Below, one piece after another: positions 1 to 53,189 of a stretch of DNA of 53,189 nucleotides. A program made the position numbers and the translations under genes. Each line of letters opens with the position of its first letter. Positions within the stretch are counted from its first letter, which is position 1. The DNA comes from a virus, in the IMG/VR virus record IMGVR_UViG_3300013099_000025, positions 1-53,189 of that record, one strand, 5' to 3'. Below the pieces are notes generated by a model, which was given only the letters and a program-made list of their open reading frames with translations, did not search any database and was not told the origin of the DNA.

Positions 1-55
1 AACATGTAGTTGACAACAACAACAAACTTGTACAAAATTTCTTGAAATTTTCCAT
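1..55 (-). CDS. Start of a gene cut by the window edge
   Basis: Eighteen codons can be read from an ATG at 55 to the edge: MENFKKFCTSLLLLSTTC. A clear AAAAGGAG ribosome binding site lies about 7 bases upstream of the ATG. The basic start followed by LLLL and then a cysteine resembles the beginning of a signal peptide or lipoprotein signal, but too little is present to decide. It follows the 58-residue gene ending at 77 in the same minus-strand run, so it is probably co-transcribed with it. Confidence 0.5.
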   Translation of the reverse strand, partial: MENFKKFCTSLLLLSTTC

Positions 56-76
56 AATACTTCTCCTTTTAAAAAG

Positions 77-253
77 TTAAATATCCATCAACATAACTTT
101 CTCAATGAAAGTTTTTGTCAGATCTTTCCTTTCCTTCTGATATTTAATATACTCATCAGATACTCTGACATTATATTTATCAATCAATAACATCAATTGT
201 TTCTGATACTTATCATATTCAACATCAAAAGCTTTTCCATCTAACCTTTCCAT
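77..253 (-). CDS. Small charged helical protein of unknown function
   Basis: A 58-residue open frame beginning MERLDGKAFDVEYDKY and ending FIEKVMLMDI. It is rich in Lys, Glu, Asp and Tyr with heptad-like spacing, so it is probably one long helix or a short coiled coil. Its start overlaps the end of the upstream gene (stop at 241) by 13 bases, which suggests translational coupling. I recognise no family. Support comes from its tight fit between two genes, the overlap and the charged composition; there is no independent evidence of function. Confidence 0.6.
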   Translation of the reverse strand: MERLDGKAFDVEYDKYQKQLMLLIDKYNVRVSDEYIKYQKERKDLTKTFIEKVMLMDI

Positions 254-777
254 GATCGTACCTCTGGAAATCTTTTCAATAAATGAACATTTATTGAAGA
301 TTTCAATTCTTTGATGAGAAGATTTTTATCTATATCACATTCCTTAACAAGATCATCGAGTTTATGATATATAATCTCCTCATAGTTTGTATGTTTATGT
401 CTGATGTGAGCCAACAAAGAATTTTTATTTTGAATCTGTTTGGTGTTCAAAACACTATTATTAAATTTATTTTTGATAGATTTAAGATGTGATCGCATCT
501 TCTTAACCAATTGAGGTAAATCAATCTCTTTTGGATAAGATACATGGATCAATCTGACAATGTTTCGTATCTCTTCTATATCTCCTCTCACCAACATATT
601 TGGACTAACATATCTCTTTAATATCTTGATTTGTTCCATTTTTTCAATCACAATGATATCGTCGAAAGAATAAAAATTATTCCCTTTTATCTTCTTTTTA
701 GGAAGAAGATATTTTTTTACACTCCCATATGTCCACCATTTTCTGGTTTCAATTAGATTTGTTGTTGAAATTAACAT
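241..777 (-). CDS. Hypothetical protein with HTH-like N-terminus
   Basis: 178 residues, basic and helix-rich. The N-terminus (about residues 1-45, with RKWWTYGSVKKYLLP and then YSFDDIIVIEKM) resembles a winged-helix or MerR-like reading head followed by a helix. This is an impression, not a family match. The middle has many Lys and Asn residues; the C-terminal third is Leu/Lys/Glu-rich and likely helical. The ATG at 777 lies just inside the end of the preceding gene (stop 771-773), so the two are probably coupled. It belongs to a five-gene minus-strand accessory run. A DNA-binding role is possible but unproven. Confidence 0.65.
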   Translation of the reverse strand: MLISTTNLIETRKWWTYGSVKKYLLPKKKIKGNNFYSFDDIIVIEKMEQIKILKRYVSPNMLVRGDIEEIRNIVRLIHVSYPKEIDLPQLVKKMRSHLKSIKNKFNNSVLNTKQIQNKNSLLAHIRHKHTNYEEIIYHKLDDLVKECDIDKNLLIKELKSSINVHLLKRFPEVRSWKG

Positions 778-1325
778 GATTTATTTTCCTTTAATATGAT
801 CATTGGAGTTTGTATTTTCCAATCTATCATACCATTACTTACACCAAAACCATGATTCAACCATAACATAGCAATATTTTCTTTCTGATCTTCGAATTTA
901 CTCCCTAGCTGGTTACATATAAACTGGATAGTTTTCAAAGTAGTATACCCAAAACCATCTAATTTTTCAATGCGGTTCCATACTTTTTTAGAGTAAAGAT
1001 GTTTATGCAAATTCAAAATGGCATCAGAAGGAGATTCTGATTTATCAATAATCCCCTGTATGGTTGTTTTATCCATTTTTACAAATGGTTTGATATACAA
1101 GCCTTTTTTAATTGCTCTTTCCATCGCTACAACCAATTGAATGATTTTACCAGATGTGGCGAATTCCATACCGGAATGATAATCATTTCCTTCGTCCGAG
1201 TATCTAGCAATCACAGTTTCTGTATATTGTTCACCAGTTCCGGGACAAAAATATAAATCGAATTCATTATATTGTCCCAAATAAATACAATCGTCACAGT
1301 CATGTTTAAATCTAGAATTCTTCAT
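771..1325 (-). CDS. Hypothetical protein with N-terminal cysteine cluster
   Basis: 184 residues. The N-terminus has CDDCIYLG followed by FCPG near residue 27, so three cysteines that could hold a metal or simply resemble a short zinc knuckle. The rest is mixed alpha/beta with no motif I recognise. It starts at an ATG with a textbook site (AAAGGAGATTTAAA then ATG), the same ribosome-site sequence seen before several other small genes in this genome. It overlaps the next gene by a few bases and follows the P-loop kinase gene, so it is one member of an accessory operon read leftwards from about 1780. Confidence 0.65.
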   Translation of the reverse strand: MKNSRFKHDCDDCIYLGQYNEFDLYFCPGTGEQYTETVIARYSDEGNDYHSGMEFATSGKIIQLVVAMERAIKKGLYIKPFVKMDKTTIQGIIDKSESPSDAILNLHKHLYSKKVWNRIEKLDGFGYTTLKTIQFICNQLGSKFEDQKENIAMLWLNHGFGVSNGMIDWKIQTPMIILKENKSC

Positions 1326-1344
1326 TTTAAATCTCCTTTATTTT

Positions 1345-1743
1345 TTAATCGACAACTAAAGTTTCTCCAACATAATCATCGAAATTCTTTTTCATTCTAT
1401 CGATGATTTCAGTTGGTACTTTATGAATATTCACAAAATCAGATATCATTCTGAAAACATCGACATCTGAATAATTCATATTGAGATATTTTTCCAATTC
1501 CCATAGTCGGACAAAGGTATTTGTCACTATGACATCATCTCCCCGATCCAGTAATTCTTGTGTCTGTTGTTGACACTTATCATGATATTCTCCAAGTTTA
1601 GTATGATCAAACTTATATTCGCCATCGACCATAAAAAACATATCTGTTTCCAGATGATTATGATCTGGATAACATTTGGCAAACGTCGATTTGCCAGAGC
1701 CTGGTACGCCTCTGACTAATATCAAACTTCCTAATTTTCCCAT
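1345..1743 (-). CDS. Small P-loop ATPase/kinase (AAA_33 or zeta-like)
   Basis: 132 residues. Residues 7-21 read LILVRGVPGSGKSTF, a perfect Walker A motif (GxxxxGKS/T) after a first beta strand, as in small nucleotide or polynucleotide kinases of the AAA_33/zeta-toxin group. A LETDMFF segment near residue 32 fits the Asp that follows strand 2, and DDVIVTNTFVRLWEL fits the next strand and helix. Substrate is unknown; a phage polynucleotide or nucleoside kinase is the simplest guess. The protein is short for the family, with no lid or phosphatase domain. It is the first gene of the leftward accessory run, 38 bases downstream of the shared element at 1781-1812. Confidence 0.75.
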   Translation of the reverse strand: MGKLGSLILVRGVPGSGKSTFAKCYPDHNHLETDMFFMVDGEYKFDHTKLGEYHDKCQQQTQELLDRGDDVIVTNTFVRLWELEKYLNMNYSDVDVFRMISDFVNIHKVPTEIIDRMKKNFDDYVGETLVVD

Positions 1744-1780
1744 GTTAAATCTCCTTTTAGTTAAGAATTAAAATAAATAG

Positions 1781-1812
1781 TTTTGGTAGCACTAATAAAT
1801 ATATATAATAGT
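1781..1812 (-). promoter_or_regulatory. Shared element, candidate early/middle promoter (copy 1)
   Basis: TTTGGTAGCACTAAT followed by an AT tract ending ATATATATAATA is repeated almost exactly at 30955-30986. Both copies lie just upstream of a minus-strand accessory gene (here the kinase gene starting at 1743), which favours leftward use. On the plus strand it also contains TTGGTA and TATAAT 15 bases apart, so a rightward sigma70-like reading towards the amidase gene cannot be excluded. Confidence 0.4.
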
Positions 1813-1831
1813 CGTTTTATATTAAGATTTC

Positions 1832-1850
1832 GGGAACATATAATTGTAGG
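1832..1850 (+). promoter_or_regulatory. Late promoter motif upstream of the amidase gene
   Basis: GGGAACATATAATTGTAGG, one of seven near-identical copies found in the window, each before a structural or lytic operon. It ends 44 bases before the ATG of the amidase gene. The conserved core is GGAACATATAATTGA. Assigned as the phage late promoter by repetition and position only. Confidence 0.75.
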
Positions 1851-1893
1851 GATTTATAATGAAATTAAACAATGAGATGACGAGGATTCCAAT

Positions 1894-2520
1894 ATGATTT
1901 ATGATTTTTTTAAAGATTGGTATGGTGCTATGAAATCTGATGGTAGAGATGAACCATATCCATTCACACCAGTAAAAAAATTAAGAAATATTAAAGTAGC
2001 CTTAGTGATTGGTCATAAGAAAACATCACAAGGAGCATATAATAGAAAACATGATATGTCAGAATATCGGTATAATGAAAAATTGATTTTAGAAATAGAA
2101 GATAATGTTCCAACGAATATTGATATTCATAAAGTATATCGTAGAACATATAATTCTTTACCAGATGATATTAATGAATTGAATCCAGATTTCATTATTT
2201 CATTTCATTGTAATGCTTTCAATGAACATGCATCTGGTACGGAAACATTATATTATCATAAATCTGAAAAAAGTAAAAAGATGGCTAAGATTATAAATGA
2301 TAGAATGGTTGGAATTTTAAGATTGAAAGATAGAGGAATCAAACCAAAAACATCGGAAGATCGTGGTGGTTATTTATTGAAGAATACACATGCTCCTTGT
2401 GTTATCATTGAACCATTTTTTATTGATAATAATAGTGATTTAGAAATAGCCACAATGAAAAATACTATATTTGTAGATATGTTTGTAACAACAATTATGA
2501 AAATTGCAGAGGATATTTAA
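1894..2520 (+). CDS. N-acetylmuramoyl-L-alanine amidase (endolysin)
   Basis: 208 residues with the layout of an Amidase_3 zinc amidase, which cuts the bond between N-acetylmuramic acid and L-alanine in peptidoglycan. The first zinc histidine is in ALVIGH (residue 41), the Glu follows in RYNEKL (about 62), the second His is in IISFHCNAF (about 110), and the catalytic Glu is in CVIIEPFFIDN (about 178). SGTETLYYH matches the conserved GxE segment after the second His. There is no signal peptide, so release would need a holin or it may be a virion-associated lysin. The ATG has GAGG eight bases upstream. It is the first gene after the late promoter at 1832 and leads a tail operon. Confidence 0.88.
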   Translation: MIYDFFKDWYGAMKSDGRDEPYPFTPVKKLRNIKVALVIGHKKTSQGAYNRKHDMSEYRYNEKLILEIEDNVPTNIDIHKVYRRTYNSLPDDINELNPDFIISFHCNAFNEHASGTETLYYHKSEKSKKMAKIINDRMVGILRLKDRGIKPKTSEDRGGYLLKNTHAPCVIIEPFFIDNNSDLEIATMKNTIFVDMFVTTIMKIAEDI

Positions 2521-2521
2521 A

Positions 2522-3376
2522 ATGGATAATTTGGTTGAATCGTTGTATTTTATAAATGCGGTTAGGTCAGAAGTTATCGATGAATTGAGTGAATCAATGA
2601 ACGATAACCAAATAAAATATATCACTGAAAATATGACTGATGGAGATATATTATCATTATCATTGACTGGTAAAGTAATACCTTCTAATGTTGACAATCA
2701 ATCATATGTTGATGGATTAATGGAAGGATTCGGTGAGATGTTTTTCGAATGTGATATGGATTTATTTATTCAATCTGATGATAATTCATTTATGACTTTG
2801 AATGAAGCTACTTTTAATAAAGATTCAACATATATTGATCCTAAAGACTCATATCATTATCAAGGATCTTTAAGATATTCTCCATCTGAGATTGAAGATG
2901 ATGACTCTGATTTTTATCAGGGAACTTTAAGAAAATCTTCTAAAAAACCTAATCCAAAATCAACCAAATCAGGATTCGATGATTCAAAACCACAGTTAAA
3001 AGATAAAGTAAAACATAATCCAACCAAATCAGGATTCGATGATCCGAAACCAAATAATAATCCTCCAACAAAACCAAAACCATCTTCTAATAAAATAGCA
3101 AATTCATCGTTTACTACAGCTAAAAATAATTTCATGTCATTCTTTTCTAAAAACAATGGAAAGAATTTAAAAATTGGATTGGCTATAGCTGCTGCTTCTG
3201 CTCTAGCTTATGGTGCATATAAATTATATAAAGATAAATATGGTGATAAAAATAAAGCTAAACAAGCACAAGTGAAAGAATTGAATAAAGCTAAATCAAT
3301 GGCTAATAAAACAACCGATCCAAATAAATTTAAACAGATGTTAGCAGATAAAATCTCTAAAATTAAACGAGGATAA
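2522..3376 (+). CDS. Single hydrophobic-segment paralog family, member 1
   Basis: 284 residues from the ATG at 2522 (AGAGG upstream; an earlier TTG in the same frame is less likely). Three parts are visible: an acidic helical N-terminal domain (about 1-110, ELSESMNDNQIKYITENMTDGD), a Pro/Lys/Asn-rich linker with TKSGFDD repeated twice (about 140-190), and a hydrophobic Ala/Gly-rich helix (about 217-235, IGLAIAAASALAYGAYK) followed by a basic tail ending SKIKRG. The proteins at 10446, 11550 and 12581 share this plan, although this copy lacks their ACxGKSG cysteine segment. Function is unknown; being in late tail operons suggests a virion or lysis-related membrane protein. Confidence 0.75.
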   Translation: MDNLVESLYFINAVRSEVIDELSESMNDNQIKYITENMTDGDILSLSLTGKVIPSNVDNQSYVDGLMEGFGEMFFECDMDLFIQSDDNSFMTLNEATFNKDSTYIDPKDSYHYQGSLRYSPSEIEDDDSDFYQGTLRKSSKKPNPKSTKSGFDDSKPQLKDKVKHNPTKSGFDDPKPNNNPPTKPKPSSNKIANSSFTTAKNNFMSFFSKNNGKNLKIGLAIAAASALAYGAYKLYKDKYGDKNKAKQAQVKELNKAKSMANKTTDPNKFKQMLADKISKIKRG

Positions 3377-3379
3377 AAG

Positions 3380-3745
3380 ATGAGAAAGAGATCAAATTTA
3401 TTCGAGGCATTTATAAAACATACGCAACAAGCTTCTGATATGGATTTATTTTTAAAACAATTTAACGATAAATATATCTTTCAAACATATGAAGAAATGG
3501 AAGATGGTTTATCTGTGTATGAATCTATACCTGACGATAAAGCATTTATCTTTCCATTTACAACGTGAATCGAAAGAGCATTTCATACGGTCGGTATGAA
3601 ATTTAATATTGATATGTATTTCTTTGATAAATTTGGAAGAAAAACTGGTGAAGCATTGAATGTTCCACCGGATAGAGAAGATATTTCACCAGACGATGAA
3701 GGTGTTCAGTATGTAGTTGAATGTCTCCCTAGAAAGGATTTATAA
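3380..3745 (+). pseudogene. DUF192-like gene interrupted by in-frame TGA
   Basis: The frame starts MRKRSNLFEAFIKH with GAGG upstream. It reaches a TGA at 3566-3568 after AFIFPFTT, then stays open in the same frame to TAA at 3743-3745 (IERAFHTVGMKFNIDMYFFD and so on). The two halves together look like the DUF192 fold, whose signature is a hydrophobic strand (FxFP), then FWMK or FHTxGM, then IDxxFFD. The TGA sits between two conserved strands, so the 62-residue product alone would be an incomplete domain. TGA is a normal stop in this genome. Options are a single-base CGA to TGA change (decay or sequencing error) or deliberate UGA readthrough. An ATG at 3596 could give a short C-terminal product. 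Confidence 0.65.
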
Positions 3746-3748
3746 ATT

Positions 3749-4513
3749 ATGGCATTATATCCAGGTTCGGCTAAATTGTTTCCTGATTTGCAAAAATATT
3801 TCAGCAAATATTTAAAAACAAATCAAGTGGATCGTTATGAAGTACCGATTCCAGGTGATATTTATCCAGAACATTTTTCGGATTGTCGATCATTTATTCG
3901 TCTATTATTTGATGATGATTGGAATCATCCGAATTATACACATTGTTATACAAGAATTGATGATAGATCAGCATGGCCTATTTCAGTTAGAGATAGATTG
4001 ATGGTATATGCACATACTGAATATCATTTACCATGTTGTGATTCAACCAATTTGAATTTAGTTTATCAACAATGTGATTCGACATCAACAGAATATTTAA
4101 ATAGTATCGATCATAATCTATCTGATTGTTGTATAGATACGACATCATCATCAAATGTTTTTAGTTTAGAACCAGAGGATTTTCTATTATTGGATGCATT
4201 GAATATTTATAGATGTGATTCAACAGCTGTCATAATATATGAACAAACAACTTTATCAACAAATTCGTTGGTATTATTACCTGATGAACATAAATGGTTA
4301 TTGAGCGTTTCGTTTAGTTCTTTAAATTCTCCATTGGCTAAATTGATTTTTATTTATCTGAATCTGAAAGTTAATTTAGATTATATTTTCTATCAGTGGA
4401 ATGGAACAAATCATTTGAGTAATAATCTAATTGAACATTTATATGAGATATATGTAATAGATAATGTATTTCAATATATGGTAAAATCTGGCCCTGATTT
4501 AATAGAATCATAG
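3749..4513 (+). CDS. Tail/baseplate-region protein with Cys-rich insert
   Basis: 254 residues, not recognised. The N-terminal 100 residues (LFPDLQKYFSKYL, then DRYEVPIPGD) look like a globular domain; the middle (about 95-165) contains four related cysteine motifs (CCDSTN, CDSTS, CCIDTTS, CDSTA) in Ser/Thr-rich sequence; the C-terminal 80 residues are mixed alpha/beta. It lies 3 bases after the DUF192-like gene and 9 bases before the large tail gene, which also has a Cys-rich region, so the two products may form one assembly. The position suggests a baseplate or tail-fibre attachment protein. The insert is unusual for a cytoplasmic phage protein. Confidence 0.6.
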   Translation: MALYPGSAKLFPDLQKYFSKYLKTNQVDRYEVPIPGDIYPEHFSDCRSFIRLLFDDDWNHPNYTHCYTRIDDRSAWPISVRDRLMVYAHTEYHLPCCDSTNLNLVYQQCDSTSTEYLNSIDHNLSDCCIDTTSSSNVFSLEPEDFLLLDALNIYRCDSTAVIIYEQTTLSTNSLVLLPDEHKWLLSVSFSSLNSPLAKLIFIYLNLKVNLDYIFYQWNGTNHLSNNLIEHLYEIYVIDNVFQYMVKSGPDLIES

Positions 4514-4522
4514 GAATTATAC

Positions 4523-6838
4523 ATGTGGAAAATTGAAGATTTTTGGAAAGTATTTAATTTTATTAAAACAAATGATCCTTCTGATTTAAGTGATGTAACG
4601 CAAGCAGTAGTTAAATCAGAAGAAGCTAATTCAATTAAATTATTTGAAAATACTCTTGATCAATTATCATTCAATACGATAGAGTATAATAGATTGAGAG
4701 ATTTTTTAATAAAATGGTATTCGGCATCAAAATCTTTAACTGCAATTCAGAAAAATATATCCGATTTATATGGTATGCCTGATGAACATTTAGATGAAGC
4801 ATTCCGATCTAAAGGATTAAATTTTTCTACACAATTATCTACATATGGAACACAAATAAATTATAATAAAGTTAATTTTTATTACGATCTTGTAAATTTT
4901 TATAAACATAAAGGCTCTCCAAGAACTCTTCTTAATACATTAACATATTTTGGTTTTCCTAATATTGAAATACTTGAATATTTTACACATGTTAGAAGAT
5001 CTACACAGAAAGTAGAATTTCATTCTATTTCATCAGATCATACCGGCAAATGGTATTCAACAAAAACAGATATTCTTCCATACAATGAAGTCACAAAATG
5101 GGATCCCCATTATATGACTTCAGAAAAATCTATTGTATTTGGTCAGAATAATAATCAACTGCATTTACCAACAAAAAGTCCATATTTTTCTTTGAGACAT
5201 TTTATCAATCTGAATGATTATATTAAACTAATGTCTTTTATTTCGAGAAAAATTCAAGATCAATATAAAGAATGGCATCTTGCATTATTAACAAGAAAAA
5301 CAAATGAAAAAACATCATCGAATATTTTTACGTTACCGAGAGAAGTTTATATTAATTCGTGTACGATGGAAGCTTCTGTTTTAGAATTATATTTGGTATG
5401 TATTCATACATATTATCGTCATTATGGAACAGAATTAGAAATTAAACATCCAACTGATTCAGTATGGGATACGACATCACAATTGGGAGATCATGGTAGA
5501 GATTATCTTTGTTATGATGGAACAGATGCTTCATATATGAACATTATTAATGATTTTGAAACATATATTGAAAAAGGACATCAGAAGTATGTATCGTGTG
5601 TAGATGTTCCCATAGAAATAGAATGTTATGAAGAAACTGGTTTAACAAGAGATGAATTAAAGGAAAATCAAGAATATTTTTATGATAATTTTACAAGATT
5701 AGCTGATGGGAATTTTTTAAAAAATGAAAAAATAGCTGGAATTATTTTAAAAGCAATTAATCCTGAATTATTTCAAAGAGTTAATGATTTATATGATATA
5801 AAACCAGATACAATAATATTAGGAAATTTGTTAGAAGATTTAATGAAGTGGGTTAGTAGTTATGCATCCATAGCTTTACCTCATTTGAATTTCGTTTTAT
5901 TTGGTACATCAGAATTTAAACGATTAATGAATCCTTTAATTGATTTTTTCAAACCTTATCATGCCAGATTGCTTGGATATGATTTAGCATTTATTCACGA
6001 TGATCGGAATTCTGAATCAGTTATAGTTGAAGATAATGTAATAAATTCGATTGAAGAAGTTATTCATGATTGGGATACATGTAATAGTAAACCGTGTTGT
6101 AATGATACTTGTAGTGAAGCTACACCAGATAGTTTCTATTCGAGAGACACATATGATTGTGGATCATTTTATGATATTGGTGGAGCGTGTGATGGTAGAG
6201 ATAATTCATTTGTAACTGAAATTGAAGATCATATCATTGAACCGTTGAATTGTTTGACTGGATTCACAGTTATAGCTGATTATGAAAATCCAGCACATCC
6301 AGATTATCAAAAAGATGCATATGTAGAAACATCATATACTGGTGGTATTATTGATATTAATACTGATATCGACAATCAACCTTTATATTATGAAGCACAA
6401 TCTGGTAATATGATGGATTTTGATTGTGATGGATGTTTTGACGGACAATATGGTAGTGATGTTTGTATGATTCAAGTGATTGATAGTGTACCATCTCCGT
6501 GGTTAGATATAACTGCAAATATGTCAATATCATCAAGAGGAACATGGGATGGCACACAATTCAATTCAGAATCAGCTGCTGCTGGAAAATTGATATTTTT
6601 GAATACATCTACCCCTGTCGCTGGAACAGTTACTAAATTGAGGGCTACATTCGTTTCTTTTGTGGCTGATGTGTCTTGGTCATGGCCTGATAGTTCGATG
6701 GTCTTTGATGGGATAGCACCGTATCCATCGAATACTTTCGAATGGACAACTAATTGGAATAAATTAGGAATGCGATTCAGTGTTCCAAATACTGGAAGCG
6801 ACTATAGTATTGTAAAAATTGAAGCATTTATTACGTAA
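4523..6838 (+). CDS. Large tail/baseplate protein, P2 gpI-like segment
   Basis: 771 residues. Residues 120-150 contain LVNFYKHKGSPRTLLNTLTYFGF, like the 'KGTxxxLxxxLxxxG' signature of phage tail protein I and related baseplate-periphery proteins. The middle (to about 510) is helical and includes FKRLMNPLIDFFKPYHARLLGYD, typical of baseplate arms. Residues about 530-570 form a Cys-rich stretch (CNSKPCC, CSEA, CGSFYDIGGACDG). The last 110 residues are beta-rich with many Trp and Ser, like a receptor- or carbohydrate-binding module. The ATG has AGGA seven bases upstream. It ends the first late operon; the next late promoter follows at 6862. Likely a wedge-periphery or fibre-connecting protein; the exact T4 counterpart is unclear. 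Confidence 0.65.
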   Translation: MWKIEDFWKVFNFIKTNDPSDLSDVTQAVVKSEEANSIKLFENTLDQLSFNTIEYNRLRDFLIKWYSASKSLTAIQKNISDLYGMPDEHLDEAFRSKGLNFSTQLSTYGTQINYNKVNFYYDLVNFYKHKGSPRTLLNTLTYFGFPNIEILEYFTHVRRSTQKVEFHSISSDHTGKWYSTKTDILPYNEVTKWDPHYMTSEKSIVFGQNNNQLHLPTKSPYFSLRHFINLNDYIKLMSFISRKIQDQYKEWHLALLTRKTNEKTSSNIFTLPREVYINSCTMEASVLELYLVCIHTYYRHYGTELEIKHPTDSVWDTTSQLGDHGRDYLCYDGTDASYMNIINDFETYIEKGHQKYVSCVDVPIEIECYEETGLTRDELKENQEYFYDNFTRLADGNFLKNEKIAGIILKAINPELFQRVNDLYDIKPDTIILGNLLEDLMKWVSSYASIALPHLNFVLFGTSEFKRLMNPLIDFFKPYHARLLGYDLAFIHDDRNSESVIVEDNVINSIEEVIHDWDTCNSKPCCNDTCSEATPDSFYSRDTYDCGSFYDIGGACDGRDNSFVTEIEDHIIEPLNCLTGFTVIADYENPAHPDYQKDAYVETSYTGGIIDINTDIDNQPLYYEAQSGNMMDFDCDGCFDGQYGSDVCMIQVIDSVPSPWLDITANMSISSRGTWDGTQFNSESAAAGKLIFLNTSTPVAGTVTKLRATFVSFVADVSWSWPDSSMVFDGIAPYPSNTFEWTTNWNKLGMRFSVPNTGSDYSIVKIEAFIT

Positions 6839-6861
6839 ATATTAGAAATTTTTTTAATAAT

Positions 6862-6880
6862 GGGAACATATAATTGAAGG
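6862..6880 (+). promoter_or_regulatory. Late promoter motif upstream of the sheath operon
   Basis: GGGAACATATAATTGAAGG, which I use as the reference copy of the motif. It ends 36 bases before the ATG of the 220-residue structural gene and is the only motif copy ahead of the sheath, tube and paralog genes. Confidence 0.8.
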
Positions 6881-6916
6881 AAAATATTATTTAATTTTTT
6901 GAGGTATTTTATAAAA

Positions 6917-7579
6917 ATGAGCAAAAATATTAAAAAAATTATTACCAAAGATTTCTATGGTGATAATTGTTTAGTCGATTCAGTTACGGCCTCGAAAGGA
7001 AAAGAAAGACATCCACAAGGTTGGGTAGAAGTATATGAAATTGATGAGAATGGTATTGAGAATTTACATTCAAAATCGAATCTAGTTGTATATCAAGGAA
7101 GAGAAACTATTTCACAAAGAATGTTTAATGTAGAAAATGTTAGCTGTCCTTCGACTAGAGATGATATTATCGCATGGGTCGGTGTTGGTTCTGGTGGAGT
7201 CAATGTTGGTGATCCATTCAATCCATCTCCTCCAGTTGCTACGGATACTGATTTAGCAGTTCCTGTTCAGATCAGTGCAATTGATCCGACATGTGCAGAT
7301 TTACGTGGAGGATTTTATTATAAAAAACCAATTGAATCTGTTGAATATGAACAAGATACATATAATAATAATTCATGGTTGATAGCTAAAACAACTTCAC
7401 GGATATCTCTCGCTGATTCAGATGGTGAACATATCAGTGAAGCTGGATTATATTCAAGTGCTGGTGGTCCAATTCCTAATTATGCTGGACCGTTTCATTT
7501 ATTTTCAAGAGTAACTTTTCCACCAGTAGTTAAAGTAAATACAAGACAGATTCTTTTTATTTGGTATTTATATTTCTAA
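6917..7579 (+). CDS. Putative virion (baseplate/neck) structural protein
   Basis: 220 residues when started at the ATG at 6917, which has GAGG 12 bases upstream; a TTG 18 bases earlier is a weaker choice. The protein is beta-rich: NLVVYQGRETISQRMFN, then WVGVGSGG, a Pro-rich loop (DPFNPSPP), and a C-terminal ISEAGLYSS ... HLFSRVTFPPVV ... FIWYLYF. This last pattern (sensitivity to 'xxEAGLY' followed by 'RVxFPxV') is common in phage appendage proteins that attach to fibres or the baseplate. It is the first gene of the sheath operon. No catalytic motif is seen. Confidence 0.6.
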   Translation: MSKNIKKIITKDFYGDNCLVDSVTASKGKERHPQGWVEVYEIDENGIENLHSKSNLVVYQGRETISQRMFNVENVSCPSTRDDIIAWVGVGSGGVNVGDPFNPSPPVATDTDLAVPVQISAIDPTCADLRGGFYYKKPIESVEYEQDTYNNNSWLIAKTTSRISLADSDGEHISEAGLYSSAGGPIPNYAGPFHLFSRVTFPPVVKVNTRQILFIWYLYF

Positions 7580-7623
7580 AACACATAGAGTAATAAATTT
7601 TTAAAATGATTGGAGATTAAACA

Positions 7624-9618
7624 ATGGCTAATATTTCTCCGGGCGTATATACGAAAATTATCGATCTTTCGACATACGTTTCCGCTGTACCAGCTACCAC
7701 TGGTTTTATTTGTGCTCTTACTAAAAAAGGTAGAGACAATGAAGCTATCTTTGTTTCTTCACGAAATGATTTGATTCGTGAATGGGGTGAACCTTGTATT
7801 ACAGATTTCGGTAAGGAATATGGACAGGGTTTATATAATTCTTATAACTTTCTTGGCGAATCTGGTTCATTGTGGTTCATGCGTGTATTACCTACCGATG
7901 CATCATATTCGAATATTCGAATCGATGCTGTCTGGGATGGTATTGATACTACTGCTGACATTCAATTAACATACATATCTGGTTTAAACAGTATGGATGA
8001 AATTGAAACACAACTGACTCAAATTGGTGATACATATCCGATTTGTATTTTATATCCTATCGGTCGTGGTGATTATTATAATTTGATTTCTGTTAGATTG
8101 ACACGTCACGTCAATCCGATGTATGAAGGTGTTTATATTTTAGATGTTTATGAAAAACAGACAGATGGCGATGATGTTATTGTCGAATCTTTTACTATTT
8201 CTCTAAATATTGATGCAAGAGATCGTTCTGGTGATTCTATTTTTATCACAGATATTCTTGAAAAATATTCTAATATTCTTCGTAGTCATCATTTACTTCC
8301 TAGTGGTGCAACTTCTCCCGGCTATGATTTAGTAGTTAAAAATTATGATAATAATATTGGCTATACATCCGTAGATCTAACACCAGGTTCTGCTTCAATC
8401 GAAGATGTTAAACAAGATTTTCTTGATTGGTCTAATGCAACTGAAACTGGTAATGCAATATATTCAATCACAGCTATCGATGAACGTGGATATCGTTTAT
8501 ATGGTTGGCTTGGTGCATCTACTGGTGTTGATGGTGAATCTATCAATGTTTTCAATGATCGTGATTTAGATACTGCATCACAAGGATGGATTAGTGATGA
8601 ACGTGATACCGATAAAGATGACATTATTGATTGGTGGAGTATTGATTATTTCTCAACTGATGCCAGTGTCGAATACATCATCAAGAAAGATTTATCTGAT
8701 GTAACTGAACCATTCTTAACTGGTGCGGCTGTTTTGCGAAAAGGATCTGATGGTGAAATATATGATTCTAATCATAAAGTTGATCCTCTTGTCTGTGAGA
8801 ATTTATTAATCAGGGGTTATTCTGGTGTAACAGACATTCAAGTACAGGATAGAGAAAGAATTTTCTTCACAATGGTTTTTGATTGTGGTTATCCAACAGC
8901 AGTCAAAACAGCTATTGTTGGTTTGGTTGAGCTTCGTCGTGATTGCGTAGCCATGCTTGATAATGGTGATAATGCTAATTATGGTATGGCTATTTCGAAA
9001 CGGAATAGTGATCATACTTATAATACTTATTTAGCTGCTATTTATGAAGGATATAATAAAGTGTATGATGGTTTCACTGGTGCCAATATTTGGGTATCAC
9101 CATTATTTCATTTATCGTATCTCGCCCCCCGAAATGATAATGTAGCTGAAATTTGGTATGCGATTGCGGGATTTCAACGAGGAGCTATTAATAATATCGT
9201 TGAATTACGATACAATCCTAATTTAGGTGATCGTGATCAGATGTATCTTCGTCAGTTGAATCCAATTGTTAAATTTAATATTGGTTATAGTGTATGGGGA
9301 CAGTTAACTACGCAAGCCAAACCATCTGCTTTGCAAGATTTGAATATCGTTCGTTTGGTATTATATTGTAAAGAAGCTTTGGAAAGGTATGCACGTTTCT
9401 ATATTTTCGAACAGAATGACAATATGACATGGGGATTGGTTGCTGGTGATGTTAATGAATTTCTTGAAGAAGTTGCAGCTAAACGTGGATTGTATTCTTA
9501 TACAGTCGATGTTGGTGCGACTGATTATGAAAGAAAAAGTAAACGATTCCATATTAATGTTACATTAGAACCAACTCGTACTGTAGAGAAAATTGAATTA
9601 AACTTTTTTATTAAATAA
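7624..9618 (+). CDS. Contractile tail sheath protein (T4 gp18-like)
   Basis: 664 residues. The N-terminus MANISPGVYTKIIDLS followed by AVPATTGFICALTKKGRDNEAIFVSS is the typical opening of T4-type sheath proteins (PGVYxxExDxS, then a beta strand GxxxGP/K-like). The C-terminal domain has the conserved core VWGQLTTQAKPSALQDLNIVRL, with the helix FYIFEQN before the last strands. The length is close to T4 gp18. In the virion, copies form the contractile outer tube driving DNA delivery. An ATG with GGAG 8-9 bases upstream starts it. It is followed by a 14-bp hairpin and then the tube gene, the usual sheath-tube order. Confidence is high on order and sequence style. Confidence 0.9.
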   Translation: MANISPGVYTKIIDLSTYVSAVPATTGFICALTKKGRDNEAIFVSSRNDLIREWGEPCITDFGKEYGQGLYNSYNFLGESGSLWFMRVLPTDASYSNIRIDAVWDGIDTTADIQLTYISGLNSMDEIETQLTQIGDTYPICILYPIGRGDYYNLISVRLTRHVNPMYEGVYILDVYEKQTDGDDVIVESFTISLNIDARDRSGDSIFITDILEKYSNILRSHHLLPSGATSPGYDLVVKNYDNNIGYTSVDLTPGSASIEDVKQDFLDWSNATETGNAIYSITAIDERGYRLYGWLGASTGVDGESINVFNDRDLDTASQGWISDERDTDKDDIIDWWSIDYFSTDASVEYIIKKDLSDVTEPFLTGAAVLRKGSDGEIYDSNHKVDPLVCENLLIRGYSGVTDIQVQDRERIFFTMVFDCGYPTAVKTAIVGLVELRRDCVAMLDNGDNANYGMAISKRNSDHTYNTYLAAIYEGYNKVYDGFTGANIWVSPLFHLSYLAPRNDNVAEIWYAIAGFQRGAINNIVELRYNPNLGDRDQMYLRQLNPIVKFNIGYSVWGQLTTQAKPSALQDLNIVRLVLYCKEALERYARFYIFEQNDNMTWGLVAGDVNEFLEEVAAKRGLYSYTVDVGATDYERKSKRFHINVTLEPTRTVEKIELNFFIK

Positions 9619-9630
9619 TAAATAACAAAT

Positions 9631-9664
9631 TCTCAATGAATGAATTTATTTTCATTCATTGAGA
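9631..9664 (+). terminator. Perfect 14-bp hairpin between sheath and tube genes
   Basis: TCTCAATGAATGAA, a 6-base loop and the exact complement TTCATTCATTGAGA. It is AT-rich and is followed by AAATAAATTT rather than a run of T, so it may act as an RNA stability or processing element that sets the sheath:tube ratio rather than as a full terminator. No promoter motif separates the two genes. Confidence 0.6.
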
Positions 9665-9686
9665 AATAAATTTAGAGGTAACAACC

Positions 9687-10412
9687 ATGACTATGAAGTT
9701 TTCATTTTTAAATGTAACTAATCAACAAGCTACCAGATATCATGGTGGTAGTGTTGAAGGTATTGCTGAACCATATGTAACTGGATATCATCATATCAGT
9801 TGGTTAAAATTTCCTAAAATTGGAGAAGTTAGCTCACCTGGAAGTAGTGGTACTTTAACTTCTTCAGATTGTCAAGAATTACTAGCTGCTAGTTGTCTTT
9901 CAGTTACTCCTCCAGGTGGAACACTTAATAAAGTTTCATTTACTGGTTTGGGTGGAACTAAATGGGCAGTTCCAGGTAGTATCGATTATGGAGATTCTAT
10001 TTCAATTAAATTTTTAGAATATTCCGGTTTACCGATCACACAGATTTTTCATAATTGGATTAAAGGTATTCGTGATTATCGTACTGGTGTTTCAAGTAAA
10101 TTGGAATCTGGTGAAAATCGTGATAAATATTCTAAAAAGACATATTCTGGTACATTGTTATATTGGACAACTGCTCCAGATGGTATCACTGTTGAATATT
10201 CTGCATGTTATGCAGGTGTTTTTCCATTGAAAGATCCACAAGATTTATTTTCTAGTGATGTTGAAAATGTTGGAAAGATAGAGCCTGAAATTGAATTCAA
10301 TGTTGATTATGTATGGCATGAACAATGGGTTCATGAAAAAGCTAAAACTATTTCTGAAGGTACAATTAAATCTCATCTCGGCGAAGCATTAGCTAAAAAA
10401 TTCAAAGGTTAA
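9687..10412 (+). CDS. Tail tube protein (T4 gp19-like)
   Basis: 241 residues, directly after the sheath gene as expected for the inner tube. The beta-strand-rich sequence has HISWLKFPKIGEVSS, VSFTGLGGTKWAVPG, SISIKFLEYSGLPITQIFHNWI and GTLLYWTTAPDG...EYSACYAGVFPLKDPQ. The last group, an acidic strand and then 'Y.GVFP', is characteristic of T4 gp19/PF06841-type tubes, including the 'F.G.FP' turn. About 240 residues is somewhat longer than T4 gp19 (163). GAGG lies nine bases before the ATG at 9687. The C-terminal helix SHLGEALAKKFKG may contact the sheath or terminator protein. Confidence 0.82.
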   Translation: MTMKFSFLNVTNQQATRYHGGSVEGIAEPYVTGYHHISWLKFPKIGEVSSPGSSGTLTSSDCQELLAASCLSVTPPGGTLNKVSFTGLGGTKWAVPGSIDYGDSISIKFLEYSGLPITQIFHNWIKGIRDYRTGVSSKLESGENRDKYSKKTYSGTLLYWTTAPDGITVEYSACYAGVFPLKDPQDLFSSDVENVGKIEPEIEFNVDYVWHEQWVHEKAKTISEGTIKSHLGEALAKKFKG

Positions 10413-10445
10413 TTTCTAAATAAATTTTAAACAAGGAATAATACA

Positions 10446-11528
10446 ATGTTTATTAATGAAAGTATTGATACAAATGATAGTGCTATTTTCATGGGATTCA
10501 TGCGCCAGTCGTTGATTGAATCTCTGAAGGATAATCATGCTGAAGATTCAATGATCAAATATGTTGAAGAATCTGCTAGTGATTCTCAAGTATTGTCATT
10601 GGCTATGTATGGTAAATCTTGTCCACAAGATAATCAAGTATTTGCTGAAACTTTTCTTATGTCTCAATTAAAAGATTATATGATTGAGAATGTAAATGAA
10701 TTTGATTTCTCTGCTGATTATTCTGTTGTTAATTTTATGCAGGAAATTGGTGGTTTGTCTTTAGTTGATTCTGATTCTTTGACAATTATTTCAGAAGGTA
10801 TTAGCAATGGTATTGATGCTAGTATTAAGAATTATGAAAAGAATAAAGGAAAACAAGTAAATTTAAAAAATCTTAAATCTGGTTTTAAAAATCTTGTTGA
10901 TAAAAATAATCCTACTAATAAAAAAATTGACAATTTTGGAACAAAATTAGGAAATAAGGTTATTCCAGATAAGGCACCATCTAACGTTAAAGCGCACAAT
11001 CCAACTTTAGATGCTGTGAACGATGCAGAGGCTGGAAGCAACACATCTGATATGGGCGGTGTTGGTAAAGAAATTGCAAAAAATGAAGAAGCTGGTGGTA
11101 ATAGATCTGATATGGGTGGTGTTGGTAAAGAAATTGCAAAAAATGAAGAAGCTGGTGGTAATATATTTGATAAGATTAAAGGTTTTGGTGATAACATTGG
11201 TAAAGCATGGTCAACATTTACTGGTTTTGTTAATAAATATTCTGGTAATAATGCTAAAGCCATTGGTATCACTGCTCTTGTCGCCGCTTCTGCATTTATC
11301 GCATATAAGACATACAAGAATTATTTCTCAAAAGCTGCTAAAGCTTGTGCAGGTAAATCTGGTGCAGAGAAAGCTGCTTGTATGGCTAAAGCTAAACAGG
11401 GTGCCGTAAAATCACAAATTGCAGCATATAAGAAATCCATGTCTGCTTGTAAATCTACAAATAATATCGCTGCTTGTAAGAAGAAATATCAATCAAAAAT
11501 TTCTAGTTTGCAAGCTAAATTAAATTAA
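10446..11528 (+). CDS. Single hydrophobic-segment paralog family, member 2
   Basis: 360 residues, the longest family member. The N-terminal domain (1-130) starts MFINESIDTNDSAIF and has FMRQSLIES and YVEESASDSQVLSLAMYGKSCP, clearly homologous to the gene at 11550. The linker (about 135-245) holds two exact copies of a 20-residue unit (SDMGGVGKEIAKNEEAGGN). A hydrophobic helix follows (about 275-290, ITALVAASAFIAYKTYKNYF), then the family signature FSKAAKACAGKSGAEKAACM and a basic, Cys-containing tail. No signal peptide. The cysteines could form disulfides in the virion or membrane. Expression should be late, from 6862. Function unknown; candidates are an internal virion protein ejected with DNA or a baseplate/membrane adaptor. 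Confidence 0.75.
   Translation: MFINESIDTNDSAIFMGFMRQSLIESLKDNHAEDSMIKYVEESASDSQVLSLAMYGKSCPQDNQVFAETFLMSQLKDYMIENVNEFDFSADYSVVNFMQEIGGLSLVDSDSLTIISEGISNGIDASIKNYEKNKGKQVNLKNLKSGFKNLVDKNNPTNKKIDNFGTKLGNKVIPDKAPSNVKAHNPTLDAVNDAEAGSNTSDMGGVGKEIAKNEEAGGNRSDMGGVGKEIAKNEEAGGNIFDKIKGFGDNIGKAWSTFTGFVNKYSGNNAKAIGITALVAASAFIAYKTYKNYFSKAAKACAGKSGAEKAACMAKAKQGAVKSQIAAYKKSMSACKSTNNIAACKKKYQSKISSLQAKLN
11045..11163 (+). repeat. 60-bp tandem duplication inside member 2
   Basis: Two consecutive 60-bp units encoding SDMGGVGKEIAKNEEAGGN, differing at one silent base (C/T at the GGC/GGT codon near 11056). The near-identity implies a recent duplication or ongoing repeat-length change in the linker of the paralog encoded at 10446. 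Confidence 0.85.
11316..11399 (+). repeat. 84-bp segment identical to 12297-12380
   Basis: The DNA encoding KNYFSKAAKACAGKSGAEKA and the following residues is identical at every base in members 2 and 3 of the paralog family, although the surrounding sequence, including synonymous positions, has diverged. This points to gene conversion or a recent copying event limited to this segment. Confidence 0.85.
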
Positions 11529-11549
11529 ATTATAACGAGGAAAATTAAA

Positions 11550-12500
11550 ATGTTTATTAATGAATCTACAAATATTGAAGAAAGTGCTATCTTTTTTGAA
11601 TTTATGCGTGAAGCTTTGATTGAACAGGTTGGTGATAATGAAGAAATGGTTTCTTTCATCGAATCTGCTTCTGATACTGATGTTATTTCATATGCGGTAA
11701 CTGGAAAGGCTGCTCCAGCTGATTTGGATTCTGCTCTCTATGAAACTGCTCTTATGAGCATTATCAAAGAAAATGTTATTCTTGCTCCTGAACTATTTAC
11801 CGAAAGTGAAGATTATACTGCAATGGATTTCGTCAATGAAATCGGTACATTGAGCATGATTACTTCTAAGGATATTTTACAAGAAGCGATCAAAGGTGTT
11901 CGGACAGATAAATTGGCTAAATCAAATATCGACGATGCAAATCTCAGCGGTACTCGTAGAAATTTGAAGAATTGGGTAGATAATAAAGTCCATGCTACGA
12001 ATCAAGGTGCCGGTGAATTTGATGGAACAAAATCACAAATGGATAAAGTAGCCGCTGAACAAAAAGCAAATAATACTGCTAAACAATACGGTGCCGGTGA
12101 ATTTGATGGAACAAAATCACAAATGGATAAAGTAGCTGGATCTGGTAGTTTTATGAATTGGTTTAACAAAGTGAAAAACAATGTTACCGATTCAGCTGCA
12201 TGGGGAAAGATTACTGAATTCACATCTAAGCATGGGACGAAAATTGGTGTAGCCGCTCTTGTAGCCGCTGCTAGTTTCATTGCATATAAAGCATATAAGA
12301 ATTATTTCTCAAAAGCTGCTAAAGCTTGTGCAGGTAAATCTGGTGCAGAGAAAGCTGCTTGTATGGCTAAAGCTAAACAGAGTGCTACTAGAGCTCGCCT
12401 TACTGCTTTGAAAAAAGGTGCTTCTATGGCTAAGAATTCTACTGCTCCACAGAAAGCAAGAGCAGCTATTCAAGCTAAAATAGCTAGTATGCGTGGCTAA
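11550..12500 (+). CDS. Single hydrophobic-segment paralog family, member 3
   Basis: 316 residues. N-terminal domain MFINESTNIEESAIFFEFMREALIE, with SFIESASDTDVISYAVTGKAAP, parallels member 2. The linker holds two copies of GAGEFDGTKSQMDKVA (about residues 153-196). The hydrophobic helix (about 231-248, IGVAALVAAASFIAYKAYK) is followed by NYFSKAAKACAGKSGAEKAACM, identical to member 2 at the DNA level. The tail is basic and ends IQAKIASMRG. GAGG lies 12 bases before the ATG. It is 21 bases after member 2, so the two are co-transcribed. A strong terminator follows. Each family member has its own different duplicated linker unit. Confidence 0.75.
   Translation: MFINESTNIEESAIFFEFMREALIEQVGDNEEMVSFIESASDTDVISYAVTGKAAPADLDSALYETALMSIIKENVILAPELFTESEDYTAMDFVNEIGTLSMITSKDILQEAIKGVRTDKLAKSNIDDANLSGTRRNLKNWVDNKVHATNQGAGEFDGTKSQMDKVAAEQKANNTAKQYGAGEFDGTKSQMDKVAGSGSFMNWFNKVKNNVTDSAAWGKITEFTSKHGTKIGVAALVAAASFIAYKAYKNYFSKAAKACAGKSGAEKAACMAKAKQSATRARLTALKKGASMAKNSTAPQKARAAIQAKIASMRG
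12006..12136 (+). repeat. Two 47-bp direct repeats inside member 3
   Basis: Copies at 12006-12052 and 12090-12136 (period 84 bases) encode GAGEFDGTKSQMDKVA. They are identical over 47 bases, separated by a short unrelated spacer (AEQKANNTAKQY). The unit is unrelated in sequence to the repeat in member 2, so the linkers duplicated independently. Confidence 0.85.
12297..12380 (+). repeat. 84-bp segment identical to 11316-11399
   Basis: Second copy of the exact repeat shared by members 2 and 3. Member 4 (12581-13123) has the same peptide motif but with many synonymous and some non-synonymous differences, so it did not take part in the recent exchange. Confidence 0.85.
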
Positions 12501-12522
12501 TAAGAATTTAATTTCTTAATCT

Positions 12523-12560
12523 AAGGGGAGAGAGATTTTATATCTCTCTCCCCTTTTTTT
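12523..12560 (+). terminator. Strong intrinsic terminator after member 3
   Basis: A 14-bp perfect GC-containing stem (AAGGGGAGAGAGAT, 5-base loop, exact complement) followed by a run of T. This is the clearest rho-independent terminator in the window and ends the operon that starts at 6862, although member 4 still lies downstream with no separate promoter motif, so some readthrough is expected. Confidence 0.9.
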
Positions 12561-12580
12561 CAATTGAAAGGAATTTGAAG

Positions 12581-13123
12581 ATGTCGATACTTATTGAAAC
12601 TATTCAAGATTTAAACGAAGATCAAAATCAATTAAGTGAAATTGTTTTGATTTCTGAAATTGGTTCTTCACTTATTTTCCTGAAAAGTAATCAGCGTGAT
12701 TGTATTGATTTATTTGGAGCGAAAGTAACAAGTGAATTGATTGAAGAATCTGTTTTAGATTATAAAGAAATCATGCAAGAAGGATTTTCCTCAAATGCTC
12801 CAGAAAAAAGTCCTCCTATTGATTTCAAAGCAATTTGGGAAACAATTAAAGATAAAGGTGATGTTATTGGTGGTGCGGCTTTGGCGGCTTTGGTCATCGC
12901 TGGATCATATAAAATATATAAAAATTATTTCTCGAAAGCTGCCAAATCATGCAAAGGTAAATCTGGTGAAGAGAAAACTGCTTGTATGACAAACTATAGA
13001 GAAAACGCTTATAAACTACAACAAGATGTTTTGAAGAAAAGTTTAGATATGTCAAACAAATCAAAAGATCCAAGCGTATTTAAAAAGAAGATTGAAATTC
13101 AAATTAGAAAATTGAAAAAATAG
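12581..13123 (+). CDS. Single hydrophobic-segment paralog family, member 4 (short)
   Basis: 180 residues from the ATG at 12581 (AAAGGAATTTGAAG before it; a TTG two codons earlier is less likely). It keeps the family core: a shorter acidic N-terminal domain (MSILIETIQDLNEDQNQ), a hydrophobic helix (about 94-112, GGAALAALVIAGSYKIYKNYF), SKAAKSCKGKSGEEKTACM and a basic tail ending IQIRKLKK. It has almost no linker and no repeat. Placed after the terminator at 12523 and before the promoter at 13143, it may be expressed at a lower level by readthrough, or from a start I did not recognise. Confidence 0.72.
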   Translation: MSILIETIQDLNEDQNQLSEIVLISEIGSSLIFLKSNQRDCIDLFGAKVTSELIEESVLDYKEIMQEGFSSNAPEKSPPIDFKAIWETIKDKGDVIGGAALAALVIAGSYKIYKNYFSKAAKSCKGKSGEEKTACMTNYRENAYKLQQDVLKKSLDMSNKSKDPSVFKKKIEIQIRKLKK

Positions 13124-13142
13124 TAATTTGATCTTACAATCT

Positions 13143-13161
13143 AGGAACATATTATTGAAGG
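13143..13161 (+). promoter_or_regulatory. Late promoter motif upstream of the baseplate operon
   Basis: AGGAACATATTATTGAAGG, differing from the reference motif at two positions. It ends 85 bases before the gp26-like gene, leaving a longish leader (13162-13245) in which I see no reading frame or hairpin. Confidence 0.72.
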
Positions 13162-13245
13162 AAATTATTCCTCGAATATAGAAGATACATTTATATCCTG
13201 AGACATATAGTAATTTAACGATGACACAAAGGAGAAACGTGAATT

Positions 13246-14031
13246 ATGTTTACAACTTTCAATGCAATCCTGCCAACGTATGAAGTGGTGACACCTCAGA
13301 CTAACCAATCATTTCTTTTGAGAAGTATGACAGTCGGTGACGAAGAAAAAATGAAAGGTAGTTTGATGAACGAATCTAAAATTCTAACACATCTGAACAA
13401 ATGTTTGTATGATGCAATTTCTGCTAAACCAGAAGGATATACATTAAAAAATTTCTTAAAAACCGTCACACTTAAAGATCGTGATGCACTATTATATGGT
13501 TTGTATCATATCACATATGAAGAAATTAGAAATTATTCTGTTTCATGTGGGAGTTGTAGTAAATCTCATGATGTAACCATTAATGCATCTGATACATTCT
13601 CAATGGTTCCATACCCAGGAGAAGAAAAAGCAATTTTAGATAAAATTGTTCCAGTTAAATTGAAAATATTGGAAGGAGTCGTCTTTAACATCAAACAGCC
13701 GACACTAGATGATGAAAATACGATCAATCGTAGATTCTCTAATAGTGCAAGAGGCACGAATGATATGGTTATGGAATGTTTGATTGTTGATAGTTTCGAA
13801 CATACTCCAGAAGCTGCTACATCTCCAATAATCTTCAATGAATTTGACGATATCCTTTCAGCGTATGAATCACTCCCCGCTAAAGATAAAAAAGTAATTC
13901 TTGATGCATATAATGAAAATTTTGGTAAATATAAAATTTCTTTAAAAATGCGAGTCACATGTCCTTCATGTGGGAAAGTGGAGGTGATAGATATCGACTT
14001 AGTCGATAATTTCTTTCGAGCAATGTATTAG
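13246..14031 (+). CDS. Baseplate hub assembly protein (T4 gp26-like)
   Basis: 261 residues. It looks like the T4 gp26 family (PF12322 style): an opening strand-rich stretch LPTYEVVTPQTNQSFLLRSMTVGDEEKM, then YHITYEEIRNYSVSCGSCSKSHDVTI. A first CxxC pair (CGSC) near residue 105 and a second (CPSCGK) near residue 246 likely bind one zinc. QPTLDDENTINRR in the middle is a family-type phrase. In T4 the protein helps build the central hub. The gene ends with three successive in-frame stops (TAG TAG TGA). The next reading frame overlaps its last bases, see 14087-14215. It has AAAGGAG 10-13 bases before the ATG and heads the gp26-gp25-gp6 operon. Confidence 0.8.
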   Translation: MFTTFNAILPTYEVVTPQTNQSFLLRSMTVGDEEKMKGSLMNESKILTHLNKCLYDAISAKPEGYTLKNFLKTVTLKDRDALLYGLYHITYEEIRNYSVSCGSCSKSHDVTINASDTFSMVPYPGEEKAILDKIVPVKLKILEGVVFNIKQPTLDDENTINRRFSNSARGTNDMVMECLIVDSFEHTPEAATSPIIFNEFDDILSAYESLPAKDKKVILDAYNENFGKYKISLKMRVTCPSCGKVEVIDIDLVDNFFRAMY

Positions 14032-14086
14032 TAGTGAATTCCGTGAAGAATTCATCAATACGAATAATGAATTAATTTTTTCATGT

Positions 14087-14215
14087 ATGGAAGCTGGTAA
14101 GCAACCATATCAAAATATTGTGCAGATGCCTGTTTTAAAATTAACTGCATATTTAAAATGGAAACAAAAATTAGAAGAACAAAAATCTAAATTGATGGAA
14201 GAAATGAACAATTGA
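14087..14215 (+). CDS. Small ORF or frameshift extension of the gp26-like gene
   Basis: From the ATG at 14087 the frame gives 42 residues (MEAGKQPYQN ... LKWKQKLEEQKSKLMEEMNN), a helical, charged tail. The same frame is open upstream to 14003 with sensible codons (CISSEFREEFINTNNELIFSC) but no ATG, and it overlaps the end of the gp26-like gene in the +1 frame. No ribosome site precedes the ATG. A +1 frameshift near 14012-14028 would append about 60 residues to the hub protein. A separate T4 gp51-like product is the other option. The coding style supports translation, but how it starts is unresolved. Confidence 0.55.
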   Translation: MEAGKQPYQNIVQMPVLKLTAYLKWKQKLEEQKSKLMEEMNN

Positions 14216-14232
14216 TATCAATTGTTCATTTC
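14201..14232 (+). terminator. 32-base perfect palindrome at end of small ORF
   Basis: GAAATGAACAATTGAT followed by its exact complement, with no spacer, covering the stop of the ORF ending at 14215. It is AT-rich with no T-run after it (TTGATATTATTCAATTTTTT follows later). It could be a weak terminator, an RNA-processing hairpin or a protein-binding site upstream of the gp25-like gene. Confidence 0.5.
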
Positions 14233-14266
14233 ATCTTGATATTATTCAATTTTTTAGAGGTTGATA

Positions 14267-14698
14267 ATGGCAAATCCTTTATCTAGATTTCAATTGACAT
14301 CGAGAACTAGAGAGAAGAAGATTGAATATTTTGATTATATTCAGAAATTAACTCCGATTGGTGATTACGTCAAAATAGAAAACATTGACGTAATCATCAA
14401 TTCTTGGAATAATATTTTATTAACTCCCAGAGGTACATATGATCATGATCCAAGATATGGTAGTAGCTTATTTGATTTAATATTTCAACCTGCTGATATT
14501 GATACACAAAATTTAATTCGAGAAGAGATTTATAATAGCGTATATTATTATGATAATAGAGCATCAATTAATAATATAACTGTTACATATTTAAGAGGTA
14601 ATTCAACTAAAAAAGGATATAATGTGCAAATAGATGTTGAATATAACGGTGAAATTAAAACATTGACATTAGACGTAACATCTAGTCAAGGATTATAA
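14267..14698 (+). CDS. Baseplate wedge protein (T4 gp25-like)
   Basis: 143 residues from the ATG at 14267, with GAGG 6-9 bases upstream. It matches the gp25/W family: VIINSWNNILLTPRGTYDHDPRYGSSLFDLIFQP is the signature block (a helix, then a 'LLTxxGERxxxPxFGS' type turn), followed by a helix (DTQNLIREEIYNSVYYYD) and two beta strands (NITVTYLRGN, YNVQIDVEYNG). In contractile tails this protein links sheath and wedge and is conserved across phages, R-pyocins and type VI secretion systems. It lies between the hub genes and the gp6-like gene as in other contractile tails. Confidence 0.9.
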   Translation: MANPLSRFQLTSRTREKKIEYFDYIQKLTPIGDYVKIENIDVIINSWNNILLTPRGTYDHDPRYGSSLFDLIFQPADIDTQNLIREEIYNSVYYYDNRASINNITVTYLRGNSTKKGYNVQIDVEYNGEIKTLTLDVTSSQGL

Positions 14699-14699
14699 T

Positions 14700-15356
14700 A
14701 TGTCATCACCACAATTATGGGAAAGATTATATCATTATATTCATGAATATCAATATCTAGCATACGAATATTATGCAAAAGATTCAGTAGCTTTTCTAAC
14801 AACATATTATCATTTGAATAAAGATGAAACTATTTGGGATAATGAATATGTTATGGGAGGAGCATATGAAGAAATTGGAGATTTAACTGGTATTCGTTGG
14901 GATAAGATATTATTGTTACCAGTATTTTTTATCGATGAGATTTCTTCAATTGGATTCGATGCATCTGATATTGGACAAAATAAAATGACTGAAACATATT
15001 GTGTCATTCCCTCCGAATATGGATTCACTCCATTACCACATGATATCGTTCAATTCGAACAAGATTATTTGCAGAAATCTCCAAATGCTCATCCGATTTA
15101 TCATGTGTCTGGTGTAGAGATTGCTCCTAATACTGATAGGCGTTTTTGGAAATTAAAATTAGAAGTAGATCAATCTAGGAAAATATCAGAAGTAGAAAAT
15201 CAAATGGCAGATACTTATATGTTTTTTGATTATGCTAAACAAATTCATACGATAGATAATGCTAATATATTATTGCAATTATTAGAAGCCAATTCGAATT
15301 TAAGAAATATAGTAAAAGAAAGGTATGATGATCATACTGGATTTTATTTGATATAG
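14700..15356 (+). CDS. Baseplate-region structural protein
   Basis: 218 residues, 2 bases after the gp25-like gene and 9 bases before the gp6-like gene. By position it could be the gp53 or another wedge component. The N-terminus is rich in Tyr (LWERLYHYIHEYQYLAYEYYAKD), followed by WDNEYVMGGAYEEIGDLTGIRWDKILLLPVFF. A charged strand (FWKLKLEVDQSRKISEVENQ) precedes a helical C-terminus (ANILLQLLEANSNLRNIV). I see no enzyme motif and no clear T4 match. It is strongly expected to be structural from context. Confidence 0.65.
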   Translation: MSSPQLWERLYHYIHEYQYLAYEYYAKDSVAFLTTYYHLNKDETIWDNEYVMGGAYEEIGDLTGIRWDKILLLPVFFIDEISSIGFDASDIGQNKMTETYCVIPSEYGFTPLPHDIVQFEQDYLQKSPNAHPIYHVSGVEIAPNTDRRFWKLKLEVDQSRKISEVENQMADTYMFFDYAKQIHTIDNANILLQLLEANSNLRNIVKERYDDHTGFYLI

Positions 15357-15364
15357 GGAAAAAT

Positions 15365-17941
15365 ATGAGAATTTCAAAATTATCCAAAGAAATATTCTTA
15401 TCTAGAGATGCAATCAGAAGTCAGATAATTGAAGAAATTAAAGAATCTCTTGATTTATTAGAAGTTGACTTAACCAAATCATCGTTCTTATCATATATTA
15501 TAAATATATTATCTACATTAACTTCTAATATTTTATTTTATCAAATTTCTGTTTATAGAGAATTTTTCTTAACAAAAGCACAATTGGTTAGCTCAGTAAA
15601 TGATGGTGCTGCTAGTATTGGATATAATCCAGATACTGCAAGTAGCTCAACATTACCTCTGATTTTAACATTTCCATTTCGTTTTACATTCGAAGAAATT
15701 CAATTTGAAATTCCAGAACAGACTGAATTTGTAGTCGATTCTATAAAATTTGTTTTAAATTATTCTATCAAAGTAATTGTAACTGCAAATTCAATGGTTC
15801 AAGTTTATAAATATAAAGATGGCGTTTCTGAAATAGTTCCTGTTAGTATCATTCCAGAAGATAATACATTTAATATAATGTTAACTGTTGATCAGATGGA
15901 GATAGAAAAATTCGAATTTTCTATCGGCGAAGAATCAACAGAATATAGATTCTCCGAATATCCTATTACTACGAGAGGTCAAATATCTGATATTAAAGTA
16001 GTTATCTTATCTGATGGTGATACTATAGAACAAATATATACTAGATTTTCTTCTATTTATTTGATGTCAGCAGATGATTATGGTTTTGTTATTAGAAAAA
16101 ATGATAATGGATATTCTGTTTATTTTGGAAATGGTTTAATTGGTAAACAACCTCCTATTGGTGGAAAAATATATGTTACAATATATACAACATTAGGAAC
16201 AAAAGGTAATATCATCAAAGGTATAGTTAAATCTACGCCACGAATAACTGCTATTTCAAACGATGACGGAACAACCTTTCAAGTAAATTATGATACTATA
16301 AATCCTGATCCAGGTATGATGGGGAAAGATGAACCCAATCTGGAAGAAATAAAATATATGGCTATCGGCAATTTGACTGCATTACATAGATTAGTTTCGG
16401 AAAATGATTATATGAATGTTGGAGTATTAATGGCTAATACTCCTCTTGCTAATAACACATATCCTGTCTTGAAAAGAAGTGATATTAGAACGAATGAAAT
16501 CCAATTATTTTCTCTGTTGAAGTACAATGGTTCATTCGTGCCTACAGAAAATATATATATTGAATTAGATTCTACCGCCAATATGACTATTGATAAATAT
16601 GAAACATTCGTATTCAACAATGAAGAATTTATCACTCCTTTTGATCTATTGATAGATCCAGATTTAGAAGTAACTAAATATAGATATATTACAAATAGTG
16701 TGAAATATAATTTAAGTCTTATATCAACAAACGTATCTATCGAAGATTATGTTTTTTTTGGTAATTATTTATTAGTTCAGACGTATGATAATAGAATTAG
16801 AATTAGAATTTATTTTCAGACGATGGAAGTTGATTATGATATAGTTACTTGTTCGATGGCAGTTACGAATACTATGATTGATGTGCCAATGATAATTAGT
16901 TTGGATAATGTAACATCTACCATAAATCAACCAAGTTCGATCAATGATCTTGTTACGGATATTACAACACTTGAAGGATATTTTGAAGTATATATCGAAC
17001 CATATAGTAGATTACCTGAACATAATGAAACATATTATTTCACATTTACTCATCCAACATTAGGTCAGTTGAATCAATATTCTGTTAATTTTACCTTCAG
17101 AAAGAATCTTGATCAAATGATGTTGTCCAATACTGTTGTTGATGAAAATACTGGTAAGGTAACTGTCTATGATATACCAGTAGTAAGTAAAAAATATTAT
17201 GATGAAATTGATAATAAAGAAGAATTTGAATATCATGTTTTTCAACGGATTATTGATAATATAGATTTTAAAAATATACGTATGATAACAGATTTCATAA
17301 ATATTAAATTTGCAAATACATCACAATATTTAAAAAATATGTTATTGAATGTTGAAACAAGAATATCTGTAGATTATATTGGAATATCATCTTTCGATCA
17401 TGAACCATTGGCAAATGAAAGATTTATCGTAAATAATAATTTATCTATTTGGGATGATATTGAAAGTGGTTATATTGGAATATGTACAAAAGAAGCAGAT
17501 AGTACATCTGCTTCTGAATGGTCATATGTTAAACCAGAAATGGATGATATTATATATGCAAAAAATACTGAATTGAAATACATATATACTGGTCATGACT
17601 GGATTGAACCTATTTTCGAGATTCCATTGATAATTGAAGCAGATGTGAAAATGCTTGATAATTATTCAATAGATAAACAAGCTTTCATAGATAAAATTAA
17701 AACACAAATTCTATCTGATTATAATAATAGAATGGTATGTCAATCTTATCTAAACAGAAGTGAATTGATTTCAACAATTCAAACAATTGAAGGAGTTGAT
17801 CATTGTAGATTAATTAAACCAGTATCTAATATTTTTTACAATTTCAGATTGGAAGAATTAACTTCGGAAGAATTACTTCATTATACTCCAGAATTGTTAT
17901 ATTTTACTGAAGATAATATAACAATTAGATTGGTTCAATAG
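15365..17941 (+). CDS. Baseplate wedge protein (T4 gp6 / gpJ-like)
   Basis: 858 residues. The N-terminal helical region (SFLSYIINILSTLTSNILFYQISVYREFFLTKAQ) followed by VNDGAASIGYNPDTASSSTLPLILTF is the standard start of gp6/baseplate J proteins. GYSVYFGNGLIGKQPPIGGKIYVTIYTTLGTKGNI (about residues 255-290) is the second signature, with the conserved FGxGxxGxxPxxG turn. The C-terminal part contains SYLNRSELISTIQTIEGVDHC, typical of J-like C-terminal domains. Copies form the wedge ring that triggers sheath contraction. It ends directly before the next gene (TAG then ATG). Confidence 0.88.
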   Translation: MRISKLSKEIFLSRDAIRSQIIEEIKESLDLLEVDLTKSSFLSYIINILSTLTSNILFYQISVYREFFLTKAQLVSSVNDGAASIGYNPDTASSSTLPLILTFPFRFTFEEIQFEIPEQTEFVVDSIKFVLNYSIKVIVTANSMVQVYKYKDGVSEIVPVSIIPEDNTFNIMLTVDQMEIEKFEFSIGEESTEYRFSEYPITTRGQISDIKVVILSDGDTIEQIYTRFSSIYLMSADDYGFVIRKNDNGYSVYFGNGLIGKQPPIGGKIYVTIYTTLGTKGNIIKGIVKSTPRITAISNDDGTTFQVNYDTINPDPGMMGKDEPNLEEIKYMAIGNLTALHRLVSENDYMNVGVLMANTPLANNTYPVLKRSDIRTNEIQLFSLLKYNGSFVPTENIYIELDSTANMTIDKYETFVFNNEEFITPFDLLIDPDLEVTKYRYITNSVKYNLSLISTNVSIEDYVFFGNYLLVQTYDNRIRIRIYFQTMEVDYDIVTCSMAVTNTMIDVPMIISLDNVTSTINQPSSINDLVTDITTLEGYFEVYIEPYSRLPEHNETYYFTFTHPTLGQLNQYSVNFTFRKNLDQMMLSNTVVDENTGKVTVYDIPVVSKKYYDEIDNKEEFEYHVFQRIIDNIDFKNIRMITDFINIKFANTSQYLKNMLLNVETRISVDYIGISSFDHEPLANERFIVNNNLSIWDDIESGYIGICTKEADSTSASEWSYVKPEMDDIIYAKNTELKYIYTGHDWIEPIFEIPLIIEADVKMLDNYSIDKQAFIDKIKTQILSDYNNRMVCQSYLNRSELISTIQTIEGVDHCRLIKPVSNIFYNFRLEELTSEELLHYTPELLYFTEDNITIRLVQ

Positions 17942-19066
17942 ATGCAGACTATTATTACAGATGATTGGAAAAATCAAAAAACAAAATTACGTAAATTCTT
18001 TCATATCATATCTAGTCAAGAATTACTTAATTTATCTGAATCTTGCTATGTTCCCAAATTGCGTAAATATGAAGATTTGTTATATAATATAGTAAATGTA
18101 TCAAAGATTGAATTACGAAAAGAAATAGCGAAGTTTTATAAAGGTACAACAGCAGAAAAATGGTTACTTGAGAATGATGCAACAACAAATCTATTACTTA
18201 TAATGCTCCATTATTTTGCAGTTAATAAAGATAAAACTGGATTTAGAGCAACCATGATATTTTATAATATTAGACAATACACGAATCTTTTCCATCGTAA
18301 TTTTAAATTTTGTCAAGCAGATATTTTTAAATATACGATCGAAAATATAAGTAAAAGTCATATATATTCTAGAGAGAAAACAATAGCTAATGCGATATAT
18401 CATTTTAGTAATCAGATGATTTATAGATGGGAAAATGAATTTAAAAAATCATTAAATCCAATGTCTATGTCTAAATTTATAAGAGAATGTAGACATAGAC
18501 ATGCACAAAGTTTGAAGAGTTTTACCATCCAATATTATAATAATTCAGAGAAGGGGAATAAAATAAGTCAAACAAAAACAGAAATAACAAACAATCAAGG
18601 AGAGACTTCTGAAATTGGTGGACAACAAAGAACACCTCAGAAGGTAGTTGATTTGGTTGAGAAAATAACTATTCATAGATTTATCGATACGAAAGCATTA
18701 TATGATTCAAGCAGATTGAATCCAATTAATAAAACATATGCTGAAATGATTGTTCGAGAATTCAGCCAGCCTAGAAATTCAGATATTTTATTGACAATTT
18801 ATCGTTCATATATTTCAAATTTAAAAGATATAAATTCATTATGTTCTAATAGATTTGTATCAGATATCAAAACATTAATAAGAGGTAAAACATCGAAAAC
18901 AAAATTTTTTAAAGAAGCCAGTGTTGAACTATTGATAAATTCGATAAAAGAAGCAAAATTGGATAAGGAATACAACAAATTGACCCAACAGAGTAAATAT
19001 ACTTATTTAAATTTTACAATATTTTACATTTGCTGGTCTTTGAAAAATTTTGTCTGTAAAAAATAA
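17942..19066 (+). CDS. Structural-operon protein of unknown function
   Basis: 374 residues beginning MQTIITDDWKNQKTKLRKFF, immediately after the stop of the gp6-like gene. It is basic and helix-rich, with many Lys, Asn and Tyr residues. The middle has a low-complexity spacer (about 200-235, with KTEITNNQGETSEIGGQQ) between two helical halves. No family is recognised. Because it is the last gene of the rightward operon and meets the minus-strand operon with only one base between the two stop codons, it probably belongs to the baseplate or tail assembly set. Confidence 0.6.
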   Translation: MQTIITDDWKNQKTKLRKFFHIISSQELLNLSESCYVPKLRKYEDLLYNIVNVSKIELRKEIAKFYKGTTAEKWLLENDATTNLLLIMLHYFAVNKDKTGFRATMIFYNIRQYTNLFHRNFKFCQADIFKYTIENISKSHIYSREKTIANAIYHFSNQMIYRWENEFKKSLNPMSMSKFIRECRHRHAQSLKSFTIQYYNNSEKGNKISQTKTEITNNQGETSEIGGQQRTPQKVVDLVEKITIHRFIDTKALYDSSRLNPINKTYAEMIVREFSQPRNSDILLTIYRSYISNLKDINSLCSNRFVSDIKTLIRGKTSKTKFFKEASVELLINSIKEAKLDKEYNKLTQQSKYTYLNFTIFYICWSLKNFVCKK

Positions 19067-19067
19067 A

Positions 19068-21506
19068 CTATGATAAATCTAAAATATACATCATAGTATC
19101 AATATCGCTGGTAATATTACTCATATTTCCCATGATATTTCTTCCTGTCACCATTGTATCTTGGTTGGTAATTCCCATTTCCGATGATATATTCTGGATA
19201 TTTCCTAAAATACTATAACTAGAATCTAATATATTCATATCTGATATGTTAAGAGTAGTTTTGATATCTGTGAAATTATCAAAAATACTCACACTAGATG
19301 AAACAACATCTACTCCGGGTACATTTAATTTTGAAGCGATATTAGTTGCAGTTTTTAATAAATCCGCTGTTGAATGTAATGATACATCATAATTCCCATA
19401 TGCATTATAATTACTTTTAAATAATTCAATTCCTCCTTTAACAATAGTATTATCAGGTATACCAGTGTCAGCAACAGTTTTTTTAACACTATCAAATATT
19501 CCTAAAGCAGACGATAACATATTATTATCATCCATTCCAAATTCTCCTGATAGTTTCTTAATACTATCAACCAAATCCAAACTAGCAAAAATATCACCAT
19601 CTGCAACAGATTTGACTTTATTAACTAAATCAATCCCCGATGATAAATTAAAATCTCCAATACTTGATTTTAATTTTGTTAATAGATTAAATCCTTCATC
19701 TGGTGTCAATTTATCTGAAATTGTTCCAAGCATAGTGCCAGCAGAATGAACCAATTGATTTCCCGATAAAAATCCTCCAATATTTGATTTTAGATTTCCT
19801 AATAAACTTGTTCCCATACTTAAAGCAGAATCTGTTCCAATATTCAATTTATTTCCGATTCCAGCAATTGAGCTAAATAAATTTTTAGCTCCATCAAATG
19901 ATATAGCCATACCATTTGTTAAACTATTTTTCATAGTATCAATGAATGATAGTTTGGATGAAATGATATCTGTTATTGATAAATTACTATCTCCAGCTAT
20001 TTTAGAGATATTATCCATCAATCCTTCTCCCAGATTAAATATATCATTTTTTGGTAAATTTAAATCGAGAGCATTATCTAGTATATTTTGTAACATACTT
20101 TTTCCAATTGTTTTTATCTGATCTATATTTAAATTAGATACAATAGTGGAAGGTAATGAATCAATTAAAGATTCTAATTCTGATATGTTTATATCAGGGA
20201 AACTTGACATCAAATCTGCTAAATCAATAATACCATCTTTAAACAATTCTTTACCCATAGCTTTTGATATAATAGAACCACCAGCAAGAGCTTTTTTCAA
20301 ACTTCCTGCATTCTTAACAATATCCGTATACATTTTCTTAGTTATTTCTGGATCTGGATCTCTATTTTCTCCACCGCCACCACTCGGATCTGGTATATTA
20401 ACTGGGCCATTATCACCTGGGCCTGGTGTATCACCTGGGCCATTATCACCTGGGCCATTATCACCTGGGCCATCAGATGAAGGATTAACATATTTCAAAG
20501 TTTTATTTTCTCTCATTGCAGATAAATATGATTTCAAATTAGGTCTAGATTCATTTATACCATCTCCTTTCGAAGCCAACATAGAAGAAAATAATGAACC
20601 AAAATCAATCCGTACATCAACTATTCCCATACGTTGATTATATGCTATCTGTTGTTGATCTCCTCCTTTAATCACAGCTATATTGCTGATATAGCATGGA
20701 TTAAGATGATAGATACCGGGACATTTTATATCATGAAGAAACGGATAATTATATGTTGATCCTTCGCCATCTGTCGATATTGGAATTCCTAATAACATCA
20801 ATGCGCCGATTGGTCCAATAATATATATATTTGTAGTATCTTCACTACTTGGATCTGGATTATATAATCTGATAGTCATAGTATACGAAGGAGTGAATTG
20901 ACTATCAGACCAAATTTGTGGGAAATCTACTCTTGAACCACCAGCAATTGCATTGGCATTTCCCATGATAGAATTAGCTAAATTATTATTTGTAGCTGAT
21001 CTATTTTGTACAGCTTTATCAGCACTTCTGAGAAATTTACCAGCAACACCAGCGGCATTTCCCATCATTCCACCACCTGGCATACCTTTCGTTATATCTT
21101 TAAATGCATCCGTAACATTTGCAGCCGCATCAAATCCGGTCCTACCTCCAACTGTTTGAATTAATGTTGAAGCTTTTTTAGATAAACCATTCGAAAATTG
21201 TTGAAGAAATCCTTCAGTATATGAATTAGAAAATGAATCAGTGGGAAAACTATCTGCTAAAAAAGCTACTTTCACACCAGCATTTTCATCATGTAATTGA
21301 AATCCATGACTTCTTAACAATGCATTATATTCGTTTTTTCCTTTTGATGTATCAACTTTCATTGTTGACATACCTTTTAGGAAAGAAGGATATGCTGGTC
21401 TTATTGTAGCGACTGGCATAGAATCCATCATCTTTTCATTGATGTGTGATTCGTTATCTTCAAACATTGGAGGCATTCCAAGAATTGGTGGTAAAATGGT
21501 TGGCAT
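19068..21506 (-). CDS. Baseplate/tail-tube-junction-like protein with repeats
   Basis: 812 residues in three parts. Residues 1-330 contain a beta-rich domain (FTPSYTMTIRLYNPDPSSEDT, IYIIGPIGALMLLGIP, YHLNPCYISNIAVIKGGDQQ, MGIVDVRIDFGSLFSSM), which reads like a T4 gp48/gp54-type tail-tube initiator. Residues about 345-375 are a Gly/Asp/Asn/Pro linker (GPGDNGPGDTPGPGDN). Residues about 385-812 are a chain of imperfect 30-35-residue helical repeats (LSMGTSLLGNLKSNI, ...LVNKVKSVAD, ...ILGNIQNISSEMG), suggesting a solenoid. It follows the tape measure, which fits a junction role. GAGG precedes the ATG at 21506. The specific assignment is tentative. Confidence 0.6.
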   Translation of the reverse strand: MPTILPPILGMPPMFEDNESHINEKMMDSMPVATIRPAYPSFLKGMSTMKVDTSKGKNEYNALLRSHGFQLHDENAGVKVAFLADSFPTDSFSNSYTEGFLQQFSNGLSKKASTLIQTVGGRTGFDAAANVTDAFKDITKGMPGGGMMGNAAGVAGKFLRSADKAVQNRSATNNNLANSIMGNANAIAGGSRVDFPQIWSDSQFTPSYTMTIRLYNPDPSSEDTTNIYIIGPIGALMLLGIPISTDGEGSTYNYPFLHDIKCPGIYHLNPCYISNIAVIKGGDQQQIAYNQRMGIVDVRIDFGSLFSSMLASKGDGINESRPNLKSYLSAMRENKTLKYVNPSSDGPGDNGPGDNGPGDTPGPGDNGPVNIPDPSGGGGENRDPDPEITKKMYTDIVKNAGSLKKALAGGSIISKAMGKELFKDGIIDLADLMSSFPDINISELESLIDSLPSTIVSNLNIDQIKTIGKSMLQNILDNALDLNLPKNDIFNLGEGLMDNISKIAGDSNLSITDIISSKLSFIDTMKNSLTNGMAISFDGAKNLFSSIAGIGNKLNIGTDSALSMGTSLLGNLKSNIGGFLSGNQLVHSAGTMLGTISDKLTPDEGFNLLTKLKSSIGDFNLSSGIDLVNKVKSVADGDIFASLDLVDSIKKLSGEFGMDDNNMLSSALGIFDSVKKTVADTGIPDNTIVKGGIELFKSNYNAYGNYDVSLHSTADLLKTATNIASKLNVPGVDVVSSSVSIFDNFTDIKTTLNISDMNILDSSYSILGNIQNISSEMGITNQDTMVTGRNIMGNMSNITSDIDTMMYILDLS
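20403..20471 (-). repeat. Short tandem repeats encoding Gly-Asp-Asn-Pro linker
   Basis: The block GGGCCATTATCACCT occurs three times with one variant unit between copies. On the minus strand it encodes GPGDNGP-type sequence joining the two halves of the 812-residue protein. Such units change number easily by slippage. Confidence 0.8.
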
Positions 21507-21527
21507 TATATTTCCTCTATGTTATTT

Positions 21528-24500
21528 TTATTTGAAATTAGAAAAACAAACATCATTCATAGCTGGATCTTCTGGTGGGGAATATTTAGAAGAACCGCCA
21601 CCACCAGTTGATGTATTCTCAACATTTGACTGTTGTGAATTATCACTATTCACAATTATATTCGTCGATTGTTGAGTCATAGCTATCATCTTTCCTGTTG
21701 CTTCATCACTTGTTTTTTTATTGGATTGAATTTGTCTATCTGTTGCTCTGTCAGTATTTGTATTGATTGCATCTGTTGCTATTTGTTGTTGCTTCGCTTT
21801 ACTAGCAGCTATTGTTTCCGCAGTCATAGTCGGAGTGATACCAGCATCTGTTATTTTACCTGTTAATTTAATTTGGGCTTTATTTAATTTGGCTATTTCA
21901 ATTTGATTTCCTGATTTTTTTGCAGACTCCATTCTTTTATTTAAAGAATTCTGACCAAAGATCAATGATTTTTGATACATTGAAGCTTTTGATAAAATTT
22001 GTCGAATTGTATTTTTAGACGTATCGTTTGTCATATATGAAGTAGCTAATGATCCAACTATTCTCATATCTTTTTCTACTCGTGAATTATCTTTTATATC
22101 ATCTGGTTTGAATTTCACGAATGTTAAAGCATTTGTTAAAATTCTCCCTAATGGGAAATCTAATTTATCAGATTCAGATTTCGATATATCTTGTATATCC
22201 CTACCCTTTAAAATACTACGATATTCTTTTAAATTTTTCTGATAGTTACCAATATATTGTTTATATTGATTTCTAATAAAATTATTAGCTGGAGATATCA
22301 CATTCTTTGTAACACTTTCTTTAGCTTTATTTATTTGCTTTTTAACTGGATTTACTACATTAGTTTTGATAGAATCTCTAGTTTTTTTTAATTTATGTTC
22401 AGCTTTTATCGCTATAACTTCTCCTGAATTAACCAATTCATCTTTTTTATTTTTAGAAATTTCAACTAATTTATCCACAGTCGATTTCTTTTTCTTACCA
22501 ATCAATTCTGTATTTCTATGTTTATATTTCGCATCTGGTGAGGGAGTTGTTAATGTAGATGCTTGTTCGATGACTAGTTCTTTAGCATCATTAGCGACAT
22601 TAATTCCTGATCCAATTAAATTCTTTCCTAACTTCTTAATATCAATTTTACCCAATTCACCTTGTAGTTTCCTTACCGTACCACCTCTACTTTTTGGATC
22701 ATTTACAAATTCTTCACCAAGTTCCATGAGAGAACTTTTATGAATTTCATCATATTTGGCTTTACCCATTTTATATTGTTCTGTTTTCTTAAATTTGTTC
22801 CAAGCGTTCTTTCCTTTACCTTCGATCAATGTTTTATATATACTTACTTGATGAGCAGCATCAGATTGATTCCATTTCATTCTTTTTGTTTTAACAAATC
22901 CTTCTGCTCTAGTAGTCCATATATCCATCGTAGGAGCAATTTTATCAGTGTAATTTTGTTGAAGGATAGCTTTTGATGCATCAACTTTTCCCATAAATTC
23001 TGGATTATTGATTCTAGCGGCTCCGACTAAATTCCTTCCGATTTTTTTTGTTCCTTCCCATAATTCTGATGTAGCTTCAGAAGCTAGTTGTATTACATCG
23101 GAATTTTTTATTTTTTGTAATGTTGATTTTGCTTGTTTTGTATTTAATGGTATAGCAGCTAATCTAGAATCAGTTTTATCTTGATCTTCTTTAATTTTTT
23201 TCTCTGCCACCACTTTTGCTGCCGCCACTTTTACTACTTTTGCTGCTGATGCCGCTTCTGCTACACCGGGGCGTATAGAAGTAAAATCAAATTTATTCGC
23301 ATTTTTATCGATTGCTTGTTTATTCTTATTTGCCATTTGTTGTGTAATTAAATTCGATGATGTTTTCTGATTTTCCCAATTTGCTTTGTTTCTTTCTTTT
23401 GAGGCAATATCCAATATATCTACATCAACTAATGACATACCACCAGATTTTTTATTCTCTTTCTTCTTTCCATCGACAGCTGCTTGTGCTGATTCAGCTA
23501 TAGATTTTTTCTCTCCCGGTTTTGGTAGGAATGGTTTAGCAAAACTAGGAATAATATTATCATATAGATATTTATATATACCACTACCAACATTTGCTAA
23601 TTTATCTTTTATTTTTGTCCACGCATCAGACATAAATTTAGCAATCATGCGCCATCCATCAACTGGAAGCATTACTACTTTAGCAATTCCTTTCACGACA
23701 TTTTTTATTTTTGTTCCGATCCATTGCATCGTTTTGGCAATATTTTTCCCTCCGACATATCCAAGAATACCACCAGCAACTGCTCCGATAGCTCCACCAA
23801 TTGCTGTACCAAATGGACCACCAACCATTGTTCCAATACCGGCTCCAATCATTCCACCTTTTGTCACACCTTTCAATGCACCAGCCGCACCACCATCACC
23901 ATAACCTCCTAATGCGCCACCGATACCAGCAGCAGTTTTAGATGTTCCCCATTCTTTTGCTTTCTTAACACCGGAATATGCATCCATTCCCATCATGGCA
24001 AAACCAGCTGCACCAGCCGCAACACCAGGTTTCATCATTTTCGTTGCAATCTGTTTCCCGAATCCACTAGCTTTTACTGCTCCCCATAATCCTTTTATTC
24101 CAGATTTAGCTATGAGAACAGTTGCTATCGAACCTAATAAACTACCGATAGATAAAAAAGATGATTTGAATTTTCCAAAAATAGTACCAGCTAATTTATA
24201 CCACCATTTATCTTTATTCTTAGCTTTGAATCTTTCTTTTTCGTCAGATAAAAAAGACTTAAATGATAATCGATAACTGTTTCGCTGTAGTTTATTTCCT
24301 ATCGAATTCAAACTAATTAATTGATCAAATTTTAATACCAATCGATCTGTTATGTTATCTTGACCAGTGCCTTGTTTATAATGCGCTTTTTGAATTCTTT
24401 TTTCAGCTATTTTCGATCCATGTAAACCTCCCATTGTATCGTCCATAATTGATTTTCCAAAATCACTGGCAGATTTAGCTGATCCTACGGCAAGATTTTT

Positions 24501-26075
24501 TGACATCAATACAGCTTTTACCATATTCGGATGTTGTTGTTTTGCTAATTCGAAATTTTCATTTGTTCTATCAGAAAAATCTTGATTGAATTGATTTTTC
24601 TTATATTTCTTTAAATTTTTCTTATATAGTTTAGCATCTTTTCTATCTTGTATTATTTTTTTCCGGTCAGACATTTCACTATCTAACGAACCAAATTTCT
24701 TTTCTTTCCATTTAGATACTTTCCAATCAGCCATTCTACCGGGATGATCTTTATCTGTATAAAAATCATCCTGATGCATTCTTTTATCTGCATCAGTGAC
24801 ACCAACTTCAATCGCATCTATTGCAGCTTTCTTATTTCTAGAAACAGATTTTTGTGCAATAATTTTTAGAAGTTTGACTTGAGTATGACCGATCTGAACT
24901 TGTTTCTCTAATAAATCTTTCGATGTAACTACATATTTTTCATATTCAGGCATCTCTCTAGCAGAGGAAATTTTATCTTTTATTTTTCCAAATATCTTAG
25001 AGATAGATGGCATAAATGAATATTTAGTACTCGCTATATTCGTCGGATCTTCGCCAGCTATACCGCTCTGACTGGTGATATACTGATTCCATAGATTATA
25101 TTGTTGTTTCAAATGATGCGTAATGTTATCAAGTCGATACATACTATCGACATAAATCATATCTAAAACAGCGGCAGTATGTTCAGCAGTTCCTTTTCCT
25201 TTAGGAAGTTTACTTTCATAGCCTCCTCTTGATCTAGTTGCCCATTTGTAAATTCTATACGGTGTCATCATTCCACCATATAATTCTTTCACTGTAGCCA
25301 ATGTTTCTCTGAGAAAACCATGCTCCATCATCAATCTATCCGAGACTAATTTAAAAACAGATTGTTCTCCAGATATTGATCTGTTCATATCCAACAATGC
25401 TTTCAACATTTTTTCTTGAATTGACATTGTTGTTTCATCACTAGCAATCTTATATGCACGAATGGCTGAACTGATCAGACCTTTCTTTTTCTCATCTTCA
25501 CCGAATCTAGATTGGAAATGACTATCTTGATCTACATTCAATGTTTTCAAACTACTTTGACGAATAGCCGCACCAATAAAACTAGTGATACTAGCTTTCC
25601 ACTTCTTACCATCTTCTTTTCCCAATCTCTTTGCATCATACGATTCACTATTAGACATATCTAGATCAATCTTTTTAAGTGAAGCTTTTCCAAATTTATT
25701 ATTTAAAATATTATAAATTTTCTTAACATTCTTATCTATTGATAACACAGCTGACGCAGTTGATTTGACACTGGTAGATGTTCTCTCACTTCTAATTTTT
25801 GATTTTTCTTGGCGTAATTGTCTCGCTCTATCAGGTATTGATGTGTGTTGTGCAACGGAATTTTTATTTCTTTCGCCAGCTAATTTAGTCGCTAATATAA
25901 TTGCTTTATTAGAAGAGATAACTAAATCATTTATACTTTTTTGTGTTTTCTTATTTATTCCGTATGATAATTTATTCGATTTACTATCTTGTACTTTCGA
26001 TTTAAAATTTTTAGAATTTTGCGCTAAATTATTAAATGAAATATTTCCAAGATCTTCTGATAGCTTTTTAGCCAT
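21528..26075 (-). CDS. Tail tape-measure protein
   Basis: 1515 residues, by far the largest gene here. It is Lys/Ala/Gln-rich with long helical stretches (QEKSKIRSERTSTSVKSTA, NINKAKESVTKNV) and a central hydrophobic Gly/Ala segment (about residues 690-800: GAAGFAMMGMDAYSG ... GGMIGAGIGTMVGGPF ... AVAGGILGYVGG), as in tape measures that insert in the host inner membrane. Tape measures set tail length and are ejected before the DNA. The ATG at 26075 directly follows the stop of the HExxH gene, with AAGGTG as ribosome site. No peptidase or lysozyme domain is evident inside it. The call rests on length, composition and position between tail genes. Confidence 0.78.
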   Translation of the reverse strand: MAKKLSEDLGNISFNNLAQNSKNFKSKVQDSKSNKLSYGINKKTQKSINDLVISSNKAIILATKLAGERNKNSVAQHTSIPDRARQLRQEKSKIRSERTSTSVKSTASAVLSIDKNVKKIYNILNNKFGKASLKKIDLDMSNSESYDAKRLGKEDGKKWKASITSFIGAAIRQSSLKTLNVDQDSHFQSRFGEDEKKKGLISSAIRAYKIASDETTMSIQEKMLKALLDMNRSISGEQSVFKLVSDRLMMEHGFLRETLATVKELYGGMMTPYRIYKWATRSRGGYESKLPKGKGTAEHTAAVLDMIYVDSMYRLDNITHHLKQQYNLWNQYITSQSGIAGEDPTNIASTKYSFMPSISKIFGKIKDKISSAREMPEYEKYVVTSKDLLEKQVQIGHTQVKLLKIIAQKSVSRNKKAAIDAIEVGVTDADKRMHQDDFYTDKDHPGRMADWKVSKWKEKKFGSLDSEMSDRKKIIQDRKDAKLYKKNLKKYKKNQFNQDFSDRTNENFELAKQQHPNMVKAVLMSKNLAVGSAKSASDFGKSIMDDTMGGLHGSKIAEKRIQKAHYKQGTGQDNITDRLVLKFDQLISLNSIGNKLQRNSYRLSFKSFLSDEKERFKAKNKDKWWYKLAGTIFGKFKSSFLSIGSLLGSIATVLIAKSGIKGLWGAVKASGFGKQIATKMMKPGVAAGAAGFAMMGMDAYSGVKKAKEWGTSKTAAGIGGALGGYGDGGAAGALKGVTKGGMIGAGIGTMVGGPFGTAIGGAIGAVAGGILGYVGGKNIAKTMQWIGTKIKNVVKGIAKVVMLPVDGWRMIAKFMSDAWTKIKDKLANVGSGIYKYLYDNIIPSFAKPFLPKPGEKKSIAESAQAAVDGKKKENKKSGGMSLVDVDILDIASKERNKANWENQKTSSNLITQQMANKNKQAIDKNANKFDFTSIRPGVAEAASAAKVVKVAAAKVVAEKKIKEDQDKTDSRLAAIPLNTKQAKSTLQKIKNSDVIQLASEATSELWEGTKKIGRNLVGAARINNPEFMGKVDASKAILQQNYTDKIAPTMDIWTTRAEGFVKTKRMKWNQSDAAHQVSIYKTLIEGKGKNAWNKFKKTEQYKMGKAKYDEIHKSSLMELGEEFVNDPKSRGGTVRKLQGELGKIDIKKLGKNLIGSGINVANDAKELVIEQASTLTTPSPDAKYKHRNTELIGKKKKSTVDKLVEISKNKKDELVNSGEVIAIKAEHKLKKTRDSIKTNVVNPVKKQINKAKESVTKNVISPANNFIRNQYKQYIGNYQKNLKEYRSILKGRDIQDISKSESDKLDFPLGRILTNALTFVKFKPDDIKDNSRVEKDMRIVGSLATSYMTNDTSKNTIRQILSKASMYQKSLIFGQNSLNKRMESAKKSGNQIEIAKLNKAQIKLTGKITDAGITPTMTAETIAASKAKQQQIATDAINTNTDRATDRQIQSNKKTSDEATGKMIAMTQQSTNIIVNSDNSQQSNVENTSTGGGGSSKYSPPEDPAMNDVCFSNFK

Positions 26076-27002
26076 TTATTTCACCTTAATCATAGACATA
26101 GCTTTAGTTATCTTATTTGCTGATATCCTTAACTCTGAGAAAACAGCAGCAATTTCTGATGGGAAAATTAATTCCTGAATTGCTAATGTGTCAGCATCAT
26201 TATTGGATATAGCTGGATATGTTTGTTGAAGGCATTTCATGATATATTGACATGCTGGATCTTCAACAGCTTTGATTATTCCAGATATTCCGTAATTAAC
26301 AAACATGGTAATTAACTTTTTATATCCATCCTGAACTAAACCAACTAATTCTTTTTCTATTTTAAATTTAACTAAAACATTATGAAAAATTTGAAATCCT
26401 TTTTTATAAACAGCTGTCTGTAAATCTTTACCATTTATTTCTGATGCGTGAAAGATTTTAATATATGCATCTACATCTTTAGCAATTAATTTTGTCGATG
26501 CAGTGGATATTTTTTTATCTGCTAGTACATGAAAAAATACATTATAAAAATGTGCGTATTCGTTGTAATATAATGATAAAAATTTACCTTTCCCATGTGC
26601 AGCTGCCATATGCATACATTCATGAATAGTCAATCTGCCTAACCATTTATCAGAAGAAAATCCGAACGTAGTGTTATTTTCAATCAATAAAAATATTCTA
26701 TTTTCATCTGGAGTATAGAAAGCCCTGATTCCATCCATAGCATGACCAAATATTTTCGTAAAAGAATATGATAACAATCCTTTCGTCAAATATGCTGGTG
26801 TCAATAATTGTTTATCAATCATTCTCTCTAAGAATTTATATGATGGAGAGGTTAATGGATTCTTAGCCAATGACATTTTATATCTATCAACTAGGACATT
26901 AGACGAATACAATTTTAATTTATCATCTAATACAGCTACCAATTGTGGATTAACTGGTACTGCAAATAATTCTTTTAATAAATCTTTCTCTGTTAAAATC
27001 AT
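26076..27002 (-). CDS. HExxH putative zinc metallopeptidase in tail operon
   Basis: 308 residues. LTIHECMHMAAAHGKGKF (about 125-142) contains HECMH, a complete HExxH zinc-peptidase motif, with another His five residues on. NEYAHFYNVFFH follows, where a third ligand could be. The N-terminal 100 residues include LLSYSFTKIFGHAMDGIRAFY; the C-terminal half is helical. It is the first gene after the late promoter at 27032-27050 and directly precedes the tape measure. It may process a virion protein or, as a virion enzyme, act on the cell envelope. A helical non-enzymatic tail protein with a chance HExxH is the alternative. Confidence 0.6.
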   Translation of the reverse strand: MILTEKDLLKELFAVPVNPQLVAVLDDKLKLYSSNVLVDRYKMSLAKNPLTSPSYKFLERMIDKQLLTPAYLTKGLLSYSFTKIFGHAMDGIRAFYTPDENRIFLLIENNTTFGFSSDKWLGRLTIHECMHMAAAHGKGKFLSLYYNEYAHFYNVFFHVLADKKISTASTKLIAKDVDAYIKIFHASEINGKDLQTAVYKKGFQIFHNVLVKFKIEKELVGLVQDGYKKLITMFVNYGISGIIKAVEDPACQYIMKCLQQTYPAISNNDADTLAIQELIFPSEIAAVFSELRISANKITKAMSMIKVK

Positions 27003-27031
27003 TTGTATATACCTTATAAAATTAAATTATT

Positions 27032-27050
27032 CTTCAATTATATGTTCCTA
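27032..27050 (-). promoter_or_regulatory. Late promoter motif overlapping the terminase stop
   Basis: Read on the minus strand this is TAGGAACATATAATTGAAG. The first three bases are the TAG stop codon of the terminase gene. It lies 30 bases before the HExxH gene and should drive that gene, the tape measure and the 812-residue protein. Confidence 0.78.
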
Positions 27051-28709
27051 GTTTAAAAATTCAAACGTGTCGATATTGGAGGTATTTGAATGTTTATTTA
27101 AGTATTCGTGAATGTTTTGTGAAACTAATTTTTCTGTTGATTGTGGGCTTTCTAATCCAGTATATACATCATCATTCATTCCCATTATTGCAGCGAATTC
27201 ATCATTAGCTTGAGGGTCAACATCTAACATCAATGGTGGATTATATTTTCTTACATAACAACCAAATGCCAATGACATCGCAATATCATCATTACAATTT
27301 GTATCAGCTTCCACTTTACCATTTTTCTTTTCAACCAATCCAATTAATTCCATAGCCATTCTCTTAGATTTAACAATGGATGGATCTTCAGTTACCATTG
27401 AATACAATGCATCAATCATTAACGGTCTTGTTTTCGATGATGTCGTCAAACCAGCTTTCATTACTCCTCCTGCTGTCGTTTCCTTGTATACTCTAATTGA
27501 ATGAGGAGATCTTTCCATGAATTCAACTATCTGTGTTCCATATGAATTATTCTCTATTACAATTGGACCAGATGCGAAAACTGTTGCTACATATAAAACA
27601 ACTTTACCAAAATCTGTGACAGGACATTTCCCTTGATATTCCCATACCAATTCAAATGTTATGTAATCATAAACGGATATAGCTGAATAATCTGTCCCGT
27701 GTTCAGAGGCAGTATCCACACATATCATATAAGGTTTACCTTTTATATATCTCTTAAATTCGTAAACAGTTCCATTGAACATTTTCCTTTCATTGTATTT
27801 TATATCTTTCACTTGTTCTTGAAGCAATGCACATATTTTATCATCGAAAAATGCACCAGATGAAGGTAAGAAAACTAATTCTAATTCCTGTTTGATTTTC
27901 CTTTCATCATTATCAAACAACATGCATTGTTGTTTAAACCAATCTGGATCAGATGCCAACTCTTTAATATCACGCCAATGAATAACCATTGGTGTAAGTA
28001 AACTATTTCCAGAAATTGCATTAGTATATTGTCTATAATAAAATGCTCCAACACCAGATGTTTTATTTGGTGTGGATAGAATAATTGTCCCATAAGGAAC
28101 ACCAGCTTTTTTCGCATGTTTCTGATTTGTCGATAAAGCTGGAACCATTGATGTCCATGCATCATCGATATGTTCAATAAATGCTGCTTCATCGATCACT
28201 AGAAATGTTATGGCTTTACCACGTAATGTTTTACCGGGAGCTTTTGGATTAACTGTAGCTGCATAACATTTAGAACCATTTGTCAAAATGAAAGATTGTT
28301 CAGATCTTTTAGCGAATCCTGCTTGATTTGAATTTCCACCGGATGGTTTAATCCAAGTTGGTAATTTATCAATCATACCAGAAATAGTTCTTGCGAATGT
28401 AGTTGCTTCTGGTCCATCTTTCGAAACAATTCCTACGACAACATTGGGAAAGAAAACTAATAACCACGTACAATATGCTTGTAATGTAGTTGATATTCCT
28501 ACTTGGCGAGATTTCAAAACAATAGCATGTTTCTTATCTTCTAAAATATCAATCAATGTTTTCTGCAATTCATACATATCGAATTTAACATCACCGCCTG
28601 GTAATTCTAACAATATATATTTTGCACAAAAATAATGAAATGATTTCTTACATTTTAGAAATTCTTCTAAATATTTTTGTTTTTTAGATATTGCTTTTTG
28701 TTTAGCCAT
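27048..28709 (-). CDS. terL: Terminase large subunit (T4 gp17-like)
   Basis: 553 residues. The ATPase half has an altered Walker A (KSRQVGIST, residues 66-74), as in T4 gp17 and many TerL proteins, and Walker B with catalytic Glu LVIDEAAF (about 171-178), then LSTPNKTSGVGAFYY as coupling motif. The nuclease half begins with MICVDTASEHGTDYSAI (about 328), where VDTASEHGxDYS supplies the first metal-binding Asp of the RNase H-like fold, and a later DCNDDIAMSLAFG gives the final acidic pair. The enzyme packages DNA into the head and cuts concatemers. The ATG overlaps no ribosome site but follows the upstream stop by one base, so it is probably coupled. Confidence 0.93.
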   Translation of the reverse strand: MAKQKAISKKQKYLEEFLKCKKSFHYFCAKYILLELPGGDVKFDMYELQKTLIDILEDKKHAIVLKSRQVGISTTLQAYCTWLLVFFPNVVVGIVSKDGPEATTFARTISGMIDKLPTWIKPSGGNSNQAGFAKRSEQSFILTNGSKCYAATVNPKAPGKTLRGKAITFLVIDEAAFIEHIDDAWTSMVPALSTNQKHAKKAGVPYGTIILSTPNKTSGVGAFYYRQYTNAISGNSLLTPMVIHWRDIKELASDPDWFKQQCMLFDNDERKIKQELELVFLPSSGAFFDDKICALLQEQVKDIKYNERKMFNGTVYEFKRYIKGKPYMICVDTASEHGTDYSAISVYDYITFELVWEYQGKCPVTDFGKVVLYVATVFASGPIVIENNSYGTQIVEFMERSPHSIRVYKETTAGGVMKAGLTTSSKTRPLMIDALYSMVTEDPSIVKSKRMAMELIGLVEKKNGKVEADTNCNDDIAMSLAFGCYVRKYNPPLMLDVDPQANDEFAAIMGMNDDVYTGLESPQSTEKLVSQNIHEYLNKHSNTSNIDTFEFLN

Positions 28710-28710
28710 T

Positions 28711-30099
28711 TTATAATATTTTTCCCCATGTCGGACGAACTAATCTAAGTTTGGCTGTAGATTTCCATCCAGCATTGTCTCTTCGTAATATAATATTAGA
28801 GGAAAATAAAATATATTTTCCGTTAATATCATCATAATCACTCGTCTTAGATTCAAATTTTACTGGCTGACCAATATTCATAAATAAATGTAAAGGGAAA
28901 AGTCTTTCCACATTTACACTTATTTGAGACATATTAAATGTTGATTTATTCAATTTAGCAGATAACCAATATTCGTCTTGGATAGCTCCCATCTCTCCAG
29001 ATAATTCTTTCTGGGGATGATTATCAATATCTTTATTATGGCAAATGTGGTCTGATATATATATATTTCTCTTTCTTATACTTTCAGATATATATGGATC
29101 ACTTTCAGAATTAAAATAGATATTTTTTGATATATAATTTTCCATATTCACATTATCGATTCTGTGAAATTTATCTACTGGTTTTTGGATATAATGATTA
29201 TCAACACCAAGAGCAGAAAATGCTGTATTTGCCATATATTTTGTACTGATATCAGAGTAAATAAAATAATCTTTAAAATTTCCTTCGTCGAAATTGTTTA
29301 TATATTTTGCATTGTCTGCATCATCATTAGCTAAATGAATTATATTGAAGGTTGCTTTATCATGTAATAATCTATCAGTTATATTCATCAAATTATAATT
29401 AATTACTTTATCTCCTAAATTTTCGTCTGGTATTCCTATCGAAGCATAAAATATTCCGAAACCATCATATAAACCAAATTCATTCAATAAATAATCACAA
29501 TGATTTTTCAATACCGTCGGAGGTAAAATAATTTGATCGATATTTATTGTATTCGCTCCTCTATAATCATATTTCAATTGAAATGATGTATCTATTCCTT
29601 CTTTATCTATTTCATCTTTAGCAAATAATAATAAATCAATCATTATCTGTTGAATATGTTGATTTTTATATATGCGATTTATATTAAATGTCATCATTCT
29701 ATAAGCATGTTCAGGAATAGCTTTTATTGTATATGGTCTTTGATCATGCAATGAATCAGTTTTACCAGATCCTAATAATTGATTCGATATTGGAATATCG
29801 TAATCACCAGATAAAAAAAGTAAATCGACACTAAAAACATCTACTTTATCTACACCATTTTCTTCTTTTAGATGGATAGATAATTGTATTATTTCATGCC
29901 CAAGAATTTTATTTTGAATCATTTCAATCGGTTTAATATTCATTTTAAACATAAATATTGGATATGAACCGTTGAATGATGAAACGATTTGCATACTTTG
30001 AACATCTGATTCATAATCATTTTCACCGATAATAACTTCTATTGTAAAACCAGTATCAATCTGTAATAACTTTTTGCCTCCGTCTATAGGTATAGCCAT
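28711..30099 (-). CDS. Baseplate hub protein (gp27/gpD-like), tentative
   Basis: 462 residues, beta-rich. The start (LLQIDTGFTIEVIIGENDYESDVQSMQIVSSFNGSYPIFMFKMNI) and the phrase 'LGHEIIQLSIHLKEENG' resemble the first barrel domain of phage hub proteins such as T4 gp27 and P2 gpD. Around 125-165 come the helices HAYRMMTFNINRIYKNQHIQQIMIDLL, typical of the embedded alpha domain, and the C-terminal strand region ends SNIILRRDNAGWKSTAKLRLVRPTW. In the virion it would form the trimeric hub. GAGG precedes the ATG. A late promoter lies upstream at 30201-30218. The assignment rests on fold-level resemblance. Confidence 0.6.
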   Translation of the reverse strand: MAIPIDGGKKLLQIDTGFTIEVIIGENDYESDVQSMQIVSSFNGSYPIFMFKMNIKPIEMIQNKILGHEIIQLSIHLKEENGVDKVDVFSVDLLFLSGDYDIPISNQLLGSGKTDSLHDQRPYTIKAIPEHAYRMMTFNINRIYKNQHIQQIMIDLLLFAKDEIDKEGIDTSFQLKYDYRGANTINIDQIILPPTVLKNHCDYLLNEFGLYDGFGIFYASIGIPDENLGDKVINYNLMNITDRLLHDKATFNIIHLANDDADNAKYINNFDEGNFKDYFIYSDISTKYMANTAFSALGVDNHYIQKPVDKFHRIDNVNMENYISKNIYFNSESDPYISESIRKRNIYISDHICHNKDIDNHPQKELSGEMGAIQDEYWLSAKLNKSTFNMSQISVNVERLFPLHLFMNIGQPVKFESKTSDYDDINGKYILFSSNIILRRDNAGWKSTAKLRLVRPTWGKIL

Positions 30100-30117
30100 G
30101 AATTATTGCCTCATCTT

Positions 30118-30136
30118 GGGAACATATAATTGAAAT
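30118..30136 (+). promoter_or_regulatory. Late promoter motif upstream of the exported protein
   Basis: GGGAACATATAATTGAAAT, rightward, 32 bases before the gene at 30168. With the leftward copy at 30201-30218 it forms an interlocked divergent pair separating the two structural operons. Confidence 0.75.
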
Positions 30137-30167
30137 AATTTATAATATAAAATTAAAAGGTAAAATT

Positions 30168-30581
30168 ATGAAAAAAATAATTATTTTTCTGATCGCTTTC
30201 TCTCAATTATATGTTCCCATTATCACATCTAATTCTTATGCAAAACATTTACATAAAGAAAGAGTATACCAAGAATATTGGGCAGAGAAGAATAATGCTG
30301 TTGCGATTGAATATATCTTACCAGATAGAGCGAGAGTGGATATTGTTACAGAAGAATATGCGATAGAAGTTGACTTTGCGTATAAATGGGCAGAGGCAGT
30401 TGGTCAATCATTATATTATGCGGAAATGATGAAGTTAAAACCTGGCATCGTATTGATCGTTGAAGATATAAAAAAATTCAAATTGGTTTTCAGATTGAAA
30501 GTATTGACTGAAAAATATAATATTCGATTGTGGATAATCACACCGGATGATTTGGATTTTAGTGTTATGGAAAATAAATAA
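30168..30581 (+). CDS. Exported PD-(D/E)XK nuclease-like protein
   Basis: 137 residues. A clear signal peptide opens it (MKKIIIFLIAFSQLYVPIITSNSYA, predicted cut after the Ala at about 25, giving KHLHK). The mature part has RARVDIVTEEYAIEVDFAYKWAEAVGQSLYYAE, which matches the core of PD-(D/E)XK nuclease-like folds (Asp in a first strand, E-x-D in the next, then an alpha helix with EAxGQ). The Lys normally paired with the last acidic residue appears as Tyr-Lys two residues on, so activity is uncertain. Export to the envelope of a phage enzyme that could cut DNA suggests blocking superinfection. It stands alone on the plus strand between minus operons and has its own promoter and terminator. 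Confidence 0.65.
   Translation: MKKIIIFLIAFSQLYVPIITSNSYAKHLHKERVYQEYWAEKNNAVAIEYILPDRARVDIVTEEYAIEVDFAYKWAEAVGQSLYYAEMMKLKPGIVLIVEDIKKFKLVFRLKVLTEKYNIRLWIITPDDLDFSVMENK
30201..30218 (-). promoter_or_regulatory. Late promoter motif inside the signal-peptide coding sequence
   Basis: Leftward GGGAACATATAATTGAGA, within codons for SQLYVP of the exported protein on the other strand. It lies about 100 bases before the hub-like gene and is the only motif copy ahead of hub and terminase genes. Confidence 0.75.
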
Positions 30582-30607
30582 AAAAATCCCTATGGTAGCG
30601 GATTTTT
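30582..30607. terminator. Terminator between two convergent genes
   Basis: AAAAATCC, 10-base loop, GGATTTTT. The stem ends in A-run/T-run on both sides and sits between the end of the plus-strand gene (30581) and the end of the minus-strand gene (30613), so it can stop transcription from both directions. Confidence 0.7.
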
Positions 30608-30612
30608 CGTAG

Positions 30613-30831
30613 TTACCATATCCATCCTTCATGGTGATAACTACTACACATGGTGTCGCCAATTTCTTGGCTCTCAACACCATATGTCTCAAAATTAACA
30701 TTACAATCATCAACATCGGCAAATCTTTTGCCGATGATCGAACACTCTGCATCCAACGCATTCAATCCAGAATTGAATACATGTTCAATACAGTTTGAGC
30801 ATGATCGACAAGGCAACGTTTCCTTCGTCAT
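30613..30831 (-). CDS. Small cysteine-rich protein
   Basis: 72 residues from the ATG at 30831 with AGGAG six bases upstream; a GTG 27 bases earlier is a worse choice. MTKETLPCRSCSNCIEHV has CRSCSNC near the start and two further cysteines near the middle (AECSII, DDCNVN) and one in DTMCSSYHHEGW. This suggests a zinc-binding mini-domain. Sequence family not recognised. It is the last gene of the rightmost minus-strand block and may be served by the shared element at 30955-30986, which would leave a leader of more than 100 bases (30832-30954) with no other gene. Confidence 0.65.
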   Translation of the reverse strand: MTKETLPCRSCSNCIEHVFNSGLNALDAECSIIGKRFADVDDCNVNFETYGVESQEIGDTMCSSYHHEGWIW

Positions 30832-30954
30832 AACATTCTCCTTTAAGAATATTACCACAATTATTTATTCTCCATATGTGGATTGGAGTCTCACTTTTTG
30901 ATTCTGTCAGATGACATTCCAGAAGGATAACTGGAAACTAAAAAAGATTAATTC

Positions 30955-30986
30955 TTTGGTAGCACTAATTAATATATATAATAACC
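30955..30986 (-). promoter_or_regulatory. Shared element, candidate early/middle promoter (copy 2)
   Basis: TTTGGTAGCACTAAT then AATATATATAATA, matching copy 1 at 1781-1812 at nearly every position. It lies in a 266-base region without genes (30832-31097) beside the minus-strand gene starting at 30831. No plus-strand gene follows within 200 bases, which supports leftward use. The rest of this gap shows only the hairpin at 31054 and AT-rich sequence. Confidence 0.45.
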
Positions 30987-31053
30987 CCCAGTTAGAAAGA
31001 TTAATTTAACGATATAGCGTTTTTAAGGAGTATTTTAAGCTATATTTTGACAA

Positions 31054-31084
31054 AAAAGAAAATCCGAATGGAAGATTTTCTTTT
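31054..31084 (-). terminator. Terminator after the 98-residue gene
   Basis: AAAAGAAAATC, 9-base loop, GATTTTCTTTT. On the minus strand the stem is followed by a T-rich tract. It ends the small-gene transcript that includes the gene at 31098-31394. Confidence 0.6.
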
Positions 31085-31097
31085 CAATATTAATTAA

Positions 31098-31394
31098 TCA
31101 TTTGATAATTTTATTCAATTCAATATCATCAAAATATTCTCCATTGATATATATTCCATTGTCCAATGCACATTGAAATATTTCATGTAATGATTCATTG
31201 CTATCATCTCCTAGATCATTCACTTCATCATAAATATATTTGAAAAATACTAAATTTTCTAAATCAAATTGATTTTTTGTCATGCCATCATAAAAAACAT
31301 ATGAATAATTATCTTTTATGGTAAAACCATATAATTTCTTTCCATCTTTTTGTTCAAAGATGACAGCATTTAAACGAACATCTTCTAAAATCAT
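31098..31394 (-). CDS. Hypothetical acidic protein
   Basis: 98 residues, MILEDVRLNAVIFEQKDGKKLYGFTIKDNYSYVFYDGM and then an acidic helical second half (DEVNDLGDDSNESLHE). Two beta strands are likely at the start. No family recognised. It is preceded by AAGGAGATTTGATAAA and an ATG, the favourite ribosome site of this genome. It is in the same frame as the gene before it (stop TGA at 31416), but the good ribosome site argues for two separate proteins rather than a readthrough. Confidence 0.65.
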   Translation of the reverse strand: MILEDVRLNAVIFEQKDGKKLYGFTIKDNYSYVFYDGMTKNQFDLENLVFFKYIYDEVNDLGDDSNESLHEIFQCALDNGIYINGEYFDDIELNKIIK

Positions 31395-31415
31395 TTTATC
31401 AAATCTCCTTGTTAT

Positions 31416-31628
31416 TCAATCTGAAAAATGTGTTTCGCATAAATCACCGACAAAATGTTCATCAGTTTCAGTTAAAAATTCACCAATTACTAACTGTTCT
31501 ACCAATTTAAATTCATCGTCTGTTAACTCTTTGATTTTTCTTCCAGTTAATATTTTAGCTGCTATTATAGCCGATCGATATGGTGCAGCTTCTCTAGCAT
31601 GATAATTGCTCATACTTTCTGTATCCAT
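31416..31628 (-). CDS. Hypothetical small protein
   Basis: 70 residues starting MDTESMSNYHAREAAPYRSAIIAAKILTGRKI. A helical stretch (SAIIAAKILTGRKIKELTDDEFKLVEQLV) dominates, followed by an acidic tail (TETDEHFVGDLCETHFSD). AGGAAATATAAA precedes the ATG. It lies 10 bases after the 300-residue gene, so one transcript covers both. No known domain. Confidence 0.6.
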   Translation of the reverse strand: MDTESMSNYHAREAAPYRSAIIAAKILTGRKIKELTDDEFKLVEQLVIGEFLTETDEHFVGDLCETHFSD

Positions 31629-31638
31629 TTTATATTTC

Positions 31639-32541
31639 CTAATCCGTCAAAGCTGCCATCATTCTTGTTGGAATGTTTAATGTTCGTTCAGCAATATTAT
31701 CTAACATTTTTTTAGCATTTATATTTTCTTCTTTACATGAATATGTAGCAATTGCCATGAACATATTCCACGCAGTAATTGGAGGAATATTTTCTTCGTC
31801 GAAATCATTCCCATTGTTCGTCAAATTGGCAAGATTATGAACAACAGCAGCATATCGACGTTTTCCTAATTTCTCAACCATTCCAAGAGCTTTCATAGCA
31901 TCTTCAGGAGGAACAATTGTACTGAAATTTTCATTTACCAAATCAGTAATATTAGTATTAAAGACATCAATATAACTTCCAATATTCGATTCCAATGCGG
32001 TATTCGAATGTAAGATATGAATCTGTCTCATACCAAGAATTTTCTTCTTAAATGCAATACTTCCTAAAACATTATATTCATTATCAACAATTCCCATACC
32101 GAAAGAATACATTGCTGCTTTCGTTCCGTTATATGAATTTTCAATATTTATCAATGGAACAACCATTGAATTTATTATATTTGTATTTGGATTGACAATC
32201 ATCAATTCAGTTGACATTTGTGTAAGATTTGAAGAGAATAAAGTTCTCTCTGATATATTATTATCTCCAGATGATAGATTTGAGATTGAATCCAAAACAG
32301 CATCTACCGCCATAGCATTTCCAAAGAATTTATATTCTGTTGAAACCGCACCAATATATTGTCTATCATCAATAGATGAATCTGATTTCCCTGTGAAAAT
32401 TGCCAATGAAGGCAATTCCAACTCTCTTGTAACACCTCTTAAAACTTCATACCAAATTGAAGAATATCTATCACGATATTCAAACAATCCATCATCGATC
32501 GTTGTTAATCCCATCTCTAATGCTTCTTGGATAAATGACAT
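31639..32541 (-). CDS. Hypothetical protein, weak DUF932-like resemblance
   Basis: 300 residues. The C-terminal third (RRYAAVVHNLANLTNNGNDFDEENIPPITAWNMFMAIATYSCKEENINAKKMLDNIAERTLNIP) resembles the end of DUF932 proteins found on phages and plasmids, where a 'TAWxxxNAxxEYxxH' segment precedes the last helix. The N-terminal 120 residues contain SLAIFTGKSDSSIDDRQYIGAVSTEYKFFGNAMAVDAVLD, again in style. The role of that family is not established. The match is weak. A strong clue is only its intact, well-started reading frame in an accessory operon. Confidence 0.55.
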   Translation of the reverse strand: MSFIQEALEMGLTTIDDGLFEYRDRYSSIWYEVLRGVTRELELPSLAIFTGKSDSSIDDRQYIGAVSTEYKFFGNAMAVDAVLDSISNLSSGDNNISERTLFSSNLTQMSTELMIVNPNTNIINSMVVPLINIENSYNGTKAAMYSFGMGIVDNEYNVLGSIAFKKKILGMRQIHILHSNTALESNIGSYIDVFNTNITDLVNENFSTIVPPEDAMKALGMVEKLGKRRYAAVVHNLANLTNNGNDFDEENIPPITAWNMFMAIATYSCKEENINAKKMLDNIAERTLNIPTRMMAALTD

Positions 32542-32554
32542 TTAATTAGTCTCC

Positions 32555-32779
32555 TTATTGTTCATCTGTTGAAATATCATCCAATGCTTTATCAAATTCT
32601 TTTTGAGATAATTCACAGCCATGATAATCTATCGGACTCATGTATATCCCTTCAATGATTATTGGAGAAAATCCTTCTTTTTTGAGATCATGATCAATCA
32701 AATGAATACTAATATCATTATTTGTTGATCTAACATTTGTGACAGTTCCGTTTGATATTTCTATCAATATTTTATCCAT
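32555..32779 (-). CDS. Hypothetical small protein
   Basis: 74 residues, MDKILIEISNGTVTNVRSTNNDISIHLIDHDLKKEGFSP, likely a small beta sheet followed by a helix (CELSQKEFDKALDDI). Many phages encode similar short proteins with an 'ILIEISNGxVxxVxS...ISIxLIDxDxx' start, of unknown role. The ATG at 32779 abuts the stop of the upstream gene at 32780, so they are translationally coupled. Confidence 0.6.
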   Translation of the reverse strand: MDKILIEISNGTVTNVRSTNNDISIHLIDHDLKKEGFSPIIIEGIYMSPIDYHGCELSQKEFDKALDDISTDEQ

Positions 32780-33013
32780 TTAAATAACCTCATAATCTTC
32801 CATATCATCCATTGATAAAATCACATCATCATCAGCAATAACAAATGATGCATCAATATATTCACCATTAGAAGGTAATCCCAATTCATCATTATTTTCT
32901 CTATATTTTTCCACTTTTTCCATAAAATCTTTTTGATCTTCTGCTTCGATTTCTATCTCACCAGACATTTCCCATGAAACTGGTAATTTAAATTTTTTCA
33001 ATTTAACCTCCAT
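32780..33013 (-). CDS. Hypothetical small acidic protein
   Basis: 77 residues, MEVKLKKFKLPVSWEMSGEIEIEAEDQKDFMEKVEKYRENNDELGLPSNGEYIDASFVI. The sequence fits a short beta-alpha-beta fold with a conserved LPSNGEYIDxS loop that I have seen in other small phage proteins of unknown role. Acidic overall and free of cysteine. GAGG lies before the ATG. It is coupled to the 74-residue gene downstream. Confidence 0.6.
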   Translation of the reverse strand: MEVKLKKFKLPVSWEMSGEIEIEAEDQKDFMEKVEKYRENNDELGLPSNGEYIDASFVIADDDVILSMDDMEDYEVI

Positions 33014-33096
33014 CTTGATTTTCTTATTTCTCTTGTGTATTGAAATATAAGAAATGTGGTTTAGTTAGAAATAAATCTGATAATTTAGCTAAAACA

Positions 33097-33252
33097 TTAA
33101 TCACATTTCTCACATTTATTACACCGTGGTTTAGATGCAGTATAAATCCCACAATATTCACAAATATATTTTTGATCTCCAGGATTCATCTTTTCCCAAT
33201 CTGTCATAATATCAAACAAACCAACTTCTTCAAATAAATTATCTCTTGTCAT
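33097..33252 (-). CDS. Small zinc-ribbon protein (51 residues)
   Basis: A 51-residue frame, MTRDNLFEEVGLFDIMTDWEKMNPGDQKYICEYCGIYTASKPRCNKCEKCD. It has two paired CxxC motifs (CEYC, then CNKCEKC), a clear zinc-ribbon arrangement. The ATG at 33252 overlaps the end of the nucleotidyltransferase gene (stop at 33239) by 14 bases. It is small enough to be missed by ordinary gene finding. Such ribbons often bind DNA, RNA or an RNA polymerase partner; which one cannot be told here. Confidence 0.7.
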   Translation of the reverse strand: MTRDNLFEEVGLFDIMTDWEKMNPGDQKYICEYCGIYTASKPRCNKCEKCD

Positions 33253-34174
33253 GATAATGTCCTATTATTTCCATTGTTAAATTATTTAATTTTTTAAAAT
33301 CAGAATATTTTGGAAGATCTGTTTTCTCTAAAGCTATTTTAATATTCTCCTCAAGATCATCAAACATTCCGAGAATTTCGTTTAGATTATAATCGCCTTT
33401 CTTGATAGATAATAACAAATCTTTATCTTTCAATGGGAAAATTAAATCACACGTTTCAAGTAATTCAATTCCTTCCAATGTTAATCTGATGAGATGTGAA
33501 GCGAACTTCAAATCGTACCCATGTTTTCTGATTAATTCTTTTCGATGCGACATATTTGAAAATCTTTTATTTACAATTGATAGTGCTTTTTTATTCAACA
33601 CTCCCAAAGGTATTTTAATATCGCCAACTCTCAGATGTTCTTTATCGAAATATTTACTGATGTCTGATTTCAGATGAAGTAATGTATCAGTCGGATCAGC
33701 TTTTTCAAGAATACCTTTTATAAATTCAAATTCTTTATGGTTTCCTAATTTAACAATCATTTTCTTTTTCTGTGAATATGCATATCCGAGAAATCTGTGA
33801 TACAAACCCTTATGTAAAAAATCATGTCTATGTTCTAATAATTTAATCCCCATAGGAGAATTTATTTTTAACTGTTTCTCATCAACGAATAATTGTTCTA
33901 TAATCGTTGGATTACAATCAGAAGCCAATTTAACAAATCTCTTAATATCATAAAATCTTCTATCTATCGCATCGGCATTATTCTTACCATTTTCATCTTT
34001 AGATTTGAAGGATAAATCAATTTCTTTAACTTCTTTCAATCCAAAATAATAATCCAATGGAGCAACAAATACACCAGAATAATCTAAATCTGATTCTGGT
34101 GTATTTGTCCCATATAAATGTGAACCAACTAAATATTCTAGCAAAATATTATTTTGGATGTCCTCGAATTTCAT
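33239..34174 (-). CDS. Nucleotidyltransferase (RlaP/PF10127-type)
   Basis: 311 residues. The start NILLEYLVGSHLYGTNTPESDLDYSGVFVAP holds the polymerase-beta-superfamily signature: GS at residues 17-18 followed by D-x-D in SDLDYSGV. FKSKDENGKNNADAIDRRFYDIKRFVKLASDCNPTIIEQLF follows, the helix and 'NP' motif of this predicted nucleotidyltransferase family, common in jumbo phages. The enzymes transfer a nucleotide to RNA, protein or small molecules; the target is unknown here, though RNA repair is a common suggestion. The C-terminal half includes KALSIVNKRFSNMSHRKELIRKHGYDLKFASHLIRLTLEGIELL, which also belongs to the family. Confidence 0.8.
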   Translation of the reverse strand: MKFEDIQNNILLEYLVGSHLYGTNTPESDLDYSGVFVAPLDYYFGLKEVKEIDLSFKSKDENGKNNADAIDRRFYDIKRFVKLASDCNPTIIEQLFVDEKQLKINSPMGIKLLEHRHDFLHKGLYHRFLGYAYSQKKKMIVKLGNHKEFEFIKGILEKADPTDTLLHLKSDISKYFDKEHLRVGDIKIPLGVLNKKALSIVNKRFSNMSHRKELIRKHGYDLKFASHLIRLTLEGIELLETCDLIFPLKDKDLLLSIKKGDYNLNEILGMFDDLEENIKIALEKTDLPKYSDFKKLNNLTMEIIGHYHDKR

Positions 34175-34328
34175 CGTTTAATTCCTCACCTAAAATATAT
34201 AAAGAACTTTCAATAGTACGTAAATAAATTTGTTTAGCTCTTGTTGATTTCAATTCACTGTATTTATCTTCTATTAATATATCAACAGTTTCAGCTGCTC
34301 TATATGCATCATTTATATTTTCACTCAT
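34149..34328 (-). CDS. Small helical protein (59 residues)
   Basis: A 59-residue frame, MSENINDAYRAAETVDILIEDKYSELKSTRAKQIYLRTIESSLYILGEELNDEIRGHPK. It is likely two helices. An AAGGAGATTTGA ribosome site lies immediately before the ATG. It overlaps the start of the nucleotidyltransferase by 26 bases in another frame, which suggests coupled translation. No known family. Confidence 0.65.
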   Translation of the reverse strand: MSENINDAYRAAETVDILIEDKYSELKSTRAKQIYLRTIESSLYILGEELNDEIRGHPK

Positions 34329-34343
34329 TCAAATCTCCTTGAG

Positions 34344-34393
34344 AGTGAAAAACCTCCACGCAAAATGATCATTTTGCGTGGAGGTTTTTCACT
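34344..34393. terminator. 50-base perfect palindrome, bidirectional terminator
   Basis: Two exact 25-base arms with no spacer. The inner part (CCTCCACGCAAAATGA and complement) is the stem and the flanking AAAAA/TTTTT gives a T-run on both strands. It lies between the end of the 56-residue gene and the start of the 59-residue gene. Long perfect arms such as this also appear at 9631 and 14201, so hairpin ends are a general feature. Confidence 0.8.
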
Positions 34394-34564
34394 TTATAGT
34401 GCTTCTTTCAACACTTGTGTACGGTAAACCAATCCTTTCTTTCTCAGAAAACGACTGAATTGACGGATAGATGGTTCGAACGAAGCTGCTTTACACAAAT
34501 TCTTAAATTCATCTGCTGTTGCGAATCTCTCTCTGAGAGTTAGAACTTTTTTATCTTTAGCCAT
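34394..34564 (-). CDS. Small basic protein (56 residues)
   Basis: A 56-residue frame, MAKDKKVLTLRERFATADEFKNLCKAASFEPSIRQFSRFLRKKGLVYRTQVLKEAL, with AGGAG before the ATG. It is basic and helical, and ends right at the terminator hairpin. The pattern FEPSIRQFSRFLRKKGLVYR may be a small HTH or DNA-binding motif. It is not closely similar to any family I recognise. It is the last gene before the palindrome. Confidence 0.65.
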   Translation of the reverse strand: MAKDKKVLTLRERFATADEFKNLCKAASFEPSIRQFSRFLRKKGLVYRTQVLKEAL

Positions 34565-34596
34565 GATAATTCTCCTATCAAATGTTGAAAGAAATA

Positions 34597-34824
34597 TTAC
34601 GAATTACTTTTTGATTCAAGAGAATCGACTGCTCTTGTCTGAATTTCTGTAAAATCCAAAAGACTGATATTAACTATATGATTAACAAAATCTTTAACCA
34701 TTAACATTTTAACTTCATCAGATTCATCAATTGTTAATAATTCTGCTAAAGTTGAAATAGCTATTTGTTCAGATCTGATTTTAGCATTTGCTATCACTTT
34801 CATCTTCTCTGGATCAATTGACAT
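34597..34824 (-). CDS. Hypothetical small protein
   Basis: 75 residues, MSIDPEKMKVIANAKIRSEQIAISTLAELLTIDESDEVKMLMVKDFVNHIV. Helical and acidic overall. The ATG overlaps the stop of the upstream gene by one base (TAATG), a standard coupling arrangement. No motif beyond amphipathic helices. Confidence 0.6.
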   Translation of the reverse strand: MSIDPEKMKVIANAKIRSEQIAISTLAELLTIDESDEVKMLMVKDFVNHIVNISLLDFTEIQTRAVDSLESKSNS

Positions 34825-35012
34825 TAAAATATCCCCTTACTATAAAATGTTTTTTGTTTGACTGAAGTATTCAATACGTTCGTATAACCACCACCAGCAA
34901 AATATTCAATGTTTTTTTCGATTCTTTTAGATGTTTCAATATCGGCATATACACCAATATGTCTGATTCGATCTCGACCATCTGATGCACTAACATTGAT
35001 TTCATTCTTCAT
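34824..35012 (-). CDS. Hypothetical small protein
   Basis: 62 residues, MKNEINVSASDGRDRIRHIGVYADIETSKRIEKNIEYFAGGGYTNVLN. A short mixed protein with a Gly-rich turn (FAGGGYTN). Starts inside the end of the upstream gene by 11 bases in another frame, so it is translationally coupled. No family recognised. Confidence 0.55.
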   Translation of the reverse strand: MKNEINVSASDGRDRIRHIGVYADIETSKRIEKNIEYFAGGGYTNVLNTSVKQKTFYSKGIF

Positions 35013-35409
35013 CTTTTATTTCCTCAATTTCGGGTAATGGACACTTTATACTTTTTCGCATTGGATCATCAAAATTAACAGTCATCTGTTTTGAGAAATC
35101 TCTTGTTTCTGGTGTGTTTGTTTGTGTTCTCCATGATAAATGATGTCGAATGACCTGATACATATCCCATGATTGTTTTCCAATATCAGACATTCCATCA
35201 TTACCAATTCCAATATAATTATTATTATTCAATTTTGGAAAACATATTTTTTTAATAACTGAACAGTCATCCCAATCAAGAGATGGAGCTATTGTATCTC
35301 TCAATATATCCATTTGACCGGACATCAATCTTGCAAATGTTTCACATATTTCAGATAATGATTTAGCTTGCTCTATTGATAATTTTAAATTAACATATGG
35401 TTTTTCCAT
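35002..35409 (-). CDS. Hypothetical protein
   Basis: 135 residues, MEKPYVNLKLSIEQAKSLSEICETFARLMSGQMDILRDTIAPSL, then a Trp/His-rich middle (YQVIRHHLSWRTQTNTPETRDFSKQM) and an acidic tail. The tail overlaps the next gene. The middle phrase 'DxYQVIRHxLSW' with 'DG' before it occurs in several small phage proteins of unknown role. No catalytic motif. Confidence 0.6.
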   Translation of the reverse strand: MEKPYVNLKLSIEQAKSLSEICETFARLMSGQMDILRDTIAPSLDWDDCSVIKKICFPKLNNNNYIGIGNDGMSDIGKQSWDMYQVIRHHLSWRTQTNTPETRDFSKQMTVNFDDPMRKSIKCPLPEIEEIKDEE

Positions 35410-35420
35410 GATTAATCACC

Positions 35421-35759
35421 CTAAAAATTAGTTCCGATCCAACAAATTTTCTTACCACCAAAGTTATCATCTAAAGACATATCTGCCCAGTCATATAATT
35501 GTTGCATACAATCATTGAAATAACTAGTCAGATCTTCTTCTTTTTCACCATAGTCTAAAGAAATATCTTCAAATTCAGATATAATATCTCCGAGATCATC
35601 ATTTATATGTGAAGGAATTTTCTGATTTAAATTTATCTTTTGCTCCAATTTTTCTAATTTATGGAACATAATTTCAGATAATTCCATAATAGTAATTTTT
35701 TTCTCCAATGCTTCTTTCCAAGATTTCTTAACATCTAATTCATATTGCCATTCAGACAT
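35421..35759 (-). CDS. Hypothetical protein
   Basis: 112 residues from the ATG at 35759 (AAGG eight bases upstream); the ATG at 35768 would place the ribosome site too close. MSEWQYELDVKKSWKEALEKKITIMELSEIMFHKLEKLEQKI is a strong helix pair; the rest is acidic (DLGDIISEFEDISLDYGEKEEDL) and ends GKKICWIGTNF. No family recognised. It overlaps the preceding gene slightly (8 bases), showing coupling. Confidence 0.6.
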   Translation of the reverse strand: MSEWQYELDVKKSWKEALEKKITIMELSEIMFHKLEKLEQKINLNQKIPSHINDDLGDIISEFEDISLDYGEKEEDLTSYFNDCMQQLYDWADMSLDDNFGGKKICWIGTNF

Positions 35760-36165
35760 TGTTATCATCCTTTTTTATAAGATTATTTTTAAATAGAAAC
35801 TTTTTCACTGATTTAGCAATAACCTCTCTTAGGCATTGATGGGGGATTAATTTCTGTAATCCGTCTCTTATTTCATTTATCAAATCTCTTATTTCATGTT
35901 CCTTTAAACTATTTTGTTTTTCAAAGATTTTCTCTCCTTCAATTTTTCTCTCCCACATTTCACAACCAATTGGACCATGATTGAAAAATAACGCTTTTCC
36001 TTTTATTTTCATATCATCACATATCGGCATTAGACATACCAATCCAAATGGTTCAGAAATTTTACCTTTAGCTTCACCAGTGTTCTGAGGGTGTTTATTA
36101 ACCTCAATACAATGGATACAATTAGTACAGCTCTTACCAAATGCTATATTCCATTCAACAGACAT
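35752..36165 (-). CDS. Cysteine-containing hypothetical protein
   Basis: 137 residues, MSVEWNIAFGKSCTNCIHCIEVNKHPQNTGEAKGKISEPFGLVCLMPICDDMKI. CTNCIHC, then CLMPIC, then CEMWE offer five cysteines that could form a zinc site. The rest is helical with a basic end (AKSVKKFLFKNNLIKKDDNN). GAGGGG is upstream of the ATG. It ends in TGA overlapping the next ATG, so the downstream gene is coupled. Confidence 0.6.
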   Translation of the reverse strand: MSVEWNIAFGKSCTNCIHCIEVNKHPQNTGEAKGKISEPFGLVCLMPICDDMKIKGKALFFNHGPIGCEMWERKIEGEKIFEKQNSLKEHEIRDLINEIRDGLQKLIPHQCLREVIAKSVKKFLFKNNLIKKDDNNV

Positions 36166-36245
36166 AATATCCCCTCACACATAGAACTGATAATAATCGT
36201 AGAAATAAATTTCGTCAAATATTACCAAATCGATTTACTGATGCT

Positions 36246-36605
36246 TCAGTTATCTTTCTTACCCCAACCCATTTTTTCAAAGAAATTTCTTTCACCTTCA
36301 TGATGATATTGTTCAATTCCATCTTTAAATATAGTTTCTTTGATTCGTTGACAATATAAAGTAGATAGATCTTTTAATGATGGTAATCTTTTTCGTCCCA
36401 AAATTGAACAAGCATCTCCTAATGCTTCTCTCAAATCATGATCATTTTGTTTCTTACATTTCTTTTTATAATCGAATAAATTTGTCGATATACCAGTTAA
36501 GACATATGGTACAATATTCGGATAATAATCGATATTTTTAAGAATATTATCTAAAATTTCTTTTTCATTTACTGGTAAATCTAACATCGAAATCCAAGAT
36601 TTCAT
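36246..36605 (-). CDS. Hypothetical protein
   Basis: 119 residues from the ATG at 36605, chosen for the GGAGA five bases upstream; a GTG 12 bases earlier is less likely. MKSWISMLDLPVNEKEILDNILKNIDYYPNIVPYVLTGI is mostly helical and the middle is basic (FDYKKKCKKQNDHDLREALGDACSILGRKRLPSLKDLS). No recognised domain. The 80 bases between it and the previous gene (36166-36245) hold nothing I can identify. Confidence 0.6.
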   Translation of the reverse strand: MKSWISMLDLPVNEKEILDNILKNIDYYPNIVPYVLTGISTNLFDYKKKCKKQNDHDLREALGDACSILGRKRLPSLKDLSTLYCQRIKETIFKDGIEQYHHEGERNFFEKMGWGKKDN

Positions 36606-36617
36606 ATCAATCTCCAC

Positions 36618-36899
36618 TTAAAAAACATATTGTGTATCTCCTATCGAATATGTCACAACAATTTTATTAGAAAAAGCATCTTTTTTAATTACTGGTTTGA
36701 TCCACGACAAAACTTTTTCTTTCTTATCATTTAGAAGAAAACCATCGATTGATGTCTCTTCGATATGACATGACAATGCAGTTATTTCACGATTTACAAT
36801 CATTTTACATATTTCATTATCAAGATTTTTTGCAAATTTATCTTGAATTTCTTTAGTACATTCTTGTATGAAATTGGTTGTCCTCATCATATATTCCAC
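36618..36899 (-). CDS. Hypothetical protein
   Basis: 93 residues, MEYMMRTTNFIQECTKEIQDKFAKNLDNEICKMIVNREITALSCHIEETSID. Two or three helices followed by beta strands (VLSWIKPVIKKDAFSNKIVVTYSIG). Starts inside the end of the upstream gene (13-base overlap). No family recognised. The alternative ATG two codons downstream cannot be excluded. Confidence 0.55.
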   Translation of the reverse strand: MEYMMRTTNFIQECTKEIQDKFAKNLDNEICKMIVNREITALSCHIEETSIDGFLLNDKKEKVLSWIKPVIKKDAFSNKIVVTYSIGDTQYVF

Positions 36900-37294
36900 G
36901 ATTCAATAGAATGAAAATCTTGACCATCAACAACTAATGTTTCATGCATCAATTCGTCACAAATATATGACATACATACAGATACAGTTTTACATTTGAT
37001 GTTTCCCTTTCTATATTTTTCATTCCTCTCATCCATAACTTCATATGCACCTGGACCTCCTCTTATGCGAAAAAGTCTTCCATATTCATGGTGATTTATA
37101 TCCCAGTGACCATAATTTCTTCTAATCACATTAAAATTAAGCATTTGATCTCCTCTTTTGAATTGTTCTTTCTTTTTTAATTTACTAGCTTCCGCTCTGG
37201 CTTGTGCACATTTTGCACATATGCACATTGCACCACCGCCATAAAAACCTTTTTGGGATGGTTTGTTGTCACATTGCGTATTTATAAAAACCAT
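36887..37294 (-). CDS. Cysteine-rich hypothetical protein
   Basis: 135 residues. GGGAMCICAKCAQARAEASKLKKKEQFKRG near residues 18-48 holds CICAKC followed by a basic helix, and KCKTVSVCMSYICDEL lies further on. The middle NVIRRNYGHWDINHHEYGRLFRIRGGPGAYEVMDERNE reads like a small beta sheet. Possibly a zinc-binding adaptor; the basic helix after the cysteines hints at nucleic acid. No family recognised. GGTGAG precedes the ATG. Confidence 0.6.
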   Translation of the reverse strand: MVFINTQCDNKPSQKGFYGGGAMCICAKCAQARAEASKLKKKEQFKRGDQMLNFNVIRRNYGHWDINHHEYGRLFRIRGGPGAYEVMDERNEKYRKGNIKCKTVSVCMSYICDELMHETLVVDGQDFHSIESWNI

Positions 37295-37296
37295 AA

Positions 37297-37818
37297 TTAT
37301 CTCACCATATTAATAAATAATTCATTGAATACAATTTTTAAATTTTCTAATGTTCCATTATTCTCGATTGTGTATTCACAATTATTTTTGAATAAATGTG
37401 TTTGTTCTGAATTGTGGTTAGGATTCCATGCCAAACCTAATTTATCTGATCTTTCTTTTCTCAATTCATCTTTCGATTCAACATAAATCATCAACCAGTT
37501 ATTTTTAACACACGAATCAAATTCTATTTTATATCGTAAATCATCGCATATTAACGATTTAACTAATAATGAATTTTGGTTTTCATATCTAGATGCCGAA
37601 TTTTCAAATATTTTGACAAAAATATCATCACCGAAATGTTTTTTACATAGATCACTCAATTCTTGCATAAACAGGCGATGTTTTTCTTGACCCAAAACTT
37701 TCAAAATATCATAATGTGGTTGAGCGAATTTAATGATTCTAGATTCTAAATTATTAATATGATTCGCAATGGTTGTTTTTCCTGAACATGCCAAACCGAC
37801 TAAAGCTATTTTAATCAT
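37297..37818 (-). CDS. P-loop nucleotide kinase
   Basis: 173 residues with a canonical Walker A at residues 7-15 (GLACSGKTT), followed by IANHINNLE. The layout matches deoxynucleoside monophosphate kinases such as T4 gp1, which phosphorylate dNMPs to build the dNTP pool for replication: FAQPHYDILKVLGQEKHRLF (substrate loop), ICDDLRYKIEFDS (Walker-B-like strand after the lid) and a late NNCEYTIENNGTLENL helical end. Short for a full kinase (T4 gp1 is 241 residues), so a lid may be reduced. AGGAA precedes the ATG. Adenylate or polynucleotide kinase activity is an alternative. Confidence 0.7.
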   Translation of the reverse strand: MIKIALVGLACSGKTTIANHINNLESRIIKFAQPHYDILKVLGQEKHRLFMQELSDLCKKHFGDDIFVKIFENSASRYENQNSLLVKSLICDDLRYKIEFDSCVKNNWLMIYVESKDELRKERSDKLGLAWNPNHNSEQTHLFKNNCEYTIENNGTLENLKIVFNELFINMVR

Positions 37819-37828
37819 TTACAGATTC

Positions 37829-38116
37829 CTATTTTTGAAGTGATTTATCATTCGTTTTAATCATTGTTTCGGAATGTCCACATCTATCACACTTCCAACA
37901 ATCGATTAATCTACCGGGACCACCCACAGACATCGTAATTTCTTCGTCATCATCTAAAAAATCTGGTATTCCAGAAGCAACAGTTTCTTTGATGGCTTTT
38001 CCATGTTTCATTATTCCATAACAATTTCGCTGTGTGCATCTATTTGGAGGAATTATTTTCTCTTTTTTTACTATCTTGATTCCTGTTGTATTCATCATAA
38101 CATCGTATAAACTCAT
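37829..38116 (-). CDS. Small zinc-ribbon protein
   Basis: 95 residues. NRCTQRNCYGIMKHG near residue 26 and DCWKCDRCGHSE near residue 73 form two pairs of cysteines in the C-x(4)-C and C-x2-C style, a probable zinc ribbon separated by an acidic loop (FLDDDEEITMSVGGP). Overlaps the neighbouring gene by 77 bases in another frame (38040-38116), which is longer than most overlaps here. Role unknown; ribbons of this type occur in many phage regulators and DNA-metabolism factors. Confidence 0.65.
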   Translation of the reverse strand: MSLYDVMMNTTGIKIVKKEKIIPPNRCTQRNCYGIMKHGKAIKETVASGIPDFLDDDEEITMSVGGPGRLIDCWKCDRCGHSETMIKTNDKSLQK

Positions 38117-38375
38117 CGATCATACCTCTCAATCGTTTAGCATCTTCAATTTGTAGACTAAAAACATCCCAATGACCATATTTACATTTATAATTAAAAA
38201 CATATTTAATCGCAATCCAAAATCTTTTAAATATATTTCGTCGCTGTTGTAAGTATAATTCTGTGAAAATCTCTGGAGGCCATTCTTTAGCATGTTCACT
38301 TTTATCTAATATAATTCTTAATGTATGTTCACTCGAACCACATACACATTCGAAGAATTCAGTTCCATCTAACAT
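38040..38375 (-). CDS. Hypothetical protein, FECxCGSSEHT family
   Basis: 111 residues. The start MLDGTEFFECVCGSSEHTLRIILD resembles a small, widely distributed phage protein family that shows a CxC pair and 'SxEHTLRF' followed by a hydrophobic WPPEIFTELYL, then a helical RFWIAIKYVFNYKCKYGHWDVFSL. Two cysteines (VCG) and a third in YKCKYG are seen. AAGGAGATAATGT precedes the ATG. Role unknown. The end overlaps the zinc-ribbon gene in another frame. Confidence 0.65.
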   Translation of the reverse strand: MLDGTEFFECVCGSSEHTLRIILDKSEHAKEWPPEIFTELYLQQRRNIFKRFWIAIKYVFNYKCKYGHWDVFSLQIEDAKRLRGMIDEFIRCYDEYNRNQDSKKRENNSSK

Positions 38376-38395
38376 ACATTATCTCCTTAACGTAA

Positions 38396-38434
38396 AAAAT
38401 CTGGTATGTGCAATATCTACACATACCAGATTTT
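38396..38434 (-). terminator. Hairpin after the 108-residue gene
   Basis: AAAATCTGGTATGTG, 9-base loop, CACATACCAGATTTT, a perfect 15-bp stem ending in A/T tracts. It ends the transcript of the gene at 38438 (minus strand) and lies just before the promoterless start of the next gene. Confidence 0.75.
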
Positions 38435-38437
38435 AAT

Positions 38438-38764
38438 TTACCACCACAACCAATTAGCATCATTCCGATGTCGAATAAATGGCTGATCTAAATCATCAGC
38501 TATGATTTTTTTCAAAATAACTTTATTCTTACTACGAAACTCTCTATTAAGTGATTGACGAAAATGTTTTGGTGCATTGTTACGATATTTATCATTATCA
38601 GAATGATAAACGTTGATTAATTTCTTATGTTCTTTCCCACCAAATTCTTCGCATTGCAAATATTGAAACCAACCATATGTTAAATTATTTTTGTTATAAT
38701 CTGTCCCTGATTCATCATAAATCCACTCAGGACGTTCATTCTTTCTTCTGATCGTTTTTGACAT
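38438..38764 (-). CDS. Basic hypothetical protein
   Basis: 108 residues, MSKTIRRKNERPEWIYDESGTDYNKNNLTYGWFQYLQCEEFGGKEHKKLINVYHSDND. Very basic and Asn/Trp-rich with an end at NDANWLWW. It resembles short phage proteins of the 'xKTIRRKxE.PxW' kind found near HD-domain genes, function unknown. The ribosome site AGGAG is next to the right arm of the hairpin at 38774-38804, so its translation could be controlled by that hairpin. Confidence 0.6.
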   Translation of the reverse strand: MSKTIRRKNERPEWIYDESGTDYNKNNLTYGWFQYLQCEEFGGKEHKKLINVYHSDNDKYRNNAPKHFRQSLNREFRSKNKVILKKIIADDLDQPFIRHRNDANWLWW

Positions 38765-38773
38765 TTCATTTCT

Positions 38774-38804
38774 CCTATGTAAATTGTTAGAACACTTACA
38801 TAGG
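38774..38804 (-). promoter_or_regulatory. Hairpin near the ribosome site of the 108-residue gene
   Basis: On the minus strand CCTATGTAA and TTACATAGG form a 9-bp stem with a 13-base loop. The right arm ends at the AGG of the gene's AGGAG site, so the folded form would hide part of the site. It begins at the stop codon of the leader ORF at 38796-38822. Confidence 0.5.
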
Positions 38805-38822
38805 ATGAAACCATAGATACAT
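38796..38822 (-). CDS. Candidate 8-residue leader peptide
   Basis: MYLWFHPM then TAA, read from ATG at 38822. An AGGAGG ribosome site lies six bases upstream, within the last codons and stop of the HD gene. The stop codon overlaps the left arm of the hairpin (38774-38804) whose right arm blocks the next gene's ribosome site. A ribosome on the leader could therefore open the hairpin. This is a reading from sequence layout only. Confidence 0.4.
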   Translation of the reverse strand: MYLWFHPM

Positions 38823-38826
38823 GGTA

Positions 38827-39396
38827 CTACCTCCTTTTATTCTCAAATATAACTTTCGTTTTGATCTCTTTCTTATCAAACCATTCATCTAATTTCGATT
38901 CATCGTATTTTTGGATCATAGATTTTGCCAATTTATATAAATTTTTATCTCCTTCTTTCAATACTTCCATTAATTTCTTTTTCTCTTTCATATAAACAAC
39001 AGCAAAATTTTTATCATAACTGGTGATTGATTTAGTATTATCAATCAAGTCAGCTAATTTAATTGTTTTCGCTTCCGGTGATGCATTAGCTGTATGATTC
39101 AAATCAATTTCTTTTCTGACTTTTCTATTACCTTGTGATAGTATAGATATATCAGTTAAATCTGATACCATTCTCATCACACGATTGCCGAACAAACTTT
39201 TAATTCGTCCAATTGAAACATCTGTATCTTCAACGACATCATGTAAAATTGCCGCTATGTACATTTCAATATCATCTGAAACAGATGAAACTAAACCAGC
39301 AACTGCAAATGGATGAACGATATATGGTTCATTCGTATATTTTCTAAATTGTCCAGCGTGTGCATCTCTAGCTATTCTAATTGCTTTTCTAAACAT
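38827..39396 (-). CDS. Small alarmone hydrolase-like HD protein (MESH1/SpoT-HD type)
   Basis: 189 residues from the ATG at 39396 (GAGG six bases upstream; a TTG 69 bases earlier extends it without improving it). It matches the (p)ppGpp hydrolase HD fold: IARDAHAGQFRKYTNEPYIVHPFAVAGL, then AAILHDVVEDTDVSIGRIKSLFG with HD and ED, then NHTANASPEAKTIKLADLIDNTKSI, equal to the KLAD-x(3)-N end of MESH1. It could hydrolyse (p)ppGpp and so switch off the host stringent response, or act on another nucleotide. It lies in a small-gene operon and overlaps the leader-peptide site at its end. The family assignment is firm, the substrate is not. Confidence 0.8.
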   Translation of the reverse strand: MFRKAIRIARDAHAGQFRKYTNEPYIVHPFAVAGLVSSVSDDIEMYIAAILHDVVEDTDVSIGRIKSLFGNRVMRMVSDLTDISILSQGNRKVRKEIDLNHTANASPEAKTIKLADLIDNTKSITSYDKNFAVVYMKEKKKLMEVLKEGDKNLYKLAKSMIQKYDESKLDEWFDKKEIKTKVIFENKRR

Positions 39397-39480
39397 TGGG
39401 ATCCTCATATTATAAAAAATTGAATAAATGCTTCTATCGCTATTTGATATATATAAAGATTCCAATGAATTAAAAAAGAA

Positions 39481-40272
39481 TTATTCGTGTTTTATAAATG
39501 TTCCACACGAACGACAGAATTTAGCATTTGATTTACTTTTAGTTCCGCATGTTTGACATTCGATTTTTTGTTTAATTGTTCTGGTAGTTTTTATTTTTCT
39601 ATTATTGACATCACCTTTCAGATATATGTGTAAATTCTTTTCATCTCCCCAATTAAATTTATCTTCTATCTGGTCAAAGGATTGTTCTACTTCTTTTCCT
39701 TTAACTGTGATACCAGATTCATTTAACATAGATTGATTACTTACAGGCATTTCTAAACTACATGATGTTGTGATAGATGATAAAGAATTATCAAATACCG
39801 TATAATCTCCAACAGATGAATACCAAAATGGTTGTGGTTGATATGGTTGGTGAGGATGGATTGTTTTTTCGTAAGGTTGGCGGTAATAATGATGGTGATG
39901 GATATCTTTGACTGGAAATTCAATCTTTTGTACGAATTGATAAGTGATAACTATCAAACCATCTTCTGGTTTATCGCCTCTATGGTTTGATATTTGTTCT
40001 GTTTTCTCTATGAATCTGAAACTATTTTTAACATCATTATCGTTTAAAAATCCTTTCAAATTCACATTTTCTTTCGCATCTAAAATAATTGATGAATTAT
40101 TTAAAACATCTTCATCATCAATTGTAATAGAAATTTTACATTTTTCAGTATGTAGATTTCTAAGATAAATTGAATAATCAGAACCATATGGGAGATAAAC
40201 AGTATCACCATTTTCTCTGATCACTTTCCCATCAATCTTAATACACGCAACTAATTTTTCACTATACATCAT
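39481..40272 (-). CDS. Late protein with beta domain and C-terminal zinc ribbon
   Basis: 263 residues. The N-terminal beta-rich part (LVACIKIDGKVIRENGDTVYLPYGSDYSIYLRNLHTEKCKISITIDDEDVLN, and FRFIEKTEQISNHRGDKPEDGLIVITYQF) belongs to a phage family with the IDGKVxRExxxxVxLPxGSxYSI and FRFIEKTxxISxHRGDxPEDG phrases, usually described as virion structural or decorating. The C-terminus (ECQTCGTKSKSNAKFCRSCGTFIKH) is a four-cysteine zinc ribbon. A His/Tyr/Pro-rich linker (HHHHYYRQPYEK) joins them. The late promoter at 40343-40361, 71 bases upstream, marks it as late even though it lies among early-type small genes. Confidence 0.7.
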   Translation of the reverse strand: MMYSEKLVACIKIDGKVIRENGDTVYLPYGSDYSIYLRNLHTEKCKISITIDDEDVLNNSSIILDAKENVNLKGFLNDNDVKNSFRFIEKTEQISNHRGDKPEDGLIVITYQFVQKIEFPVKDIHHHHYYRQPYEKTIHPHQPYQPQPFWYSSVGDYTVFDNSLSSITTSCSLEMPVSNQSMLNESGITVKGKEVEQSFDQIEDKFNWGDEKNLHIYLKGDVNNRKIKTTRTIKQKIECQTCGTKSKSNAKFCRSCGTFIKHE

Positions 40273-40342
40273 GATATACCCCTTTAAGAATCACCGACTA
40301 AAATTCTATATTTTGTTTAAAGTCGATCTGAGGTTAAATTAC

Positions 40343-40361
40343 TATCACTTATATGTTCCTA
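40343..40361 (-). promoter_or_regulatory. Late promoter motif upstream of zinc-ribbon beta protein
   Basis: Read leftward, TAGGAACATATAAGTGATA. The first 12 bases match the motif, with one change in the last block. It lies 71 bases before the ATG at 40272. The only motif copy in the 30.6-53 kb early-type region. Confidence 0.65.
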
Positions 40362-40366
40362 TTTTC

Positions 40367-40735
40367 CTAGTCAAATTCCTGATGAATATCAACATTTCCC
40401 ATTAGTTCACCCCCATCTCCCCAACCTTGATTTGGATCATCTTCTGATCTGATAGTTGGTAATAACGTAGTTGAACATCGAGAATGAATAGCTGCAATCC
40501 CATTCGATTTATCTTCAGAAAACATTAAATCACAAACATCTCTCCAATCTAATCTCCAATTTAAAGAATTTTTTTGTTCTGGTGTGAAAACTTTACCATA
40601 TGAATCATATTCACCTTCCATTCTTTCAATAATTTTCCCATCTTTAAGGAGAAATAGTCTAACTTTTTCTCCTTGAAATGAATTTGAAAGAATAGCTTTT
40701 CCACATACTTGACATAAAAACGAAAAACATCCCAT
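40367..40735 (-). CDS. Hypothetical protein with CxxC start
   Basis: 122 residues, MGCFSFLCQVCGKAILSNSFQGEKVRLFLLKDGKIIERMEGEYDSYGKVF. It starts with CxxxxCxxC (residues 3-11), then a beta-rich region with LLKDGKxxxxMxGxYDSYGxVF, and a Trp/Asp-rich end (NWRLDWRDVCDLMF ... SRCSTTLLP). The same opening is seen in other phage and bacterial proteins of unknown function. The downstream promoter motif lies in its 3' flank. The ATG abuts the stop of the next gene. Confidence 0.6.
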   Translation of the reverse strand: MGCFSFLCQVCGKAILSNSFQGEKVRLFLLKDGKIIERMEGEYDSYGKVFTPEQKNSLNWRLDWRDVCDLMFSEDKSNGIAAIHSRCSTTLLPTIRSEDDPNQGWGDGGELMGNVDIHQEFD

Positions 40736-41023
40736 CTAAATTTTCTCCCAATCAATAAGTTGTAAAATCTTATTAAAATCCTCTATTATTTGTTTAATAT
40801 ATTTTTCTAAATCTTCTTTAATATCAGTTTCTTCATCTATATAATCTCTCTCATCATTTTCAGAATCCCATATATGTAAACCGATAAATTTAATAATATG
40901 ATGATCTCCATTCGAAATAAATTCCAAATATATATCTTCGTTTTTCAACTGTTCATATAAACCAACGTTTATATTATCAACTATCTCACAAATTTTTCTT
41001 GCATCGAAAGCTACATCTGACAT
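40736..41023 (-). CDS. Hypothetical small acidic protein
   Basis: 95 residues, MSDVAFDARKICEIVDNINVGLYEQLKNEDIYLEFISNGDHHIIKFIGLHIWDSENDERDYIDEETDIKEDLEKYI. A mixed alpha/beta first half and an acidic helical second half. The stop is next to the following ATG, so it is co-translated. No family recognised. Confidence 0.6.
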   Translation of the reverse strand: MSDVAFDARKICEIVDNINVGLYEQLKNEDIYLEFISNGDHHIIKFIGLHIWDSENDERDYIDEETDIKEDLEKYIKQIIEDFNKILQLIDWEKI

Positions 41024-41025
41024 AA

Positions 41026-41328
41026 TTACCCCTTTGATAATTTTATATCGATTGATATATTAACATCCGTATCGTCTATAGTTAATTTTTCTAAACAACA
41101 TAAATCACAATCAGCACCACCATGTTCTGGATGATAATAAAAATTACCATGATCTTCACATGAATTTCTACTATGATCCATAAACAATTTCAAAACTTCT
41201 CTGTTTGTAACTACCAATTTTAATAAATCTCTTCTTCGCTCTATTTCTTTATTTTTTTCTATAATTTCTCTTCGATCAATTTCCTTTAATAAATTACCCA
41301 TTGGAATATGTGCTAAATTATTTTCCAT
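41026..41328 (-). CDS. Small zinc-binding-like protein
   Basis: 100 residues from the ATG at 41328 (GAGAGA upstream); a TTG five codons earlier is less likely. MENNLAHIPMGNLLKEIDRREIIEKNKEIERRRDLLKLV is helical, followed by NSCEDHGNFYYHPEHGGADCDLCCLEKL, with four Cys and several His that could bind zinc. The region after is a strand (DVNISIDIKLSKG). Function unknown. Confidence 0.6.
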   Translation of the reverse strand: MENNLAHIPMGNLLKEIDRREIIEKNKEIERRRDLLKLVVTNREVLKLFMDHSRNSCEDHGNFYYHPEHGGADCDLCCLEKLTIDDTDVNISIDIKLSKG

Positions 41329-41343
41329 CACAGTTTCTCTCAA

Positions 41344-42081
41344 TTAGAATGTTTCGTAAATGATAGCTTTAAAAAAAGGTTCGAAATATATTTGAAAATA
41401 TTTTTCCCTATCGATATCTTCCATATCTATCATATGAACGGTCTTTTTATTTAAAATTACTTCTCCCATTTCTGAAAGAAATAATTTGAATTTATCATCT
41501 ATTGGTATCATATAAAATTTCATTTTATCTGTGAAGTATATGAAATCTTTATATTTTTTCAATGACTTCACAATGCTTCTAATATCTAAGAAATTTATAT
41601 TTAAGATTTTTTTATATAAATTATCAATTTCATCATATCTAGCAGGAATACCTTTTATCAATAATGAATCATTATAACAATCTATCCCCAAATACATTTT
41701 CATATTTATAGCAAAAATAAAAATATCATATAAATTCTTAAATTCTAACGTAGCAGGATAATCATGTTCTAAATTTAAATTTAAAGATTTTATTGAATAA
41801 AAGCCGTCATATTGTCTCAATATAATATCTGAAGGAGCTAACGAATTACTCGATATATAAAAATCTATTATTTCTTTCGTAGTATTTCTCAGGAATTTTG
41901 TCAATTCCCGATCTCCTCGCATCATCATACCAATTTCTTTATTTCTCTCAAATTTATTTTCACTATCAATATGACTGACATCATAACCGCTATTTTTTAA
42001 AATATTGTAATGACACGATGGAATATCATATGAGTATATATTCTTATAGATATATTGATATTTCTTCAGATTTTTGTACAT
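41344..42081 (-). CDS. Hypothetical protein
   Basis: 245 residues, starting MYKNLKKYQYIYKNIYSYDIPSCHYNILKNSGYD. It is Tyr- and Ile-rich, a mixed alpha/beta protein; the middle has FLRNTTKEIIDFYISSNSLAPSDIILRQYDGFYSIKSLNLNLEHDYPATLEFKNLYDIFI. It looks like the known small phage family that starts with 'xYKNLxxYxYIYKNIYSYDIxxCHYxIL' in jumbo phages; role not established. GAGG is six bases before the ATG. The next gene upstream is separated by a strong hairpin. Confidence 0.6.
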   Translation of the reverse strand: MYKNLKKYQYIYKNIYSYDIPSCHYNILKNSGYDVSHIDSENKFERNKEIGMMMRGDRELTKFLRNTTKEIIDFYISSNSLAPSDIILRQYDGFYSIKSLNLNLEHDYPATLEFKNLYDIFIFAINMKMYLGIDCYNDSLLIKGIPARYDEIDNLYKKILNINFLDIRSIVKSLKKYKDFIYFTDKMKFYMIPIDDKFKLFLSEMGEVILNKKTVHMIDMEDIDREKYFQIYFEPFFKAIIYETF

Positions 42082-42092
42082 ACAAAACCTCG

Positions 42093-42130
42093 AAAGAATG
42101 TCATGATTATTTCAAATCATGACATTCTTT
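42093..42130 (-). terminator. 16-bp perfect hairpin after the 263-residue gene
   Basis: AAAGAATGTCATGATT, 6-base loop, AATCATGACATTCTTT. It follows the stop of the gene at 42135 directly and precedes the next minus-strand ATG at 42081. It probably ends the FolE2-linked transcript. Confidence 0.75.
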
Positions 42131-42134
42131 CTTA

Positions 42135-42926
42135 TTATATGAGATTGATCATTGCATTGATAACTTTAATTGAATGTGCCACATCGATTGTTTTATTTAA
42201 GATATCGTGTAATGTGTTGATCACAATTCTCTTCGAAGTTAACATTTCCATTTTCTGATAAAATGGTGTGTAATATATACAACAATCTTCAGCATCAAAT
42301 GTTGAATCATCATCAATAGATCGTTCGATAGTTTCTGGATCTGATATGATTAAATTATCTAAATTCACTTCAATATTTTTATTTCGTCTAAATTTATCAA
42401 ACCATATTGGATAACTGTGATCATTTGAATCTACAAACAACACTGTACATAAATTTGATTTTGTTCCATAAATCTTCCAATGATAATCCCCATCAGATTC
42501 ATATTTAATCACAAAACCATTCTCACCAAATAATTTCATATAATCGGTTGATTTATCAAACACCATATAATCATTCATGTGTTTATATATCTGAATGTTA
42601 TTATTATTTTCTTCTGTAGATTTTAAAATAACAATCCCATTGTCAGAAATATCACTGATATTTGTTAAATCGATTTTTGTAGTGAATTGTAAATTATTCG
42701 TTCTATTTAAAAAAGTTTCAAAATTTATACTTTCATATATCAATGAATTGACATCAAAAGTATTAGAAATAATATCCGTATCAACAACTTCTCTCGATGA
42801 GAAGTTGTCTCCATCTTCTTCGATCATAGCATTATGATCGATATCTGGAGATGGAGAACTATGGGCAACATTACATTCTTCAATTGTTTCATTGATCGAT
42901 CTCTCGATCATACTGGCTAAATTCAT
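42135..42926 (-). CDS. Hypothetical protein
   Basis: 263 residues, beginning MNLASMIERSINETIEECNVAHSSPSPDIDHNAMIEEDGDNFSSREVVDTD. The first 60 residues are acidic and disordered-looking. The remainder (NFETFLNRTNNLQFTTKIDLTNISDISDNGIVILKSTEE ... YHWKIYGTKSNLCTVLFVDSNDHSYPIWFDKFRRNKNIEVNL) is beta-rich. An 'ECxVAHSSPSPDIDHNAMIEEDGDNF' segment is unusual and carries no recognised motif. GAGG precedes the ATG. It lies 11 bases after the FolE2 gene and shares its transcript. Confidence 0.6.
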   Translation of the reverse strand: MNLASMIERSINETIEECNVAHSSPSPDIDHNAMIEEDGDNFSSREVVDTDIISNTFDVNSLIYESINFETFLNRTNNLQFTTKIDLTNISDISDNGIVILKSTEENNNNIQIYKHMNDYMVFDKSTDYMKLFGENGFVIKYESDGDYHWKIYGTKSNLCTVLFVDSNDHSYPIWFDKFRRNKNIEVNLDNLIISDPETIERSIDDDSTFDAEDCCIYYTPFYQKMEMLTSKRIVINTLHDILNKTIDVAHSIKVINAMINLI

Positions 42927-42937
42927 TTCACACTCCT

Positions 42938-43789
42938 CTATATTAGTGAATTATAGTTGAATCCATTCTCAACACCTTTGCAATTAATTGCTATTGCTTC
43001 ATGTGTATGAATAGATTCTTCATGTTTACATTTAACAATCCAATCTACAATACCATCCATTTTCTCTAATTGATATGATATCAATCGGATTGCATCTTCA
43101 ACAAATAACGGATTTTCGGATGCAACTCTAGCTAATTCTTGTTCATCGATTCGTTTTATAATCGGATAGGGTTGTGTAACTAATATTTTATTCATACCTT
43201 CGATAATATCTTCCAACCATATCTGTTTTTTATTTATCAAATCCATCGATATTCTTATTTTTGTAAATGATCTTTGTGCATGTGGGAATCCCATATTCTT
43301 TAATTTAGTCATCAAATGTTTGGCTAATTCAGCTGAACATGGACAATATGATGAATATTGGATTTCTACTGATTGAATAAATTCATATTTCCCATCTACC
43401 CTAGACGCTTCAAATGAACAAGGATAGAATAACGGAAATTCGTTATCGCTGATTGGAGATTTTTTAGAGACAGGTAAATCAAAATAAAATTTGATATAAC
43501 TATCTCTTTCCCCTACAGCACTACTGATTTCATCCAAACATAATTTAATCAATGACCAATTAAGACCTTTATTGAGATAAGGTTTTATTGACAATAACAA
43601 ACGTGACATTGAAATACCTTTTATATTGTCACGTAGATTGGTAGCTATAAATACATTGGCTACCAATTGTGATGTTTCACCATTTCGCAATAATAATGAA
43701 AAAGGCAGTTTTATAGTTTCCACGCCTACTATATTAATTGCGATTCTATATTCCGGTGATGTTTCTTGTATATCTGGTAATAATGTCAT
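42938..43789 (-). CDS. folE2: GTP cyclohydrolase FolE2 (MptA/FolE2 family)
   Basis: 283 residues, the typical FolE2 length. SSYCPCSAELAKHLMTKL holds the zinc Cys motif (CPCSAELA), followed by GFPHAQRSFTKI (HxQRS), NPLFVEDAIR, and DWIVKCKHEESIHTHEAIAI with the HxH pair at the end. FolE2 converts GTP to 7,8-dihydroneopterin triphosphate, the first step for folate and for queuosine/7-deazaguanine. Phages usually use it to make modified DNA bases; the other pathway enzymes are not in this window. Its stop overlaps none, but its start (ATG at 43789) overlaps the beta gene's stop by four bases, so the two are coupled. The active site looks complete. Confidence 0.9.
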   Translation of the reverse strand: MTLLPDIQETSPEYRIAINIVGVETIKLPFSLLLRNGETSQLVANVFIATNLRDNIKGISMSRLLLSIKPYLNKGLNWSLIKLCLDEISSAVGERDSYIKFYFDLPVSKKSPISDNEFPLFYPCSFEASRVDGKYEFIQSVEIQYSSYCPCSAELAKHLMTKLKNMGFPHAQRSFTKIRISMDLINKKQIWLEDIIEGMNKILVTQPYPIIKRIDEQELARVASENPLFVEDAIRLISYQLEKMDGIVDWIVKCKHEESIHTHEAIAINCKGVENGFNYNSLI

Positions 43790-46700
43790 TTCAAATCATC
43801 TCCAATATCAATCATCATGACATAATTATATGCCTTTAATAATTTCAATGTTTCTGATTCCATATCTGGATTTTCTTCTAAATCAAGATATTCTGTTCCA
43901 ATAGCTTTCTTTAGAAAATTATTTTTACCATCAACACAATCAGATTTTATCGTATAAAATTCTTGTTGATTAATTGGCATATCGTTTGAAACTAAACAAA
44001 TACTTTCCATTTCTCCACACTTCTGTCCACCGTTATTAACCTTACCAGAAACAGGTTGCATGGTTTTTTGTGAAGTTATTCCAATACTTCGATAAGCTAA
44101 TTTCTTTTCAGATCTATGAATCAATTTCATGATATACATATATCCAGTCGCAATCTCATTTATAATATAATCATTTAAAATGGGATCGAAAATTTTATCT
44201 TCGAAATCAGTTTTTGTGTATTTCATTATCTTATGTAAATCTTGATTATTTATAGAATCAAATGGTGGTTGAACAAGATATATGTTATCAATATATTGTT
44301 CATCGATAATATCAGGGAGTAATTGTTTTACATGACTAATGATCCATTTTTCTGGTGTCTTATCAGTCAGATAAATATAATCTATGAAATATTTTTTAAT
44401 ATCATGTTGATCTTTACCATCAACAAGCATTTTCTTCATATTGTTCTTCATATCGATCAAAGATTTAGTCAATGATATTTCAAACAATTGTCCAGTATTC
44501 ATTCGAGAAATAACACCAACTGGATTCAAACAAACATCTACATGTGATCCATCTGGTAATTGTGGCATGACTTCATGTTTTTTAATTGCGGTAATAACAC
44601 CTTTATTTCCATGTCTATTTGCCAGTTTATCTCCAATCTGAATCGGACTTTCATATATCCCATTTATATCTATTCTCACACCTTTGATCAATTCATCTTT
44701 ATTCTTATATTTACCGGGATAACTATGTATATCAAGACTATGTTCAGCTATAATTCTCTTACCATCTTTTTTATCTGTCGTATCTGCAATAACTTGAATC
44801 AATTTGTTATCTTTTTTGATCTGATCATCAATAACTTTATTCATCCATGTGTCATATTCTTTAATATTGGTATACCATTCATTTGCATATACTGTGATAT
44901 CTTCAATCATCAAATCATATTTTGCTGTTCTTTCAAGACTATCTTCAAAAATATTGTAAGCATTATCCTTTATTGCACCAAATAAATACATTTCTTTGAT
45001 GATTGCGTAAATGTCTCCTTTCTTAATAGATGTTCCAATTGGATGAAGAGGTGTATATACATCTGTTTTTCCACCATTCAGATCCAATAAAACTTTTGTC
45101 GGACTAATATTGAATGACATATCCACATAATGTTGTGATGTCAAACAACCATCCTTCACCAATCTATCAGATATTACAATACCATCCTCATGATTATATC
45201 CATAGTATGACATGAAAGCAATTTTGAAATTTTGACCAATTGTTATATTTTCATTCTTACAAAATACACTATATGCCAACACTTGATCTTTTGAAAATTT
45301 ATCTCCTTTCTTTAAATTAGTTATCATCACATCCATATTTTCAGATGTAATTGGTCTGACCCCAATATCGATTACATCAATATTACCTCGATCATATCCA
45401 ATTATAAGATGTTTATTTGCCACAAATAATACTTCACCATCGCCTTTTGCTTTGTGTAAGAAATTACTATATTTAGTAAAACTTCTTTCCGCACCAGAAC
45501 AAATTAACGGTATATGAAAATCCTTTAAAAGAATTGATTGTTTCATCTGACTAGAAGCCATTTGAAGGCGTGTCTGGTCAGTATGTTCAAGAAATGGAAT
45601 CATCGTTATTGGAATCGATGTTATTGACTTTGATTCTGCTGTATCAATGAACTGAAATTTATCATCAAATTTAGCCATTGGATTTATATTTTGAACCACA
45701 CCACAATTTTCTCTATCTGGTGTATCAACGGGACAAATCTTTCCTGTCATTGATCTATTTAAATCTCTCAATTTAGTCGGAACAGATTTCTTTTTAAATC
45801 CATTAGGACCAGTTAAAGATGTTTGAGCAATCTGAGCAATCTGTTCAATTGGATTAATACTAAAATCAAATTGAACAATCTCAGATGTATTGCTATCTCC
45901 AAGTATTTTAGTTTTAGAAATATTAAATTTTGGTTTAGGATCGTTTCTACAATTAACACATAACTTGAAAACGTTTGTTATGAAATACTGTAAAACCGCA
46001 TATTCGAAACATCTGATTCTTTTATTTGCATAATTAAGATCATCATACCAAATATCATTCACTACAATATTCAACAAACAATCAACTATATTATCTTCAT
46101 CAATAAATCGTTTGGTGATAACATCGACATCTAAAACATGCTTCATGGAAAACATGTAATCATTGCCTTTAGCTACTGGATTACGATCAGAAAAATATGA
46201 ACCAATGTTATGAATGAAATCATCTTGTTCTATTTTTTCATCAGAATAATTCAACAAATCCAATAATAATAATTGGTGTAATGATAAATTTTTTGGATCT
46301 GATTCAATCAATTCCCTTTCATTGATATCTGTTAAAAATTTATCTTTAATTTCATCGGGACCGTAAAATGCATTCAACACAATCGCAAAAGGAATATTTC
46401 GTGAAAAAGCAGATATCATTACGAACGAATCAATTTTATTCTTCTTCGTATATTTCCAAAATAAAGATACTCTACCAACATTTGTTTGAATTCGTATCTC
46501 TTTTTTCTTCTTTGTATCAAAAGTTAAAATGGGAATATCAAATAATTGATATTTCGGAATCTTCTTTCTTTTATTTATGGAAAACCATTGTCCATTTATC
46601 AATTTTGGAATCTGCATTGATAGATCAATAATTTTACCCCCTTTTGATAATTTGATTACGATATTTTCTTTCACCGTATTTATCAAATTATGACCACTAT

Positions 46701-46860
46701 ATCTTGTATCTATTTTTTCAAATCTATCAATTACAAAATCACATAAAACAGGGACTTTTAATATTTCCTCAATATCATCCATTAATTGATCGTAATTTTC
46801 TTGTCGTATAGTAAATATATTTCTTTCCGGTAAATGTAATTCTGGATTATCTGGATACAT
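43786..46860 (-). CDS. RNA polymerase beta subunit (phage-encoded)
   Basis: 1024 residues in one piece. Signature blocks in order: LRDLNRSMTGKICPVDTP (about 370, equal to the RDVxPxxxGRxCPxxTPEGP region), GYNHEDGIVISDRL (about 555, active-site lobe), GDKLANRHGNKGVITAIKK (about 750, the universal GDKxxxRHGxKG clamp/active-site motif), LNPVGVISRMNTGQLFEISL (about 785), and QPVSGKVNNGGQKCGEME (about 945). It is shorter than bacterial beta (about 1340) and lacks flap-tip regions, as in other phage RNA polymerases. With the fractured beta' it would make a phage-specific enzyme, probably reading the repeated late promoter motif. No alpha or omega subunit is seen. Confidence 0.95.
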   Translation of the reverse strand: MYPDNPELHLPERNIFTIRQENYDQLMDDIEEILKVPVLCDFVIDRFEKIDTRYSGHNLINTVKENIVIKLSKGGKIIDLSMQIPKLINGQWFSINKRKKIPKYQLFDIPILTFDTKKKKEIRIQTNVGRVSLFWKYTKKNKIDSFVMISAFSRNIPFAIVLNAFYGPDEIKDKFLTDINERELIESDPKNLSLHQLLLLDLLNYSDEKIEQDDFIHNIGSYFSDRNPVAKGNDYMFSMKHVLDVDVITKRFIDEDNIVDCLLNIVVNDIWYDDLNYANKRIRCFEYAVLQYFITNVFKLCVNCRNDPKPKFNISKTKILGDSNTSEIVQFDFSINPIEQIAQIAQTSLTGPNGFKKKSVPTKLRDLNRSMTGKICPVDTPDRENCGVVQNINPMAKFDDKFQFIDTAESKSITSIPITMIPFLEHTDQTRLQMASSQMKQSILLKDFHIPLICSGAERSFTKYSNFLHKAKGDGEVLFVANKHLIIGYDRGNIDVIDIGVRPITSENMDVMITNLKKGDKFSKDQVLAYSVFCKNENITIGQNFKIAFMSYYGYNHEDGIVISDRLVKDGCLTSQHYVDMSFNISPTKVLLDLNGGKTDVYTPLHPIGTSIKKGDIYAIIKEMYLFGAIKDNAYNIFEDSLERTAKYDLMIEDITVYANEWYTNIKEYDTWMNKVIDDQIKKDNKLIQVIADTTDKKDGKRIIAEHSLDIHSYPGKYKNKDELIKGVRIDINGIYESPIQIGDKLANRHGNKGVITAIKKHEVMPQLPDGSHVDVCLNPVGVISRMNTGQLFEISLTKSLIDMKNNMKKMLVDGKDQHDIKKYFIDYIYLTDKTPEKWIISHVKQLLPDIIDEQYIDNIYLVQPPFDSINNQDLHKIMKYTKTDFEDKIFDPILNDYIINEIATGYMYIMKLIHRSEKKLAYRSIGITSQKTMQPVSGKVNNGGQKCGEMESICLVSNDMPINQQEFYTIKSDCVDGKNNFLKKAIGTEYLDLEENPDMESETLKLLKAYNYVMMIDIGDDLK

Positions 46861-46881
46861 ACACTCATTCCTTTCTAATTA

Positions 46882-48567
46882 TTAAATATTTTTGTATGAT
46901 ACACCACACATAATTTTATCAATGACCCCACCAGAATATAGACCAGGCCTCAATAATCCATTTATCAATTCACGCTTTGTATTTGAGAATGAAATTCCCA
47001 TTATCCAACTTTCTAATGATGGAATATTTACAATAGATTTCATCTGATATGGCTTGTTTTCCCTATCTTCTAATGTTCTCCATTTATGTCCATCGTCAAA
47101 CCACATCAATTGTGCAACAAGACATTCGAAATGAACATGCATAAAGAATCTATCTTTTGAATAAATCTCAAATAAATCTGTAACTAATTGATCAGCATTA
47201 CTATTTTTTTCGTATTTATGAACCATTTTAGATATCAATGTCAATGCTCCAACAATATCTTTCTGTTCCATCTCACCGGAATCATTGATGAAATCATCGT
47301 CGATTGAAGCTACTCCTGATTTATGAAATGTCTGTAATACCATTTGGGTATTCGATTCACCTAATGCTTGAGACGCAATCGATCCAACAAATCTACTATT
47401 ATTTAGATGACGATATAATTCTCCATAACATCTCTTACAAACTTTCTCAGATTTACAATACATCACACTTCTGATAAAAATCTTTTTATTGACAAGTGTT
47501 TTTAAATTAGATGGTTTAACCATGAATAATGAATCGTGATCATCTGGTGAAAATGTTATCCATCGACCAATTATAGATTGTGCTTTTTTCTCATCTGGAA
47601 TAAATATAGAAAGATAATCTGTTGTTCCGCAATCATCGTTATCATAATCTAACATCAGATTAGAACAAGCGAATGCGAATTTTCTGAATAAATACCCTGA
47701 GAAAGATGTTTTTATTGCAACATCCAATAATCCTTTTCTACAACCAAATGATGATGTAAAAAATTCTTCTGGTGTCAATCCATCTACAAATGAATTTTTA
47801 ATTGGTGTGGTTAAAATATGTCCTTTAAAATTTGATATGAATCCCCGTGATAGAATCAATTGTCTTGCTTGATCCCAACTTCCTCTTGCACCGGATTCGA
47901 TCATATCTGTATATTGGAAATTTTCACGTAAAAATTTAGAGACTCTTGGACCATTGATTTCTTTGATTTGATCTGTCACTTTATCCAAAGAATAAATCTC
48001 ATCACGCAATTTAGTTTGTGATAACATACCTTTCAATGAAATAGTATGACCAATAACAGTTGCATATACAAAACCAACAGTTTTTATATTGTCTAAAATA
48101 TCTCTGATTTTTCCATTATATTTATTGAAAGCGTCGTAAATATATTGTCGGATAACATCAGATGTCACTGGTTTATTAATCAATTGAAAATCATCTGGAA
48201 AACATTCATTTATTATTTTCATTCCAGCTGTTATTTCTTCATTCTTATATTTTACTTTTTCGCCAAATTTACCATCTGTTATAGTGCTTAACATAAATAA
48301 TCCCAATACCATTTCCTGACTTGGTGTGGTAGTGATTTTCATATCAGTTGGATTTAACAGACAATTTGTTGATAATGCTTGTGTTTTAGCTTCTTCTTGA
48401 GATTCTGGTGTCACTGGAAGATATACAGCCATCGAATCTTGAACAAACACTCCATCGTGTGTAGCGAAAGTAAAATAATCTTCGATTGTAAAATCATAAG
48501 CCGTTGTTTTTTCTGGATCATGTGTTATTTCTATTTCAGATATCGGAATTAGAATTCTATCATTCAT
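46882..48567 (-). CDS. RNA polymerase beta' C-terminal part with C-intein
   Basis: 561 residues. The first 44 are an intein C-half (AYDFTIEDYFTFATHDGVFVQD, blocks F and G); from Ser45 (SMAVYLPVTPESQEEAKTQ) the beta' sequence resumes right after NADFDGD. Later landmarks: SGARGSWDQARQLILSRGF (about 235), GCRKGLLDVAIKTSFSGYLFRKF (about 280, trigger loop), CKSEKVCKRCYGEL (about 375, zinc), and GSIASQALGESNTQMVLQTFHKSGVAS (bridge to C-terminal). The ATG is preceded by AAAAAGGGG. Its start (MNDRIL) belongs to the intein half and would be removed by splicing. The extein part is about 517 residues. Without splicing this piece lacks the catalytic Asp motif. Confidence 0.93.
   Translation of the reverse strand: MNDRILIPISEIEITHDPEKTTAYDFTIEDYFTFATHDGVFVQDSMAVYLPVTPESQEEAKTQALSTNCLLNPTDMKITTTPSQEMVLGLFMLSTITDGKFGEKVKYKNEEITAGMKIINECFPDDFQLINKPVTSDVIRQYIYDAFNKYNGKIRDILDNIKTVGFVYATVIGHTISLKGMLSQTKLRDEIYSLDKVTDQIKEINGPRVSKFLRENFQYTDMIESGARGSWDQARQLILSRGFISNFKGHILTTPIKNSFVDGLTPEEFFTSSFGCRKGLLDVAIKTSFSGYLFRKFAFACSNLMLDYDNDDCGTTDYLSIFIPDEKKAQSIIGRWITFSPDDHDSLFMVKPSNLKTLVNKKIFIRSVMYCKSEKVCKRCYGELYRHLNNSRFVGSIASQALGESNTQMVLQTFHKSGVASIDDDFINDSGEMEQKDIVGALTLISKMVHKYEKNSNADQLVTDLFEIYSKDRFFMHVHFECLVAQLMWFDDGHKWRTLEDRENKPYQMKSIVNIPSLESWIMGISFSNTKRELINGLLRPGLYSGGVIDKIMCGVSYKNI
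48436..48567 (-). other. C-terminal half of a split intein (IntC, 44 residues)
   Basis: Residues 1-44 of the protein ending at 46882. The phrase TAYDFTIEDYFTFATHDG matches block F (usually VYDxxVxxxHxFxxxNGxxxxN), and VFVQD is the block G end. The +1 residue is Ser. The block F His is replaced by Phe, and the last two residues are Gln-Asp rather than His-Asn. The half partners with the 130-residue N-half at 49794-50183. Confidence 0.85.
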
Positions 48568-48600
48568 CTATGTGACCCCTTTTTAGGAAATATTTTGTAC

Positions 48601-48642
48601 GTTTCTCTATGATGAAAAACTATGTTTCCATCATAGAGAAAC
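48601..48642 (-). terminator. Terminator after the endonuclease-like gene
   Basis: GTTTCTCTATGATG, a 14-base loop and CATCATAGAGAAAC, perfect 14-bp stem. On the minus strand it lies directly after the endonuclease stop (48649) and before the ribosome site of the C-terminal beta' piece, so transcripts from the N-terminal piece may end here unless it is weak or bypassed. Confidence 0.7.
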
Positions 48643-48648
48643 AAATTT

Positions 48649-49776
48649 TTAAAAATATTTAATTCGTATAAATTTACAGTTTAAAACATTCTCAATTTTT
48701 TTCTGTCGATGATCATCTTTTTCTTTAATTCTTTTATGATGTTTTTCATCAATTTCGATTACGATGTTTCTTTGTGCGTCATAACCATCGACAAGATAAT
48801 TGGTATTTGGAACTTTGAATTCTCCACCATTTTCAGCATGTTGGAAATTATACCCCCATGAATCATTGAATTGTTGAATTAGATTACATGCTTTTTTGTT
48901 ATACATCAATGAATTGCTTTTACTATAATTCGAATTAGCAATATGTTCATTTATGGTTTGTCTCATTTGTTCTTTCTGACACTCTCGTTGTGCTGGATTC
49001 TCCACTCCAAATTGTTCCATATTTGTTTCTTTAATTTTTTCTTTTACTTCTTCTGCTTGAAATGGATTTTCGACACCATAATGTTCTTTTGTTGTTTCTA
49101 TCTTTTTAGCTTTTACTTCTGGTATTTTAGAAACATTATCCACACCATGCTTCATTCTAACACCGGCTTTTTGTGCTTGCTTTCCTTCTTCTGTCTGCCA
49201 CGGAAAATCAGTTCCATACCTTTGTTGTGATGTTTCGATTTTCTTTTGTTGAATCGTGTCCAATTGAGAAATATTATCAACACCATAAATTTCTTTTACT
49301 GTTTCTTGCATCGTATCGATATAGGCAGCTTTTTCAGATCCATAATTTTTGATCGCTGTTGCCTTTTTCTTTTGAATAAATTCTTCTGACGATTGTTTCT
49401 TTGCCAGAATTTTTAGACTACAAGATCGACAACAAGTATCTGAAAAATAAATCAATTTCTCTTTTTTCTTATATGAAAGAATTGCGTATTTCTCTTTACA
49501 TACTTTACATTTTTCAAGAGAATCCAATGTCAGATAATTATTATTCAGTGCCCATAATCTGACATTTACTGTTAATTGCTGTTTCTTGGCATTCGGATAT
49601 GCTTCATCTAAATGACACGTTGCAAGCATAAGTTTTTCTTTTCTATATGCACAACCACCAGCTATGAACCAACGATAATTCTTTTCATTTGCAAATTTTG
49701 GATTCTTGTTCAGTGTTTCGATTTGATTCACACACCATTCACGAGCTTTAACAATTTCTTCTTCTGAATGTAACAT
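48649..49776 (-). CDS. Free-standing homing endonuclease-like protein (Vsr/EDxHD type)
   Basis: 375 residues. The start (EIVKAREWCVNQIETLNKNPKFANEKNYRWFIAGGCAYRKEKL) leads to a Cys pair (CKVCKEK ... CCRSC) that may bind zinc. Then come five imperfect repeats of the 'YGVENPFQ...EKxKET' kind (about 140-265; 'YGVDNISQ', 'YGTDFPWQ', 'HGVDNVSK', 'YGVENPFQ', 'FGVENPAQ'), typical DNA-binding modules in phage homing endonucleases. The C-terminus (NYLVDGYDAQRNIVIEIDEKHHKRIKEKDDHRQKKIENVLNCKFIRI) is the Vsr-like EDxHD nuclease core. It sits between the two beta' pieces and has its own ribosome site (AGGAG) and terminator, as expected for an enzyme that spreads the inserted block. Confidence 0.85.
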   Translation of the reverse strand: MLHSEEEIVKAREWCVNQIETLNKNPKFANEKNYRWFIAGGCAYRKEKLMLATCHLDEAYPNAKKQQLTVNVRLWALNNNYLTLDSLEKCKVCKEKYAILSYKKKEKLIYFSDTCCRSCSLKILAKKQSSEEFIQKKKATAIKNYGSEKAAYIDTMQETVKEIYGVDNISQLDTIQQKKIETSQQRYGTDFPWQTEEGKQAQKAGVRMKHGVDNVSKIPEVKAKKIETTKEHYGVENPFQAEEVKEKIKETNMEQFGVENPAQRECQKEQMRQTINEHIANSNYSKSNSLMYNKKACNLIQQFNDSWGYNFQHAENGGEFKVPNTNYLVDGYDAQRNIVIEIDEKHHKRIKEKDDHRQKKIENVLNCKFIRIKYF

Positions 49777-49790
49777 TTTTAAAATATCTC

Positions 49791-51404
49791 CTAATATTTT
49801 TGTTGAACTAAATACCTCCCTTCTGGATTTTCCAACAATTCTTCAGGAGATATTTTTATATTCTTTTGTTCGTTCTCATCCCATACGATTAAACTATGAT
49901 CATCAGATACCCAAAAATCTTCAAATCGATTCTGTGGGTCATGTATGGAAAACATTTTCAAATTACGATGTTCAGAATAATCCAAAATCTTCTTTTCAGC
50001 TATTGTTCCATCGTCTAAACTTATTGCTTTGATGTGCATTTCTTCAGTTGGTTTGTAATGACTTACATTTTCTTTTTCTTTCTCTGGAATGTGTTTAAAC
50101 ATATCAGTATCTTTCAAATCTGCAATATGTTTTACTATACTTTCTTTCTTTTCATTTGTCAAGTGTATAGTACATAATGCTGAGTCCCCGTCAAAATCTG
50201 CGTTAAATCCACGACAAACCATCGGGTGAATACATATAACATCAATTGGCTCAACTTTTATTTTGAATGCGACTAAACTTAATTTATGTAAACTAGGTTG
50301 TCTATTGAGTAAACAGACATCATCACCAATAATCTCTTCACATATTTTCAATAGATGCGGATCATTGTGAAATTGACATTCTTCGACGCATTCCAATGCT
50401 CTATGGATTGATTTGAAATGACCATCATCTATTAATTTTTTAGCAATTTTTATCTTATATAATTCAAGAATCATTCGATATGGTAAAATACATTCATCTA
50501 ATTTAATTGTGGGAGATGGTGCAATCACCGCACGACCTGAAAAATCTATTCGTTTTCCTAAGATATTGCCTCTGATTAATCCTTCTTTCTTCGATATATT
50601 ATCGATAATATAATCAAATAAATCATCGACATTTCTTTGGAATTGACTATAGTATTCTTGATAGATTTTCATATGCCGTGTTATATCAATATCTCCAGCA
50701 GCCATAATTTCTTTTCTGACTAGAATCTGATAATAATATTGATTTAATTGATCGACTGAATTTGTAGTTGGATTTATTTGAGAAATGGGTCGCATTGAAG
50801 GAGGGATAACAATCACTTCGTATAGAAATAAATGTTCATCCACATTCTTCAATAACATCTTAAATTGTTCATTTTCTGGATCAATGATCATATAAGTTTT
50901 GATGGTATTGACGATTAATTTCTCAACAGCTTCATGCATCTGCCAATAATCATACTTCAAATCACTGATTTTTTCATCTTCTTCAAGTGTTTTCAAAATA
51001 AATTCATCATTATATTCGTATAAAATATTTCTATGTGATTTCATTAATTTTGTCACATCATCAAATAATAATTTTTCAGATGAAGGTAATATTTTCTTAA
51101 CAAGGGAAAGATATGTTCTATTAAGCAATGGTATTGGTAAAGTTATTTTAGCAAATTGCCTCCTTCGTTTGAGACTGTTTGTAATTTCTAAATCATCACA
51201 AAATTTTCCACCGCATTTAGCAATTTGACCTTCGGAATGTTTTCCATGATATATTCCACATCGACAAGTATAATTATTTTCTAAACCGAATATATGTTCT
51301 GAAAATAATCCATATCTATGATATTTCTTCTTCTTCTCAAAATAACCAGAGGTAGTTATTTCTGGTAAATCTTTCGCAAATTCTCTATTTAATAATTTAG
51401 GCAT
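49791..51404 (-). CDS. RNA polymerase beta' N-terminal part with N-intein
   Basis: 537 residues. Residues 1-407 are beta': LPEITTSGYFEKKKKYHRYGLFSEHIFG, CRCGIYHGKHSEGQIAKCGGKFC (zinc), GNILGKRIDFSGRAVIAPSPTIKLDEC (about 293), LLNRQPSLHKLSLVAF (about 366) and CRGFNADFDGD (about 397-407), the last holding the three catalytic Asp residues. At Ser408 an intein begins (SALCTIHLTNEKKES); block B appears as FWVSDDHSLIVWD; the protein ends 130 residues later. Both the bridge to the trigger loop and the rest of the subunit are missing here. It starts at ATG with GGAGTATCATAATAA upstream and leads the polymerase operon. Confidence 0.93.
   Translation of the reverse strand: MPKLLNREFAKDLPEITTSGYFEKKKKYHRYGLFSEHIFGLENNYTCRCGIYHGKHSEGQIAKCGGKFCDDLEITNSLKRRRQFAKITLPIPLLNRTYLSLVKKILPSSEKLLFDDVTKLMKSHRNILYEYNDEFILKTLEEDEKISDLKYDYWQMHEAVEKLIVNTIKTYMIIDPENEQFKMLLKNVDEHLFLYEVIVIPPSMRPISQINPTTNSVDQLNQYYYQILVRKEIMAAGDIDITRHMKIYQEYYSQFQRNVDDLFDYIIDNISKKEGLIRGNILGKRIDFSGRAVIAPSPTIKLDECILPYRMILELYKIKIAKKLIDDGHFKSIHRALECVEECQFHNDPHLLKICEEIIGDDVCLLNRQPSLHKLSLVAFKIKVEPIDVICIHPMVCRGFNADFDGDSALCTIHLTNEKKESIVKHIADLKDTDMFKHIPEKEKENVSHYKPTEEMHIKAISLDDGTIAEKKILDYSEHRNLKMFSIHDPQNRFEDFWVSDDHSLIVWDENEQKNIKISPEELLENPEGRYLVQQKY
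49794..50183 (-). other. N-terminal half of a split intein (IntN, 130 residues)
   Basis: Begins at Ser408 of the upstream protein, just after NADFDGD. The second beta region reads MHIKAISLDDGTIAEKKILDYSEHRNLKMFSI, and FWVSDDHSLIV is block B with a SDDH in place of the usual TxxH. Length to block B is about 96 residues, longer than typical (about 70), so it may hold an extra loop. It stops at TAA (49791-49793), leaving no room for an internal endonuclease; that role is taken by the separate downstream gene. Confidence 0.82.
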
Positions 51405-51480
51405 TTATTATGATACTCCACTATATAAATATTTAAGAAAAAAATTATACATTTCAGCTATATAACTATGTTGTGATTAA

Positions 51481-51522
51481 TTTTAAAAACAGCCCATGAT
51501 TTAACATGGACTGTTTTTAAAA
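51481..51522 (-). terminator. Terminator after the 226-residue gene
   Basis: On the minus strand AAAAACAGTCCATG, a 6-base loop, CATGGGCTGTTTTT. The single mismatch is a G-U pair in minus-strand RNA but C-A in plus-strand RNA, so it is built for leftward transcripts. It separates the E1-like operon from the polymerase operon, which must start from a promoter in 51405-51480 (AT-rich, no repeat motif recognised). Confidence 0.85.
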
Positions 51523-51525
51523 TTT

Positions 51526-52206
51526 TTATACCATTCTTAGCTGTTTAGCAACATTCATCATACCATAAATAAAATCCCGTTCAGGGACATTCATAATAGA
51601 TGATAATGGTTTTTTGAAATTATTTAACATATACCCCATGTTAAATCTTTTCTTTACTTTTTTACGAGGAATCATAATATCATTTTTTTGATCATATAAC
51701 ATATCAACATCACCAAAATCAACAGAAACTTTCGATAAATCAAACCAATATCCCTCATCGAAATCCCAATATGATAAATCATTGATTAATTTATTCAATG
51801 ATATATTGATTGGATCTTGTGCATATGATTTATACGGATTCTTGCAGAATTCATATAATTCAAATTGTTTTCCTTTGTATGTATATTCTAATTCATTCGT
51901 GATCATTGTAAGTGTTTCTGTAGAGAAATGATCAAATTTATTTATAAGTTTTGCATTTGGATGGTGTGCATCTACCAAATAAATATTTGTGATTTCTGCA
52001 CGTTTTTCTTTTGTATTGCGTGGTATGTATTTAATTAATAGTTTATGAACAATACAGAATTCGTCATAAATTTTATCGATATTCACATCGAATCCGAAAC
52101 ATTTTAAATATCTTGGATTGATCACACAATCTACTAAAAGCATTGGTTTTTCAGAATATACCATTCTATGGTTCAAAATTGTAGGAATTGGAATGCTGTC
52201 TAACAT
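51526..52206 (-). CDS. Protein of unknown function paired with the E1-like enzyme
   Basis: 226 residues from the ATG at 52206, with AGGAGGAG nine bases upstream; it overlaps the stop of the E1-like gene by one base (TGATG), strong coupling. MLDSIPIPTILNHRMVYSEKPMLLVDCVINPRYLKCFGFDVNIDKIYDEF has a few beta strands, then an acidic/aromatic middle (LSYWDFDEGYWFDLSKVSVDFGDVDMLYD), and a basic end (RKKVKKRFNMGYMLNNFKKPL). I cannot place it in a family; it has no obvious catalytic Cys in an E2- or JAB-like context. It is a natural partner or substrate candidate for the E1-like enzyme. Confidence 0.6.
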   Translation of the reverse strand: MLDSIPIPTILNHRMVYSEKPMLLVDCVINPRYLKCFGFDVNIDKIYDEFCIVHKLLIKYIPRNTKEKRAEITNIYLVDAHHPNAKLINKFDHFSTETLTMITNELEYTYKGKQFELYEFCKNPYKSYAQDPINISLNKLINDLSYWDFDEGYWFDLSKVSVDFGDVDMLYDQKNDIMIPRKKVKKRFNMGYMLNNFKKPLSSIMNVPERDFIYGMMNVAKQLRMV

Positions 52207-53018
52207 CAAGCTCCTCCTATCTGATTTATAATATTTAGTTGTAAAGTGTCTCCTCTTATTGATGGCACCGTATATACGGCAGGAAAATTATCTATCTCCT
52301 GTCTGATTGTTGTCACTATATTGTTTACAATTTCTGAAATATTATTATCATATATTTGGAATGATTCATTTTTCAGATTATACATCCCATCTAAGATATC
52401 AACATTGACATGTTTGATATTATTGTTTTCACATGTGATTAATTTTTCAATATAATCATGGGAGACATTTTGTGATGGATGTAAATTTTCAATCATCCCG
52501 ATTTGATTTATTGAAATAGCTGTCCTGTCTGTTATATATCCTACAATTCTTATTTTTTCATTACAAAACATATTTACAAATCTAACAATTAATGATTTGA
52601 TAAATTGATTATTGATATAACTAACATATTCTCCTTCAACTTCAAATCTAAATGAAATAGTTTTTCTGAAATCAATAATCAATTTATCCTTATTTATGAA
52701 TAATTTAATAGCATCGAATGTTTGTCTATCCTCGAACGTATCTCTACAATCAAAAATAGTTGAACATTGATTTATAATTTTTTGGATTTTTGGTGATAAT
52801 TTATTTGATTCAATATATTCACATATCCCTGTGACATTAGAATATTGCGATTCACATGAATTTACTTTCTTTCTTCCAACATATTTCACATTATATTGAA
52901 TGTTATTTTTATTTACAACATCGCCGTCGATCACAACAAATTGTTCATGAGGTAATTTTCTTTGTAATGAATCTAACAAATTTTTTCCTAATGAGCCTAC
53001 TCCTATTATTCCAATCAT
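52206..53018 (-). CDS. E1/ThiF-like adenylating enzyme
   Basis: 270 residues. MIGIIGVGSLGKNLLDSLQRKLPHEQFVVIDGDVVNKNNIQYNVKYVGRKKVNSCES matches the ThiF/MoeB/E1 Rossmann fold: GxGSxG near residue 6, then VVIDGDVVxxxNxxxN, then GRKKV. TIFDCRDTFEDRQTFDAI (about 95-110) equals the 'VxDCxDxxxxR' turn. No zinc CxxC pairs are present, unlike ThiF. The protein ends GGA, only one residue after a Gly-Gly. E1-like enzymes activate the C-terminus of ubiquitin-like or ThiS-like proteins. A phage homologue next to an unknown coupled gene is notable, but the partner is not identified. Confidence 0.68.
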   Translation of the reverse strand: MIGIIGVGSLGKNLLDSLQRKLPHEQFVVIDGDVVNKNNIQYNVKYVGRKKVNSCESQYSNVTGICEYIESNKLSPKIQKIINQCSTIFDCRDTFEDRQTFDAIKLFINKDKLIIDFRKTISFRFEVEGEYVSYINNQFIKSLIVRFVNMFCNEKIRIVGYITDRTAISINQIGMIENLHPSQNVSHDYIEKLITCENNNIKHVNVDILDGMYNLKNESFQIYDNNISEIVNNIVTTIRQEIDNFPAVYTVPSIRGDTLQLNIINQIGGA

Positions 53019-53027
53019 TATATATCC

Positions 53028-53189
53028 TTATAATAGATTTTTCAATATTTTGGCATATGCCAATAGAACCTCCTTGGCTTTACTTGCCATTATTTTTTTA
53101 CTTTGTTTTCTTGTCTGTTTTTCTGTAGTAATATTTATAATACAAATATCCACATAATATTCTTCATCATTAAATGGATTCAACGATAA
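53028..53189 (-). CDS. C-terminal end of a gene cut by the window edge
   Basis: 53 codons are open from the edge: LSLNPFNDEEYYVDICIINI followed by a basic helical tail (TEKQTRKQSKKIMASKAKEVLLAYAKILKNLL) and TAA at 53028-53030. It stops 9 bases before the ATG of the E1-like gene, and AAGG for that gene follows its stop, so it probably precedes it on the same transcript. The beta-strand-then-helix end cannot be assigned. Confidence 0.6.
   Translation of the reverse strand, partial: LSLNPFNDEEYYVDICIINITTEKQTRKQSKKIMASKAKEVLLAYAKILKNLL

Follow-up and report, generated by a model that had tools for sequence, protein, structure and literature searches.

Seven predicted promoters and the genes they face

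The window, a 53,189-nt stretch of viral DNA (IMG/VR record IMGVR_UViG_3300013099_000025), carries exactly seven RGGAACATATWA-type copies, every one oriented toward a gene start downstream. On the plus strand, predicted promoter P1 (GGGAACATATAATTG; 1832-1850, predicted start 1846) faces an amidase gene (1894-2520; Amidase_3), P2 (6862-6880, predicted start 6876) faces gene 6917-7579 and then the sheath gene (7624-9618), P3 (13143-13161, predicted start 13157) faces a T4-type baseplate protein gene (13246-14031), and P4 (30118-30136, predicted start 30132) faces a putative exported protein gene (30168-30581). On the minus strand, P5 (27031-27049, predicted start 27035) faces gene 26076-27002, followed by a gene for a 1515-aa tape-measure-like protein (21528-26075); the genes directly behind P2 and P5 are both conserved. 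P6 (30200-30218, minus, predicted start 30204) sits inside the plus-strand ORF 30168-30581, yet upstream of minus-strand gene 28711-30099, which encodes a conserved protein and is followed by a T4-like terminase gene (27048-28709). P7, the divergent copy AGGAACATATAAGTG (40342-40360, minus, predicted start 40346), faces a zinc-ribbon protein gene (39481-40272).

A first-pass annotation had described seven near-identical late promoter motifs, each heading a structural or lytic operon. The number of copies and the plus-strand positions stand, and the minus-strand copies lie one base lower than it had placed them. Its operon assignment holds for six copies, which head endolysin, sheath, baseplate, tape-measure, terminase or exported-protein operons, but fails for the seventh, which heads a zinc-ribbon/nucleotide-metabolism operon.

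The strict pattern [AG]GGAACATAT[AT]A matches seven times in the window, all at these places. Six copies are within 3 mismatches of the 19-mer GGGAACATATAATTGAAGG, against a mean of 0.02 in dinucleotide shuffles; the seventh (minus, 40342-40360) is more divergent. The scan that the first-pass annotation had proposed, with a matrix built from the seven sites, separated members from the rest of the window: P7 scored 25.3 bits, all members scored at least that, and the best non-member position reached 16.6. All seven sites read AACA-N6-TG, with G-AACA-N6-TG-A as the invariant part. The 3' end of the motif lies 29-101 nt from the start codon, and 7 of 7 copies fall 10-130 nt upstream of a same-strand gene start, for which chance is ~8e-9 given that ~7% of strand positions lie in such a place.

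Equal abundance inside genes had been named as an observation that would speak against a promoter, and the counts do not show it. In the window, GAACATA....TGA occurs at a noncoding:coding ratio of 5:5, where noncoding DNA makes up 4.7%, a 20-fold enrichment; in relatives the ratios are 9:2, 3:1 and 12:1 (70-163-fold), and in relative G031 4 of 9 motif matches fall inside genes.

The motif lacks a strong -35 block

Consistent with the first-pass description of a motif lacking a separate -35 block, no strong block of this kind was found across 31 sites from four contigs (the window, G003, G004 and G005), selected by GAACAT-N5-TG. The information sits in the core (-13 to +2), outside which there are only weak preferences for T at -30 to -28 and A at -19. 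Among the bases left free by the selection, A-6, A-3 and A+2 are nearly fixed, and -5, -4 and -2 are mixed A/T.

An exact TATAAT in 5 of the 7 window copies, together with 4-5 of 6 matches to TTGACA placed 15-17 bases upstream of some, raises the reading that these are host sigma70-type promoters in which TATAAT is an ordinary -10 element for host RNA polymerase. In relatives, however, TATAAT gives way to TAATAT, TATAAA, TAATAA or TATTAT while GAACA and TGA stay fixed; neither TATAAT (72:89) nor TTGACA (6:9) shows a strand bias upstream of genes, and no consistent -35 was found. We rejected this reading on the strand-bias and conservation tests and regard it as very unlikely. The T4-like terminase, the T4_baseplate domain and the Gp23-type capsid in relatives bring to mind T4-type late promoters served by host polymerase with a gp55-like sigma, but TATAAATA is not contained in the motif and has neither strand bias (21:13) nor consistent enrichment; these tests led us to reject that reading, whose probability we consider negligible.

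The window encodes a multi-subunit RNA polymerase

As the first-pass annotation had stated, the phage has its own RNA polymerase, encoded on the minus strand as beta and beta' subunits. The nvRNAP-type beta subunit is one polypeptide of 1024 aa with Rpb2 domains (43786-46860). Beta' is divided: its N-terminal part (49791-51404) carries Rpb1 domains 1 and 2 and the catalytic NADFDGD (residue 401), then an intein N-half, and its C-terminal part (46882-48567) bears the intein C-half at its N-terminus, resumes at SMAVYLP and contains Rpb1 domain 5.

Against the two polymerases of Bacillus phage AR9, window beta matched the non-virion (nv) subunit at E 1.7e-49 and the virion (v) subunit at 2.7e-18; the corresponding values for the beta' N-terminal part were 1.4e-35 and 1.4e-13, and the comparison of the C-terminal part did not discriminate nv from v. 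In a beta tree the window set groups with AR9/phiR1-37 nv beta with moderate support (81/70), the two polymerase sets of the family are clearly separate, and the family stands apart from E. coli. By sequence, the window's multi-subunit RNA polymerase is closer to the AR9 non-virion type (nvRNAP) than to the virion type. Contigs covering both regions (G2, G021, G025 and G029) encode two polymerases, and the beta' N-terminal part of the second set is closer to the virion type (1.7e-38, against 1.8e-24 for nv). No motif copy accompanies the polymerase cluster (43786-51404) or the genes upstream of it, a hint that their expression comes earlier and depends on a different enzyme.

The motif is conserved in position, orientation and form

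Relatives were found via alignments of terminase and beta and include contigs of 102, 224, 244 and 277 kb; a search with a single beta protein returned none, and a two-row alignment then found them. At orthologous genes, 6 of the 7 window sites are retained with 0-1 mismatch, while ~35 other compared orthologous genes gave no full motif match. In G003 and G005, P1 is kept ahead of the orthologous gene, and P3 and P4 are kept in G003, G004 and G005. P5 is kept in G003 and G004 and also at position 19722 of G005; P6 is kept with 1 mismatch in G003 and G004, there too inside an opposing ORF. P7 is weakly conserved, in G003 only, with 2 mismatches and a shifted position. When 2.9 million viral contigs were scanned blind with a 16-mer, 32 matches came back, 3 of them from the motif clade; 2 of these 3 lie upstream of the ortholog of gene 6917, which shows P2 to be kept before that gene in L014 and L034.

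In unbiased expectation maximization (EM) on upstream regions, the element ranked first in the window (GGGAACATATAATTGA), G003 (GGAACATAttatTGA), G005 (AGAACATataatTGaA) and G007 (TAGAACAAAATAaAAA). The top upstream motif in G021 was ttAGAACAaAt.aAAA, a GAACAAA core emerged in G025, and the top motif in G029 and G017 was the tRNA T-loop. EM run on AR9 failed to recover that phage's own known AACA motif, which marks the limited sensitivity of the method to weak motifs and shows the motif to be stronger in the family than in AR9. After GAACA was masked, EM gave no convincing second (early, AT-rich) motif. G006, with almost no noncoding sequence, was uninformative.

Upstream of genes in relatives, GAACA[AT]A occurs 100 times in sense and 14 times in antisense orientation (p=3.5e-17). 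The sister-clade element is GAACA-WAWWAW-AAA, with AA instead of T[A/G] at -1/+1 unless the spacer there is taken as 5. Promoter variants track the polymerase tree, with the TG type in the window, G003 and G005 and the AA type in the sister clade.

Since relatives encode two polymerases, the second, virion-type beta/beta' set might read the sites, which would make them early rather than late promoters. Against this, the genes headed by the motif serve virion structure and lysis, the promoter variants agree with the nvRNAP tree, and the match is to the AR9 nvRNAP late promoter, experimentally mapped as AACA-(6N)-T[A/G], whose last base is the start (PMC5312081); known vRNAP promoters are instead AT-rich motifs such as AAATATATATTAT-6N-G (PMC5312081). 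We consider reading by the virion-type enzyme unlikely.

Relatives encode a gp226-like specificity subunit

In AR9, nvRNAP carrying subunit gp226 recognises this promoter on the template strand (PMC9209446). Searching with a gp226-homolog profile brought up a ~480-aa protein in G021, G025 and G029. Profile-profile comparison of this family with gp226 gave E-values of 8.9e-5, 3.9e-6 and 1.8e-6 with 3, 8 and 29 sequences, always over the same stretch, collinear with the promoter-reading region, and in the reciprocal search of AR9 the family profile had the gp226 ORF as its top match (E 0.013). A sequence search of the family against the PDB returned nothing relevant, whereas profile-profile and structure comparison did match: for an AlphaFold2 model of a family member (pLDDT 74), the only good PDB matches were AR9 gp226 (4.3e-6 and 4.2e-5) and phiKZ gp68 (7.5e-4).

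The subunit is encoded in about 30 relatives and in G031, a contig of the motif clade, whose own copy matches the family profile at E 8.9e-134; the best PDB match of its model (pLDDT 79) is AR9 gp226 at 1.8e-7, and the next, unrelated, stands at 0.27. Overall TM-scores to gp226 are ~0.4: the domains match and the whole arrangement differs in domain placement. No copy lies in the 53-kb window or in close relatives G003 and G005, all of which are fragments, and the link to the window runs via G031. G003_4717_6072 matched gp226 weakly and was set aside, as it belongs to a separate conserved family resembling a type II topoisomerase subunit.

Positions W208, Y210, Y246 and Y263 of AR9 gp226, reported to touch the promoter, are conserved in 27-29 of 29 homologs. 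V206 of AR9 gp226 senses uracil, its side chain excluding thymine, and this position is never valine in the 29 homologs (Y 18, F 7, S 2, A 2). With the uracil-sensing valine absent, ordinary thymine DNA may suffice for the family promoters; this bears only indirectly on an AR9-like need for template-strand uracil at -11/-10. Neither dUTPase nor ThyX was found in the relatives searched, and a ThyA-like domain is present in four; nucleotide-gene content leaves uracil versus thymine undecided.

With initiation at the motif deduced from sequence, the element might also be a regulator-binding or RNA element near start sites and not the promoter itself. Its orientation-specific placement, its TSS-like spacing, the match to a known promoter and the presence of a cognate specificity subunit in the clade all argue otherwise, and we give that reading only a very small chance.

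A model of late transcription by the phage polymerase

We judge it highly likely that the seven copies are AR9-type late promoters read by the phage's own nvRNAP-type multi-subunit RNA polymerase. This reading builds on the observed motif, its placement, conservation and orientation, the polymerase type and the specificity-subunit homology. The first-pass proposal that the motif is a candidate promoter for the phage polymerase gains from the AR9 nvRNAP match, ortholog conservation, strand bias and the gp226-like subunit in relatives. The label 'late' comes from gene content. We infer that initiation falls on the G, that it comes late, that the signal is read on the template strand, and that nvRNAP rather than vRNAP reads it.

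In the proposed mechanism, the polymerase core is the one encoded at 43786-51404, and a gp226-like subunit, encoded outside the window fragment, would bind the beta/beta' core, as homology with AR9 suggests. The subunit would read AACA at -11 to -8 through its complement on the template strand, TTGT, and place the start on the G of TG, six bases downstream of AACA. The additional conserved bases G-12, TA at -7/-6, A-3 and A+2 lengthen the signal relative to AR9. Virion and lysis operons would be switched on once the polymerase is made, and the polymerase genes themselves would be transcribed before that, probably by the second, virion-type RNA polymerase of relatives.

Promoters may become readable from sequence across a whole uncultured lineage, whose deep-branching polymerases gain a promoter and a sigma-like subunit, both predicted, and so become testable in vitro. 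The origin of AR9's template-strand, uracil-dependent promoter reading also becomes a testable evolutionary question. One tentative scenario, to which we give somewhat less than even weight, is that the AACA/gp226 module is ancestral to phage nvRNAPs (with undivided beta/beta' and thymine or otherwise modified DNA), that AR9 uracil dependence came later, and that the TG/AA start preference switched between clades together with the polymerase.

Comparison with known phage transcription systems

The mReC phages are metagenomic jumbo phages that encode beta and beta' and a T4-type Gp23 capsid (Weinheimer & Aylward 2020, PMC7481178). Our set shares with them the phage-encoded beta and beta', a Gp23-type capsid in relatives (PF07068 in 5 contigs, including G031), contigs of up to 277 kb and a source metagenome, 3300017989, that also yielded mReC phages; a point of difference is the split intein that further interrupts beta' in the window. 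From these shared traits, the relatives very probably belong to the mReC lineage; our own tree shows only that the family stands apart from E. coli. No promoters for this lineage are described in PMC7481178 or the later literature searched, and PMC7481178 describes no specificity subunit.

The late promoter of phiKZ nvRNAP is T-3 A T G+1 (PMC7598289). Likeness to phiKZ lies in a phage nvRNAP with gp68, structurally related to the family protein, and in the G+1 start; the window, however, has ATTG or AGTG rather than TATG at -3 to +1, and carries a strong AACA block further upstream, which is missing from the phiKZ promoter.

The differences from AR9 are that the motif here is longer and stronger (G-12, T-7 A-6, A-3, TGA), that RNAP beta, and usually beta' too, is undivided, that Y, F, S or A replaces V206, and that these phages, all uncultured, are no close relatives of AR9. 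Because the AR9 consensus has only ~11 bits, its overlap with the window motif could have arisen by chance, which we nonetheless consider very unlikely. Both motifs have AACA at -11 to -8, a six-base spacer, T-1 and a purine at +1. Both also lack a sequence-specific -35 and favour A at -3, as seen in AR9 at 75 sites taken through the same upstream filter, and the family resembles AR9 in pairing a multi-subunit nvRNAP with a gp226-type subunit.

Interruption of the polymerase β′ gene

In the window, the β′ gene of the non-virion-type multi-subunit RNA polymerase (nvRNAP) is broken directly after the catalytic NADFDGD. Its N-terminal part (49791-51404, minus strand) ends in a putative intein N-half and its C-terminal part (46882-48567, minus) starts with a putative intein C-half, with a DUF7487/DUF559 endonuclease-like ORF (48649-49776, minus) between them. 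Without the intein halves the join reads NADFDGD-SMAVYLP, and the same site is uninterrupted in relative contigs G003 and G2. The break looks like a split intein enclosing an endonuclease-like ORF, a 'fractured gene'.

Polymerase neighbourhood and other window features

A FolE2-type GTP cyclohydrolase (42938-43789, minus) adjoins the polymerase, an arrangement found in 11 of 13 contigs. QueC occurs in six relatives and G021 has a radical SAM gene, which hints at a route through preQ0 and perhaps at 7-deazaguanine-modified DNA. ThiF/E1-like neighbours of the nvRNAP cluster are also conserved between the window (52206-53018, minus) and G021 (87335-90972, with a JAB-like protein).

Elsewhere, the window encodes an RlaP-like nucleotidyltransferase of an RNA-repair family (33239-34174, minus) and several copies of a paralogous protein family (2522-3376 and 10446-13123, plus) that is expanded in relatives (36 members across 11 contigs). 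A small ORF (34394-34564) adjoins a perfect, spacerless 25-nt inverted repeat (34344-34393).

Predicted promoter start in the sister clade

In sister-clade contigs G007, G021, G025 and G029, the start dinucleotide (-1/+1) of the predicted AR9-type promoter, AACA-N6-TG, appears to have changed in step with the β-subunit polymerase tree, either from TG to AA or, if the spacer has instead shortened from 6 to 5 bases, to TA.

What the first reader, a model, noticed from the sequence alone, without database searches (positions are those of the whole stretch)
48649..49776. Endonuclease gene embedded between the two beta' pieces with its own terminator
A repeat-rich protein with a Vsr/EDxHD-like C-terminus sits exactly at the break, the place an in-frame homing endonuclease would occupy in a normal intein. 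It has its own ribosome site and a 14-bp hairpin. This suggests the endonuclease moved out of the intein and became independent while still promoting spread into uninterrupted polymerase genes. The hairpin also raises the question of how transcription reaches the C-terminal piece and beta.
Basis: partly seen in the sequence, partly recalled or inferred. Interest (0 to 1): 0.68.

Follow-up and report, generated by a model that had tools for sequence, protein, structure and literature searches.

The report
Split-intein homing element in phage RpoC
A virus gene for the catalytic subunit of RNA polymerase is cut in two by a self-joining protein element (a split intein) with a separate DNA-cutting enzyme gene in the gap, a known kind of selfish element at a new address where whole, split, nuclease-free and empty versions of the same site can be compared.

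Summary
A 375-aa gene (48649-49776, minus strand) lies between two pieces of a phage RNA polymerase beta' gene. The pieces end in intein halves (IntN 130 aa, IntC 44 aa). Removing exactly IntN + gene + IntC (1,748 bp) gives a 924-codon beta' collinear with an uninterrupted relative, L001 (80-82% aa identity). The break falls between the third catalytic Asp of NADFDGD and a Ser; L001 has Ala there. The protein is DUF7487-type repeats plus a C-terminal domain modelled with the Vsr / I-Bth0305I fold, all family-invariant residues intact. At least 10 of 38 other clusters with this domain also sit between split-intein halves, in terminase and other phage genes. This is the "fractured gene" arrangement (Dassa 2009), new in beta'.

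Two parts of the reading fail. The hairpin is real but lacks a T-tract, and similar hairpins recur in this phage's intergenic gaps, so it is no terminator. "Moved out of the intein" is disfavoured: homologous contiguous inteins at this same site carry an unrelated LAGLIDADG domain where the window's split lies, and another phage has the split intein with no nuclease. LAGLIDADG loss plus capture of a Vsr-like gene fits better. Splicing and cleavage are inferred, not shown.

The parts
50184..51404 (-). beta' N-extein (407 aa), ending in the catalytic loop NADFDGD
   Evidence: RNA_pol_Rpb1_2 8.8e-27, rpoC TIGR02386 1.8e-48; 80% identical to L001; dN/dS 0.10
49791..50183 (-). IntN: N-terminal intein half (130 aa + stop), Ser1 start, block-B-like WVSDDHSLIV
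   Evidence: junction mapped on L001; a profile of the contiguous inteins L094+L096 finds it at 9e-06 against a best shuffle of 0.34 among 1000; 56% identical over 50 aa to the IntN tail of phage contig G002
48649..49776 (-). free-standing homing endonuclease gene, 375 aa, own ribosome site AGGAG
   Evidence: PHROG homing endonuclease families 9.5e-16 and 3.3e-14
48934..49386 (-). DUF7487-type repeat array (23-residue YGVxNP-like units), putative DNA-binding arm
   Evidence: Pfam DUF7487 6.7e-25; YG units at residues 145, 164, 187, 210, 233; DNA binding is inferred
48652..48909 (-). C-terminal Vsr/EDxHD-like nuclease domain (residues 290-375): HAENGGEF, VDGYD, EIDEKHH, D..R
   Evidence: all family-invariant residues present in a 40-row alignment; model pLDDT mostly 74-95; VIA-align Z 7.3 to I-Bth0305I and 7.0 to Vsr
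48601..48642 (.). stem-loop between the endonuclease gene and beta' C; not an intrinsic terminator by sequence
48436..48567 (-). IntC: C-terminal intein half (44 aa), ends FVQD with Asp instead of Asn
   Evidence: profile of L094+L096 C halves 1.4e-08 against a best shuffle of 0.19; 64% identical to G002 IntC, which also ends FVQD
46882..48435 (-). beta' C-extein (517 aa) starting Ser+1 (SMAVYLPV)
   Evidence: RNA_pol_Rpb1_5 4.8e-25, rpoC TIGR02386 1.8e-63; 82% identical to L001; dN/dS 0.10
43786..46860 (-). RNA polymerase beta subunit, next gene downstream (context)
   Evidence: RNA_pol_Rpb2_6 3.9e-46

Best explanation
The 1,748 bp between 50183 and 48436 are a bipartite selfish element in a phage RNA polymerase beta' gene: a split intein with a free-standing homing endonuclease gene between its halves. 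Beta' N-IntN and IntC-beta' C are translated separately. IntN and IntC then associate and trans-splice, with Ser1 as first nucleophile, Ser+1 as acceptor and a C-terminal Asp as the cleavage residue, giving a 924-aa beta' with the NADFDGD-SMAVYLP active-site loop restored. The endonuclease (repeat arm plus Vsr/EDxHD-like domain) would cut uninterrupted beta' alleles near the NADFDGD codons in mixed infection, and repair would copy the whole element in. The anatomy, the empty site, the homology of the intein halves and the nuclease fold are shown computationally. Splicing, the cleavage site and homing are inferred.
For: Exact join of the two exteins equals the uninterrupted relative in length and frame. 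Intein halves are homologous to contiguous inteins at the identical site in L094 and L096: N half 9e-06, C half 1.4e-08, best shuffles 0.34 and 0.19. Those inteins match the Intein_splicing and LAGLIDADG_3 models (8.4e-05 and 2.5e-09; 4.7e-05 and 1.3e-05; the intein score is below the Pfam cut-off, the LAGLIDADG score above it), and their LAGLIDADG lies where the window is split. A terminal Asp is shared by all four inteins of this kind seen complete at that end, so it is a family trait rather than decay. The +1 residue is Ser in the window and Thr in G002, L094 and L096, but Ala in uninterrupted L001. Nuclease domain intact with Vsr/I-Bth0305I-like fold. Same nuclease domain between split-intein halves in terminase and other genes. 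Intein identity 56-64% to G002 against extein identity 33%, with the nearest relative (83%) empty: horizontal movement.
Against: No splicing, cleavage or expression data. The joined intein alone reaches Pfam Intein_splicing only at E 0.77 over the whole library. Block-F His and the penultimate His are replaced (DYFTF, VQD), so splicing could be slow or need the partner protein. The cut site is not known; free-standing phage endonucleases can cut far from their own gene (PMC2988022). In G002 the halves persist without a nuclease, so the nuclease is not required for the split state. The higher identity of intein than extein rests on short stretches (44 and 50 aa). The fold matches are moderate (Z about 7).
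Confidence: 0.85

Rival explanations
1. The endonuclease was once an in-frame domain of this intein and became independent when the reading frame broke.
For: It sits exactly where the in-frame endonuclease lies in homologous contiguous inteins.
Against: The in-frame endonucleases at this site are LAGLIDADG, an unrelated fold. The Vsr-like domain is found elsewhere as separate genes at gene borders and inside other split inteins.
Confidence: 0.1
2. The two beta' pieces work without splicing, as non-covalent subunits, and the tails are inert remnants.
For: Some phage RNA polymerases have naturally divided beta' subunits (PMC12350094 mentions a beta' N-terminal subunit gene). The intein has atypical blocks F and G.
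Against: The break lies inside the metal-binding NADFDGD loop, so 130- and 44-aa tails would sit in the active site. Intein features are conserved over distant homologues. Both exteins show dN/dS 0.10.
Confidence: 0.07
3. The endonuclease is an independent free-standing gene that landed between the pieces and targets another site; it does not mobilise the intein.
For: Many relatives with this domain lie at ordinary gene borders. G002 keeps the split intein without a nuclease. A sibling phage has a different endonuclease gene between beta' and beta.
Against: At least 10 of 38 other non-redundant clusters sit precisely between split-intein halves, in genes of different kinds.
Confidence: 0.2
4. 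A group I or II intron interrupts beta' and the endonuclease is intron-encoded.
For: Group I and II introns with EDxHD/Vsr-like endonucleases invade phage virion RNAP beta' genes (PMC12350094).
Against: No Rfam family reaches its gathering score in 43500-53189. The tails read as intein halves in frame with both exteins, with their own stop and start codons.
Confidence: 0.03

Closest known systems
Fractured genes: split inteins with a free-standing EDxHD/Vsr-like endonuclease gene between the halves (Dassa et al. 2009, Nucleic Acids Res 37:2560; seen here through its title and citations, contents from memory)
   Same: gene order N half-IntN / endonuclease / IntC-C half; Vsr-like nuclease; phage host genes
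   Different: host gene is RNA polymerase beta' at the catalytic Asp loop; intein starts with Ser and ends in Asp; contiguous LAGLIDADG versions exist at the same site
Pseudomonas phage MIJ3 split DNA polymerase B intein (PMC6892783)
   Same: split intein with a separate endonuclease gene between the halves in a jumbo phage gene
   Different: HNH endonuclease and PolB gene
I-Bth0305I (EDxHD homing endonuclease, PDB 3r3p)
   Same: Vsr-type catalytic fold with an extended DNA-binding arm
   Different: intron-encoded (from memory); DUF7487-type repeats and the HAENGGEF motif are those of another branch
EDxHD/Vsr-like endonucleases of group I and II introns in phage virion RNAP beta' genes (PMC12350094)
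   Same: same class of nuclease invading phage beta' genes
   Different: RNA introns with CapR-like arms, not a split intein
LAGLIDADG inteins at NADFDGD|C in viral contigs L094 and L096
   Same: same insertion site, homologous splicing domain, C-terminal Asp
   Different: contiguous, in-frame LAGLIDADG endonuclease, Cys1

Membership tests
Fractured gene (split intein + free-standing endonuclease) | host gene broken into two ORFs whose join equals an uninterrupted homologue | tested here: met
   2,775 nt join, 924 aa, collinear with L001
Fractured gene (split intein + free-standing endonuclease) | intein N and C halves at the break | tested here: met
   profile of contiguous inteins finds both halves, 9e-06 and 1.4e-08, shuffles no better than 0.19
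Fractured gene (split intein + free-standing endonuclease) | separate endonuclease ORF between the halves, own start | tested here: met
   48649-49776 with AGGAG ribosome site
Fractured gene (split intein + free-standing endonuclease) | protein trans-splicing | not testable with these tools
   needs co-expression
EDxHD/Vsr homing endonuclease | Vsr-type nuclease fold | tested here: met
   Z 7.3 over 73 residues to 3r3p and 7.0 to 1cw0 on a domain with pLDDT mostly 74-95; moderate scores
EDxHD/Vsr homing endonuclease | catalytic E, D, H, D residues | tested here: inconclusive
   family-invariant E (GGE), D (VDGYD), E.DE..H and D..R are present, but their one-to-one equivalence to the residues of I-Bth0305I was not established; the helix-1 E/D common in the family is Q in the window
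EDxHD/Vsr homing endonuclease | site-specific DNA cleavage and homing | not testable with these tools
   no biochemistry
Intein (HINT splicing domain) | nucleophile at position 1 and at +1 | tested here: met
   Ser1 and Ser+1; uninterrupted L001 has Ala at +1
Intein (HINT splicing domain) | block G His-Asn end | tested here: not met
   Gln-Asp; terminal Asp is conserved in the three homologues, so it is a variant of the motif; inteins ending in Asp are known (from memory)
Intein (HINT splicing domain) | match to the Pfam Intein_splicing model | tested here: inconclusive
   E 0.77 spanning both halves in the window; homologues L094 and L096 8.4e-05 and 4.7e-05, below the curated cut-off
Intrinsic (Rho-independent) terminator | GC-rich stem followed by a T run on the coding strand | tested here: not met
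   AT-rich stem, tail GTACAAAATATT

The most novel reading that the evidence does not exclude
One insertion site, the catalytic loop of phage RNA polymerase beta', shows an endonuclease-replacement series for one intein family: empty (L001, L095), contiguous with LAGLIDADG (L094, L096), split with an unrelated Vsr-like gene (window), and split with no nuclease (G002). Fractured genes would then arise by capture of a free-standing endonuclease gene in the gap left by loss of the in-frame one, and the split intein would move between different RNA polymerase lineages.
Probability: 0.5. Interest if true: 0.65.

Novelty: new member of a known kind. Interest (0 to 1): 0.5.

Why it matters
It puts a known but little-studied arrangement into the most conserved loop of a multisubunit RNA polymerase, where the phage polymerase should be inactive until two proteins splice. 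Because the same site exists empty, whole, split with a nuclease and split without one, how split inteins with outside endonucleases arise becomes testable. The Asp-ending split intein is also a candidate tool.

Tried and rejected
Relatives of the endonuclease by single-sequence pattern search: none; an alignment with one distant relative opened the family. Sequence search of the Protein Data Bank with the endonuclease, its domain profile and the inteins gave no credible relatives. Foldseek alone gave no match under 1e-3; the VIA-align second look gave the Vsr and I-Bth0305I matches, tied with several other restriction-endonuclease-like folds. Search of phage records for this intein family found none. 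Intron rejected: no Rfam match. Terminator rejected. Recent foreign origin by base composition gave nothing: GC and GC3 of the endonuclease equal those of beta'. The tree of C-exteins has long branches and was used only for the window-L001 pairing. Search of G001-G005 for the nuclease domain gave nothing, without a positive control in that call. Literature search found no report of a split intein in a phage beta' gene, but the library is open-access only and the 2009 paper itself is not held.

Full report
WHAT IS THERE. The window is an IMG/VR virus record of 53,189 bases from a contractile-tailed phage, with tail sheath, baseplate and terminase genes. On the minus strand run beta' N (51404-49791), the endonuclease ORF (49776-48649), beta' C (48567-46882) and beta (46860-43786). 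Gaps are 14, 81 and 21 bases, and each ORF has a plausible ribosome site.

THE BREAK. Beta' N ends ...NADFDGD followed by 130 residues; beta' C begins with 44 residues followed by SMAVYLPV. A relative, L001 (102-kb viral contig), has a single 924-aa beta' reading NADFDGD-AMAVYLPV. Removing 1,748 bp from the window gives 2,775 nt, exactly the length of the L001 gene, with 79% nucleotide identity. The window exteins are 80% and 82% identical to L001, and both show dN/dS of 0.10, with the caveat that much of this divergence may predate the insertion.

THE TAILS ARE INTEIN HALVES. The Pfam intein model gives only E 0.77 for the joined tails. A search for viral DNA encoding NADFDGD-Cys found contiguous inteins at the same site in two viral contigs, L094 and L096, and an apparent one in a bacterial MAG contig, L099. 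L094 and L096 match the intein-splicing and LAGLIDADG models. A profile of their splicing regions finds the window's N tail at 9e-06 and C tail at 1.4e-08 among 1,000 shuffles, whose best values are 0.34 and 0.19. The ends are near-identical in pattern: FVQD|S (window), FVQD|T (L096), IVWD|T (L094). The window's split lies where the LAGLIDADG domain is in L094 and L096.

A SECOND SPLIT COPY WITHOUT A NUCLEASE. A search for FVQD-[S/T..]-[M/V]-AV found L100, the start of a 150-kb contig, G002. It begins inside an IntN tail, has a 54-aa ORF that matches no family, then IntC-beta' C with FVQD|TMAVYLP. G002 also has a second, uninterrupted beta' orthologous in gene order to the window's. Window and G002 inteins are 64% (IntC) and 56% (IntN tail) identical, while the flanking exteins are 33% identical, and the window's 83% relative L001 is empty. 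Inteins usually diverge faster than their hosts (general knowledge), so this points to horizontal movement. The stretches are short.

THE ENDONUCLEASE. Residues 131-281 are DUF7487-type repeats with mostly 23-residue spacing. Residues 290-375 form a compact domain (block pLDDT mostly 74-95) whose structural matches include I-Bth0305I (Z 7.3, rmsd 2.6, 73 residues) and Vsr (Z 7.0). An alignment-based search returned 78 viral loci with this domain, forming 38 clusters apart from the window. All invariant residues are kept in the window. At least ten clusters sit between split-intein halves: large terminase (AAQEC|, very short IntN) and a gene with a KTDGQ motif are clear, and a DNA polymerase B case (L082/L083) shows only the N half. 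Other clusters lie at ordinary gene borders. The closest relatives of the window's protein are those of the KTDGQ gene.

HAIRPIN. 48601-48642 folds to -27 kcal/mol, z -7.1. There is no T-tract on the coding strand, and no terminator is called. Six of nine perfect stem-loops of 12 bp or more in the window fall in the 6.6% that is intergenic, so the hairpin belongs to the phage's style rather than to the element. How beta' C and beta are transcribed needs RNA data, but nothing in the sequence demands a stop there.

HOW IT MOST LIKELY WORKS. Shown: anatomy, empty site, homology of intein halves, nuclease fold and intact motif, presence of the same module in other split genes. Inferred: trans-splicing restoring NADFDGD-SMAVYLP, cutting of uninterrupted beta' near this site, copying of the whole element. 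Origin: loss of an in-frame LAGLIDADG and capture of a free-standing Vsr-like gene fits the series at this site better than an endonuclease that moved out. This resembles the collaborative-homing idea for introns (PMC2988022).

COMPARISON. The arrangement is that of fractured genes (Dassa 2009, not held in the library; cited in PMC6892783 and PMC12350094). MIJ3 has an HNH version in PolB (PMC6892783). Related nucleases invade phage virion beta' genes inside introns (PMC12350094). Earlier RNA polymerase inteins are archaeal largest-subunit and eukaryotic second-largest-subunit cases, the latter at conserved sites (PMC1635734). I found no report of a split intein in phage beta' at this loop, within an open-access library. 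Verdict: new member of a known kind, with an informative set of alleles at one site.

Noticed in passing
L094:8821-12741: The beta' of viral contig L094 seems to carry a second contiguous intein in the trigger-loop region (..ITQLAMK|C ... NHN|TFHTGGVSS).
   Followed up: no
L095 (reverse strand 6471-5608): A sibling phage with uninterrupted beta' (NADFDGD|CIAVYVP) has a NUMOD3/HNH-like endonuclease gene between beta' and beta, in the same gene order as the window.
   Followed up: partly
L109:1709-3272: In phage contig G002 a second endonuclease-like ORF (CESNFEKEVFEYLEDNN) follows beta' C, and the beta' C-terminus seems to continue after it, so beta' may be broken twice. G002 has two multisubunit RNA polymerase sets.
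   Followed up: partly
window 9630, 12523, 14201, 34344, 38396, 42092, 48601, 51479: Strong stem-loops recur in intergenic gaps of this phage, mostly without T-tracts; possible processing or stability elements.
   Followed up: partly
L009:1-7130: Campylobacter phage CP21 has its tail sheath gene in several ORFs with putative homing endonuclease genes nearby.
   Followed up: no
L021-L023, L025, L031-L033, L035-L038, L049: A split intein interrupts a KTDGQ motif (nucleotidyltransferase/ligase-like) in many viral contigs, with the nearest relatives of the window's endonuclease between the halves.
   Followed up: partly
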